Shown here: positions 1-64,000 of the stretch, piece by piece
How the letters are laid out: every line of letters starts with the position of its first letter
How positions within the stretch are numbered: the stretch's first letter is position 1
Made by a program: the position numbers and the translations under genes
DNA from: Eutreptiella sp. 'Long Island Sound 2002'
Taxonomy: Eukaryota; Euglenozoa; Euglenophyceae; Eutreptiales; Eutreptiaceae
Assembly (NCBI GenBank): GCA_964036045.1
Contig: OZ038383.1
Coordinates: 111,821,241 to 111,885,240, forward strand
Length of the DNA: 64,000 bases
Direction: 5' to 3'
Notes under the pieces: generated by a model
Seen by the model: only the letters and a program-made list of their open reading frames with translations
Database searches by the model: none
Told to the model about the DNA's origin: nothing

Positions 1-299
1 CCACCAAAGAGCCAAGCCTCAAACATTCGTTAGTGGTAGGCTTAGCCACTACCTCCAAATAGTGAAATTCACCCCTCAAAATTTTGGCGTGCCCACCCCC
101 ACACCCCCTCGCTGTTCCGCCCACCCGGCTCCGTGCTGCATCGCAGGTGATGGTGCCAGGTTGGTGGCATGCTACGGTATATGCTGGTGACGTTGGTTGT
201 GCTCGTGTTTGACGCATGTCGCTATCGGGGTTTGGGGGATCCTTTGAATAATCAATCACCGCTTTGTTATTACATACTAAAGCATCTATGCCATCTACT

Positions 300-725
300 A
301 GAATGGTGACGGCCAGCACAAGCTGGGCACAATATGAAAGTCACCGTTGCTGCATCATCTATCTAGACAAAAAATTGTACTCGTAGAAACTCATCCCAAA
401 GCACTTTGTGAACATCTTGATAAACTAAATCAAAAATGGAGGGTGACAAAGGGCATCCCTCCTTGATTCCACAATAGAGTTTGGTGTGGAAATCACAATA
501 CCGCAATGTGTTGTCGGGTTAGATGGCTGCACATTTGATGGTGCGGCGATAGGCTCTCACAAAAACTAGAAAATGAGTCCACGCTAGCAATACGTACATC
601 CACATGACACTGATATTGAATGGACCGTAATTGGTGATCCGTTTTGTTTCCCCCTTTTTATGCAACATACTTATACGAGTGGTGAGCCACACCCTCTTGT
701 GTGTCGGTTGGACCTGTATGGCCAC
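300..725 (-). mobile_element. LINE reverse transcriptase fragment (decayed)
   Basis: On the minus strand, LHKKGETKRITNYGPFNI near 660 resembles the KKGDP..NYRPI finger motif of non-LTR reverse transcriptases. GIKEGCPLSPSIFDLVY (471-421) is the conserved palm motif. IDDAATV at about 360-341 corresponds to the catalytic Y-x-D-D box, and its tyrosine position reads TAG. A second in-frame stop lies near 520. The finger-to-palm distance is much shorter than usual, so part is deleted. It is a dead copy. Confidence 0.75.
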
Positions 726-2899
726 ACTGGCGTCCTCGGGTCGGGTCGCTCCCCGTTATAGCAGGCCTTCGGTGCAGGTCAGGGGTGCATCCTTGTATTG
801 CCCCTCGACCAGTGCGATATGCACTCAGGCCACAACCTGGCTCGCTGCCCCAGGACCACCCTGCAAGTGGGGTGGTAGCTCCATGGCTTCCGCCGGGCCA
901 GCTCCACGGCAATAGTTCAACGAGCCCGTCATCGCCATGTCACCCCGTGTGTTGTGTGTGTATAGGGCTTTGACGGATGGTGGTGCTCACGGCAGCAAGG
1001 CGGCCTCCACGGCCTTCTGAATTAGGCGATTTCCCCAGAAAGGTTGCCCTTGACGCACGGCTGCCACCACTCGCCTCCAAATATGCCCAATGTCGGGATC
1101 GATCCCACGACCTTTCGGTTGCGAGACCTAGGCTTAGCCCGGTTGAGTTAGCTGGGATATGTGTGTGTGTGTGCGCGCGCGTGTGTGTTACAGCGCTAGG
1201 CGTGTGCAGCGGCGTCCAGAACCACAAGCACACATGGACATGGGTCCAGAACCCTATATAGCCTCCGTCTTGGAACCGGCGGTCCTACACGGGTGAGGTG
1301 TGTTCTCAAGAAGGACACCACAAGGGGCAAGACTTGGCTGCAGATCGGCACATCGATGTAGCCGCGGCTACCACAATCCCGGTTGAAAAACCTAGATCAA
1401 CACTAATTGCATGACAACAGTATGCTGCCTACTTGAAATTGTTGTGTGTCATTGTTGTTGTCACCACGATACCAGATTGAAAAGACCCGGGTCATTCTAC
1501 GAGTAGCCAAAATTAGTGTCCTACATGCAATGTGTGCCTACATTTGCTACCGTGCTATCCACAACTGTGTTGTGTGTCATGGGTGGGGACACATGTGTGA
1601 TCTAGATCATGTTGGATACATTCCAAGATGTTCGGGGTGCACGGTGAAGGGAGGTACATAGTGTGTTGCATATGTGTTGATGGCGCAACCACCGTCCTGT
1701 GGGGTATGTCCGCTGTGACGAGTCCCGCGCCATCATGGACTGCCGGTGAGGTTTACGGCATCCTGAGGTATCGCTGTGGATTGTCGCGTGGGGTTGTGAC
1801 CTGTCGGTTGGAGGTAGCACGGCGACTCCGGCATGGCCACGCGGTGCTGTACCCTCCTTGGTGGTGGGCTGTGGGGCCGTTCCCCTTTTTTTGACATGCG
1901 GAGTAACGCCTAATGTGCCGCCTCTAGGAGGCACCGTGTTGCTGACCAATGCTCATGCAAGGGCTGGTCACTACTTGACCGGATGCGACAATGGGAGGCG
2001 TGCCGCTCAGCGCAGTGTTAGCGCTCGTTGATATATGTGAGACGCCTCATGCATGGAAGGCGCCATCCACGAGGCTCTAGCGCGGGGGTAGTAGTACGAC
2101 ATTGCCGTCCATATCTCAAAGTGTTCGAACACAATCCGCAGATTTTGCAAAATGAACTTGTTGAGGGATGATATCCGCTGCCTATGGTCATCATATTAGC
2201 CGGCTATACGCCAGGCCCATCAAGTGAAGGACGCGCACATGTAGTGTAGGTGCCAATGTGTCCGCAGTAGGATTTGTGACCTACGGTGGGCAACACTGTG
2301 CAAAGTGGTGCCCGCCAACGTGGTCACGACGCCGTAGTTACGCAGCCATGTAGCTCCCGTTAGCAGGGAAATGGTTTGGCTGTGAGTCGCAAAGGACACC
2401 ATCCCCGATGTGGCCGTAACCTTCGCTGCGCAAAGCTCTGTGAGCACGCACCGCTCCTTGGATCACCAAGTGATGTAGACATAACCATTTCCGATGGTTG
2501 TAAGACATGTATCTCGCTTCCATGGTTTGATAACGCCGCAGGTACTAATGGTGGACAGGGGCCAACACCCAAATGGATGTCCGAAACGCCTGCATGCAAT
2601 CTTTGGTCTCGTGTGTTTCTTGCCACAAGCGCTCGGCATCGCGGCTTAGTAGTAGAGCGGTCGTCACAAGCTCGTAGGGGGCTGACACCGTATCAGTGCA
2701 TGCCGGTGCCGTCGGTAGGGGGGTCCCCTAACTTGTACACGGGTATTCCACTATGGGCTGCTAGGTATTTGCTGGCTACTGTGATAACCGCTGTGTGTTG
2801 GTGTGGGAGTGTGTGTTTCCGCATGTAGGATACGTGTGGGTGGGGGCTTGCTTACGCTTGGCTGCTACCGGCATACTCTTTGCGTTGGGGTCTGCAGCG
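726..2899. other. Unassigned, mostly non-coding stretch
   Basis: Apart from the tRNA-like element and a GT/GC microsatellite at 1157-1190, I see no domain, conserved block or convincing exon here. Base composition is closer to 50% GC and lacks the long G or C runs typical of the rest of the window. It may be the body or flank of old retroelement copies. Confidence 0.5.
1080..1161 (-). tRNA. tRNA-like sequence, probably pseudo-tRNA or SINE head
   Basis: The minus strand contains a T-arm with a seven-base loop ATCGATC between GTGGG and CCGAC. It also has AAGGTC as in tRNA variable loops, an anticodon-arm-like GGTCTCGCAACC, and an A-box-like stretch near CAGCTAACTCAACCGG. The ends TATCCCA and TGGGCATA pair with one bulge. 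The D-stem pairs poorly and the anticodon loop seems one base short, so a functional tRNA is unlikely. A GT/GC dinucleotide tract abuts it at 1157-1190. Confidence 0.35.
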
Positions 2900-5160
2900 T
2901 ACCTGATCACTTAGGTTGCAGTCCGTGGGAGGTGGTCTATTGGTGTGCCGCCTTTGTGCGGTATGCCACACTGCTGTGATGCCTGACATGTTGGTCGAGC
3001 GCCACCGCGTGTCCGTGGGCATAGGTAGGGTGTTCCTCGGCTGTGAAGTGAGGTGCAAGCAATGATATTGATGCCAAGCCACTCGCTATCGAAACTCGTG
3101 CATTTCCTCAGGGGGAAGGGGTGGACCAAGGTTTCCGGAACACAGGGCTTGGTTATGTGTAGCATTTCTTCCGCGGTCGCCGAGGCAATCCAAGCTGTTG
3201 CGTAAAATTCCCATGGGCCCCATGTGTGTGCCCATTCGCGCAGGAACACCTCGCACCACTGTTGGCATTGGACAAGCCTCCCGTGTGGGGTGCCGGAGTG
3301 CCACTTACCACATAGCGTGCACTCGGTCACGAACTTCTCCCACGGTGGGCATTCTGACCATCAAACATTGCCCTAGGTCCATCAGAGCCACAGCCGGCGC
3401 CTGATTCCCTGTAGAGGCAATCATGTGGCCCAGTGCACATCCGGGGCCTCGGTGCCTTGTAGGTAGATGCCCACCGGCGAATATGTGGTGTATATGGGCA
3501 GGGGGAGCGTGGTCCCCAAATTGGCGAGCACATCCACCCAATCGTTGCCTCCAATATCTTGGAGGTCCGCAAGGGAATTTGCCTCTTTCTCGTGGTGTCC
3601 TAGGATCCAACACACTCGGATGTTCAGGGTATTTAGTATGTCGGATTACGAGACACGTAGGTCGCCCTAAGAGGCTTCACGGTAGATGGGTGAGATGCCA
3701 TGACCAGCCACCGCTTGGTTGTCTAGCACAATCTCGGAGTTTGTCGGGGCGAGGGATGTTGCCACATATAGGTCGAGGAGTTTGGCACGGTAGGAACGTC
3801 TGTGGGCCACGCGTCCAATGATGTCGAGCGAGCCACACCCGATGCACAGGCTTGCTCATTCTCCTCCCACGCTTCTTTGTTGATCCAGTGTTCAGCCAAG
3901 CTTCCTACCATCGGTGTACCAGAACGTACCTTCTGCTATGGGGCCATTGGTGAACACCTCGAACACCTTGGCCCACAGTCAACAGTGCGTACCTTGTTGG
4001 GATATAGCCTAAATCTTGTGTGGTCCATTGGGGTGGTTGGACCGCATAGCGCCCTCCTGCCCACAGATCCCCTACCGTGGGGAGCTGCGACTGGAGGAGC
4101 CGGCCGTCCTCCGAGTCCTCCGAGTCGTACAGATTTGGCCTGCACGGTCGGCGTCGTATCGGGGCCATGGTCACCCCTGGGAATGCCAAGAGGGATTGAA
4201 GCAGGGTGGCATACGCTACCAATGGCATCTCAGTGTGCGGTATGGGCTAGGACAGTGGTACTAGCAACTGATCACTCTGAGTGCGAAGCACATGCTAGAA
4301 GGATGTCACGAACCGCTGCCCCTGACACAGTGGGGTAAGCGGGATGGTTCAAATGCTTTTTGGTTCACGGGCGAAGTGAGAGCATAGGGTGTGAATCTTG
4401 CAGAAATACTTGTCAGATGGCATGAGGATGACACAGTGTAGCCACTTGAGCAATAGCACGGCATTTTTGGCCTCTCCCAACGATCCATGGGCAGGGGCTG
4501 GTACATGGGTACATGGCAACGTAAGCCTTCGTTGGGTTCATGCATTGAACCTGCACACGGTGTGCCCAAGAGTGGTGGGAGATCAAGTGGCCCACATATT
4601 ATAGTATAGTGGGCCGCAGTGCATTCGAGATGCCGCTCCACTGCACCTGTCCGTGGACTGTGTGGGGGGTCCACTTGTAGATCTCTGTTTTTGCTGCGTT
4701 GACTTGGAAGCCCGGTGCGTTATTGGGTGACTAGACTCGTTCCAATACGGCCTTCATGGTGTCCTTGCGGCCCCTTGCCTCATTGGGCGGCAGTATTGCA
4801 ATCAATAAGGTGTTCATGGGTGGGAGGAGGATTTTGCACAGCACATGGTACATACAAGAGGGACGGTAGTTGCCCACGTTCGTGGGATCCCCCTTCTTGT
4901 AGAGCAAGGAGATCCTCATCTCCACCCACTCCACCTGCAGCTGGCCGTCTTGCCTTGCATGACACAACATCATGTAAGGGGGGGCACTGTGCACATGGCG
5001 GGAGGCAAGTGATGAGATGTGGTGGCACCCCACTATCACTTTTGACTGGGGAACTTTGATGGCTGTTTGGAATTCGGACAACGTTGGCGGTGACCCGTCC
5101 TTTTCAACTTGCTTGCGGAACATGTGGTCCGCCATGTTCAAGGCGGCCATCCAATCCCAC
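2900..5160 (-). mobile_element. LINE (non-LTR retrotransposon) remnant: RT, RNase H, zinc knuckle
   Basis: Minus-strand protein fragments appear in LINE order. MRISLLYKKGDPTNVGNYRP (about 4928-4869) is the RT finger region. IAQVATLCHPHAI (about 4452-4413) fits the region after the palm. RVCWILGHHEKEANSLADL (about 3620-3565) resembles the C-terminal part of a LINE RNase H. ECTLCGKWHSGTPHGRLVQC (about 3324-3265) is a C-x2-C-x8-H-x5-C knuckle. Frameshifts and stops separate the pieces, so it is not coding. It shares GTGGTGAGCCACACC with the copy at 300-725, suggesting one family. Confidence 0.7.
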
Positions 5161-5869
5161 TAGGAAGTGAGTGGTGAGCCACACCTTTGGTATGTCTGGT
5201 GTATGCCACACATGGAGGACTATGAAGTCCCGTTCGAGGATATTTGGAAGCCGCTTTTGCAAATGTGGCGCTATCCCATTGGGGCAAAGAGCCGCTTTTT
5301 TTTGGGGGGGGGGTGTTTTGAAAAGCATGCCAGGTTGGGGGAGCCGGACGAAATCCTTCTTGCGGTGTAATCACGCGTAGCATGAGCTCATCCGTGCATT
5401 CTAGATCCCATTGTGGGTCACTGCCGAACTGTGGCGAGTGCTTGCGGACAGAATTCATTGATGCCTATGGCCTATGATGCCCTGAACAGTGTGTGAGCAG
5501 CCACGCTTTGGTTGACTTCTGAAAAGAAGAGTTCTTTTAGTGAAGACTCCTGCTCTCTGAAACTGACGCAACTGGTGGTGGGCAATTTGTATGTTTTTTC
5601 GGCCCATATAGTTCCCCCATTCCTTGACCAGCTGCAAAGGCCTCGCTGCTCATGACTTTTGACTTTTCTCTTCTGTCTTTGGGATGCATGGACTGCTGAG
5701 GGTGTCCTCCATCGTGATCGGCAGTGGAACGGAAATCCTGTCCCGGCGCTGCGACCCCATTGCACGCCCTGCACAACACCCTTGTCACAGCGGACCATTG
5801 GTCAGCACATGCCTTGCCAAAAGCCTATTCAGCATCCGGGCAGAGGGGCTGTCCCTAGATGCTGCTCAC
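5161..5869. other. Unassigned transition region
   Basis: A repeat shared with the LINE copy at 675-723 occurs at 5166-5208. The first long G-run of the window is at about 5306-5316. No coding exon is convincing. This is where the less GC-rich left part changes to GC-rich, G-run-rich DNA. Confidence 0.4.
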
Positions 5870-6076
5870 CTCCCGTACGCCGCACGCAGCGGGCGGTGGC
5901 AGGGGATGAACAGGGCGCCGCTCAGCGGAGGGTCAGAGTACAGAGGGCACACGGTTGTGCAAAGGGTCACGGTCAGGGCCCGCAGCTCAGCCTTTGTTAG
6001 GGGCGTGACTGGCAGGAAGCGGAAGGGAGAGGGGGTTGAGGGCGGTGAGCGGGTTGCAAAGCCAGTGGTTGGTGAA
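5870..6076 (-). CDS. Candidate exon, unknown protein
   Basis: This is an open minus-strand segment of 207 bases with acceptor GATCTCTCAG and donor GTGAGC. It encodes a proline-rich start followed by LTKAELRALTVTLCTTVCPL and HRPLRAAYG. No family is recognised and other frames are also open here. If real, it would belong to a gene downstream of strumpellin on the same strand. Confidence 0.25.
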
Positions 6077-6170
6077 CTGAGAGATCCGTTGGAACCCACT
6101 CCCAAATGGGGCCTGGTGCCCCATGTGCCGTCGTACCAGACCATCTGTTGTGTGGACCCCCCCCCCTTGA

Positions 6171-6352
6171 AGGGACGCATTGAAAGAGAGGACGGGGGTC
6201 CTGTACCCAAAAGTGTGTGTACCAGAAATGCCCCACACCATTTGTCCCTTCAGTAAAGTGCGCACTGTAAAGATCAGGGTTTGGCGCAGGGGAGGGGGCT
6301 TCTACCCCCCCCCCTCCTCTTGCGGCTCTCAGCCGCTCCAATACATCCCTCC
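6171..6352 (+). mobile_element. MITE-like element M1 (divergent copy)
   Basis: This is a diverged member of the 180-220 bp family described at 43714. It keeps CCAAAAGTGTGTGTACCAGA in the left half and a right end reading CAGCCGCTCCAATACAT. The core between them has drifted, including a run of C. Confidence 0.6.
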
Positions 6353-6359
6353 TACAGCC

Positions 6360-8555
6360 ATCTAATCCATCCTCCTATATGCTTCCCCCCTGGAGCAGTT
6401 GGCCTCTCAGCAGAGGGCCAACGCTCCAAGAGCCAGGCCCTGCCCCCCAACACAAAACTGTCTGAAGTGCAACACAACGTGCACCGACCCATGCAACGCA
6501 TTCACACTGCCTGCCCCCAGATGGTCGACCCAAACCATGGCAGACAAGGGGCTGCACAAACCCCCGCTGCATCGGGTTCCAAAGCGGGAGGAGTTGGATG
6601 GCCCCGCCGATACCACCGGACCGGGGGGCTTTCTGGCTGAACAGCCTGCCCAATGCGCACCCAGCGCGGAATTGTTCCCCTGCAGCCTGGCGGGCTCTGT
6701 TGGTGTCTTGGGTTGGGGGGGGGGGGGGGAGCAAGCAGTGGAAGTCCCTGTCAGGGCCGCGGTCCAGTGTTGCCAGATGATGCGCACAATGTGGGGAGGT
6801 GGCTAAGGCTCTTTCCTTTTCAGTGTATTTCGGATATGTTGCCTGCCTGCCCCCCCTCGCTGGGGGTTGTGAGACCATGTCACTGTCCGACTCATGCATC
6901 CTGCCATTTGGAGGAGAGGCTGTTGCGGGAAGGTAGTCAGATAAAGAGGACGCGCTGGGTGTTGGGGAAAGTGAAGTCAGGGGACATAAATGATGGGGAC
7001 TCACACTGGTCAGGTGCAGAACCACCACTTAGCTCTGGCTGTGACATGCCGTTTATTGCGTCCAAGGCATCGCGCTGCCATTGCCCACAGCACCTCCACG
7101 TGGTTGTGCGCTGTGCCCTGGGCTGTCCTGTCCCCCTTCCCCTGGGCTGCCGCCCCTTGGCTTTAATCTGCTGCGGGTCTGTTGGGTTAACAGGATGGAT
7201 ACGGTTTGGAGGTCACCCTGGTAAGAGACGTGACGGGCACGGGCTATTGCATGGCGAGATGTCAAGAGATGGGGGGAATGGATCGGGATAGGGTGGGGTC
7301 AGGCACCGCGGGTCAGCGCAAAGGGTCAGGGATGGGGCTTAGGGCTGGGAGGCGGAACGCTGGGACTGTGAACTGCTGGGCCAATGGCAGGCGAAGGTTG
7401 ATGGGGTGTATGGGTCTGGGAAGGCTAATAGTAGAAGAGAGAGGGGGGGGGGGTCTGGGACCCAAAATTTTGTGTACCAAAAAAAGCCAAATCAGATTTT
7501 CCCTATTGTAAATTCCCGATTGCAAATTCCCTATTGTAGATTACGTTTTTTCCCACAATGGCCACTTTGGTCAGGGGGGGGCTCCGCGGGGGGGGGGGGG
7601 GGTTCGCCTATGGTTGGCCGTTCCAATGTAAGCCTGGGTCTGGGCTGAGATGGGCCGTGAAGTACTGCCGGCTGACCATCCAACAGTTGTGGTCGATGTT
7701 GCTCTGAGCATGCGCATTGATGCGGCCACGATTCCAATGCCTGCCACCGAGTGTTCCCGTGGGGGAGGGGACTACACATATGCCGACAGTGACCCGTCAC
7801 CACACACAACTGCAACCCGCACTCTTCTGTGGCATCATCGACTTGTACCCCAGGCTCTCCTGGTTCACTTGCAATCCTCATCAACAACACCACCGAAGCA
7901 AACTGCACTCCAGCATCGCAGTCTGTGCAAAGGTCGATGCTGTGTGCCGGAAACTGCTTCCTCAGAGGCTCCTCAGCGGCATCAGAGCAATGTTTTTTGG
8001 CAGCAAGCAGCAGCAGCAGCAGGCGCAAAAAAGTGTTGTTGGGGACCGTGACTCAAAACCGGCATCCAAGTAGCTCAAAACGACCGCAGAGCAAATGCGC
8101 ATCACCTGAAACAAGTTTCGTGTGACTTTGAGCCATCACTTGCTGTAGGCAGCAGGTGCTCGGACACGGGGCTTCCAACCCAAATGGAACTGTGACTTGA
8201 ACACTGTGACGAATGCCAGTCGCAATCCCACTACCAGGGCACTTGCAGCCACGCGAGTGCCGTTCGCACTACACTGCGGAGGTCAGGGGGAAGAGGTGGG
8301 CGCGCTTCGGCGGACCCTTCCAGGTCCTCCGCCGTCATCGCGAGCCTCTCCCTGTCACTCTATGCGGCAGCAAGAGCAGCTGCAGACAGTTGCATGTGCC
8401 TGCAGGACCACTAGGACAGCGTCCCTCTGAAGGGGGGTGGGGCTGGTCTGACCGTCTCGAACAGCCTTTGGCGGGACCCACATCCATCACCAGAGCACAA
8501 CTACCACCAAACCCCACCATAAGGCCGGGTGGTGTAATGCCCCAGTGGACCCCAC
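6360..8555. other. Unassigned GC-rich region with open frames on both strands
   Basis: Several 70-200 codon open stretches overlap on both strands (6399-7028, 7531-8125), including cysteine-containing segments such as CLKCNTTCTDPC (+ strand, near 6460). None has a recognisable domain, and high GC alone can keep frames open. A MITE copy lies at 7421-7637. The function is unknown and I do not assign a gene. Confidence 0.4.
7421..7637 (+). mobile_element. MITE-like element M2
   Basis: The left end is AAGGCTAATAGTAGAAGAGA and the right end is CCGTTCCAATGTAAGCCTGG. The reverse complement of the right end begins CCAGGCTTACATTGGAA, giving imperfect terminal inverted repeats. The core has the family signatures TGTGTACCAAAAAAAGCC and CAATGGCCACTTTGGTC. 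The gap between the signatures includes ATTCCCTATTG and related short direct repeats unique to this copy. Confidence 0.75.
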
Positions 8556-8688
8556 CCCCAGGGCAGCGTGCAGAGCCTGGAGGAGCCGGCGCATGGCATT
8601 GCACTGCTCCAAACGCACATCCTCCTCCAAACAACACCCTTCAGCCAACTCAGGGACCCAAAGGAAAAACCCCTTCATAGAGGCGCTA
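8556..8688 (-). CDS. Candidate exon, unknown protein
   Basis: This minus-strand stretch of 133 bases runs from acceptor AGCTCTGCAG to donor GTGGGG and encodes SASMKGFFLWVPELAEG, then CCLEEDVRLEQCNAMRRLLQ and ALHAALG. Composition and a predicted amphipathic end look protein-like. No family is recognised. The + strand is also open over the same interval. It lies 2.2 kb downstream of the strumpellin stop. Confidence 0.3.
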
Positions 8689-8900
8689 CTGCAGAGCTTG
8701 AGGAGATGGCGGTGTTGGGCTTTGTGCAATACTTCAATTTCAGTTCCACAAAATCATGCAGCCCACCCCCCCCCCCTGTGCGTGATGGGGGGGGGGAGGG
8801 TTGTTGGGTCACATGTTGGGTGATTGACATTGATGGTTACGGTGATGGAATCCCCTGATGGTGCTTTGCCTTGTCACATGACGGGCAGCGTGCCTTCAGG

Positions 8901-9040
8901 GTAATCATATGTTTGGTGGTCACTAATGGAGCATGCAAGATCAGAAAGGGCCATAGGGGGTGGTTCTATCGTGGGTTTACTGAGGCCAGAGGCACAGATC
9001 CAAGACCCTCCTGGGCTATCAGAGGGGGGGGTGCCATGAA
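8901..9040 (+). repeat. Dispersed repeat B, copy 1
   Basis: GGTAATCATATGTTTGGTGG and the following 120 bases resemble 56605-56730. Shared blocks include AATCATATGTTTG, GTCCACTGA/GTCACTAAT, AGGGGGTGGTYCT and CAGAGGGG. The identity is of unknown origin; there is no open frame common to both. Confidence 0.6.
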
Positions 9041-9598
9041 GGCTGAGGAAGTGTGCTGGTCAGTAAGAGGGGGAGGAGGGCTGACCCGCCCCAAAAAAAA
9101 CAAAACTTGCAAAACAGCCACAGCCGATGTCTGACTGAATCCCATGAATTTGATGCGACCCCCCTGCTCACTGGTCACTGGCAGCAGCATGTCACTGGTG
9201 TGCACTGGGCTTCGGGGTGGTTTCGGGTGCAGCAACGGATTCTCCTCTTCGTCACACTCTCTGCCTTTTTTTGGGGGGGGTGAGGGTTGAGACCGCCGGA
9301 TGCGTTGATCAAGGGAGGCAGGTTGTTGCTTGTTGTTGTTATTGCTTGGTGTTAGCCAGATATAAGGGGAGAGGGGTGAAGGAGTATATGTGGGGCGGAG
9401 GGTACCAAACGCTCTGAGGCTTGCTCAGACACCCACCGCCCACGCACATGAGGCAGCCAGAGGGGAGGGACTCTGGATCACAGGGACAAGGGGCCCCACA
9501 CAGGCCCGCGAACTCACTTGTGGTTACCTGTAACTTCACCCCCTCAGCAACTTCCTGCAACCGTCTCTACTTAAGGGGGGGGGGGGGGGGCAGGCGTA

Positions 9599-10545
9599 AT
9601 GGGTGAGGCAGTAAGTAGTGTGGGTGGGTGGGGGGCTTGGGCGGGGCGCTGGGATTGGAATGTGGGTGAGAGTGGAACGTCCGCTCTACTGCCCCCAGTG
9701 CAGCCTTCTGCCCTCGTGGCGCCCACTGCCACCGCCCGCAAAGGGGGGGTGTCCGCCTCCTGCGGAGACCGCCCCATATATATAAATGCAACGTCCCCCA
9801 CGCCTTTTGGGGGTTCGGGGGGCGCTCGGGTGCTGTTGGGCAACCGTGCGCCGCTCACTGAGGGACATTGTGGGTGAGGGACATGGTGGCAACGGCTGTT
9901 GGGCCTGGCGGGGCTTATGTTGTGGGGGGCGGCCCCCCGCCCCCCGCCCGCCGAGCGCCTCCCGATGAACACTTCTGAGCAGCCCCCGGAGGACGGCTCT
10001 GTGAACACGGAGCTGCGGGAGGCTGCAGCCGGGCCTGTCTGATGGCGGGGGGTGGGGGGGGGGGGGGCAAGTGCCTCACCGCCCTGGCCCCAGCACTGCC
10101 TTGCGGTGTAGCAGCACTCCAGGCCCTCAGCCCTCGTCCACCACTGAGACCAGCTCTAGTTCGCTGGGGCCCACTGCCCCCCAGTGTCGTCAATAAGACG
10201 GGGGGGGGGGGGGTTGGTCTCCCCCCTCCCCCTCTGTCCCGTCCATGGCCCCGTCGATGGTTGGGTTCATGGGTCTGCAAGTCCGCGGGTCATCCATCGC
10301 ATACTATGACAGCCAACCATGTCGACGTCCATGGACATCAACCCATGGACATGTCCATGGTTGGCCAACCCCCCCCCCATCCCCACCCCTGGGCTGGCGC
10401 AATTCTTATCCCTGCTGCCCCCCCCCTCCACCGCATCCCCATCAGGTCCCCGGTACAGCGCCTGGTGCACGAGGCCGTGGTGTCGGCGGTGGAAGACCAC
10501 TGCAAGGAGGCACTGGGGAGGGGCTCTAAAGGGGCAAAGGGGTGA
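9599..10545 (+). other. Candidate exons of a convergent + strand gene
   Basis: Three intervals look exon-like on the + strand. The first is 9699-9873, after acceptor CTGCCCCCAG and before GTGAGG, encoding KGGVSASCGDRPIYINATSP. The second is around 9914-10042, including MNTSEQPPEDGSVNTELREA and a stop. The third is 10446-10545, after CCCATCAG, encoding VQRLVHEAVVSAVEDHCKEA and a TGA at 10543. They are separated by G-runs and are not joined here because phases between them are unresolved. If real, the gene would end tail-to-tail about 360 bp from strumpellin. No family is recognised. Confidence 0.3.
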
Positions 10546-10901
10546 AGGGGGGGGGGGCCTGCTGTTCCTGCTGCCGGTTGCCCATCCCCCCCCCCGTGCC
10601 CCTCTTTGCCCCCTCTTGTCTTGGAGGTCCCTTGCATACCCCCCGCTTCCGATGACCTCTGGGTCCCCTCACCAGTGCCCCCGGGGGACATGCCCACTGC
10701 CGAGGGTGCGGACGGGGGAGTGCCCAGGACTGCCTCGGGGGTGGGGGCACGGGCGCGCACAGCACTGTGCCCCCCCCCCCCCCGGACACCTCGCCACGCC
10801 AGACACACGGCACTCGCAATGACAAGCGCACGCGGACCCTGAGACGTCCGCCGCGGCACATCACTGCCCCCAAACGGGCCCACAGCGCCTCCGTCCGGAC
10901 A

Positions 10902-10938
10902 TCAGCGGCCTTTCTTGATGCAGACGTCGCCCTTGAAC
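10902..10938 (-). CDS. WASHC5: Possible last exon of strumpellin
   Basis: If exon 14 is spliced at 11407, the two leftover bases AG join G here in frame to give [12 protein letters not shown] and a TGA stop at 10902-10904. The acceptor CTGCCCGCAG has a long pyrimidine tract before it (gene strand, about 10940-10990). The tail would be similar in length to the FDEFRTVL tail of the animal protein but shows no clear identity. The alternative is the in-frame stop at 11388. Confidence 0.5.
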
Positions 10939-13900
10939 CTGCGGGCAGGGCATCCCGGAGCGGAGGGGGAAAGGGAGGCTGAACAAATGGGTGCGGGTGG
11001 CGTCATTTATCAGTGCAGCGACTCATGACGCAGCTGAACTCACACAAAATTCGATTGGTTTTGATGACACAGTCGCATTGCGAGCGATTTGACCGGCTTT
11101 GCTGTGAAGCAGTCAAAGTGGCATGTGTTCTCTTTGACAATACCAACAGCCTCGTTCACCCACTTTTCGTCGGTGCCGAAACCCCACGAACACGATGCCC
11201 AGAATCATTTCATGAGCGACGGTTTCAAAACGTTAAGTACGAATACGGACAAGCAGGCACCCAGTGCAGTGGGCATGTGTCTGTATCTTATTGACGGTTG
11301 TCTGTGAAGGGACGTGCCCACACGTATTTGTGACTAGTGGCACACAGAATACCGGCCGCATGTTGTGTGCCCCAGCCCCGTGCCCCCTCAGGCCGCGCAG
11401 GCACACCTGGAGAAGAGGTGGGGGGGCATCTGGTTCTCCACCACCTTCCGGGGCAGGGGGGCCAACTGGCAGAAGGCCTCAAGGAAGTGCAGGCAGTTGA
11501 TGACTTCGACTGGCACTTGGTCATAGTTCTGAACGAGGGGATGGGGCATGTCAAAGCAGCGGCACAGCGATCCCAGGCACATACATCCCTCCACAACGCC
11601 CTCAACGCCCCAACGCCCTCAATGCCCCAACGCCCTCAATGCCCCAAGGCCCTCAATGCCCCAACGCCCTCAATGCCCCAACGCCCTCAATGCCCCAACG
11701 CCCTCAATGCCCCAACGCCCTCAATGCCCCAACGCCCTCAATGCCCCAACGCCCTCAACGCCCCAACGCCCTCAATGCCCCAACGCCCTCAATGCCCCAA
11801 CGCCCTCAATGCCCCAACGCCCTCAATGCCCCAACGCCCTCAATGCCCCAACGCCCTCAATGCCCCAATGCCCTCAACGCCCCAACGCCCTCAATGCCCC
11901 AACGCCATCAATGCCCCAACGCCCTCAATGCCCCAACGCCCTCAATGCCCCAACGCCCTCAACGCCCCAACGCCCTCAATGCCCCAACGCCCTCAACGCC
12001 CCAACGCCCTCAATGCCCCAACGCCCTCAATGCCCCAACGCCCTCAATGCCACAACGCCCTCAATGCCCCAACGCCCTCAATGCCCCAACGCCCTCAATG
12101 CCCCAACGCCCTCAATGCCCCAACGCCCTCAATGCCCCAACGCCCTCAATGCCCCAACGCCCTCAATGCCCCAACGCCCTCAACGCCCCAACGCCCTCAA
12201 TGCCCCAACGCCCTCAATGCCCCAACGCCCTCAACGCCCCAACGCCCTCAATGCCCCAACGCCCTCAATGCCCCAACGCCCTCAACGCCCTCAATGCCCC
12301 AACGCCCTCAATGCCACAACGCCCTCAATGCCCCAACGCCCTCAATGCCCCAACGCCCTCAACGCCCCAACGCCCTCAACGCCCCAACGCCCTCAATGCC
12401 CCAACGCCCTCAATGCCCCAACGCCCTCAATGCCCCAACACCCTCAATGCCCCAACGCCCTCAATGCCCCAACGCCCTCAATGCCCCAACGCCCTCAACG
12501 CCCCAACGCCCTCAATGCCCCAACGCCCTCAATGCCCCAACGCCCTCAATGCCCCAACGCCCTCAATGCCCCAACGCCCTCAATGCCCCAACGCCCTCAA
12601 TGCCCCAACGCCCTCAATGCCCCAACGCCCTCAATGCCCCAACGCCCTCAATGCCCCAACGCCCTCAACGCCCCAACGCCCTCAATGCCCCAACGCCCTC
12701 AACGCCCCAACGCCCTCAATGCCCCAACGCCCTCAATGCCCCAACGCCCTCAACGCCCCAACGCCCTCAATGCCCCAACGCCCTCAATGCCCCAACGCCC
12801 TCAACGCCCCAACGCCCTCAATGCCCCAACGCCCTCAATGCCCCAACGCCCTCAATGCCCCAACGCCCTCAATGCCCCAACGCCCTCAATGCCCCAACGC
12901 CCTCAATGCCCCAACGCCCTCAATGCCCCAACGCCCTCAATGCCCCAACACCCTCAATGCCCCAACGCCCTCAATGCCCCAACGCCCTCAATGCCCCAAC
13001 GCCCTCAACGCCCCAACGCCCTCAATGCCCCAACGCCCTCAATGCCCCAACGCCCTCAACGCCCCAACGCCCTCAATGCCCCAACGCCCTCAACGCCCCA
13101 ACGCCCTCAATGCCCCAACGCCCTCAATGCCCCAACGCCCTCAACGCCCCAACGCCCTCAATGCCCCAACGCCCTCAATGCCCCAACGCCCTCAACGCCC
13201 CAACGCCCTCAATGCCCCAACGCCCTCAATGCCCCAACGCCCTCAATGCCCCAACGCCCTCAATGCCCCAACGCCCTCAATGCCCCAACGCCCTCAATGC
13301 CCCAACGCCCTCAATGCCCCAACGCCCTCAATGCCCCAACACCCTCAATGCCCCAACGCCCTCAATGCCCCAACGCCCTCAATGCCCCAACGCCCTCAAC
13401 GCCCCAACGCCCTCAATGCCCCAACGCCCTCAATGCCCCAACGCCCTCAATGCCCCAACGCCCTCAATGCCCCAACGCCCTCAATGCCCCAACGCCCTCA
13501 ATGCCCCAACGCCCTCAATGCCCCAACGCCCTCAATGCCCCAACGCCCTCAATGCCCCAACGCCCTCAATGCCCCAACGCCCTCAATGCCCCAACACCCT
13601 CAATGCCCCAACGCCCTCAACGCCCCAACGCCCTCAATGCCCCAACGCCCTCAATGCCCCAACGCCCTCAATGCCCCAACGCCCTCAATGCCCCAACGCC
13701 CTCAATGCCCCAACGCCCCAACGCCCTCAATGCCCCAACGCCCTCAATGCCCCAACGCCCTCAATGCCCCAACGCCCTCAATGCCCCAACGCCCTCAATG
13801 CCCCAACGCCCTCAACGCCCCAACGCCCTCAATGCCCCAACGCCCTCAATGCCCCAACGCCCTCAATGCCCCAACGCCCTCAATGCCCCAACGCCCTCAA

Positions 13901-16900
13901 TGCCCCAACGCCCTCAATGCCCCAACGCCCTCAATGCCCCAACGCCCTCAATGCCCCAACGCCCTCAATGCCCCAACGCCCTCAATGCCCCAACGCCCTC
14001 AATGCCCCAACGCCCTCAATGCCCCAACGCCCTCAATGCCCCAACGCCCTCAACGCCCCAACGCCCTCAATGCCCCAACGCCCTCAATGCCCCAACGCCC
14101 TCAATGCCCCAACGCCCTCAATGCCCCAACACCCTCAATGCCCCAACGCCCTCAATGCCCCAACGCCCTCAACGCCCCAACGCCCTCAATGCCCCAACGC
14201 CCTCAATGCCCCAACGCCCTCAATGCCCCAACGCCCTCAATGCCCCAACGCCCCAACGCCCTCAATGCCCCAACGCCCTCAATGCCCCAACGCCCTCAAT
14301 GCCCCAACGCCCTCAATGCCCCAACGCCCTCAATGCCCCAACGCCCTCAACGCCCCAACGCCCTCAATGCCCCAACGCCCTCAACGCCCCAACGCCCTCA
14401 ATGCCCCAACGCCCTCAATGCCCCAACGCCCTCAACGCCCCAACGCCCTCAATGCCCCAACGCCCTCAATGCCCCAACGCCCTCAATGCCCCAACGCCCT
14501 CAATGCCCCAACGCCCTCAATGCCCCAACGCCCTCAATGCCCCAACGCCCTCAATGCCCCAAGGCCCTCAATGCCCCAACGCCCTCAATGCCCCAACGCC
14601 CTCAACGCCCCAACGCCCCCAATGCCCCAACGCCCTCAATGCCCCAACGCCCTCAATGCCCCAACGCCCTCAATGCCCCAACGCCCTCAATGCCACAACG
14701 CCCTCAATGCCCCAACGCCCTCAATGCCACAACGCCCTCAATGCCCCAACGCCCTCAACGCCCCAACGCCCTCAATGCCCCAACGCCCTCAATGCCCCAA
14801 CGCCCTCAATGCCCCAACGCCCTCAATGCCCCAACGCCCTCAATGCCCCAACGCCCTCAATGCCCCAACGCCCTCAATGCCCCAACACCCTCAATGCCCC
14901 AACGCCCTCAATGCCCCAACGCCCTCAACGCCCCAACGCCCTCAACGCCCCAACGCCCTCAATGCCCCAACGCCCTCAATGCCCCAACGCCCTCAATGCC
15001 CCAACGCCCTCAATGCCCCAACGCCCTCAATGCCCCAACGCCCTCAATGCCCCAACGCCCTCAATGCCCCAACGCCCTCAATGCCCCAACGCCCTCAACG
15101 CCCCAACGCCCTCAACGCCCCAACGCCCTCAATGCCCCAACGCCCTCAATGCCCCAACGCCCTCAATGCCCCAACGCCCTCAATGCCCCAACGCCCTCAA
15201 TGCCCCAACGCCCTCAATGCCCCAACGCCCTCAATGCCCCAACGCCCTCAATGCCCCAACGCCCTCAATGCCCCAACGCCCTCAATGCCCCAACGCCCTC
15301 AATGCCCCAACGCCCTCAATGCCCCAACGCCCTCAACGCCCCAACGCCCTCAATGCCCCAACGCCCTCAATGCCCCAACGCCCTCAATGCCCCAACGCCC
15401 TCAATGCCCCAACACCCTCAATGCCCCAACGCCCTCAATGCCCCAACGCCCTCAACGCCCCAACGCCCTCAATGCCCCAACGCCCTCAATGCCCCAACGC
15501 CCTCAATGCCCCAACGCCCTCAATGCCCCAACGCCCTCAATGCCCCAACGCCCTCAATGCCCCAACGCCCTCAATGCCCCAACGCCCTCAATGCCCCAAC
15601 GCCCTCAATGCCCCAACGCCCTCAACGCCCCAACGCCCTCAATGCCCCAACGCCCTCAACGCCCCAACGCCCTCAATGCCCCAACGCCCTCAATGCCCCA
15701 ACGCCCTCAACGCCCCAACGCCCTCAATGCCCCAACGCCCTCAATGCCCCAACGCCCTCAATGCCCCAACGCCCTCAATGCCCCAACGCCCTCAATGCCC
15801 CAACGCCCTCAATGCCCCAACGCCCTCAATGCCCCAACGCCCTCAATGCCCCAACGCCCTCAATGCCCCAACGCCCTCAATGCCCCAACGCCCTCAACGC
15901 CCCAACGCCCTCAATGCCCCAACGCCCTCAATGCCCCAACGCCCTCAACGCCCCAACGCCCTCAATGCCCCAACGCCCTCAACGCCCCAACGCCCTCAAT
16001 GCCCCAACGCCCTCAATGCCCCAACGCCCTCAATGCCCCAACGCCCTCAATGCCCCAACACCCTCAATGCCCCAACGCCCTCAACGCCCCAACGCCCTCA
16101 ATGCCCCAACGCCCTCAATGCCCCAACGCCCTCAATGCCCCAACGCCCTCAATGCCCCAACGCCCTCAATGCCCCAACGCCCTCAATGCCCCAACGCCCT
16201 CAATGCCCCAACGCCCTCAATGCCCCAACGCCCTCAATGCCCCAACGCCCTCAATGCCCCAACGCCCTCAACGCCCCAACGCCCTCAATGCCCCAACGCC
16301 CTCAACGCCCCAACGCCCTCAATGCCCCAACGCCCTCAATGCCCCAACGCCCTCAACGCCCCAACGCCCTCAATGCCCCAACGCCCTCAATGCCCCAACG
16401 CCCTCAATGCCCCAACGCCCTCAATGCCCCAACGCCCTCAATGCCCCAACGCCCTCAATGCCCCAACGCCCTCAATGCCCCAACGCCCTCAATGCCCCAA
16501 CGCCCTCAATGCCCCAACGCCCTCAATGCCCCAACGCCCTCAATGCCCCAACGCCCTCAACGCCCCAACGCCCTCAATGCCCCAACGCCCTCAACGCCCC
16601 AACGCCCTCAATGCCCCAACGCCCTCAACGCCCCAACGCCCTCAATGCCCCAACGCCCTCAATGCCCCAACGCCCTCAATGCCCCAACGCCCTCAACGCC
16701 CCAACGCCCTCAACGCCCCAACGCCCTCAATGCCCCAAGGCCCTCAATGCCCCAACGCCCTCAATGCCCCAACGCCCCAACGCCCTCAATGCCCCAACGC
16801 CCTCAACGCCCCAACGCCCTCAATGCCCCAACGCCCTCAATGCCCCAACGCCCTCAACGCCCCAACGCCCTCAATGCCCCGACGCCCTCAACGCCCCAAC

Positions 16901-19900
16901 GCCCTCAATGCCCCAACACCCTCAATGCCCCAACGCCCTCAATGCCCCAACGCCCTCAACGCCCCAACGCCCTCAATGCCACAACGCCCTCAATGCCCCA
17001 ACGCCCTCAATGCCCCAACGCCCTCAATGCCCCAACGCCCTCAACGCCCTCAACGCCCCAACGCCCTCAATGCCCCAACGCCCCAACGCCCTCAACGCCC
17101 CAACGCCCTCAATGCCCCAACGCCCTCAACGCCCTCAATGCCCCAACGCCCTCAATGCCCCAACGCCCTCAACGCCCTCAATGCCCCAACGCCCTCAATG
17201 CCCCAACGCCCTCAATGCCCCAACGCCCTCAATGCCCCAACGCCCTCAATGCCCCAACGCCCTCAATGCCCCAACGCCCTCAATGCCCCAACGCCCTCAA
17301 TGCCCCAACGCCCTCAATGCCCCAACGCCCTCAATGCCCCAACGCCCTCAATGCCCCAACGCCCTCAATGCCCCAACGCCCTCAATGCCCCAACGCCCTC
17401 AATGCCCCAACGCCCTCAATGCCCCAACGCCCTCAATGCCCCAACGCCCCAACGCCCTCAACGCCCCAACGCCCTCAATGCCCCAACGCCCTCAACGCCC
17501 TCAATGCCCCAACGCCCTCAATGCCCCAACGCCCTCAACGCCCTCAATGCCCCAACGCCCTCAATGCCCCAACGCCCTCAATGCCCTCAATGCCCCAACG
17601 CCCTCAACGCCCCAACGCCCTCAATGCCCCAACGCCCTCAACGCCCCAACGCCCTCAATGCCCCAACGCCCTCAATGCCCCAACGCCCTCAACGCCCCAA
17701 CGCCCTCAATGCCCCAACGCCCTCAATGCCCCAACGCCCTCAATGCCCCAACGCCCTCAATGCCCCAACGCCCTCAATGCCCCAACGCCCTCAATGCCCC
17801 AACGCCCTCAATGCCCCAACGCCCTCAATGCCCCAACGCCCTCAATGCCCCAACGCCCTCAATGCCCCAACGCCCTCAATGCCCCAAGGCCCTCAATGCC
17901 CCAAGGCCCTCAATGCCCCAACGCCCTCAACGCCCTCAACGCCCCAACCCCCTCAGCGCCCCAACGCCCTCAATGCCCCAACGCCCTCAATGCCCCAACG
18001 CCCTCAATGCCCCAACGCCCTCAACGCCCCAACGCCCTCAATGCCCCAACGCCCTCAATGCCCCAACGCCCTCAATGCCCCAACGCCCTCAATGCCCCAA
18101 CGCCCTCAATGCCCCAACGCCCTCAATGCCCCAACGCCCTCAATGCCCCAACGCCCTCAATGCCCCAACGCCCTCAACGCCCCAAGGCCCTCAATGCCAC
18201 AACGCCCTCAATGCCACAACGCCCTCAATGCCCCAACGCCCTCAATGCCCCAACGCCCTCAATGCCCCAAGGCCCTCAATGCCCCAAGGCCCTCAATGCC
18301 CCAACGCCCTCAATGCCACAACGCCCTCAATGCCCCAACGCCCTCAATGCCCCAACGCCCTCAATGCCCCAACGCCCTCAATGCCCCAACGCCCTCAATG
18401 CCCTCAACGCCCCAACGCCCTCAATGCCACAACGCCCTCAATGCCCCAACGCCCTCAATGCCCCAACGCCCTCAATGCCACAACGCCCTCAATGCCCCAA
18501 CGCCCTCAATGCCCCAACGCCCTCAATGCCCCAACGCCCTCAATGCCCCAACGCCCTCAATGCCCCAACGCCCTCAATGCCCCAACGCCCTCAATGCCAC
18601 AACGCCCTCAATGCCCCAACGCCCTCAATGCCCCAACGCCCTCAACGCCCCAACGCCCTCAATGCCACAACGCCCTCAATGCCCCAACGCCCTCAATGCC
18701 CCAACGCCCTCAACGCCCCAACGCCCTCAATGCCCCAACGCCCTCAATGCCCCAACGCCCTCAATGCCCCAACGCCCTCAATGCCCCAACGCCCTCAATG
18801 CCCCAACGCCCTCAATGCCCCAAAGCCCTCAATGCCCCAAGGCCCTCAACGCCCCAACGCCCTCAATGCCCCAACGCCCTCAATGCCCCAACGCCCTCAA
18901 TGCCCCAACGCCCTCAATGCCCCAACGCCCTCAATGCCCCAACGCCCTCAATGCCCCAACGCCCTCAATGCCCCAACGCCCTCAATGCCCCAACGCCCTC
19001 AATGCCCCAACGCCCTCAACGCCCCAACGCCCTCAACGCCCCAACACCCTCAACGCCCCAACGCCCTCAATGCCCCAACGCCCTCAATGCCCCAACGCCC
19101 TCAATGCCCCAAGGCCCTCAACGCCCCAACGCTCTCAACGCCCCAACGCCCTCAACGCCCCAACGCCCTCAATGCCCCAACGCCCTCAATGCCCCAACGC
19201 CCTCAATGCCCCAACGCCCTCAATGCCCCAACGCCCTCAATGCCCCAACGCCCTCAACGCCCCAACGCCCTCAATGCCCCAACGCCCTCAATGCCCCAAC
19301 GCCCTCAATGCCCCAACGCCCTCAATGCCCCAACGCCCTCAATGCCCCAACGCCCTCAATGCCCCAACGCCCTCAATGCCCCAAGGCCCTCAACGCCCCA
19401 AGGCCCTCAATGCCCCAACGCCCTCAATGCCACAACGCCCTCAATGCCCCAACGCCCTCAATGCCCCAACGCCCTCAATGCCCCAACGCCCTCAATGCCC
19501 CAACGCCCTCAATGCCCCAACGCCCTCAATGCCCCAACGCCCTCAATGCCCCAACGCCCTCAACGCCCTCAATGCCCCAACGCCCTCAATGCCCCAAGGC
19601 CCTCAACGCCCCAAGGCCCTCAATGCCCCAACGCCCTCAATGCCCCAACGCCCTCAATGCCCCAACGCCCTCAATGCCCCAACGCCCTCAATACCCCAAC
19701 GCCCTCAATGCCCCAACGCCCTCAATGCCCCAACGCCCTCAATGCCCCAACGCCCTCAATGCCCCAACGCCCTCAACGCCCTCAATGCCCCAACGCCCTC
19801 AATGCCCCAATGCCCTCAATGCCCCAACGCCCTCAATGCCCCAACGCCCTCAATACCCCAACGCCCTCAATGCCCCAACGCCCTCAATGCCCCAACGCCC

Positions 19901-22900
19901 TCAATGCCCCAACGCCCTCAACGCCCCAACGCCCTCAATGCCCCAACGCCCTCAATGCCCCAACGCCCTCAATGCCCCAACGCCCTCAATGCCCCAACGC
20001 CCTCAATGCCCCAACGCCCTCAATGCCCCAACGCCCTCAATGCCCCAACGACCTCAATGCCCCAACGCCCTCAACGCCCCAACGCCCTCAATGCCCCAAC
20101 GCCCTCAATGCCCCAACGCCCTCAATGCCCCAACGCCCTCAACGCCCCAACGCCCTCAATGCCCCAACGCCCTCAATGCCCCAACGCCCTCAATGCCCCA
20201 ACGCCCTCAATGCCCCAACGCCCTCAATGCCCCAACGCCCTCAACGCCCCAACGCCCTCAATGCCCCAACGCCCTCAACGCCCCAACGCCCTCAACGCCC
20301 CAACGCCCTCAACGCCCCAACGCCCTCAACGCCCCAACGCCCTCAATGCCCCAACGCCCTCAATGCCCCAACGCCCTCAATGCCCCAACGCCCTCAATGG
20401 CCCAACGCCCTCAATGCCCCAACGCCCTCAATGCCCCAACGCCCTCAATGCCCCAACGCCCTCAATGCCCCAACGCCCTCAATGCCCCAACGCCCTCAAT
20501 GCCCCAACGCCCTCAATGCCCCAACGCCCTCAATGCCCCAACGCCCTCAATGCCCCAACGCCCTCAATGCCCCAACGCCCTCAACGCCCCAACGCCCTCA
20601 ACGCCCCAACGCCCTCAATGCCCCAACGCCCTCAATGCCCCAACGCCCTCAATGCCCCAACGCCCTCAATGCCCCAACACCCTCAATGCCCCAACGCCCT
20701 CAATGCCACAACGCCCTCAACGCCCCAACGCCCTCAACGCCCCAACGCCCTCAATGCCACAACGCCCTCAATGCCCCAACGCCCTCAACGCCCCAACGCC
20801 CTCAATGCCCCAACGCCCTCAATGCCCCAACGCCCTCAATGCCCCAACGCCCTCAATGCCCCAACGCCCTCAATGCCCCAACGCCCTCAATGCCCCAACG
20901 CCCTCAATGCCCCAACGCCCTCCATGCCCCAACGCCCTCAATGCCCCAACGCCCTCAATGCCCCAACGCCCTCAATGCCCCAACGCCCTCAATGCCCCAA
21001 CGCCCTCAATGCCCCAACGCCCTCAATGCCCCAACGCCCTCAATGCCCCAAGGCCCTCAATGCCCCAAGGCCCTCAATGCCCCAAGGCCCTCAATGCCCC
21101 AACGCCCTCAATGCCCCAAGGCACTCAACGCCCCAAGGCCCTCAACGCCCCAAGGCCCTCAATGCCCCAACGCCCTCAATGCCCCAACGCCCTCAATGCC
21201 CCAACGCCCTCAATGCCCCAACGCCCTCAATGCCCCAACGCCCTCAATGCCCCAACGCCCTCAATGCCCCAACGCCCTCAATGCCCCAAGGCCCTCAACG
21301 CCCCAACGCCCTCAATGCCACAACGCCCTCAATGCCCCAACGCCCTCAACGCCCCAACGCCCTCAATGCCACAACGCCCTCAATGCCACAACGTCCTCAA
21401 TGCCCCAACGCCCTCAATGCCCCAACGCCCTCAATGCCCCAATGCCCTCAATGCCCCAACGCCCTCAACGCCCCAACGCCCTCAATGCCCCAACGCCCTC
21501 AATGCCCCAACGCCCTCAATGCCCCAAGGCCCTCAATGCCCCAAGGCCCTCAACGCCCCAAGGCCCTCAACGCCCCAAGGCCCTCAATGCCCCAACGCCC
21601 TCAATGCCCCAACGCCCTCAATGCCCCAACGCCCTCAATGCCCCAACGCCCTCAACGCCCCAACGCCCTCAATGCCCCAACGCCCTCAATGCCCCAACGC
21701 CCACAATGCCCCAACGCCCTCAATGCCCCAACGCCCTCAATGCCCCAACGCCCTCAATGCCCCAACGCCCTCAACGCCCCAACGCCCTCAATGCCCCAAC
21801 GCCCTCAATGCCCCAACGCCCTCAATGCCCCAACGCCCTCAATGCCCCAACGCCCTCAATGCCCCAACGCCCTCAATGCCCCAACGCCCTCAATGCCCCA
21901 ACGCCCTCAATGCCCCAAGGCCCTCAACGCCCCAAGGCCCTCAATGCCCCAACGCCCTCCATGCCCCAACGCCCTCAACGCCCCAACGCCCTCAATGCCC
22001 CAACGCCCTCAATGCCCCAACGCCCTCAATGCCCCAACGCCCTCAATGCCCCAACGCCCTCAATGCCCCAACGCCCTCAATGCCCCAACGCCCTCAATGC
22101 CCCAACGCCCTCAATGCCCCAACGCCCTCAATGCCCCAAGGCCCTCAATGCCCCAAGGCCCTCAATGCCCCAACGCCCTCAATGCCCCAACGCCCTCAAT
22201 GCCCCAAGGCCCTCAACGCCCCAAGGCCCTCAATGCCCCAACGCCCTCAATGCCCCAACGCCCTCAATGCCACAACGCCCTCAATGCCACAACGTCCTCA
22301 ATGCCCCAACGCCCTCAATGCCCCAACGCCCTCAATGCCCCAACGCCCGCAATGCCCCAACGCCCTCAACACCCCAACGCCCTCAATGCCCCAACGCCCT
22401 CAATGCCCCAACGCCCTCAATGCCCCAAGGCCCTCAATGCCCCAAGGCCCTCAACGCCCCAAGGCCCTCAACGCCCCAAGGCCCTCAATGCCCCAACGCC
22501 CTCAATGCCCCAACGCCCTCAATGCCCCAACGCCCTCCATGCCCCAACGCCCTCAATGCCCCAACGCCCTCAACGCCCCAACGCCCTCAATGCCCCAACG
22601 CCCTCAATGCCCCAACGCCCACAATGCCCCAACGCCCTCAATGCCCCAACGCCCTCAATGCCCCAACGCCCTCAATGCCCCAACGCCCTCAACGCCCCAA
22701 CGCCCTCAATGCCCCAACGCCCTCAATGCCCCAACGCCCTCAATGCCCCAACGCCCTCAATGCCCCACCGCCCTCAATGCCCCAACGCCCTCAATGCCCC
22801 AACGCCCTCAATGCCCCAACGCCCTCAATGCCCCAAGGCCCTCAACGCCCCAAGGCCCTCAATGCCCCAACGCCCTCCATGCCCCAACGCCCTCAACGCC

Positions 22901-25900
22901 CCAACGCCCTCAATGCCCCAACGCCCTCAATGCCCCAACGCCCTCAATGCCCCAACGCCCTCAATGCCCCAACGCCCTCAATGCCCCAACGCCCTCAATG
23001 CCCCAACGCCCTCAATGCCCCAACGCCCTCAATGCCCCAACGCCCTCAATGCCCCAAGGCCCTCAATGCCCCAACGCCCTCAATGCCCCAACGCCCTCAA
23101 TGCCCCAACGCCCTCAATGCCCCAAGGCCCTCAACGCCCCAAGGCCCTCAATGCCCCAACGCCCTCAATGCCCCAACGCCCTCAATGCCCCAACGCCCTC
23201 AACGCCCCAACGCCCTCAATGCCCCAAGGCCCTCAACGCCCCAACGTCCTCAATGCCCCAACGCCCTCAATGCCCCAACGCCCTCAATGCCCCAACGCCC
23301 TCAATGCCCCAACGCCCTCAATGCCCCAACGCCCTCAATGCCCCAACGCCCTCAATGCCCCAAGGCCCTCAACGCCCCAATGCCCTCAATGCCCCAACGC
23401 CCTCAATGCCACAACGCCCTCAATGCCCCAACGCCGTCAATGCCCCAACGCCCTCAATGCCCCAACGCCCTCAATGCCCCAAGGCCCTCAATGCCCCAAG
23501 GCCCTCAATGCCCCAACACCCTCAATGCCCCAACGCCCTCAATGCCCCAACGCCCTCAATGCCCCAACGCCCTCAATGCCCCAACGCCCTCAATGCCCCA
23601 ACGCCCTCAATGCCCCAACGCCCTCAATGCCCCAACGCCCTCAATGCCCCAACGCCCTCAATGCCCCAACGCCCTCAATGCCCCAAGGCCCTCAACGCCC
23701 CAAGGCCCTCAATGCCCCAACGCCCTCAATGCCCCAAGGCCCTCAACGCCCCAACGCCCTCAATGCCCCAACGCCCTCAATGCCACAACGCCCTCAATGC
23801 CCCAACGCCCTCGATGCCACAACGCCCTCAATGCCCCAACGCCCTCAATGCCCCAACGCCCTCAATGCCCCAACGCCCTCAATGCCCCAACGCCCTCAAT
23901 GCCCCAACGCCCTCAATGCCCCAACGCCCTCAATGCCCCAAGGCCCTCAACGCCCCAACGCCCTCAATGCCCCAACGCCCTCAATGCCCCAACTTCCCCA
24001 ACGCCCCAACGCCCTCAACGCCCCAACGCCCTCAATGCCCCAACGCCCTCAATGCCACAACGCCCTCAATGCCCCAACGCCCTCAATGCCCCAACGCCCT
24101 CAATGCCACAACGCCCTCAATGCCCCAACGCCCTCAATGCCCCAACGCCCTCAATGCCCCAACGCCCTCAATGCCCCAAGGCCCTCAATGCCCCAACGCC
24201 CTCAATGCCCCAACGCCCTCAATGCCCCAACGCCCTCAATGCCCCAACGCCCTCAATGCCCCAACGCCCTCAATGCCCCAACGCCCTCAATGCCCCAACG
24301 CCCTCAATGCCCCAACGCCCTCAATGCCCCAACGCCCTCAATGCCCCAACGCCCACAATGCCCCAACGCCCTCAATGCCGCAACGCCCTCAATGCCCCAA
24401 CGCCCTCAATGCCCCAACGCCCTCAATGCCACAACGCCCTCAACGCCCCAACGCCCTCAATGCCACAACGCCCTCAATGCCCCAACGCCCTCAATGCCCC
24501 AACGCCCTCAATGCCCCAACGCCCTCAATGCCCCAACGCCCTCAATGCCACAACGCCCTCAATGCCCCAACGCCCTCAATGCCCCAACGCCCTCAATGCC
24601 ACAACGCCCTCCATGCCCCAACGCCCTCAATGCCCCAAGGCCCTCAATGCCCCAACGCCCTCAATGCCCCAACGCCCTCAATGCCACAACGCCCTCAATG
24701 CCCCAACGCCCTCAATGCCCCAACGCCCTCAATGCCCCAACGCCCACAATGCCCCAACGCCCTCAATGCCGCAACGCCCTCAATGCCGCAACGCCCTCAA
24801 TGCCCCAACGCCCTCAATGCCACAACGCCCTCAACGCCCCAACGCCCTCAATGCCCCAACGCCCTCAATGCCCCAACGCCCTCAATGCCCCAACGCCCTC
24901 AATGCCCCAACGCCCTCAATGCCCCAACGCCCTCAATGCCACAACGCCCTCAATGCCCCAACGCCCTCAATGCCCCAACGCCCTCAATGCCCCAACGCCC
25001 TCAATGCCCCAACGCCCTCAATGCCCCAACGCCCTCAATGCCCCAACGCCCTCAATGCCCCAAGGCCCTCAATGCCCCAACGCCCTCAATGCCCCAACGC
25101 CCTCAATGCCCCAACGCCCTCAATGCCACAACGCCCTCAATGCCCCAACGCCCTCAATGCCCCAAGGCCCTCAATGCCCCAACGCCCTCAATGCCCCAAC
25201 GCCCTCAATGCCCCAAGGCCCTCAATGCCCCAACGCCCTCAATGCCCCAACGCCCTCAATGCCCCAACGCCCTCAATGCCCCAACGCCCTCAATGCCCCA
25301 ACGCCCTCAATGCCACAACGCCCTCAACGCCCCAACGCCCTCAATGCCACAACGCCCTCAATGCCCCAACGCCCTCAATGCCCCAACGCCCTCAATGCCA
25401 CAACGCCCTCAATGCCCCAACGCCCTCAATGCCCCAACGCCCTCAATGCCCCAACGCCCTCAATGCCCCAACGCCCTCAATGCCACAACGCCCTCAATGC
25501 CCCAACGCCCTCAATGCCCCAACGCCCTCAATGCCACAACGCCCTCAATGCCCCAACGCCCTCAATGCCCCAAGGCCCTCAATGCCCCAACGCCCTCAAT
25601 GCCCGAAAGCCCTCAATGCCACAACGCCCTCAATGCCCCAACGCCCTCAATGCCCCAACGCCCTCAATGCCCCAACGCCCACAATGCCCCAACGCCCTCA
25701 ATGCCGCAACGCCCTCAATGCCGCAACGCCCTCAATGCCCCAACGCCCTCAATGCCACAACGCCCTCAACGCCCCAACGCCCTCAATGCCCCAACGCCCT
25801 CAATGCCCCAACGCCCTCAATGCCCCAACGCCCTCAATGCCCCAACGCCCTCAATGCCCCAACGCCCTCAATGCCACAACGCCCTCAATGCCCCAACGCC

Positions 25901-28900
25901 CTCAATGCCCCAACGCCCTCAATGCCCCAACGCCCTCAATGCCCCAACGCCCTCAATGCCCCAACGCCCTCAATGCCCCAACGCCCTCAATGCCCCAAGG
26001 CCCTCAATGCCCCAACGCCCTCAATGCCCCAACGCCCTCAATGCCCCAACGCCCTCAATGCCACAACGCCCTCAATGCCCCAACGCCCTCAATGCCCCAA
26101 GGCCCTCAATGCCCCAACGCCCTCAATGCCCCAACGCCCTCAATGCCCCAAGGCCCTCAATGCCCCAACGCCCTCAATGCCCCAACGCCCTCAATGCCCC
26201 AACGCCCTCAATGCCCCAACGCCCTCAATGCCCCAACGCCCTCAATGCCACAACGCCCTCAACGCCCCAACGCCCTCAATGCCACAACGCCCTCAATGCC
26301 CCAACGCCCTCAATGCCCCAACGCCCTCAATGCCACAACGCCCTCAATGCCCCAACGCCCTCAATGCCCCAACGCCCTCAATGCCCCAACGCCCTCAATG
26401 CCCCAACGCCCTCAATGCCCCAACGCCCTCAATGCCCCAACGCCCCAACGCCCTCAACGCCCCAACGCCCTCAATGCCACAACGCCCTCAATGCCCCAAC
26501 GCCCTCAATGCCACAACGCCCTCAATGCCCGAAAGCCCTCAATGCCACAACGCCCCCAACGCCCCAAGGCCCTCAACGCCCCAACGCCCTCAATGCCCCA
26601 ACGCCCTCAATGCCACAACGCCCTCAATGCCCCAACGCCCTCAATGCCCCAACGCCCTCAATGCCCCAAGGCCCTCAATGCCCCAAGGCCCTCAATGCCC
26701 CAACGCCCTCAATGCCCCAACGCCCTCAATGCCCCAACGCCCTCAATGCCACAACGCCCACAATGCCCCAACGCCCTCAATGCCCCAACGCCCTCAATGC
26801 CCCAACGCCCTCAATGCCCCAACGCCCTCAATGCCCCAAGGCCCTCAATGCCCCAAGGCCCTCAATGCCCCAAGGCCCTCAATGCCACAACGCCCTCAAT
26901 GCCCCAACGCCCTCAATGCCCCAAGGCCCTCAATGCCCCAAGGCCCTCAATGCCCCAACGCCCTCAATGCCCCAACGCCCTCAATGCCCCAACGCCCTCA
27001 ATGCCCCAACGCCCTCAATGCCCCAACGCCCTCAATGCCCCAACGCCCTCAATGCCCCAAGGCCCTCAATGCCCCAAGGCCCTCAATGCCCCAACGCCCT
27101 CAATGCCCCAACGCCCTCAATGCCCCAACGCCCTCAATGCCCCAACGCCCTCAATGCCCCAACGCCCTCAATGCCCCAAGGCCCTCAATGCCCCAACGCC
27201 CTCAATGCCCCAACGCCCTCAATGCCCCAACGCCCTCAATGCCCCAACGCCCTCAATGCCCCAACGCCCTCAATGCCCCAACGCCCTCAATGCCACAACG
27301 CCCTCAACGCCCCAACGCCCTCAATGCCACAACGCCCTCAATGCCCCAACGCCCTCAATGCCCCAACGCCCTCAATGCCACAACGCCCTCAATGCCCCAA
27401 CGCCCTCAATGCCACAACGCCCTCAATGCCCCAACGCCCTCAATGCCCCAACGCCCTCAATGCCCCAACGCCCTCAATGCCCCAACGCCCTCAATGCCCC
27501 AACGCCCTCAACGCCCCAACGCCCTCAATGCCACAACGCCCTCAATGCCCCAACGCCCTCAACGCCCCAACGCCCTCAATGCCCCAACGCCCTCAATGCC
27601 CCAACGCCCCCAACGCCCCAAGGCCCTCAACGCCCCAACGCCCTCAATGCCCCAACGCCCTCAATGCCACAACGTCCTCAATGCCCCAACGCCCTCAATG
27701 CCCCAACGCCCTCAATGCCCCAACGCCCTCAATGCCCCAACGCCCTCAATGCCCCAACGCCCTCAATGCCCCAACGCCCTCAATGCCCCAACGCCCTCAA
27801 TGCCCCAACGCCCTCAATGCCCCAACGCCCTCAATGCCCCAACGCCCTCAATGCCCCAACGCCCTCAATGCCCCAACGCCCTCAATGCCACAACGCCCTC
27901 AATGCCCCAACGCCCTCAATGCCCCAACGCCCTCAATGCCCCAACGCCCTCAATGCCCCAACGCCCTCAATGCCCCAACGCCCTCAATGCCCCAACGCCC
28001 ACAATGCCCCAACGCCCTCAATGCCCCAACGCCCTCAATGCCCCAACGCCCTCAATGCCCCAACGCCCTCAATGCCACAACGCCCTCAACGCCCCAACGC
28101 CCTCAATGCCACAACGCCCTCAATGCCCCAACGCCCTCAATGCCCCAACGCCCTCAATGCCCCAACGCCCTCAATGCCCCAACGCCCTCAATGCCCCAAC
28201 GCCCTCAATGCCCCAACGCCCTCAATGCCCCAACGCCCTCAATGCCACAACGCCCTCAATGCCCCAACGCCCTCAATGCCCCAAGGCCCTCAATGCCCCA
28301 AGGCCCTCAATGCCCCAAGGCCCTCAATGCCCCAAGGCCCTCAATGCCCCAACGCCCTCAATGCCCCAACGCCCTCAATGCCCCAAGGCCCTCAATGCCC
28401 CAAGGCCCTCAATGCCCCAAGGCCCTCAATGCCCCAACGCCCTCAATGCCCCAACGCCCTCAATGCCCCAACGCCCTCAATGCCCCAACGCCCTCAATGC
28501 CCCAACGCCCTCAATGCCCCAACGCCCTCAGTGCCCCAACGCCCTCAATGCCACAACGCCCTCAATGCCACAACGCCCTCAATGCCCCAACGCCCTCAAT
28601 GCCCCAACGCCCTCAATGCCCCAACGCCCTCGATGCCCCAACGCCCTCAATGCCCCAACGCCCTCAATACCACAACGCCCTCAATGCCCCAACGCCCTCA
28701 ATGCCCCAACGCCCTCAATGCCCCAACGCCCTCAATGCCCCAACGCCCTCAATGCCCCAACGCCCTCAATGCCCCAACGCCCTCAATGCCCCAAGGCCCT
28801 CAACGCCCCAACGCCCTCAATGCCCCAACGCCCTCAATGCCCCAACGCCCCCAACGCCCCAACGCCCTCAATGCCCCAACGCCCTCAATGCCCCAACGCC

Positions 28901-31900
28901 CTCAATGCCACAACGCCCTCAATGCCCCAACGCCCTCAATGCCCCAACGCCCTCAATGCCCCAACGCCCTCAATGCCCCAACGCCCTCAATGCCCCAACG
29001 CCCTCAATGCCCCAACGCCCTCAATGCCCCAACGCCCTCAATGCCCCAAGGCCCTCAATGCCCCAACGCCCTCAATGCCCCAACGCCCTCAATGCCCCAA
29101 CGCCCTCAATGCCCCAACGCCCTCAATGCCCCAACGCCCTCAATGCCCCAACGCCCTCAATGCCCCAACGCCCACAATGCCCCAACGCCCTCAATGCCCC
29201 AACGCCCTCAATGCCCCAACGCCCTCAATGCCCCAAAGCGCTCAATGCCACAACGCCCTCAACGCCCCAACGCCCTCAATGCCACAACGCCCTCAATGCC
29301 CCAACGCCCTCAATGCCCCAACGCCCTCAATGCCCCAACGCCCTCAATGCCCCAACGCCCCCAACGCCCCAAGGCGCCTCAACGCCCCAACGCCCTCAAT
29401 GCCCCAACGCCCTCAATGCCACAACGCCCTCAATGCCCCAACGCCCTCAATGCCCCAACGCCCTCAATGCCACAGCGCCCTCAATGCCCCAACGCCCTCA
29501 ATGCCCCAACGCCCTCAATGCCCCAAGGCCCTCAATGCCCCAACGCCCTCAATGCCCCAAGGCCCTCAATGCCCCAAGGCCCTCAATGCCCCAAGGCCCT
29601 CAATGCCCCAAGGCCCTCAATGCCCCAACGCCCTCAATGCCCCAACGCCCTCAATGCCCCAACGCCCTCAATGCCACAACGCCCTCAATGCCCCAACGCC
29701 CTCAATGCCCCAACGCCCTCAATGCCCCAACGCCCTCGATGCCCCAACGCCCTCAATGCCCCAACGCCCTCAATGCCCCAACGCCCACAATGCCCCAACG
29801 CCCTCAATGCCCCAACGCCCTCAATGCCCCAACGCCCTCAATGCCCCAACGCCCTCAATGCCACAACGCCCTCAACGCCCGAACGCCCTCAATGCCACAA
29901 CGCCCTCAATGCCCCAACGCCCTCAATGCCCCAACGCCCTCAATGCCCCAACGCCCTCAATGCCCCAACGCCCTCAATGCCCCAACGCCCTCAATGCCCC
30001 AACGCCCTCAATGCCCCAACGCCCTCAATGCCCCAACGCCCTCAATGCCACAACGCCCTCAATGCCCCAACGCCCTCAATGCCCCAAGGCCCTCAATGCC
30101 CCAAGGCCCTCAATGCCCCAACGCCCTCAATGCCACAACGCCCTCAATGCCCCAACGCCCTCAATGCCCCAACGCCCTCAATGCCCCAAGGCCCTCAATG
30201 CCCCAAGGCCCTCAATGCCCCAACGCCCTCAATGCCCCAACGCCCTCAATGCCCCAACGCCCTCAATGCCCCAACGCCCTCAATGCCCCAACGCCCTCAA
30301 TGCCCCAAGGCCCTCAACGCCCCAACGCCCTCAATGCCCCAACGCCCTCAATGCCCCAACGCCCCCAACGCCCCAAGGCCCTCAACGCCCCAACGCCCTC
30401 AATGCCCCAACGCCCTCAATGCCACAACGCCCTCAATGCCCCAACGCCCTCAATGCCCCAACGCCCTCAATGCCACAACGCCCTCAATGCCCCAACGCCC
30501 TCAATGCCCCAACGCCCTCAATGCCCCAACGCCCTCAATGCCCCAACGCCCTCGATGCCCCAAGGCCCTCAATGCCCCAAGGCCCTCAACGCCCCAACGC
30601 CCTCAATGCCCCAACGCCCTCAATGCCCCAACGCCCCCAACGCCCCAAGGCCCTCAACGCCCCAACGCCCTCAATGCCCCAACGCCCTCAATGCCACAAC
30701 GCCCTCAATGCCCCAACGCCCTCAATGCCCCAACGCCCTCAATGCCACAACGCCCTCAATGCCCCAACGCCCTCAATGCCCCAACGCCCTCAATGCCCCA
30801 ACGCCCTCAATGCCCCAACGCCCTCGATGCCCCAAGGCCCTCAATGCCCCAAGGCCCTCAATGCCCCAACGCCCTCAATGCCCCAACGCCCTCAATGCCC
30901 CAACGCCCTCAACGCCCCAACGCCCTCAATGCCCCAACGCCCTCAATGCCACAACGCCCTCAATGCCGCAACGCCCTCAATGCCCCAACGCCCTCAATGC
31001 CCCAACGCCCTCAATGCCCCAACGCCCTCAATGCCCCAACGCCCACAATGCCCCAACGCCCTCAATGCCCCAACGCCCTCAATGCCCCAACGCCCTCAAT
31101 GCCCCAACGCCCTCAATGCCACAACGCCCTCAACGCCCCAACGCCCTCAATGCCACAACGCCCTCAATGCCCCAACGCCCTCAATGCCCCAACGCCCTCA
31201 ATGCCCCAACGCCCTCAATGCCCCAACGCCCTCAATGCCCCAACGCCCTCAACGCCCCAAGGCCCTCAACGCCCCAACGCCCTCAATGCCACAACGCCCT
31301 CAATGCCCCAACGCCCTCAATGCCCCAACGCCCTCAATGCCACAACGCCCTCAATGCCCCAACGCCCTCAATGCCCCAACGCCCTCAATGCCCCAACGCC
31401 CTCAATGCCCCAACGCCCTCAATGCCCCAAGGCCCTCAATGCCCCAAGGCCCTCAATGCCCCAACGCCCTCAATGCCCCAACGCCCTCAATGCCCCAACG
31501 CCCTCAATGCCACAACGCCCTCAATGCCCCAACGCCCTCAATGCCACAACGCCCTCAATGCCCCAACGCCCTCAATGCCCCAACGCCCTCAATGCCCCAA
31601 CGCCCTCAATGCCCCAATGCCCTCAATGCCCCAACGCCCTCAATGCCCCAACGCCCTCAATGCCCCAACGCCCTCAATGCCCCAACGCCCTCAATGCCCC
31701 AACGCCCTCAATGCCACAACGCCCTCAATGCCCCAACGCCCTCAATGCCCCAACGCCCTCAATGCCCCAAGGCCCTCAATGCCCCAACGCCCTCAATGCC
31801 CCAACGCCCTCAATGCCCCAACGCCCTCAATGCCCCAACGCCCTCAATGCCCCAACGCCCTCAATGCCCCAACGCCCTCAATGCCACAACGCCCTCAATG

Positions 31901-34900
31901 CCCCAACGCCCTCAATGCCCCAAGGCCCTCAATGCCCCAAGGCCCTCAATGCCCCAACGCCCTCAATGCCACAACGCCCTCAATGCCCCAACGCCCTCAA
32001 TGCCCCAACGCCCTCAATGCCCCAAGGCCCTCAATGCCCCAACGCCCTCAATGCCCCAACGGCCTCAATGCCCCAACGCCCTCAATGCCCCAACGCCCTC
32101 AATGCCCCAACGCCCTCAATGCCCCAACGCCCTCAATGCCCCAACGCCCTCAATGCCCCAACGCCCTCAGTGCCCCAAGGCCCTCAATGCCACAACGCCC
32201 TCAATGCCCCAACGCCCTCAATGCCCCAACGCCCTCAATGCCCCAACGCCCTCGATGCCCCAATGCCCTCAATGCCCCAACGCCCTCAATGCCACAACGC
32301 CCTCAATGCCCCAACGCCCTCAATGCCCCAACGCCCTCAATGCCCCAACGCCCTCAATGCCCCAACGCCCTCAATGCCCCAACGCCCTCAATGCCCCAAC
32401 GCCCTCAATGCCCCAAGGCCCTCAACGCCCCAAGGCCCTCAATGCCCCAACGCCCTCAATGCCCCAACGCCCCCAACGCCCCAAGGCCCTCAATGCCCCA
32501 ACGCCCTCAATGCCACAACGCCCTCAATGCCCCAACGCCCTCAATGCCCCAACGCCCTCAATGCCCCAACGCCCTCAATGCCACAACGCCCTCAATGCCC
32601 CAACGCCCTCAATGCCCCAACGCCCTCAATGCCCCAACGCCCTCAATGCCCCAACGCCCTCAATGCCCCAAGGCCCTCAATGCCCCAAGGCCCTCAATGC
32701 CCCAAGGCCCTCAATGCCCCAAGGCCCTCAATGCCCCAACGCCCTCAATGCCCCAACGCCCTCAATGCCCCAACGCCCTCAATGCCACAACGCCCTCAAT
32801 GCCCCAACGCCCTCAATGCCCCAACGCCCTCAATGCCCCAACGCCCTCAATGCCCCAACGCCCTCAATGCCCCAACGCCCTCAATGCCCCAACGCCCACA
32901 ATGCCCCAACGCCCTCAATGCCCCAACGCCCTCAATGCCCCAACGCCCTCAATGCCCCAACGCCCTCAATGCCACAACGCCCTCAACGCCCCAACGCCCT
33001 CAATGCCACAACGCCCTCAATGCCCCAACGCCCTCAATGCCCCAACGCCCTCAATGCCCCAACGCCCTCAATGCCCCAACGCCCTCAATGCCCCAACGCC
33101 CTCAATGCCCCAACGCCCTCAATGCCCCAACGCCCTCAATGCCACAACGCCCTCAATGCCCCAACGCCCTCAATGCCCCAAGGCCCTCAATGCCCCAAGG
33201 CCCTCAATGCCCCAAGGCCCTCAATGCCACAACGCCCTCAATGCCCCAACGCCCTCAATGCCCCAACGCCCTCAATGCCCCAAGGCCCTCAATGCCCCAA
33301 GGCCCTCAATGCCCCAACGCCCTCAATGCCCCAACGCCCTCAATGCCCCAACGCCCTCAATGCCACAACGCCCTCAATGCCCCAACGCCCTCAATGCCCC
33401 AACGCCCTCAATGCCACAACGCCCTCAACGCCCCAACGCCCTCAATGCCCCAACGCCCTCAATGCCCCAACGCCCTCAATGCCCCAACGCCCTCAATGCC
33501 CCAACGCCCTCAATGCCCCAACGCCCTCAATGCCCCAACGCCCTCAACGCCCCAACGCCCTCAATGCCACAACGCCCTCAATGCCCCAACGCCCTCAATG
33601 CCCCAACGCCCTCAACGCCCCAACGCCCTCAATGCCCCAACGCCCTCAATGCCCCAACGCCCTCAATGCCCCAACGCCCTCAATGCCACAACGCCCTCAA
33701 TGCCCCAACGCCCTCAATGCCACAACGCCCTCAATGCCCCAACGCCCTCAATGCCCCAATGCCCTCAATGCCCCAACGCCCTCAATGCCCCAACGCCCTC
33801 AATGCCCCAACGCCCTCAATGCCCCAACGCCCTCAATGCCCCAACGCCCTCAATGCCACAACGCCCTCAATGCCCCAACGCCCTCAATGCCCCAACGCCC
33901 TCAATGCCCCAACGCCCTCAATGCCCCAACGCCCTCAATGCCCCAACGCCCTCAATGCCCCAACGCCCTCAATGCCCCAACGCCCTCAATGCCCCAACGC
34001 CCTCAATGCCACAACGCCCTCAACGCCCCAACGCCCTCAATGCCCCAACGCCCCAACGCCCTCAATGCCCCAACGCCCTCGATGCCCCAACGCCCTCAAT
34101 GCCACAACGCCCTCAATGCCCCAACGCCCTCAATGCCCCAAGGCCCTCAATGCCACAACGCCCTCAATGCCCCAAGGCCCTCAATGCCCCAACGCCCTCA
34201 ATGCCCCAACGCCCTCAATGCCACAACGCCCTCAATGCCCCAACGCCCTCAATGCCCCAACGCCCTCAATGCCACAACGCCCTCAACGCCCCAACGCCCT
34301 CAATGCCACAACGCCCTCAATGCCCCAACGCCCTCAATGCCCCAACGCCCTCAATGCCACAACGCCCTCAAGGCCCAAACGCCCTCAATGCCCCAACGCC
34401 CTCAATGCCCCAACGCCCTCAATGCCCCAAGGCCCTCAATGCCCCAACGCCCTCAATGCCCCAAGGCCCTCAATGCCACAACGCCCTGAATGCCCCAACG
34501 CCCTCAATGCCCCAACGCCCTCAATGCCCCAACGCCCTCAATGCCACAACGCCCTCAATGCCCCAACGCCCTCAATGCCCCAACGCCCTCAATGCCACAA
34601 CGCCCTCAACGCCCCAACGCCCTCCATGCCACAACGCCCTCAATGCCCCAACGCCCTCAATGCCCCAACGCCCTCAATGCCACAACGCCCTCAATGCCCC
34701 AACGCCCTCAATGCCACAACGCCCTCAATGCCCCAACGCCCTCAATGCCACAACGCCCTCAATGCCCCAACGCCCTCAATGCCCCAACGCCCTCAACGCC
34801 CCAACGCCCTCAATGCCCCAACACCCTCAATGCCACAACGCCCTCAATGCCCCAACGCCCTCAACGCCCCAACGCCCTCAATGCCCCAACGCCCTCAATG

Positions 34901-37900
34901 CCCCAACGCCCTCAATGCCCCAACGCCCTCAATGCCCCAACGCCCTCAATGCCCCAACGCCCTCAATGCCCCAACGCCCTCAATGCCCCAACGCCCTCAA
35001 TGCCCCAACGCCCTCAATGCCCCAACGCCCTCAATGCCCCAACGCCCTCAATGCCCCAACGCCCTCAATGCCCCAACGCCCTCAACGCCGCAACGCCCTC
35101 AATGCCCCAACGCCCTCAATGCCCCAACGCCCTCAATGCCCCAAGGCCCTCAATGCCCCAAGGCCCTCAATGCCCCAACGCCCTCAATGCCCCAACGCCC
35201 TCAATGCCCCAAGGCCCTCAACGCCCCAACGCCCTCAACGCCCCAACGCCCTCAATGCCCCAACGCCCTCAATGCCCCAACGCCCTCAATGCCCCAACGC
35301 CCTCAATGCCCCTACGCCCTCAACGCCCCAACGCCCTCAATGCCCCAACGCCCTCAATGCCCCAACGCCCTCAATGCCCCAACGCCCTCAATGCCCCAAC
35401 GCCCTCAATGCCCCAACGCCCTCAATGCCCCAACGCCCTCAATGCCCCAACGCCCTCAACGCCCCAACGCCCTCAATGCCCCAACGCCCTCAATGCCCCA
35501 ACGCCCTCAATGCCCCAACGCCCTCAATGCCCCAACGCCCTCAATGCCCCAACGCCCTCAATGCCACAACGCCCTCAACGCCCCAACACCCTCAATGCCC
35601 CAACGCCCTCAATGCCCCAACGCCCTCAATGCCCCAACGCCCTCAATGCCCCAACGCCCTCAATGCCCCAACGCCCTCAATGCCCCAACGCCCTCAATGC
35701 CCCAACGCCCTCAATGCCCCAACGCCCTCAATGCCCCAACGCCCTCAATGCCCCAACGCCCTCAATGCCCCAACGCCCTCAATGCCCCAACGCCCTCAAT
35801 GCCCCAACGCCCTCAATGCCCCAAGGCCCTCAATGCCCCAACGCCCTCAATGCCCCAACGCCCTCAATGCCCCAACGCCCTCAATGCCCCAACGCCCTCA
35901 ATGCCCCAACGCCCTCAATGCCCCAACGCCCTCAATGCCCCAACGCCCTCAACGCCCCAACGCCCTCAATGCCCCAACGCCCTCAATGCCCCAACGCCCT
36001 CAATGCCCCAACGCCCTCAATGCCCCAAAGCCCTCAACGCCACAACGCCCTCAACGCCCCAACGCCCTCAATGCCCCAACGCCCTCAATGCCCCAACGCC
36101 CTCAATGCCCCAACGCCCTCAATGCCCCAACGCCCTCAATGCCCCAACGCCCTCAATGCCCCAACGCCCTCAACGCCCCAACGCCCTCAATGCCCCAACG
36201 CCCTCAACGCCCCAACGCCCTCAATGCCACAACGCCCTCAATGCCCCAACGCCCTCAATGCCCCAACGCCCTCAATGCCCCAACGCCCTCAATGCCCCAA
36301 CGCCCTCAATGCCCCAATGCCCTCAATGCCCAAACGCCCTCAATGCCCCAAGGCCCTCAATGCCCCAAGGCCCTCAATGCCCCAACGCCCTCAACGCCCC
36401 AACGCCCTCAACGCCCCAAAGCCCTCAACGCCCCAAGGCCCTCAATGCCCCAACGCCCTCAATGCCCCAAGGCCCTCAATGCCCCAACGCCCTCAATGCC
36501 CCAACGCCCTCAATGCCCCAACGCCCTCAATGCCCCAACGCCCTCAATGCCCCAACGCCCTCAATGCCCCAACGCCCTCAACGCCCCAACGCCCTCAATG
36601 CCCCAACGCCCTCAACGCCCCAACGCCCTCAATGCCACAACGCCCTCAACGCCCCAACGCCCTCAATGCCCCAACGCCCTCAATGCCCCAACGCCCTCAA
36701 TGCCCCAACGCCCTCAATGCCCCAATGCCCTCAATGCCCAAACGCCCTCAATGCCCCAAGGCCCTCAATGCCCCAAGGCCCTCAATGCCCCAACGCCCTC
36801 AATGCCCCAACGCCCTCAACGCCCCAAGGCCCTCAATGCCCCAACGCCCTCAATGCCCCAACGCCCTCAGTGCCACAACGCCCTCAATGCCCCAACGCCC
36901 TCAATGCCCCAACGCCCTCAATGCCACAACGCCCTCAACGCCCCAACGCCCTCAATGCCACAACGCCCTCAATGCCCCAACGCCCTCAATGCCCCAACGC
37001 CCTCAATGCCACAACGCCCTCAAGGCCCAAACGCCCTCAATGCCCCAACGCCCTCAATGCCCCAACGCCCTCAATGCCCCAAGGCCCTCAATGCCCCAAC
37101 GCCCTCAATGCCCCAAGGCCCTCAATGCCACAACGCCCTGAATGCCCCAACGCCCTCAATGCCCCAACGCCCTCAATGCCCCAACGCCCTCAATGCCACA
37201 ACGCCCTCAATGCCCCAACGCCCTCAATGCCCCAACGCCCTCAATGCCCCAACGCCCTCAACGCCCCAACGCCCTCCATGCCACAACGCCCTCAATGCCC
37301 CAACGCCCTCAATGCCCCAACGCCCTCAATGCCACAACGCCCTCAATGCCCCAACGCCCTCAATGCCACAACGCCCTCAATGCCCCAACGCCCTCAATGC
37401 CACAACGCCCTCAATGCCCCAACGCCCTCAATGCCCCAACGCCCTCAACGCCCCAACGCCCTCAATGCCCCAACACCCTCAATGCCACAACGCCCTCAAT
37501 GCCCCAACGCCCTCAACGCCCCAACGCCCTCAATGCCCCAACGCCCTCAATGCCCCAACGCCCTCAATGCCCCAACGCCCTCAATGCCCCAACGCCCTCA
37601 ATGCCCCAACGCCCTCAATGCCCCAACGCCCTCAATGCCCCAACGCCCTCAATGCCCCAACGCCCTCAATGCCCCAACGCCCTCAATGCCCCAACGCCCT
37701 CAATGCCCCAACGCCCTCAATGCCCCAACGCCCTCAATGCCCCAACGCCCTCAACGCCCCAACGCCCTCAATGCCCCAACGCCCTCAATGCCCCAACGCC
37801 CTCAATGCCCCAAGGCCCTCAATGCCCCAAGGCCCTCAATGCCCCAACGCCCTCAATGCCCCAACGCCCTCAATGCCCCAAAGCCCTCAACGCCCCAACG

Positions 37901-40900
37901 CCCTCAACGCCCCAACGCCCTCAATGCCCCAACGCCCTCAATGCCCCAACGCCCTCAATGCCCCAACGCCCTCAATGCCCCTACGCCCTCAACGCCCCAA
38001 CGCCCTCAATGCCCCAACGCCCTCAATGCCACAACGCCCTCAATGCCCCAACGCCCTCAATGCCCCAACGCCCTCAACGCCCCAACGCCCTCAATGCCCC
38101 AACACCCTCAATGCCACAACGCCCTCAATGCCCCAACGCCCTCAATGCCACAACGCCCTCAATGCCCCAACGCCCTCAATGCCACAACGCCCTCAATGCC
38201 CCAACGCCCTCAATGCCCCAACGCCCTCAACGCCCCAACGCCCTCAATGCCCCAACACCCTCAATGCCACAACGCCCTCAATGCCCCAACGCCCTCAACG
38301 CCCCAACGCCCTCAATGCCCCAACGCCCTCAATGCCCCAACGCCCTCAATGCCCCAACGCCCTCAATGCCCCAACGCCCTCAATGCCCCAACGCCCTCAA
38401 TGCCCCAACGCCCTCAATGCCCCAACGCCCTCAATGCCCCAACGCCCTCAATGCCCCAACGCCCTCAATGCCCCAACGCCCTCAATGCCCCAACGCCCTC
38501 AATGCCCCAACGCCCTCAATGCCCCAACGCCCTCAACGCCCCAACGCCCTCAATGCCCCAACGCCCTCAATGCCCCAACGCCCTCAATGCCCCAAGGCCC
38601 TCAATGCCCCAAGGCCCTCAATGCCCCAACGCCCTCAATGCCCCAACGCCCTCAATGCCCCAAAGCCCTCAACGCCCCAACGCCCTCAACGCCCCAACGC
38701 CCTCAATGCCCCAACGCCCTCAATGCCCCAACGCCCTCAATGCCCCAACGCCCTCAATGCCCCTACGCCCTCAACGCCCCAACGCCCTCAATGCCCCAAC
38801 GCCCTCAATGCCCCAACGCCCTCAATGCCCCAACGCCCTCAATGCCCCAACGCCCTCAATGCCCCAACGCCCTCAATGCCCCAACGCCCTCAATGCCCCA
38901 ACGCCCTCAACGCCCCAACGCCCTCAATGCCCCAACGCCCTCAATGCCCCAACGCCCTCAATGCCCCAACGCCCTCAATGCCCCAACGCCCTCAATGCCC
39001 CAACGCCCTCAATGCCACAACGCCCTCAACGCCCCAACACCCTCAATGCCCCAACGCCCTCAATGCCCCAACGCCCTCAATGCCCCAACGCCCTCAATGC
39101 CCCAACGCCCTCAATGCCCCAACGCCCTCAATGCCACAACGCCCTCAATGCCCCAACGCCCTCAATGCCCCAACGCCCTCAATGCCCCAACGCCCTCAAT
39201 GCCCCAACGCCCTCAATGCCCCAACGCCCTCAATGCCCCAACGCCCTCAATGCCCCAAGGCCCTCAATGCCCCAAGGCCCTCAATGCCCCAACGCCCTCA
39301 ATGCCCCAACGCCCTCAATGCCCCAACGCCCTCAATGCCCCAACGCCCTCAATGCCCCAACGCCCTCAATGCCACAACGCCCTCAATGCCCCAACGCCCT
39401 CAATGCCCCAACGCCCTCAACGCCCCAACGCCCTCAATGCCCCAACGCCCTCAATGCCCCAACGCCCTCAATGCCCCAACGCCCTCAATGCCCCAACGCC
39501 CTCAACGCCACAACGCCCTCAACGCCCCAACGCCCTCAATGCCCCAACGCCCTCAATGCCCCAACGCCCTCAATGCCCCAACGCCCTCAATGCCCCAACG
39601 CCCTCAATGCCCCAACGCCCTCAATGCCCCAACGCCCTCAACGCCCCAACGCCCTCAATGCCCCAACGCCCTCAACGCCCCAACGCCCTCAATGCCACAA
39701 CGCCCTCAATGCCCCAACGCCCTCAATGCCCCAACGCCCTCAATGCCCCAACGCCCTCAATGCCCCAACGCCCTCAATGCCCCAACGCCCTCAATGCCCC
39801 AATGCCCTCAATGCCCAAACGCCCTCAATGCCCCAAGGCCCTCAATGCCCCAAGGCCCTCAATGCCCCAACGCCCTCAATGCCCCAACGCCCTCAACGCC
39901 CCAAGGCCCTCAACGCCCCAAGGCCCTCAATGCCCCAAGGCCCTCAATGCCCCAAGGCCCTCAATGCCCCAACGCCCTCAATGCCCCAACGCCCTCAATG
40001 CCCCAACGCCCTCAATGCCCCAACGCCCTCAATGCCCCAACGCCCTCAATGCCCCAACGCCCTCAATGCCCCAACGCCCTCAATGCCCCAACGCCCTCAA
40101 CGCCCCAACGCCCTCAATGCCCCAACGCCCTCAACGCCCCAACGCCCTGAATGCCCCAACGCCCTCAATGCCCCAACGCCCTCAATGCCCCAACGCCCTC
40201 AATGCCCCAAGGCCCTCAATGCCCCAAGGCCCTCAATGCCCCAACGCCCTCAATGCCCCAACGCCCTCAATTCCCCAAGGCCCTCAATGCCCCAAAGCCC
40301 TCAACGCCCCAACGCCCTCAATGCCCCAACGCCCTCAATGCCCCAACGCCCTCAATGCCCCAACGCCCTCAATGCCCCTACGCCCTCAACGCCCCAACGC
40401 CCTCAATGCCCCAACGCCCTCAATGCCCCAACGCCCTCAATGCCCCAACGCCCTCAATGCCCCAACGCCCTCGATGCCCCAACGCCCTCAATGCCCCAAC
40501 GCCCTCAATGCCCCAACGCCCTCAATGCCCCAACGCCCTCAATGCCCCAACGCCCTCAATGCCCCAACGCCCTCAATGCCCCAACGCCCTCAATGCCCCA
40601 ACGCCCTCAATGCCCCAACGCCCTCAATGCCCCAACGCCCTCAATGCCCCAACGCCCTCAATGCCCCAACGCCCTCAATGCCCCAACGCCCTCAATGCCC
40701 CAACGCCCTCAACGCCCCAACGCCCTCAATGCCCCAACGCCCTCAATGCCCCAACGCCCTCAATGCCCCAACGCCCTCAATGCCCCAACGCCCTCAACGC
40801 CCCAACGCCCTCAACGCCCCACCGCCCTCAATGCCCCAACGCCCTCAATGCCCCAACGCCCTCAATGCCCCAACGCCCTCAATGCCCCAACGCCCTCAAT

Positions 40901-43900
40901 GCCACAACGCCCTCAATGCCACAACGCCCTCAACGCCCCAACACCCTCAATGCCCCAACGCCCTCAATGCCCCAACGCCCTCAATGCCCCAACGCCCTCA
41001 ATGCCCCAACGCCCTCAATGCCCCAACGCCCTCAATGCCACAACGCCCTCAATGCCCCAACGCCCTCAATGCCCCAACGCCCTCAACGCCCCAACGCCCT
41101 CAATGCCCCAACGCCCTCAATGCCCCAACGCCCTCAATGCCCCAACGCCCTCAATGCCCCAACGCCCTCAATGCCCCAACGCCCTCAATGCCCCAAGGCC
41201 CTCAATGCCCCAAGGCCCTCAATGCCCCAACGCCCTCAATGCCCCAACGCCCTCAATGCCCCAACGCCCTCAATGCCACAACGCCCTCAATGCCCCAACG
41301 CCCTCAATGCCCCAACGCCCTCAATGCCCCAACGCCCTCAATGCCCCAACGCCCTCAATGCCCCAACGCCCTCAATGCCCCAACGCCCTCAATGCCCCAA
41401 CGCCCTCAATGCCCTCAACGCCACAACGCCCTCAACGCCCCAACGCCCTCAATGCCCCAACGCCCTCAATGCCCCAACGCCCTCAATGCCCCAACGCCCT
41501 CAACGCCCCAACGCCCTCAATGCCCCAACGCCCTCAATGCCACAACTCCCTCAACGCCCCAACGCCCTCAATGCCCCAACGCCCTCAATGCCCCAACGCC
41601 CTCAATGCCCCAACGCCCTCAATGCCCCAACGCCCTCAATGCCCCAACGCCCTCAATGCCCCAACGCCCTCAATGCCCCAACGCCCTCAATGCCCCAACG
41701 CCCTCAATGCCCCAACGCCCTCAATGCCCCAACGCCCTCAACGCCCCAACGCCCTCAATGCCCCAACGCCCTCAATGCCCCAACGCCCTCAACGCCCCAA
41801 CGCCCTCAACGCCCCAACGCCCTCAATGCCCCAACGCCCCAATGCCCTCAATGCCCCAACGCCCTCAATGCCCCAACGCCCTCAACGCCCCAACGCCCTC
41901 AATGCCCCAACGCCCTCAACGCCCCAACGCCCTCAACGCCCCAACGCCCTCAATGCCCCAACGCCCTCAATGCCCCACCGCCTGAATGCCCCAACGCCCT
42001 CAATGCCCCAACGCCCTCAATGCCCCAACGCCCTCAATGCCCCAACGCCCTCAATGCCCCAACGCCCTCAACGCCCCAACGCCCTCAATGCCCCAACGCC
42101 CTCAATGCCCCAACGCCCTCAATGCCCCAACGCCCTCAATGCCCCAACGCCCTCAATGCCCCAACGCCCTCAATGCCCCAACGCCCTCAATGCCCCAACG
42201 CCCTCAATGCCCCAACGCCCTCATTGCCCCAACGCCCTCAATGCCCCAACGCCCTCAATGCCCCAACGCCCTCAATGCCCCAACGCCCTCAATGCCCCAA
42301 CGCCCTCAATGCCCCAACGCCCTCAATGCCCCAACGCCCTTAATGCCCCAACACCCTCAATGCCACCCTGTGCCCGCACAGTGCTGCGGCTGCAGAGCGG
42401 CTGCTGTGGAGCGCTGTGTGCTGCTCCATGCTGCTGCATGCTGCACGCATGCATGCTGCAGGCATCTGCATAGATGTGAGCTACTGCTGCTGCTGCTGCT
42501 GCTCCATACTTCTGCTGCTGCCACCGCCCCATGCAGCTGCAGGCAGGCATGGAGCTGTTACCGCTGGGTATGCGTTGGTTGTGTGATCGGGTGGAACAGC
42601 CGCCTGCCGCCCGAACGAGCCAACACACCGCATGCGCACAAAAAGGTTCGTCTTGGGTCCAGGGCGCACCTTTTTGTCACTGGAGAAGGGCATTTCGTTG
42701 AGCATGACCCGGACGTACTGGGCCAAGTACGCGATGAACGCATCTGCAGAGAGTGGCGCAGAGGTCCCGGTCACACCGAACAGGACGCGGCACACAGCCC
42801 TCGGGCGTGGCAGCAGAACAGGTTTGGCAGATCTGAAAATGATGTGTGGTCCCACTCGCAGGGACCCCTTCAGGGCCCTAACCAACACGAGACAAAGGTC
42901 TGACAGTCAAACTCCGGATATTTCGAAGGGTTCAGTGTCCCGCACATGTGGAGTGGCGCGTCCCCTGAATCCCAGCGAATCCCACACACCATTTCCATGA
43001 AACCGACTGAATCCCATGAAATCTTCACCTTTACCTTCTGCACTTTTGGGTGCACTTGTAGGAACCATCGTTTTGGCAGTTCCAATACCAAGAGAACGTG
43101 GCTTTGTGGCTGGTTTGCGGCTGGTCCCTTTCCACATGCACCCTATGCCGAGGAGGGGACTGGTACAGAGACTTTGTGGGCTGAATCAGGGGCGGGGATA
43201 AGAGGGGGCAGGGGGATGACAAATAACGAATTACGAAATTCGGCCGACCAAAAACACGCTCATACACAATACGAATGTGCAGGAACAAATCTGGTGGTAG
43301 AGTATCAGGCCCTGTTGGGGTGGGAGAGGGCCGCGCATGGGGTGTACGGGGCGGTCGCGGCCACGTCCGTGAGGGAGGCTGGAAGGGGGACCTTTGTGCT
43401 CGCTGTGGAACTGCTTGAGGATGGTGATGACGCCCACCACAAACGGGATCCCGTCCAGCGCCTCACCGCCCTTGCGGCTCGTGAGACAGTCAATGTGGAC
43501 CTGCAACCAGATTCAGAACACTGCTTGAGGGGGGCATAGAGGAAGGGGGTTGGGGTGGTGGGGGGGGGGGGCACCCCCACACCCGTGTGTGTGTGCGCGC
43601 GTGTGTGTGCAGGGATTGGGAGGCAGGCACCAGACATTCAGAGTCTTGGGGGGTTTTCCAATGGACCATGGATGACTGGGGCCCCAGAAGGCGCTTACAT
43701 CGAGAGGCTGCGCCAGGCTGACATTAGGAGAGAGGAGGTGGGGGGCTTTTGGACCCGAAAGTTTGTGTACCAAAAATGGCCCAATCGGATTTTCCCAACA
43801 GTAAATTTCGTTTTTTCCCACGATGGTCACTTTGGTCTGGGGGGGGGGGGGGTTGAGGGGTTGCAGGGGGGGCTTCTCCTATGGTTGTCAGCCGGCTGCT

Positions 43901-46900
43901 CTAATGTAAAGCTGTGCTGTGCCGTGCAGTGAGTCCACCCTCAAAGTTGAAGGTGGCCAGGGCTCTCCCGCTGGGGTGGGGGCGTGTGTGCCTCCGGGGC
44001 TGACAACCCCCTAGGCCAATGTGCCAAGTCCTGTAGCTAAGAGTAGGCGGGTGCCTTGATGTCCATCCCCACCCTTGCACTGGTCTCTGGGCCTTTGTCC
44101 AGGGTCTTGAGAGTTGCGGCAGAGCAGAACAGAGGGACTTCATCGCCACGGACATCCAGAAACAGTGGGAAAATGTTTGAACAGAGAAGGCTATGGCTCC
44201 ACAATGCTGCCGTGTACCATTGCTGTGGCAGCTCGGCTGCGGTGCCTGGGTGTCCCAGTCGGTGGGTGTTGTTGTTGTTCCCGTTGTTGTTGCTGTCATC
44301 GGAATGTCCGACTGCATCCATGCAATGCCCCCGCTGGACATCACTACAACGCTTCGGGGAGGATGGGGGTGCAATTGTCTGGAAAACGACGGGATCTGTA
44401 GACAAGTGAGTGCGCGCCGGTCACGGAATGGGGCAGTCATAGTGGCTGCGGCACTGCCAGTGCATTAAGACGATGCGGGACTTCAGAGGCCTGTGCCTGA
44501 GAGGCACCATTGCGGACTTCACAGCCACATGCAGGCGAATGTGATGCTGCGGTACCCATAGTACATCATGATCCATGCGCCTCCGGCAGTCGCACGCGGC
44601 AGCGTAGCGATCAACAACACCAGATCCTTCCAGGGCACGGGCATTAAGGGCTTTGTGATGCTGCAGGGGCCGGTCTGCCCCATTGGCCCCCCACCCACGA
44701 CCTGGTGGGGGTGCAGTGCCCAACACGGGAGGTGCTCGGCCCACAGCGGAGCCCAAAGGCGGCGTGACAGGCAACAACTGCGTGGGTGCAGGTCCGTGTG
44801 CGCTGAGGTGTGCCATGCCGCACCCTCTCACCCACCCCTTACGCCCCGGCTGACACACAATCAGGAGCCATGGCTACTGACTATCTCTGCCCTGTACCCT
44901 GTCTCGCCCAGCCCACAGCTTACCGTTACTGGGGGGTGGGGGGGTGGGGGCGGAAAGGCTGCCCGGCTCCCCCGCCTGACTCACCCATCCAGGCAACAGC
45001 CCCCCCACCCCCCCGTCTGGGTGGTGGGGGATTCACCCACTCGTAACAACCACGAAATGGGACACGAACAACACGAGCACTTCAGACTTGCCGAAAAACC
45101 GCCACTGATCAGTCACTTACTGATGTGAGGTGCAGTGTAGTGTCTACTCTGAAGCCAAATCACCATCAGTGTCTGAGAAATCAGAATCATCAGACTCCCG
45201 ATGCCTCGTGCACTTGCCTTGTGCTTTGCCCTTGTCTGCCCTGGGATGTCTGAATTGAGCCCTGTACTTGTTGCCCTGGATGATCTCCAATGCTTCAGTG
45301 TAATCATAATCCAACCAACCCTTGGAATCCAAGGCAAGCATGGGGAGCTGCTCCACCACACTATGACCATTTAGCATTTCACAACAAGAACCACTCTGCC
45401 AATAAAAGATAGCAGTAGCCTTTCTGGACCCACAGCAGACCTAGGCCTGACCCAAATCCAGACCCACACCCCAAAAGATCGTCACCACACCCGTGGGTGA
45501 GGGGGGGGGGGGTTTGGCCAAAACTGGCCAAAGACCTTACCAACCCACCAACCCACTCCCTGAAGCCCCCCCCCCCCAAGTATAGGTAGTTTCAACCACA
45601 AAGCCTGGTCTCGCCCCCCCCAAAAAAAAATCAACACACACACAGACACACACACAAACACACGAGTGCGTCCCAAAGCAGCCCAAGCAGAGCACGGACA
45701 GGCACTGGATGTTGGATGAATCTCGTCAGGCCAACAGGACAGTAAAAGAAGAGGGAATGTGACCATCGACGACTGGGCGCCGTTCTGTAGGTAACAGGCG
45801 CACGGCAGCCCCACAGATTGTCCCCGCAGACCTCTGCTGTACACACGTACAAACACACACAAACACCATTCATTTACCCCCCTCCACACCCCATGCGATG
45901 TTGTCGGGTTGACACACAATCCACACAACATCCAGACCACAATGCACCCCTGCCCCTGCCCGCCTCCTTCCTTCCACCCCCCCTCTCTCTCAGTACACTT
46001 CTGGTCACTTCCCAACCCACGCCCACTGTGCTCCTTCCCCACAAGGGGGTGGCTGCACCATCGCCCCCGCCGAGTCAAGAGGGCCCGCCTTGGCTGCATC
46101 TCGCCACAGGCACCGGCAGTCCCAGTGAAGTCGCATCGGGTGGGGAGGCCATGAGGAGCACCTGGTATGTGAATCTCCCCAAGAAGGAGATGACGAACAA
46201 GAACATCACCAGCGGGATTTCGTGGATGGGGTCTGCGCTGGTGTACACTTTGGAGAACGGGTGCGAGAGGCCACTGTGCTCTAGGTAGTTCGTGAGCTGC
46301 GGAACATGGGCCATCCACGTGTGAGGGCAGAGGACATGGGGATGGGGGCCATCAGTGCTGGGGCACTAGGGGCCTTCCAAAGCGGGCCTAATCCGTATTT
46401 GCGAACACGTATGAGCTACTCCGTATCTGATCTGATGGGCATTAGATCTAATGCGTGTTTGATCGCGTCTTAGGCCAGCCCCCAGGCTGGGGGATGGTAT
46501 GGCGGGGGGGGGAGGGGATGGAGCCACCAGTCGCAGAGGGCTCCCCAATACACACCCAACAACAACCGCCACAACAATAACAGGCACCAGCAGTGGCAAC
46601 CAGCACCAGCACCAGCACCAGCACCAGCACCAGCACCAGCAAACATCACTGTGGGACATTGGGGGGGGGGGGGGGATGGACAGAAGAGCACACAGATCGC
46701 CGGTGTTAGAGCGACAGGTTTTGGCCACTTTTCGAAGAACGTTCAGGTTTGGGCCGTCGAGACACGCTCCCAGGCCATTGAGGACCAGGGGCGGCTATGG
46801 CGCACATGGGCGGCGGTGGGGCCCCGGGAGGCACCTCTGCCAGAATGGGATTGTCATTGTCGGGGTACGGGTAGCGATCCGGGTCTTGATAGTGGGACTT

Positions 46901-49900
46901 GACGTCCTCCAGCAGCGCCTCGTTCAGGGTCTTGAGGCTGCAGCACAGCGTCTGGGAGTCCAGTTTGGAGGCGAAGGTCAGCTCCGAGGCGATGTGCCTC
47001 CGCAGCAACTGCGCACAGAGAGCGGGGGCTGACTTGGCTAACGCGCATGGGCAACGCAAAGCAAAGCCCGGCACTGAAGTCTCTGTGGCCAAAGGCTCGG
47101 GACGCGGAAACGAGGCGTAGACGTCTCCGTGTGGCGCTGTGTAACCGCGGAAACGCGTTGAGTGCAAACGATCGGTGCATGACCGCGTGTCGACGGTTGA
47201 TGCGTGAACGCCGACCGGTACTCGAGAGGGGGCGCGGGAGCAAAACCGTGTGGGCGTTTGTGGTGGGGGGGAAGGTGGGGGTAGTGGTGGGATGTGGATG
47301 GAGGGGGGGGGGGCTGGGGGGCTCACTGGAAATGAAACGCGGAAATGGAGTGCGTGTTATGACAACGCCATGTCACGTGCACCTCCATCACCCCCACCCC
47401 CCCAAAACCGGACAGGACAAGTGGCGGGAGGCCAATAGGCGCCGCCAGTGGCAGACAGTAACACATGCAGGCGTCATGCCAAACCTCCCCCGCCAGGCTA
47501 ACAGCAGAGGAGAGGAAGGGGGGGGAGGGGGCCTGGGACCCAAAAATGTGCGCATCAGAAATGGCCCGATCAGATTTTCCCGATGGTAAATGTTGTTTTT
47601 TTCCCGCGATGGTCACTTTGGTCGGGGGGAGGGGGGGGCTCTTCCTCTGGTTGTCGGCCGTTCTAATGTACGGCTGCCCCCCTCAGACCCCCACACCCAC
47701 ATGCTGCAGATTGGTGCCACCACCACACGGTACTACTACGAGCCCCGCTACAACACGGCGAGTGCCCAGGCCCCCGATGGCACTGGGCCGGTCCCTCACA
47801 TTCCGCACCCCCCGTCCACAAACAGCGCCCCCCTGTCCCATGTACACGGCGCATCCGTGTCTTCCGCCGCGCGCTGCCGGGCACGCGATGTCATGGGGCC
47901 GTTGTAGCGGAAACGGAGCCTTCGGGCCCCTTCCTCAACAACGGCACTTCGCGTCCACATGGCCCTCCCGCCTGCAGCCCCTCATCATCGCTCGGCAAAC
48001 CGCGCCCGCCTGCGGCCACTTGACCCAGAGTCGGGGGGGGGGGGGGGGGGGCGTGGGACTGTGCACAGGGTCTGCGCGCCGCACATTGCGGGGGTCGGGG
48101 GGTGTCCAGGCGAAGCCATGTCACTCACCCCCTTTGTGCCTGAACGAGCCCCCGCTTGTGACCGCACCCCATCGCCATCCAGAAGAAATGGGATGGGGCG
48201 GGCATGGGTGGCCCCCCCCCCCCCCCCAAAACGGGTACGGGCGGGCGTGTGCGTGTCATGCCTCACACACTTGTGGACGCGCGAACACGAGGCGGACACA
48301 AAGCGTATACAGATCCGCATGAACGCGGGGGGGGGGGGATTTGTGTCAAGTCAAATTCGCGGTGGTAAATTCCGCCGCGGGACATTTTGCCGAAGCCCCT
48401 GGACTTTGTGTGGTACGTTGCGCGGCCACTCCCAGAAATGTTGTGGTAAGTAGGGCTTTGCGGGCGCGGTGGAGCTTCGCCGCAGGTGCAAATCTCGCGG
48501 AAGTCCCTCGATTGTGTGCGGGAAATTGCACGGCCCATTTCAACTGCGGAATGTCCTACGCGAACTTGACCGCCACCGACCCCCCCCCCCCCCGCCACCC
48601 GCCCTGCAAACCCCCGTGTGAAACGTTTGCGCCCCCTGTTCATGTGTCAACATGTGTCAACGCACAGGGGCTGTCGTGAAAGCGCCCTCGGGTGTCCAGA
48701 CAAACACTCCCCAGACATCCCTCGATGACCGTACAGCCCCGACACACGCACGCAACACCGGCACTACGGACACCAGGCCCCACAATCGCACGCTCCATCG
48801 GCGGTGCATGTCCGAGACCGTGTGGGCTGGGCTTCGTAGCGGCGCTTCTTGTGAAACACGTTGGCAAACCGCATCGATGCGCCCAGCGTCGCGGCAGACG
48901 ACCAGCGGCCGCAGTGACGGGGAATGCACCCGCCCAACACCCCATCGGCACACGCACCCCCACACACGCGCACACACGCACGCACGCGTGCACAACCCCA
49001 CCTGATTGCGCCCGATGCGCATAACTGCCTCCATGAGGGACGGGAAGAAGTTCTTGGTCATCTTCGCCATCATGGGCCCCTCGTACCACCGCCGGGCGTT
49101 GCGGGGCAGGCCCTGTGGCGGGTTGGTGTCCTGCGACATCATCTCCAACTCGGCCTTCACCCCTGGCGATGCGCACACGAATGGCGGGGGGGCGGGGCCA
49201 CAGTTCGTGCGGATGCAGAGAGGGACGAGGCCTTGGGCCTCGTCGTTGGTGCCGCGATATGTTCGTCCACGTGACCAGCAGGTCCCGTGTTCTGGGGCAT
49301 TACAGACCAGTTCGCATGGTTTGCTGCACCCCACACCCTGACAAAGCAATGGTGCCTTCCCGTGGACCACGCACTCCGTGTGCAAAGCTGAGTGTGTAGC
49401 GAAGTCTACAGCAACGTCTATATCGGCGGCTGGATCTAAGTCTAAAGCTACCTCCATATTGAAGTCTGTATCACAGTCTATACCTAAGCCCATTTGGAAG
49501 TCTAAACCAAAGTCAAGTCTGTGTCTCAGTCTAACGCTACGTCGGTATCGAAGTCCAGGTCCAAGCTTCTGTCTGAGTCTGTACCAAGTTTGCCGGGGCA
49601 GTGCCAGACGAAGCATTACGCGATGGCAGAACGGCCCCGCGGAGAGCACAGTCTTGGGCATGTCCCATACTCACAAACGGGAGGGAGGGCACCAGCACTG
49701 GGACCACTGCTGAACGGCGGCGGCTGATGTGGAGCCCCCCATGGGATTGCCGGGGGCGGTCCCCAGGCATGCCCCGCACGCCGTGGGCATCGGGCCAAGG
49801 AGGGGGCACACCGCTGAGCACCACGCGGTCGATGAACTTCACGAAGTTCTGCACCTCCCGCACCGTCATGAAGCACAGCAGCTTGTCCATCCCTGAAGGC

Positions 49901-52900
49901 ATATGTGGTGGTGTAGGGCCTGTGTGTGGGGTCTGCCTGGGGCTCAGGGTTGAGAAGGACCCTGGGCCATGGCTCAGTGGATGATCGCACCCGCACCCCT
50001 TTACTGACATAGGGCTCCCGAAAAATTCATTTGGGGGGTGGGGGGGGCCTTGGAGCCCCTTTTCCGACCCCCCCCTTCTGGAGTGGGGGGGCGTCCAAGG
50101 GCCGGCTCTCTTTTTCCCATGTTTTCCATGGCATATCCCATGACACAACCACTGGAACTGTCACAGTCTGTCAGTCACTGTCAGTGTGTCACTCTGAAGG
50201 GGGCGGGGAGGTGTCCAAGGGAGAGGGAGGGGGGGGGGGCCTCCTCTGGTTGTCCGCCGTTCTTATACACGCCCCCCACCACCACCCCATAAGCACGTTG
50301 GAGCCAGAATTTGCAGACATTTGCATTGAGGAAATCAGCGTGTGGCCCTTGGAGCCCCTTTCCGCAACCCCCTCCCATGAATTTGGGGGGGCCTCCAAGC
50401 CCCCCCCCCCCCCCCAAAGGTAAAATTTCCACCAGCCCAGCTTGAGACGGAGCCACTGGGTGGCGGGTCTCCCGGTGTGAACATGACCCCTCAGTAGCGG
50501 TCCACCCAACGTAACTCGCAAAAAGGCCGCCAAGTTTTCTCCCGCATGAGAACCCGTTGGGCAGGGGTTTGTTGCCAAGGCACACCACCGGACTGGAAAA
50601 AAGCCTCCGGGCACGCCCCCTGCGGGGGCCTTGGGGCCCCCAATGGGGTCGTTGGGACCGTGTGCAGGCCGTGCACATGGGGCGGACATCGTGGGGCACT
50701 CCGCGGCGCTGCCGGACACGTGTCCGGGGACATCCCCAGCGGCTGCGGGCCAATGCCACGCCCTCTGAGGCCCAGGAGCAGCGCGGAGGCAGCCCCAGGG
50801 GCTCTGGGCCGACCACCATCAGAGATGTCCCCGCGCCACCTCCGATCCCCCGGCGGATGCGCCTCCAGTGCCCCAAATGCAAGAGGCAACCGGCCGTAGG
50901 CCCCGATGACAAAGGCATCCCCTCAGGTCCCCCTCCCACTCGCGCTGTCTGAGCGGGACTCTTGATCCGGCTGCCGCTAAAGCGATGGGTGGGGCCATTG
51001 GAGGCGCCCCCCAAAGGGGACCATGGCCCAGGCAAACGCCCCCGATCCCCCGGCGACACTGCCCTAGTCTCAGAGCCGGGCCGCACCGATCAGTCACTGC
51101 CCAGACCGCGCGGATCCGGAGGGTGCTCTCCACCACCGCCGACGTGGGCAGCGGAATCCGCTGGTGTCTGGCAAACCACTGCATGAGCACTGCGGGGGTT
51201 GTGGACCCGTGTCTGAACTTGAATGGTGCCCCCCCCCCCCCCCCCACACACACACGATGTGCGTAACAAACGGGCAGCGGATCAAGACGGCCCGAGTGTT
51301 CTTGGTCTCGTCAGGCACGTGTCAAAGAACAGTCACAAAACAGCCATGACAGGCACCAGGCGCCTTTCTGTGATGAGGAGAAGCAGGACAATCAGCTACG
51401 CAGCAGCTCAATGCAGCCTTTGCTTGGATCCTACGAAGCACGCAGTGCCCACTGCTCGGGTCACTTTCGCTCGAGGTGGGTTAGCCTGTCCCTGATCTAC
51501 CCCTCCCTCCCCATCATTCAGGAACCCGGATACACACGTACCACCCCCACACACACATGCACCCCCCCCCAACACACACACACATGTATGCCCCCCCCCC
51601 CCCCCTGTGCCACATTCCGTCGGGTTGCAGTTTCTTTACAGGGCCCTGGACAGCCACCCATTCTTCCCTTCGCGTGCTGCGTCGGGTCAATGCTTTCTGA
51701 CGGCCGCTGCGGCCGCTGTTCCTTGTGGTGTCGTGTCCGCGGTAGCAGGGCCCAGTAGTGGGCGTACTGGGGGTTGTGCCGGTTGTTGCAGGGGTCGTTT
51801 GACAGTCTTTGCTACCCCCCCCCCCCCCCCGCCCCCCCACACACCCGGTGGCACACCGGCATACCCCCCCCACGCCTTTGTGGCACACGCCCACCCCCAC
51901 CTCTAACACACAGCCCGCGTACGTGGCCCACGTCCCATGAGTACCACCGGGCGGTCGAGGGTGAGGGTGTTGCATGCAGCGGCACGACAGGACGCCGCAC
52001 AGTACCCGCCGTTGCATCAATAACCCCCCCCCCTCCCCCGCATCCGCATACCCGTCATGCCGAACACGCCCATGCTCTCACGGATTTGGCTGAAGGTCCG
52101 GATGCCCACCACCTGAGCACAGGAAGGGGCCGTGGCGATACGGGGCCCGGGGCTCAGGCCAGGGCTGCGCCTCCCGGCCCTCCGGACATTAGAAGAGAGG
52201 AGGATCGTGGGGGGGAAAGGGGGGTCTGGGAGCCAAAAATTTTGTGCACCACAAATGGCCCGACCGGATTGTCCCTTTCATAAATTTCGTTTTTTCCCAC
52301 GGTCACTTTGGTCTGGAGGGGGGGGGGGGGGGGTGCGGGGGGGGCTCCTACGGTCGTCGGCCCTTCTAATGTGAGCCTGCCTCCGGAGAAGTTGGGCGAG
52401 GCCGCCAGCAAAGCGGAGCGAGGGCCACGGGGCCGGTACGCCGGGGCTGTGGGGGCCTGACCCCCCTCCCCCCCGCAAACAAAGAGAAAAGGTCACGTTC
52501 ATTGTCCGCCCAGACGTCCGTCACAGTCGCGGGGCCCCAGAGAAGACCAAGGGGTACAGCGCCGTAGCCTTCGAGGCACCGCGCGGCCCCGGGGGACAAC
52601 CTCCGAGGCCTCTCAATGTACGGCATTGGCGCATGGCGACGCACTTTGGGGGGGGGGGGGGGGGCTGTCCAGCGCGCTCTGCCTCAGGGGCGTGGCCAGG
52701 GACACGGGGGCAATGGGGTCCAGCCGAAGGGAGGGCGGGGGGATGGGGATGGGGGAGGAGCGCGCCGCAAGGCCGCGACCGCTGCAGCCGAGGCCCTAGG
52801 GCCCTCGGGTCTGGGGGGTTGGGGGCACGGCCGCGCCCCATTGACCGCATCGACCCCTCGGCCCCCGTACGGAGACTTGTGTGGGGGGGAGGGGGGGGGG

Positions 52901-55900
52901 GGGGGGGATGCCATCAAGGCTGCGTCCGTGCGCTGGTCGGGGGATGCCGCCCCCGCCTCCCTCCAGCAGCCGCCCGTATTGGGGGCTGCCGGGGGGGGGG
53001 GGGTTGGCACAAGGCCTTGGTATCTGCGGGGGGGGGGGTCGCAGCCCCGTGTGGACCGTGTGGAAGTTTGTGTGTAAGTGTGTGTGTGCGTGTGTGTGTG
53101 TGTGGAGGGGGGGGGGTGTTGTGATACCCCTGTTCGGCTTTTGGGGAGGGCAGAGGGGTGGGGGGAAGAGGTTGGGCCGTGCGGAACTGCCAACGCACCG
53201 ACTGGGGGCAGCAGGGGCAGCAGGGGCAGCATCAAGTATGAGCTGAAGGGGGTGGGGGGGGGGGGGGGCGAGCACCAAAGGCTGAGGATGAGGACGGCCG
53301 GGGGGGGGGGGGGGGGCTGTAAAGCAGAGGGATGTGGTAGAGGGGGGCTGGACCCCAAAAGTGTGTGTACCAAGAATGGCCCAAATCCATATTTTCTGCG
53401 GCAAATTTCATTTTTTTCCCACAATCAAATCTGGGTCCAGAAGGGGGGGGGGGGCGGTCCAGCCCCCCCCCCCCCCCCCTCCTGCGGTTGTCAGCCGTTC
53501 TAACACATCCCCGGGGTAAAGACTGTGGCATGCCCCCAGACAAAAGAGAACGTGGCACACCACACATCCAGACGGACCGCCAAAGAAGCAGCATTCGTTG
53601 GCACACAGCCCTGCCCCAATCCTGAAAGGGAAAGGACCTCAGAAGTGGCCCCAGCAGCGGCTAGACAGGCGGTTGGAGGAGGTTGCCAAAGCGATTGGGG
53701 GCGGTTACTGTTGGTTACAAATGCGATTGAGCCTGGCCCTTGCCGCCGGGGGGACAGTGGCTGGGTGTAGGCTGGGCGCCCTGGATGGGGGGGAGGGGGG
53801 TTACCTCTCCCTCTTCCAATGCAATGATCCCTCTGCGGGACGCCCCCCCCCCCCCCCCGCCCTCAGCAGCACACACCTCCTTCTCCTTCTCGTACCAACT
53901 CGCCAGCTGGTTGACATACACGGTCTTGCGGGAGTCGGTCTGCAGCTGCAACTCCCGCACCAGACGCCCCATGAAATTGGCCGATAAGTCGTCCACGGGG
54001 GCGAACTTGGGGATGGGGACCTGCAACATCGCGTCCCAAAGAAATTGTGGAATGGGATGCAACGCGGTCCTTCGGGGCGCAGCGGCGGGCTCTCGTGGGA
54101 GTTGCGGGGGCACATGGTCCGGCGGGGGCGCTGCTCAAGGGGAAGGGGGCCCGAAGCCTCAGCCCGGGCCCAACATCGATTTGCCAGCGGTCGGTCTGGC
54201 CCAGAGGTGAGCACTAGACTCCAGCACTCCCATGGCCCTCGGATGTGAGGGTCACTCTGCGCCGGAGGCCACCGGATGCAATCCCTCCCACTGCCAGAGG
54301 CAGTGGGATGCGGTTGTTGTGGAGCTTGTGAATAAACATTGATCGCACGCAGGGCTCCTTTTAACGGGGGTCGGGGGGTCTGGGGTGGGGTGGGGGCTGG
54401 GGGGATTGGGTCCAGCCCCCCCCCCCCCCGCCCCCGGTGGTGCTGAGTTTTGAGAGGCACCAAAGGCGGAGAAGAAAATTTTTGGTCTAAGCTAATTGGC
54501 GCTGAAGACGCCAGAGAAAAGTTTAGATTGGCCAAAGGCCCGGAAGAAAATTTGGCCCAATCTTTTGGGCCGCAAAGGTCAAGTGTGGACCCACCACTTA
54601 GCTCCAGCCACGCCTGCCTCATGGCCTTCATTGCCTTCTTGTGTTCGTGTCGCCGGGACAGTTCGGGCCAGTTTTGCTCCCTCACCTCCCTGAATCAGGC
54701 AAGGGCTGGCTGTCGTCTATTGGGTTCAGGGCATTATCGAGATGACACTACTCTGGCCTGAGTCCGGGGCATGGCGCGCCTTCGTGTTCCACGTGGGTGT
54801 TCATCGACCTGTGTTTGCTGGAGCTGGCCCCCCACATACCTTTCGTTCGGCTGGACCCAGGTCATGGAGGGTGCGGGGAGGTCAGAAGTCAACCAAGTTG
54901 GTCGCTGCCACCGGCCACGGCTTTGTATTCGGGCCTTAGGGTACAGGGGCCAGGCCCAATGGGACAGGGGACGCCGACGTCAATGTGTGTTACGGTGTGT
55001 TGAACAGCTCCTGTCTGGGTCAGGCGTGCAGCCCCCTTCCGTGCGGCATGCGGTCGTGGAAGCTGTCGCCGGTGATCGCGGCGCCAGCCAGTCCTGGTGG
55101 CAGTTCATCGGGGAGGGGGGGAGGCAGGCTCAGGGAACAGTACTTGCCGGGTGCTGCAGGTCGGGGCCCATGGCGAGCGAGAGACGGCCCTTGAGCGCCA
55201 CCTAGTCGGTCAAGAGACACGGTCTCTTGGGGGCCGGAGTGCAGTCCTACAAGTCCAGGAGGGGGTCGCCAGCTGTGCCTCCTATTATGGCGTGCGGTGT
55301 GCAAGAGGGGGGGGCGGTGTCGCAAGTGTGCCGCCTGCGGGTGGGGGTCTGGGTTGTGGGACTGGGGGTACATCTTGTGCCCTCCCTCTCTCCTCCGGGG
55401 GACCATAGGGGGGCTTCATCCAAGTCGGATTCGGACTCCAGCCCGTCCTCCAGCTGTGCCGCCATGGGGTGCCGGGCGGTTGTCACAAAGCCCGCCAGTA
55501 GTGGTGATTGTCTCCGTCCCATGTCTGCCACTGTGTTGGCACTGCTGTTGCCCACTATGCCTACGTGTGAAGGCACGTGCAGCCATCTGGTTGTAGGTCC
55601 TGCTGCTGCTATTTCGCTCAGCAATTGGTGCCACAGATCCACGTGCCCCATCGGGCCACGTGATCCTTGCCAGTCATGCCGCTTCCATTTACTCGCCTTG
55701 CCCGTGGCGCCCATGACCACCAGTTTGGAGTTAGAGCAGATGCGGGAGCGCTTTTGCAGATTTCTGTGTTGTATTGCGTGGGGGGCGGCCGGCACCTCGC
55801 CCCTGTCATTGGTTTATTTTTCATGGGCGGGCATGTAGAGTGCCGTATCCCTATGGTCCCCGAAAAAGACGCCATATCCTCCCACCATCCCCGCCTCAGG

Positions 55901-57482
55901 GTGGGTTTCCGATGAGCCGTCCAGGAAGATCACTTCCCATCCCTCTTGGACATATTCGCCAATCACCTTCTGCTGTGCAGCCACCATGGCTGCCCATGCA
56001 GGTCCTTTTTCCATTTTTTGGGCCGCAGTTTGTGGAGCCCGAGGCGGGAACGTGCCGTCGGCTGGATCAGCCGCGGGTGCTGCAGCATGCCCGTGTCCTT
56101 CAGAGACGATATTGCTGCATGCAGCTCCTGTGTTTCGTTGGCATCAATTGGTCAGGTGTGGACCCGCCACTTAGCTCCAACCGCGCCTGCCGTCACGGCC
56201 CTTCATCCCCATCTCCGTTCTACCAGTGAGCCTCATGGACAGGCAAATGGACAGAAGCACTGTGTTTCTTTGGGGCGGGGGGGGGGCTGGTGTCGTGGGG
56301 GGGGGTGGCCCCCCCTCCCCTCAGCGGTGCCGAGTTGCTAAAAGAGCCCTGGTTGCACTGTGCTCTCACGGGCTGAAAAAGTGGTCGCCCAGCCCCACCC
56401 CATCTGCATTGAGTGATGCTGCGTCACGCACCTACGTAACACACCCTCTGCCGGAGGCAACCCAAGTCTCTGCCGGATGTGCTGCCAGTTGTCTGCCGGA
56501 GTCTGCCGGATGCAGACCCTCGCCAGAGTGTAGCGTTCAACTCTGGTCTGGCGCCAGACCTGGTACCTGGCCCTGGCTGTGGCCTGCGGGGTAGGGCCCT
56601 CAGTGGGAATCATATGTTTGCTGTCCACTGACGGAGGGTGCAGGATAAGGAAGGGCCTGAGGGGGTGGTCCTGGTTGATATGGGCGACCCAAGTCCCTCC
56701 TCAGAGGGGCGGGGGGTATGCCAAGTGCACCGGTTGGTTAGAGCCTGAGAGGGATTTGGTAAGAGACCGAGAGGGGAAGGGGGGGCTTTGGCAGCACCAA
56801 CGCAATCCGGGCCCCACAGAACAGCAGAGCGGACCTTGTCGCTCTGGTACTGTGAGTCCCAGTCGTACGTCTTCTTCTTCAAGAACTGGTTGCACTCCTG
56901 CTCCACGTTGTAGTTGATGATGCGGGAGAACTCCTGCGGACGGGGGTAGTGGTGCGGCGGCTGCCAGCCCAAGCCACCCCTGAGAGGGCCACCGACACCA
57001 CTGGGCGGGGGGGGGGTCGATACAGCCCACCCCCCACCCAAAAAAAATGCTCAACTGACGGGCCCCCCAAAACCCCACTCACAGGCACATGACTTCAAAG
57101 AGGAGGGAGCAGGGGGTAGAGTGCAAATTGGGCTGAGGGTGTGGGCTGGGGGGGGGGGGGGTCTGACGGGAGGGGAGGAGGGGTCTGGCTGGACGGCGGT
57201 TTGCGTGTGCGTGTGAGAGGACCGTGTGTGTGCATGTCACTTGCATGTGCCAGGTCTCAACACTGGGGCAGCCCTGCCCTTACAACCAGGGCAAGGGTCA
57301 GGCGTCTATATGTGTGCAGGTGGCCACACACGCACACACACACACACACACACAAGATGTACATGACAACCAGGCACTTAGAACGCGCTGAGTGCAAAGA
57401 TTCTCGTCAGGCGCGTGTCATAACAAGCAGAATAGAAGCAGTGCATGACACGCGGTCGGTGCCTTTCTGTACGTAGAACACA

Positions 57483-57513
<31 letters not shown>

Positions 57514-60500
57514 GCGCACGCACGCACGCACGCACGCAGACAAACAATGAACGCGACAAACAGGGTACTGGTCAAGGCGGCCTGAATGTACCGGATCTTG
57601 TCAGTGTCAAGAAGAACAGTCGAAAGAACAGTCCATGACACGCACTAAGCACCTTTTTGAAATGACGCGCGCGCGCACACACACACACATACACACGGCA
57701 CACCTCCTGCCAGATCTTCAGCCCGTACACTCGGACGTAGTCCTGGATATACTCGAAGCTGCTCTTCATGCCGTTCAGCTTCTGCCCCAGCGACACGAGC
57801 CTGTGCGCACCGACACGGGCACGCTCTCCCGCGCCTCGCCCACCCCCTCCCCCAACCCCCGGTCCCCGTCCCGCACCACAGGACGGCCCTGCAAAGGCCC
57901 CGGCAGTGAGACGGCAATCGGGGCTGACCCCCCCCCCCCCCCTGAGTCGCCAACAGACGTACCCCCTAACCCGATCACAGGCCCTGAGGGAGGGCACATA
58001 TCGCAGTGGTACCTGCTCTCGGGACTGTCTTGCCATCGGGGGAGGACTCGTGCCGCACACTACGTCTGCGGCGAGTCCACCTGAAACGTCCTGGTTGTTG
58101 CCCCCTCCCAAAATGGCCTCAAAGGAGAGCAAACGCTTCGGCCACAAACCTTGTACAACTGCCCCCGCCTCCCCACAGACATGGCACAATCAAGAGCACA
58201 ATACAATGGGCACCCACCTCACCATCTTTGAAATGGCCCTTGGCCCGTTCCGGCCCTTCGCAGTCCCAAGGCAGTACATCCGCAGAGGGGCCCGGCGCGG
58301 GAGGACACATCCATGCGACAACACAACCCCTTTCCCCTGGACGTCACCGAACAGCCGCGCGCCGCGTCAGGTGCTCCCCCGTTGCCGCTCCGGCCAGGGC
58401 TACGACGATCGGGAGGACGGGGACAGGAATGGCAGCACGGGCACTGGGGTTGGTGGACTAACGGGGGCACACTGTGCACAGCGCATGCGCTCAGCACAAG
58501 CTGTGTGCACATCATCTGTCTTGCATGCCCCACCATAAGTAAGTGCCAAGGGACTGAGCATAGGCCGGCGGAAATGCACTTTGGGACGTCATTGTACCCT
58601 TTCATAAGGAATGTGTCAAAAGCATGGGAGTGTGTTTCTTGTGGTGGTTTTGGGGAACCGGGGATCGAGCACTGTACCTCGACCTCCCCCCCCAATCCCC
58701 AAAAGCAAAAGGCTCAGAAGTGGGGGTGGGGGGCTGGAAGTGCTGATGACCCCACCGGACGGTCCCCAGAGGTGGCCAGTGCACGGCAGCGCTCCCCTAT
58801 CCCTCCGGCCCAGGCACCGCACCTCTGCTGGAACGTCAGCTTGTCCTTCTTGGGGAAGAACAGGGCCTCGTGCAGAATGCCGCTGATGCGGTTCACCAGC
58901 GCCTTGCGGATGCCCTCCTCCAACAGCTTGTGCGGGTCCACTTGGATGACCCCCACCAATGTCTTCTCCATGGCCAAAATGCCCATCGTGTAATTGGAGA
59001 CCTGAGGGATAGGCCACGCAAGTGATCGTCCCTCGACCAGAGCGTTGCTTCCCCGCAGTTGGGGGGAGGGGTGATGTGGCGGACCCCCCCAGGCCCCAGA
59101 CACCCATGCACCGAAAACCAAAAAGAAAGTCCTCCGGGGAAAAATGAACTTTTGAGAGCCAACAATGAGAGGCACATTTTAGGTCCACAAACTTCTGTTG
59201 CCCTCATACCTCCCCACCCCCGTAGGGTGGGCCACACACCGAGCAACACCCTGTGTTGGACAAGGTTTCAAATTGAGTGGTGGTGTATTTTCCAGGTGCT
59301 CTCGTGCTGATGCTCAAAAAAATAGACCCTCGTGGTGACACTATAAAAAACACAATATTATTTGTCTACTTTTATTTCAAATGTCATGCAAGGGCCTCGT
59401 GTGGCACGCAAACAACTATTTTTCACATTTCTTTTCCCCTCGTGTGACACTGCACTCAAGCTCACCCCAAGTTCCTGCCCCAGCCCCAGCCCCAGCCCCA
59501 GCCCCATCCGCCGCCAGGGCCTCCCCAAGCAAGGGCCAGGGCACGCCCTATACCCGAGGAGGCCAGAGCACTCATCTGGGGGGGCGGGGACGGGCCATTG
59601 TCAATGCTGTGCGGCTGCCAGAGACTGGGCACGAAGCACACAGCACACGGGCCACCGAGCGAGCCTCCTCTGAACCGGTCCAGCACATGTGCGTAGAGGC
59701 ACTGGTGACCCGGTGCCCAAAGGGCTCCACCAATGCCCCATCCGCACACCCCCTCTCCCACAAATGGGGGGCTGGGGGCACGAGGGAAGGCGACAGGCGC
59801 GCCAGGCTTCAGATCGGGGGAAGGGAGGTGTTAGAAAGGGGGGGAGGGATAAAGGCGTACCGGGGGGGGGGGGGCGTTAGGAATGTGCAACATTTGGGAT
59901 GGCGAATTTTGGTGCAGAGAAAATTTGGCACCAATTCTGAATTATCACTGCAACTTTTGGTACAAAATTCCCGGCTTGTGGCATAAGATCAAGCATAGGC
60001 TATGAATGGTGGTTGTCATTTCCTGTGGGCCTTTGGGTGGTTGCTGTTGTTTCCTGGAGGCTTCTGGATGCTTTGTTGTGGGGCAAACGGAAATGTGCAT
60101 GCCAAGAGCACCAAAAATGACACCCAGAAAAATGGCTTCGGACCTTCAAATACCACGGCATCATGGCACACTTTTGGCGTGCCACATTTTGCCATCCCAA
60201 ATGTCGGCTGTTTCCAATTCTCCCCTCCCCCGGGAGTAGGTAGGCTGGTGGGCTTGTGCTTGCTCGGCTTAGGGGGAGGTTGGGACAAAGCCCTCAGATG
60301 TTGCCGCTCTCCGGGCAGTCGGCGGCGTCAATCAACTTCCCGCCGCTCACAAAGATCCATGAAAGCCGCTGTGTTGGCCCATCGCTTCTGTTTCTCCCTG
60401 GGGTGTGTGTGTTGGGGGGGGGGGGGTTGTCTGCACAAACCTCGCCCACTTGGCCCTCGCCTGCCCCTCTTGTTCCAGATATCTCCACGCACTCTCTGGG

Positions 60501-62548
60501 AGTACGGACCTCCCCCCTGCAGGACGCAGGACGCAGAGGGCGGGGGGCTTCCCCTCCTCCTGCGGGAGCAGTGCAGGCCAATCCTACACAACGTAGCAAC
60601 GCCACACTGATCACTGACGGACGACCCCCGCCCCAACAGAAGAGCATGGGCCTGTGCTGGTTTTCCCTCTGTTTTGAGGCATGGCGGTCCCCCGCCGGCA
60701 CAAACGCAATCGCGGCTCAAACTGCGAGGCACCTCGAAGGACCTCATATGTTGGGGTGACGAAACATTGCACCACGACAGGCGCCGGCATTCCAGAGGAT
60801 TTGTGGCCGCACTGTCACCGACGATGGTGAGGGAGGGGGAGACTGGACAGGGGGGGGTACACAGAGGGGGCCCGCAGAGCGCAGCAGTAGAGGCACGGGG
60901 AACAGGATCCAGTGGGACGGCCCTTCTCCCCCCCTCGGCGGTCCGCCCTCGGGGGTGTTCGGGCGAAGGGTGGCCGGGGCAAAGGGGGGGACAGCCACAG
61001 GACCTGATACGAAAGCTTCGCCAACTCATACCGGGTGTCGAGCTGCGCGTACTCGTGGAGCGATTGCCGCGGGATTTTGGTGGGGCACTCCTGCGGCACA
61101 GGGTCCAGGATGCGACCCTGCCCCACTGCCAGTCCCTGGTGCTGTGCTGCCCTACCCACCGGGGGTTTGGGACGCCCCCCCCCCCCCACCCCAACCCCCA
61201 GCCCAATGCCTCCACCCCCTCACGGTCGCACGCACGTGCGCCGGGGGACGCGCCACGCAGACGCAACGGAACCAGCGGCCTGGGGGGACGCAACGGACTC
61301 TATGCCAACACGAAGCCAAGCTGTTGACTTCTCGCCACCGCCCACACGGCCACCCCAATACCCACGACATGCGGCACATGCCGCTTGACACACACAAATG
61401 GACACGGGGAACAGGCCCTGGTCATCCGTCAGTCTGAGTGCACAAAATTTATCAGGCGGATGTTGGATGGCCGCCATAACACACACGCAGAGAGAGAGAG
61501 AGACAGAGACATGCAAACACTCTCAAACCCGCAAGCACACGCATGCATGCACGCACACACCCACACAATTTGCGATGCACAGCACAAAGCGTTGTTGGCT
61601 GAGTGAAAAATCCTCGTCAGTTGGTCATCAGACAAGACAAACAGAGCATGTCCAACGCCAACAGGCGCCCTTCTGCAGTACAGGGGGCGGAGACGAGGAT
61701 GCCCAGACCCCAGGCGATGGTCAGTAAACTGATATAGCCTCTGGCGTTCCGGACGCAGCCAGAGGCCTGCAGCAAAGGATGACCAGGTGGCAGCTTCAGA
61801 GCTGCCTGTGGTTGAGGGGTACGGATTGGAGCCCTCACCTCCCTGCCCCCTGCACTACTTCAGCCCCCCGAGGAGTGTGGTACACTGAGTTTTGACCTAC
61901 AGATTTAGTTGCAAATGGCAGAAAACATACAGTTGGCTGAAATACACCGTAACCGGTGCACTACACACACACACGCATTGTGCTGCTGTTGGCAAGGACA
62001 GGCTGTGTCTTGACAGCTCCCTTGTTGAAGAGGTTTAACGCACGCAACGTCAGTATTCCATGCCCTGTTTATGCCGTCAATGGCGAGTCCCGGGGGTAGC
62101 ACCCATGATGTGTAGCAGTTGCCATCCCAGAATGCGTGTTTGTTCAACCAGGTTTGTACTTTGGACAGGATGATGCATCGTTTGGCAGGCATGTGATGTA
62201 CCACGGAATGTACGCACTTCACAGTTGCTTGCACAGCATGTTGGCTCGTTTCATACACCCAGTGTATGCCTTTGTGTATCGCACACATGGCAACGGTTTT
62301 CCTGTACCCAGACAGCAGCATGACTTGCAGCCAGGCAAGGGCGGACAGAATCTGGCCCAGCGTTCGCGTCCATGGTAGTCCGTTTTTCAGTACGCTTGTC
62401 ATGATGTTACCGAGGTATCCCTGGTATGCCAGGCTGGGGGTCATGTGTGGCGCCTTCAGACGGAGGGACCAATCCGGCTTTAGGGCCGCAGGCTCAATGA
62501 ACACGCACCCCTCACCCGGTGTATGCACACACACACACACACACACAG

Positions 62549-62579
<31 letters not shown>

Positions 62580-63343
62580 CACTGAGAACCGCAAACAAAA
62601 CAGAGCAAAAAGCAAGACAAAAAAGCAGTTGGAGAAGCCTCCTCAGGAACTGCAGAGCACTCCTGGACGTCTTTGGGTCTGTTGAAGAGCGTGCAAGTCG
62701 TTGGGCAACAAATTAACGGTCAGTTCGAAATTCTCCCTTCCCCAGACCTCAATAAATCCCTGGAGGGGACTGTGTCCCCGAATTGCCTGCGGTGTTGACT
62801 GTAACCATGGCGCACCTTTGCACAAACACATGCACACGCACAATCACAAACAGACAGCAAAGTGTGGGACACCGTCGGTCATTGCAGTGCAAACCAGCCA
62901 TGCCAAGGGCCCGGCCCCTTGTGGACGGTCACGGTTGTGTCAGACTGCAGGTCAGTCTATCGTTTGGCCCACAAGCCATAGGCCAACGGCCAGCGAGCAA
63001 CGGGTGTCAGCCACTGACACGCAGTCGAGGGCGGACAGGCCAGCAGCCTGCCAATTATGTTTCCCCGCTGCTAATCCACGAATGCACTGATCTACGGCAA
63101 CTCCCACTGCTGCTGCTACACCACCGCACCGGTCCCCCAGTCTGCGCAGTGTGGCCAAATGGTATCACGCTGAATGCAAGCCCACATGCCTTGAGCAGGT
63201 TAGTCTGAATATTGATGATGCTGTTCAGGGTCTCGAACATGCTGATGGGGATGATGTCCAGCACACACCCCACGAAGCGGACCAGGGCCTCAGAGTAGTA
63301 CTGGGACACCGAGGCCAGGTCCGCAGACCGGCACTGCGCTATC
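10902..63343 (-). CDS. WASHC5: Strumpellin (WASHC5), C-terminal part, 14-15 exons
   Basis: Strumpellin is a large helical scaffold subunit of the WASH complex, which activates Arp2/3 on endosomes. Exons at 63343-63190, 61090-61004, 59001-58823, 57800-57704, 56933-56835, 54020-53877, 52112-52052, 49892-49812, 49162-49002, 47008-46835, 46296-46162, 43500-43392, 42743-42670 and 11528 downward align in order with animal strumpellin, recalled from memory. Diagnostic matches are [67 protein letters not shown] and ILKQFHS. Every exon length and phase joins without frameshift, giving 564 residues if exon 14 ends at its own stop. The N-terminal half is outside the window. The span covers the possible last exon at 10902-10938. 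Twelve of the 13 firm introns are GT-AG and intron 1 is GC-AG. Intron 13 is 31.1 kb and is nearly all minisatellite. The gene looks intact where visible. Confidence 0.95.
11388..11528 (-). CDS. WASHC5: Strumpellin exon 14, downstream of the giant intron
   Basis: The acceptor is CGTTCAG. The exon encodes [19 protein letters not shown], then [21 protein letters not shown]. The animal C-terminus has KIPEIPADVVGALLFLED, then LPRRVAEAHVPNFIF, so this is the true continuation of exon 13. A gene-strand CTTTGAC, a plausible branch site, and a pyrimidine-rich stretch lie within 30 bases upstream of the acceptor, with the array edge 59 bases upstream. Reading on gives RCACAA and a TGA at 11388-11390. 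Alternatively the exon ends at 11407 with donor GTGTGC, the same hexamer used by exons 4 and 8, and splices to a last exon at 10938. Confidence 0.9.
   Translation of the reverse strand, partial: NYDQVPVEVINCLHFLEAFCQLAPLPRKVVENQMPPHLFSRCACAA
17073..17560. repeat. 366-bp higher-order repeat rich in half-units
   Basis: The motif CCCCAACGCCCCAACG followed by the same succession of half-unit slips begins at 17073 and again at 17439, an offset of 366 bp (21 full units plus one 9-bp half-unit). This is the zone with the densest half-unit deletions in the array and marks the transition from a more uniform left part to a more varied right part. Confidence 0.7.
34230..35080. repeat. Higher-order duplicate block, copy 1
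   Basis: About 0.85 kb of array with a particular order of variants recurs 2,652 bp downstream (156 units). Shared rare markers include the CTGAATG change at 34487 and CAAGGCCCAAACG near 34372, each with its partner in copy 2. The order of the other variant units agrees over about 50 units and then departs near 35080. Confidence 0.85.
36882..37732. repeat. Higher-order duplicate block, copy 2
   Basis: This is the partner of the block at 34230-35080, offset by exactly 156 units. It carries the same rare CTGAATG at 37139 and CAAGGCCCAAACG near 37024. The two blocks diverge after about 37.73 kb, so the duplication was segmental within the array. Confidence 0.85.
42366..42669. repeat. CTG/CAG-rich flank of the minisatellite
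   Basis: Between the array and exon 13 lies sequence rich in CTG on the + strand, with an uninterrupted CTG run near 42484-42503 and alternating GCATGC and CTGCA motifs at 42430-42470. On the gene strand this is CAG-rich and forms the 5' end of intron 13. Confidence 0.7.
42670..42743 (-). CDS. WASHC5: Strumpellin exon 13, upstream of the giant intron
   Basis: The exon has 74 bases: two completing aspartate and then 24 codons, [17 protein letters not shown] followed by PFSSDKK. The animal protein has EQFLALIGQFICSTVEQ and then CTSQK here. The acceptor is CTCTCTGCAG. The donor is GTGCGC, phase 0. The next homologous exon is 31.1 kb away, across the minisatellite, also in phase 0. Confidence 0.88.
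42744..43391 (-). other. Intron 12
   Basis: This is a 648-bp intron between donor GTCCCC and acceptor CTCTCTGCAG. It has two near repeats of GAATCCCA around 42968-43020 and no element I recognise. Confidence 0.7.
43392..43500 (-). CDS. WASHC5: Strumpellin exon 12
   Basis: The exon has 109 bases, 36 codons plus one base. It encodes [20 protein letters not shown] and [16 protein letters not shown]. This matches [20 protein letters not shown] and LLKQFHSRY. The acceptor is TCTGGTTGCAG, preceded on the gene strand by a C-run (43559-43570) that may act as part of the pyrimidine tract. The donor is GTCCCC. The leftover G joins AT of exon 13 to give aspartate. Confidence 0.93.
43714..43915 (+). mobile_element. 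MITE-like element M3 (reference copy)
   Basis: This is a non-coding element of about 200 bp. The left end is CAGGCTGACATTAGGAGAGA. The right end is GCTCTAATGTAAAGCTG, whose reverse complement starts CAGCTTTACATTAGAGC. The core contains TTTGTGTACCAAAAATGGCC, CAATCGGATTTTCCC, GTAAATTTCGTTTTTTCCCA and CGATGGTCACTTTGGTC, then a long G-run. It sits in strumpellin intron 11. No transposase is encoded, as expected for a non-autonomous element. A target-site duplication is not clear. Confidence 0.8.
45144..45395 (-). CDS. Possible nested terminal exon or element ORF, unknown
   Basis: This is an open minus-strand segment inside strumpellin intron 11. After a good acceptor (TATCTTTTATTGGCAG) it encodes [40 protein letters not shown] and further residues ending [18 protein letters not shown] and TGA. 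Base composition is clearly less GC-rich than the surrounding intron, pointing to inserted DNA. The acidic Ser/Asp tail resembles ends seen in transposon-encoded proteins, but I cannot name a family. It could be a fragment of a mobile element rather than a host exon. Confidence 0.4.
   Translation of the reverse strand, partial: SGSCCEMLNGHSVVEQLPMLALDSKGWLDYDYTEALEIIQGNKYRAQFRHPRADKGKAQGKCTRHRESDDSDFSDTDGDLASE
45631..45802 (+). repeat. CA-anchored dispersed repeat, copy R1
   Basis: A CACACA tract (45631-45665) is followed by AATCTCGTCAGGCCAACAGG and ends GGGCGCCGTTCTGTAGGTAA. The same arrangement recurs at 51240, 57325, 57478 and 61480. It lies in strumpellin intron 11. Confidence 0.55.
46162..46296 (-). 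CDS. WASHC5: Strumpellin exon 11
   Basis: The exon has 135 bases and 45 codons. It encodes [18 protein letters not shown], then [19 protein letters not shown] and FLGRFTYQ. This matches ITAYLEAAGIHNPLNKIY and PIVNFLFLIAQLPKLQY of animal strumpellin. The hydrophobic run is a buried helix in the family, not a membrane anchor. The acceptor is TTCCGCAG and the donor GTGCTC. Confidence 0.93.
46297..46834 (-). other. Intron 10 with CACCAG hexanucleotide repeat
   Basis: This is a 538-bp intron. It carries a run of CAGCAC/CACCAG hexamers at 46601-46640 and a G-run of about 13 at 46662. Nothing else is recognised. Confidence 0.7.
46835..47008 (-). CDS. WASHC5: Strumpellin exon 10
   Basis: The exon has 174 bases and 58 codons, phase 0 at both ends. 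It encodes [38 protein letters not shown] and [20 protein letters not shown]. The animal protein has ILRQQIANELNYSCRFDSK, then [20 protein letters not shown]. The acceptor is TGTGCGCAG and the donor GTGCCT. Confidence 0.95.
47491..47676 (+). mobile_element. MITE-like element M4
   Basis: The left end CCAGGCTAACAGCAGAGG and right end CCGTTCTAATGTACGGCTG form imperfect terminal inverted repeats. The core has CAGAAATGGCCCGATCAGAT and CGCGATGGTCACTTTGGTC. It is inserted in strumpellin intron 9. Confidence 0.78.
48361..48560. repeat. Two-copy diverged tandem repeat, period about 107 bp
   Basis: The segment from GCCGAAGCCCCTGGACTTTG (about 48389) recurs as GCGGAAGTCCCTCGATTGTG (about 48497). In both it is followed by a GG-TGCGCGGCC / TTGCACGGCC block. 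It lies in strumpellin intron 9 with no coding signal. Confidence 0.55.
49002..49162 (-). CDS. WASHC5: Strumpellin exon 9
   Basis: The exon has 161 bases, two completing glycine and then 53 codons. It encodes [20 protein letters not shown], a middle block with [19 protein letters not shown], and the end [14 protein letters not shown]. The end matches YLEAIMKVGQMQ. The middle (NPPQGLPRN) is divergent from the animal protein. The acceptor is CATCGCCAG and the donor GTGGGG. Confidence 0.9.
49398..49600. repeat. Degenerate GTCTA short tandem repeat
   Basis: AAGTCTA-type motifs recur every 12-18 bases: GAAGTCTACAGC, ATCTAAGTCTAAAGC, GAAGTCTGTATC, ACAGTCTATACC, GAAGTCTAAACC, CAGTCTAACGC. On the minus strand it reads as alternating Asp and hydrophobic residues but lies inside intron 8 (49163-49811), between firm exons. 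It is an old minisatellite. Confidence 0.7.
49812..49892 (-). CDS. WASHC5: Strumpellin exon 8
   Basis: The exon has 81 bases. GG completes a glycine codon, then 26 codons encode [19 protein letters not shown] and IDRVVLS, followed by one leftover base. The animal sequence is [20 protein letters not shown]. The acceptor is TGCCTTCAG and the donor GTGTGC. Confidence 0.94.
50225..50275 (+). mobile_element. MITE-like element M7, right end only
   Basis: A G-run followed by CCTCCTCTGGTTGTCCGCCG and TTCTTATACA matches the right end of the MITE-like family. The left half is absent or replaced. It lies in strumpellin intron 7. Confidence 0.45.
51240..51375 (+). repeat. CA-anchored dispersed repeat, copy R2
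   Basis: CACACACACA is followed by ACAAACGGGCAGCGGATCAA, TCTCGTCAGGCACGTGTCAA, AGAACAGTC and CATGACAGGCACCAGGCGCC. It is similar to the copies at 57325-57476 and 57478-57660. It lies in intron 7, next to a C-run at 51230. Confidence 0.6.
52052..52112 (-). CDS. WASHC5: Strumpellin exon 7 (61 bp)
   Basis: This is a short exon of 20 codons plus one base, [20 protein letters not shown]. It aligns to [20 protein letters not shown], which precedes the G-LDRLLCFM block in animal strumpellin. The acceptor is GTGCTCAG and the donor GTATGC. The final G combines with GG of exon 8 to give glycine. It lies between a C-run and other low-complexity DNA and is easy to miss. Confidence 0.88.
52186..52379 (+). 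mobile_element. MITE-like element M5
   Basis: The left end ACATTAGAAGAGAGGAGG and right end GCCCTTCTAATGTGAGCCTG have a perfect 10-base inverted match (ACATTAGAAG). The core has TTTTGTGCACCACAAATGGC and CCACGGTCACTTTGGTC followed by a G-run of about 15. It lies in strumpellin intron 6. Confidence 0.82.
53313..53510 (+). mobile_element. MITE-like element M6
   Basis: The left end GGCTGTAAAGCAGAGGGATG and right end CAGCCGTTCTAACACATCC are degraded versions of the family ends. The core CCAAAAGTGTGTGTACCAAG, GGCAAATTTCATTTTTTTCC and CCACAATC is retained. It lies in strumpellin intron 6, about 1 kb from M5. Confidence 0.7.
53645..53826 (+). repeat. Dispersed repeat A, copy 1
   Basis: This is about 180 bp matching 63461-63637 closely. 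Shared blocks include TTGGAGGAGGTTGCCAAAGC, GGTTACAAATGC, ATTGAGCCTGGC and GGGGACAGTGGCTGGG, ending in GGGGTTACCTC. It lies in intron 6, ending about 50 bp from the exon 6 donor. There is no open frame or inverted end, so its class is unknown. Confidence 0.75.
53877..54020 (-). CDS. WASHC5: Strumpellin exon 6
   Basis: The exon has 144 bases and 48 codons. It encodes [20 protein letters not shown], then [20 protein letters not shown] and SWYEKEKE. This matches HIPIPKFTPVDES, FIGRLCRE and QLNTWY in the animal protein. The acceptor is ATGTTGCAG and the donor GTGTGT. A dispersed 180-bp repeat begins about 50 bp past the donor. Confidence 0.94.
54440..54640. repeat. AT-rich internal repeats and shared 50-bp block
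   Basis: GAAGAAAATTTTTGGTCTAA (54472) and GAAGAAAATTTGGCCCAATC (54542) are near repeats. They are followed by GTGTGGACCCACCACTTAGC, which recurs at 56156-56175 and, more loosely, at 7013-7034. It is probably the decayed end of a mobile element in intron 5. Confidence 0.5.
55400..56030 (-). mobile_element. Retroelement RNase H domain fragment, inactive
   Basis: On the minus strand, [20 protein letters not shown] starts an RNase H fold. It is followed in the same frame by [26 protein letters not shown] and [20 protein letters not shown]. The catalytic Asp normally found in the T/S-D-S-K motif is Asn here, and a TAA interrupts the frame at 55814-55816. It is therefore a dead copy of a retrotransposon RNase H. 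It sits in strumpellin intron 5 in the same orientation as the gene. Confidence 0.75.
56605..56730 (+). repeat. Dispersed repeat B, copy 2
   Basis: This is the partner of 8901-9040: GGGAATCATATGTTTGCTGT, then GAAGGGCCTGAGGGGGTGGT and CCCTCCTCAGAGGGG. It lies in strumpellin intron 5, about 105 bp beyond the exon 5 donor. Confidence 0.6.
56835..56933 (-). CDS. WASHC5: Strumpellin exon 5
   Basis: The exon has 99 bases and 33 codons, phase 0 at both ends. It encodes [18 protein letters not shown] and continues [15 protein letters not shown]. The match [11 protein letters not shown] is identical to animal strumpellin. The acceptor is CCGTCCGCAG and the donor GTCCGC. Confidence 0.95.
57325..57476 (+). 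repeat. CA-anchored dispersed repeat, copy R3
   Basis: A CACACA tract is followed by ACATGACAACCAGGCACTTA, TTCTCGTCAGGCGCGTGTCA, CATGACACGCGGTCGGTGCC and TTTCTGTACGTA. The next copy begins immediately, so R3 and R4 stand in tandem within intron 4. Confidence 0.65.
57478..57660 (+). repeat. CA-anchored dispersed repeat, copy R4, with CA/CG tract
   Basis: This copy opens with about 60 bases of strictly alternating purine and pyrimidine (CA, then CG, then CACG units, 57478-57539). It continues ACAAACAGGGTACTGGTCAA, GGCGGCCTGAATGTACCGGA, TCTTGTCAGTGTCAAG and CATGACACGCACTAAGCACC. It lies in intron 4. Confidence 0.65.
57704..57800 (-). CDS. WASHC5: Strumpellin exon 4
   Basis: The exon has 97 bases: one base completing a codon and then 32 codons. 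The protein [19 protein letters not shown] continues as [13 protein letters not shown]. Animal strumpellin has [19 protein letters not shown]. The acceptor is GCGCACAG and the donor GTGTGC. Just beyond the donor the intron runs into a CA/CG dinucleotide tract. Confidence 0.95.
57801..58822 (-). other. Intron 3
   Basis: This is a 1,022-bp intron between donor GTGCGG and acceptor GCGCACAG. It contains a C-run near 57933 but no repeat family or protein block that I recognise. Confidence 0.7.
58823..59001 (-). CDS. WASHC5: Strumpellin exon 3
   Basis: The exon has 179 bases, coding 59 residues plus two bases. It encodes [20 protein letters not shown], then [20 protein letters not shown] and [14 protein letters not shown]. 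This is one of the best conserved blocks; the animal sequence reads [20 protein letters not shown] followed by LEDGIRKELVKR. The acceptor is ATCCCTCAG and the donor GTGCGG. The two leftover bases AG join the first G of exon 4 to give arginine. Confidence 0.95.
59340..59420. other. AT-rich island in intron 2
   Basis: The stretch ACTATAAAAAACACAATATT and following bases is markedly AT-rich against a GC-rich background. CCTCGTG-type motifs recur around it (59328, 59394, 59448). Its function is unknown; it may be part of an old insertion. Confidence 0.4.
59474..59506 (+). repeat. CCCCAG hexanucleotide microsatellite
   Basis: Five or so consecutive CCCCAG units follow GTTCCTG in strumpellin intron 2. 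Confidence 0.85.
59888..60208. mobile_element. Foldback element with about 28-bp inverted ends
   Basis: The left end CAACATTTGGGATGGCGAAT continues TTTGGTGC. It is mirrored by the right end, GCCACATTTTGCCATCCCAA followed by ATGTCGG, whose reverse complement is CCGACATTTGGGATGGCAAA. About 265 bp lie between the ends with no open frame of note. It is likely a non-autonomous DNA element in intron 2. Confidence 0.65.
61004..61090 (-). CDS. WASHC5: Strumpellin exon 2
   Basis: This exon has 87 bases and exactly 29 codons, starting [11 protein letters not shown] and continuing [18 protein letters not shown]. The animal protein has [20 protein letters not shown] followed by YEVAKL here. The acceptor is TGCCGCAG and the donor is GTCCTG. 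Both ends are phase 0, consistent with exons 1 and 3. Confidence 0.93.
61480..61680 (+). repeat. CA-anchored dispersed repeat, copy R5 (divergent)
   Basis: ACACACGCAGAGAGAGAGAG and CACACACCCACACAATTTG precede ATCCTCGTCAGTTGGTCATC and a GGCGCCCTTCTGCAGTACAG end. It is the most diverged copy of the family and lies in intron 1. Confidence 0.45.
61905..62520 (-). mobile_element. Probable LINE fragment (post-RT region)
   Basis: This is a continuous minus-strand open frame including [57 protein letters not shown] and [16 protein letters not shown], ending at 61905. The YLG start and the order of motifs resemble the region after the reverse transcriptase palm of non-LTR elements, though I cannot name a clade. 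It lies in strumpellin intron 1 and is open for about 200 codons, suggesting a fairly recent insertion. Confidence 0.5.
62525..62577. repeat. CA microsatellite
   Basis: A CA repeat of about 50 bases with a single GA interruption lies in intron 1, at the upstream end of the LINE-like open frame. Confidence 0.95.
63190..63343 (-). CDS. WASHC5: Strumpellin exon 1 of window
   Basis: This exon begins with the last base of a codon and then encodes 51 residues, from [17 protein letters not shown] to NIQTNLLK. Human strumpellin has RINQANSPDLLSVSQYYS at this point. The acceptor is TGCAG. The best donor is GCATGT directly after the AAG codon, a GC-AG intron. This choice gives the same residue spacing as the human protein (IQT, four residues, then E-x-P across the junction). 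A GT two bases further in would break the frame with exon 2. The preceding exon is not visible before the window edge. Confidence 0.9.
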
Positions 63344-64000
63344 CTGCATCGACGGTGTGAGTGGGGGCAGAGGCCAGCCCTGGACGCAGTGGCGCCCGCG
63401 CCCGGTTCCTGCGGGTTGGCCCCACTTCAGGGATGCATTAGAAGGCACGGCGCCAGGGAGGAGGCCCCAGAAGCGGGTAGACAGGCGTTTGGAGGAGGTT
63501 GCCAAAGCGGTTGGGGGGGGTTACTGTCGGTTACAAATGCCATTGAGCCTGGCACCTGGCGTCAAGGGGACAGTGGCTGGGCATAGGCTGGGCGTCCTCG
63601 AGGGGGGGGGGGGTTACCTCCCCCCGTTCCAATGCATCCCTGGCCCCCTTTCCCATCCCCCTGTACCCCACACTCGTGAGTTGACGGGCGTCCTGTGTGG
63701 GTCTGCACGGCGGCGGACAGCGGTCTCCATTCCCCCAGACACGCAGAACGTCCCGTTTGTCTCGCCCACAGCCCAAGTGCAGGGCCTGGTACAGCAACAG
63801 CACTGCAGGCCTTGTGCAGCATCCGCCACCAACCACAGACCCTTGCCACTGGGAGTCTGTGGTCGGTGTAAGGTGCCACCAGCCCTTTGCTGTGCAACTG
63901 TCCCCTCGCCTCGCCGGCCACATTGGCGCAGACATCCCATGCAGCCCCCCATCCCTGCTGGGCACCGCAGATCGAATACCGAGGCGGGGGGGGCGGGGTT
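63344..64000. other. Upstream intron of strumpellin, right edge
   Basis: No strumpellin exon is visible upstream of 63343, so the next exon lies outside. The stretch holds dispersed repeat A copy 2 and a G-run at about 63601. Confidence 0.6.
63461..63637 (+). repeat. Dispersed repeat A, copy 2
   Basis: This is the partner of 53645-53826. It begins GAGGCCCCAGAAGCGGGTAG and ends GTTACCTCCCCCCGTTCCAA. It is about 120 bp upstream of the exon 1 acceptor on the gene strand. Confidence 0.75.

Follow-up and report, generated by a model that had tools for sequence, protein, structure and literature searches.

A 30.8-kb minisatellite fills almost all of one intron of a strumpellin gene in Eutreptiella sp.

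In Eutreptiella sp., a single-celled relative of Euglena, the last intron of a gene for strumpellin, a conserved protein of the cell scaffold, is 31,141 bp long (11529..42669, minus strand, GT-AG, phase 0, placed by spliced alignment), and nearly all of it is a single 17-bp tandem repeat. It is highly likely that this is an ordinary GT-AG intron filled by a minisatellite that arose locally, which is transcribed and spliced out normally and which the gene carries as a passenger. Unless another sequence is named, coordinates refer to the window, that is the whole stretch of 64,000 nucleotides analysed here (C6:111821241-111885240 of an assembly of 2,280,300,865 bases).

When TRF was run on the window it returned a single array, at 11594-42364, with a period of 17, 1815.9 copies, 95 % matches and 0 % indels. 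It spans 30,771 bp, or 98.8 % of the intron, and the preliminary description of a 30.8-kb, 17-bp minisatellite filling nearly the whole of a 31.1-kb gap is thus borne out by TRF and by segmentation alike. Segmentation divided the array into 1,809 units of 70 forms. The commonest form, CAACGCCCTCAATGCCC (plus strand), accounts for 1,225 of these, and the remainder are mainly three one-base variants, T13C, C17A, and C4G. The unit is 17 bp long in 1,791 cases out of 1,809; most of the others are longer or shorter by approximately half this length, in keeping with a 17-bp unit that is itself an imperfect dimer of 9+8, CAACGCCCT + CAATGCCC. With head-to-tail units in the range of approximately 10-100 bp and variant units present (period 17, 70 forms), the array is a minisatellite. 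A higher-order-repeat satellite was considered and rejected, based on the presence of local block repeats only: there is no array-wide higher-order period, no lag is dominant, and the best variant match is 0.08, at lag 1.

Variant types are distributed patchily along the array, and blocks of units are duplicated within it. Among 1,011 variant-rich stretches of 12 units, 159 have an exact second copy, whereas 100 shuffles gave a mean of 0.38 and a maximum of 10; the median distance to the nearest such copy is 55 units, with quartiles of 50 and 156. The longest perfect run is 15 units. Growth may have involved the doubling of an 8-9-bp motif to give the 17-bp unit, the array then having its origin in a half-unit, and the duplication of blocks of units within the array by slippage, unequal exchange or repair. 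Local minisatellite growth of this kind would have stretched an intron of 370 bp, the length that is left when the array is subtracted, to 31.1 kb.

The identity of the gene was addressed with a PF10266 profile search of the genome, which gave 25 matches, 21 on the minus strand of C6 and four on contig C129. Those on C6 are exon-sized, lie between 111864633 and 111929786, and cover profile positions 1 to 1073 of 1084, with gaps. A protein database search found 941 homologues at E up to 0.001; in the best 120 of these, from which identities were taken, the best match is P0001 (EG_transcript_875, EukProt), with 69 % identity at full length, while P0002 has 61 %, P0008 has 77 % across 64 % of the query, and P0009, a named diplonemid, has 50 %. 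The EG_transcript in the name of the best match presumably stands for Euglena gracilis. Judged by these profile and homologue matches, the protein is strumpellin (WASHC5, PF10266), as the preliminary description had suggested. The two short exons around the array, searched alone against Pfam, had no match at E 10, ten long open frames from the window all lacked a Pfam match at E 0.1, and a search of solved structures returned no strumpellin chain, only two chance-level matches (E 0.21).

The gene model was obtained by spliced alignment to approximately 98 kb of C6, with the 1,174-aa protein of C129, spliced by script, as the query. It encodes 1,144 residues between an initiator methionine at 108609, counted on the window scale, and 11412. 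Of its 32 introns, seven adjoin short or poorly aligned pieces and were set aside as doubtful, leaving 25. The gene measures approximately 97 kb in all, partly outside the window, and the array intron is its last. On the minus strand of the window, the exons 58823..59001, 53877..54020, 46835..47008, and 46162..46296 are each supported by a PF10266 match and the spliced alignment, as is 43392..43500 (PF10266 positions 1039-1073), which precedes the exon before the array. That exon, 42670..42743, starts within a codon interrupted by the previous intron and is supported by the spliced alignment, the homologue alignment, and the genome search. The exon after the array, 11388..11528, found by spliced alignment and by reading on, is read as the terminal coding exon, ending after 46 codons in a TGA stop (11390-11388). 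A donor-like CAG/GTGTGC (a slash marks the splice border) lies about six codons upstream of this TGA, making one further small exon possible. The labels exon 13 and exon 14 given to this pair in the preliminary description were a count within the window only, as the gene starts far outside it; the exons themselves and their junction hold.

The spliced alignment, for which a different strumpellin served as the query, recovered the junction 42670/11528 exactly and in phase 0, in agreement with the earlier reading of the two exons as adjacent pieces of one protein. In an eight-sequence alignment the relatives continue unbroken through the junction (P0001: DKK-SADVPVEV). Since P0001 to P0003 bear transcript-type names, this is indirect support for the two pieces being joined in relatives.

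A search of the genome with both exons gave three matches: the exon after the array, the exon before it (continuing into the intron), and C129. Contig C129 is 39,922 bp in length, with a GC content of 0.48 over the 18 kb read (C129:1-18000), and carries a compact, complete strumpellin gene with three introns of 142-240 bp. The encoded protein is 42 % identical to that of C6 and no more than 48 % identical to any of the 120 listed homologues, and C129 is probably the DNA of another organism. As to a WASH complex that strumpellin might be part of in this organism, a WASH_WAHD search gave one match above the cut-off on C1, at 26 bits, and two on the small contig C1834; a WASH-subunit domain on both would fit an assembly containing two organisms, a point drawn from the C1 and C1834 matches of one family. 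A second copy of the exon after the array, which would have spoken against the junction, was looked for, and besides C129 this exon is present once in the assembly. There is accordingly one such exon on C6, and the description of the gene as single-copy stands on the condition, a probable one, that C129 belongs to another organism.

These data also bear on whether two places have been wrongly joined in the assembly, or units gained or lost in it, either of which might be suspected of an array so repetitive and with units so nearly identical. That unrelated places were wrongly joined is improbable, because the exons on either side continue one another in the protein, in phase, and the exon after the array occurs only once besides C129. 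The longest exact repeat inside the array is 811 bp, well under the length of accurate long reads, which could therefore resolve it; the variants are patchy and block-like, as expected of a real array. An artefact of either sort is thus unlikely overall, although an error in the length of the array, which is known from one assembly and one allele, is possible.

The borders of the intron are those of a conventional spliceosomal intron. A unique part of 305 nt (42365..42669, minus strand) contains the 5′ splice site, AAAAAG/GTGCGC, and a unique part of 65 nt (11529..11593, minus strand) contains the 3′ splice site, CGTTCAG/AAC, so that the intron begins with GTGCGC and ends with TTCAG. The array starts 305 nt past the donor and stops 65 nt short of the exon, and both splice sites are outside it. 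A candidate branch point, CTTTGAC, was picked by eye in the 65-nt part. The donor, with a score of 11.95, ranks first among the 25 kept introns of the gene and the acceptor, with 6.95, ranks 14th; the intron is GT-AG and its sites are like those of the other introns. On this sequence evidence it is an ordinary spliceosomal GT-AG intron and not a nonconventional euglenid intron. The latter class was rejected based on the GT-AG borders and a pairing energy of 0.0 between the terminal 10+10 nt, intron ends without pairing not being those of a nonconventional intron; the design of this test follows PMC11170887. The fold of the intron emptied of its array has a z of -1.3.

It is therefore proposed that RNA polymerase would pass through the array and that the major spliceosome would excise the intron by means of a strong donor and an average acceptor, both outside the array. 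Normal splicing is supported by a junction that was found with a query ignorant of it, and by the ranks of the donor and acceptor. Length counts against this reading. The intron is 4.1 times as long as the next longest of the same gene (7,621 bp, the maximum of the other 24 kept introns, their median being 1,736.5 bp), and 3.8 times as long as the maximum of 8,197 bp that PMC11170887 tabulates for GT-AG introns of E. gracilis, of which it counts 11,527, with a mean of 512.5 bp, in a genome that its authors call incomplete.

Given an intron so extreme for the lineage, transcripts could stop before the array, leaving a shortened protein or a decaying gene, and nine AATAAA/ATTAAA hexamers in the other introns make early ends conceivable. 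Within the array, however, a search for three poly(A)-like hexamers found none, the acceptor of the exon past the array is good, and this exon still encodes the conserved C-terminus, with 40 % identity to C129 over 37 aa (E 1.9e-4), its 98 % match being by construction. Such an early end is therefore very unlikely. If the intron were retained, the protein would gain an in-frame extension of 62 codons before a stop at 42483-42481 (42481..42669, minus strand); the open frame 42481-42906 is in frame with the exon before the array, the codon count having been worked out by hand.

Splice-like sites are scarce inside the array, with donor-like sites at 0.68 per kb compared with 2.78 per kb in the other introns of the gene, and acceptor-like sites at 0.52 compared with 9.54 per kb. 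Splice silence as an adaptation was nevertheless rejected; this low density says little, because 81 % of 5,000 random 17-mer units have neither donor-like nor acceptor-like sites.

The array is G-rich in the sense RNA, and it may be that G-quadruplexes or R-loops formed there slow the polymerase and set the proportion of full-length protein to a truncated form, which would lack the last 46 residues and have 62 others in their place, up to the intron stop. Quadruplex motifs (G3+N1-7, non-overlapping) number 787 on the sense strand and none on the other, compared with a mean of 190.65 and a maximum of 212 in 20 base shuffles; in the other 33 kb of the window the counts are 38 and 23. The sense GC skew is 0.62, the other 24 kept introns ranging from -0.19 to 0.27. 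In human CACNA1C, long array alleles accompany lower expression in two tissues (PMC13131567). Against this, a single G-rich unit carries little weight, since 17 % of random 17-mers from the other introns of the gene are equally skewed, and in a folding model that permits quadruplexes an 85-nt piece still forms a hairpin (-20.0 kcal/mol). A functional array is thus improbable. In its most specific form, the array would be a transcription timer, in which approximately 3,450 nascent G-tracts delay the mRNA and array length tunes the balance between the full-length form and that lacking 46 residues; this is likewise improbable, although some regulatory effect is possible. The array is more simply seen as a tolerated passenger, neutrality being taken as the default, and transcription and splicing through it presumably proceed normally.

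On the plus strand the frame 11334-42473 is open for 10,379 codons, which could be taken for an antisense gene encoding a repetitive protein of approximately 10,000 residues. This is extremely unlikely. As 17 is not a multiple of three, all frames share one 51-nt cycle, which is free of stops, as it is for 64 % of 5,000 random 17-mers; when the order of units was shuffled, a stop-free frame persisted in 40 % of 300 trials. Variants are not enriched at third codon positions, T13C being rarest there (55, compared with 81 and 87). Based on these stop and codon-position tests a giant antisense protein is disfavoured, and the long frame is a by-product of the unit, whose 51-nt cycle lacks a stop.

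Within the 2.28-Gb assembly, an exact two-unit pattern has 876 matches, all on one strand and all 876 within the array, while the reversed control has none. Exact 14-mers of the unit are absent from 16 other stretches sampled, six beside the window, two of C129, and eight of 5 kb at chosen places on C1-C6. The array is therefore not supported as a member of a dispersed satellite family, exact two-unit matches being confined to it, with the proviso that exact matching would pass over diverged copies, which are possible. Large arrays do occur elsewhere in the genome: one of the eight chosen 5-kb stretches, C5:52000001-52005000, consists wholly of a satellite with a period of 418 (12 copies at 97 %), which may be centromeric or some other large satellite.

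Other repeats were observed in and around the gene. In the 10 kb before the window, past the end of the gene, tandem units of 5, 47, 125, and 316 bp give 35 % coverage (L026:1081-6861). Another intron of the gene has a 424-bp array of the hexamer CCCTCA (L020:2963-3386), a motif also found inside the 17-bp unit. A dispersed repeat of approximately 80-110 bp occurs four times in the introns (43740-43852, 47525-47638, 52219-52328, and 53340-53453), the later copies being 69-77 % identical to the first over 83 nt and some adjoining a TTCTAATGT-like end; this is possibly a small mobile element. A direct repeat of 156 bp, 87 % identical, is shared by two introns at a distance of 9.8 kb (53642-53797 and 63458-63613).

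In the open-licence literature, no paper was found with both 'strumpellin' and 'Euglena', nor any report of this locus. With one unit, one locus, and one intron, it is an unusually clean natural case, in a lineage noted for odd introns and with short introns in the sole relative surveyed. It is suited to direct investigation of how splicing joins exons separated by 31 kb, nearly all of it one G-rich repeat, and of whether array length matters to a conserved gene. Provided that the assembly is correct, animals are not alone in having giant locus-specific intronic minisatellites.

Intronic repeats this large are already known elsewhere, and the strumpellin array is a striking example. Among known cases, the human CACNA1C intronic VNTR, TRACT (PMC13131567), comes closest. 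It likewise has a short unit at a single locus in an intron of a conserved gene, is from 3 to over 30 kb long, and mixes one-base unit variants with perfect tracts in a mosaic, as here. Its growth has been explained by expansion via perfect tracts that are later mutated, and the block pattern seen here is similar. However, the TRACT unit is 30 bp rather than 17 bp, the gene is human with alleles compared among many people rather than a single allele, and it is the present array that nearly fills its intron. In E. gracilis, GT-AG introns also hold tandem repeats, at a mean of 3.22 % of intron bases, although the examples of 88 and 482 bp (PMC11170887) are far from the 30,771 bp of this array. 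Intronic minisatellites in a conserved gene family of C. elegans have been linked to alternative splicing (PMC4039745). The Drosophila Y genes kl-3 and kl-5 have introns composed almost entirely of tandem repeats that are transcribed and spliced out (PMC6508621; PMC11207136), however these are megabases of simple satellites in testis-specific genes, whereas strumpellin is a general gene and the repeat unit in its 31-kb intron is specific to the locus.
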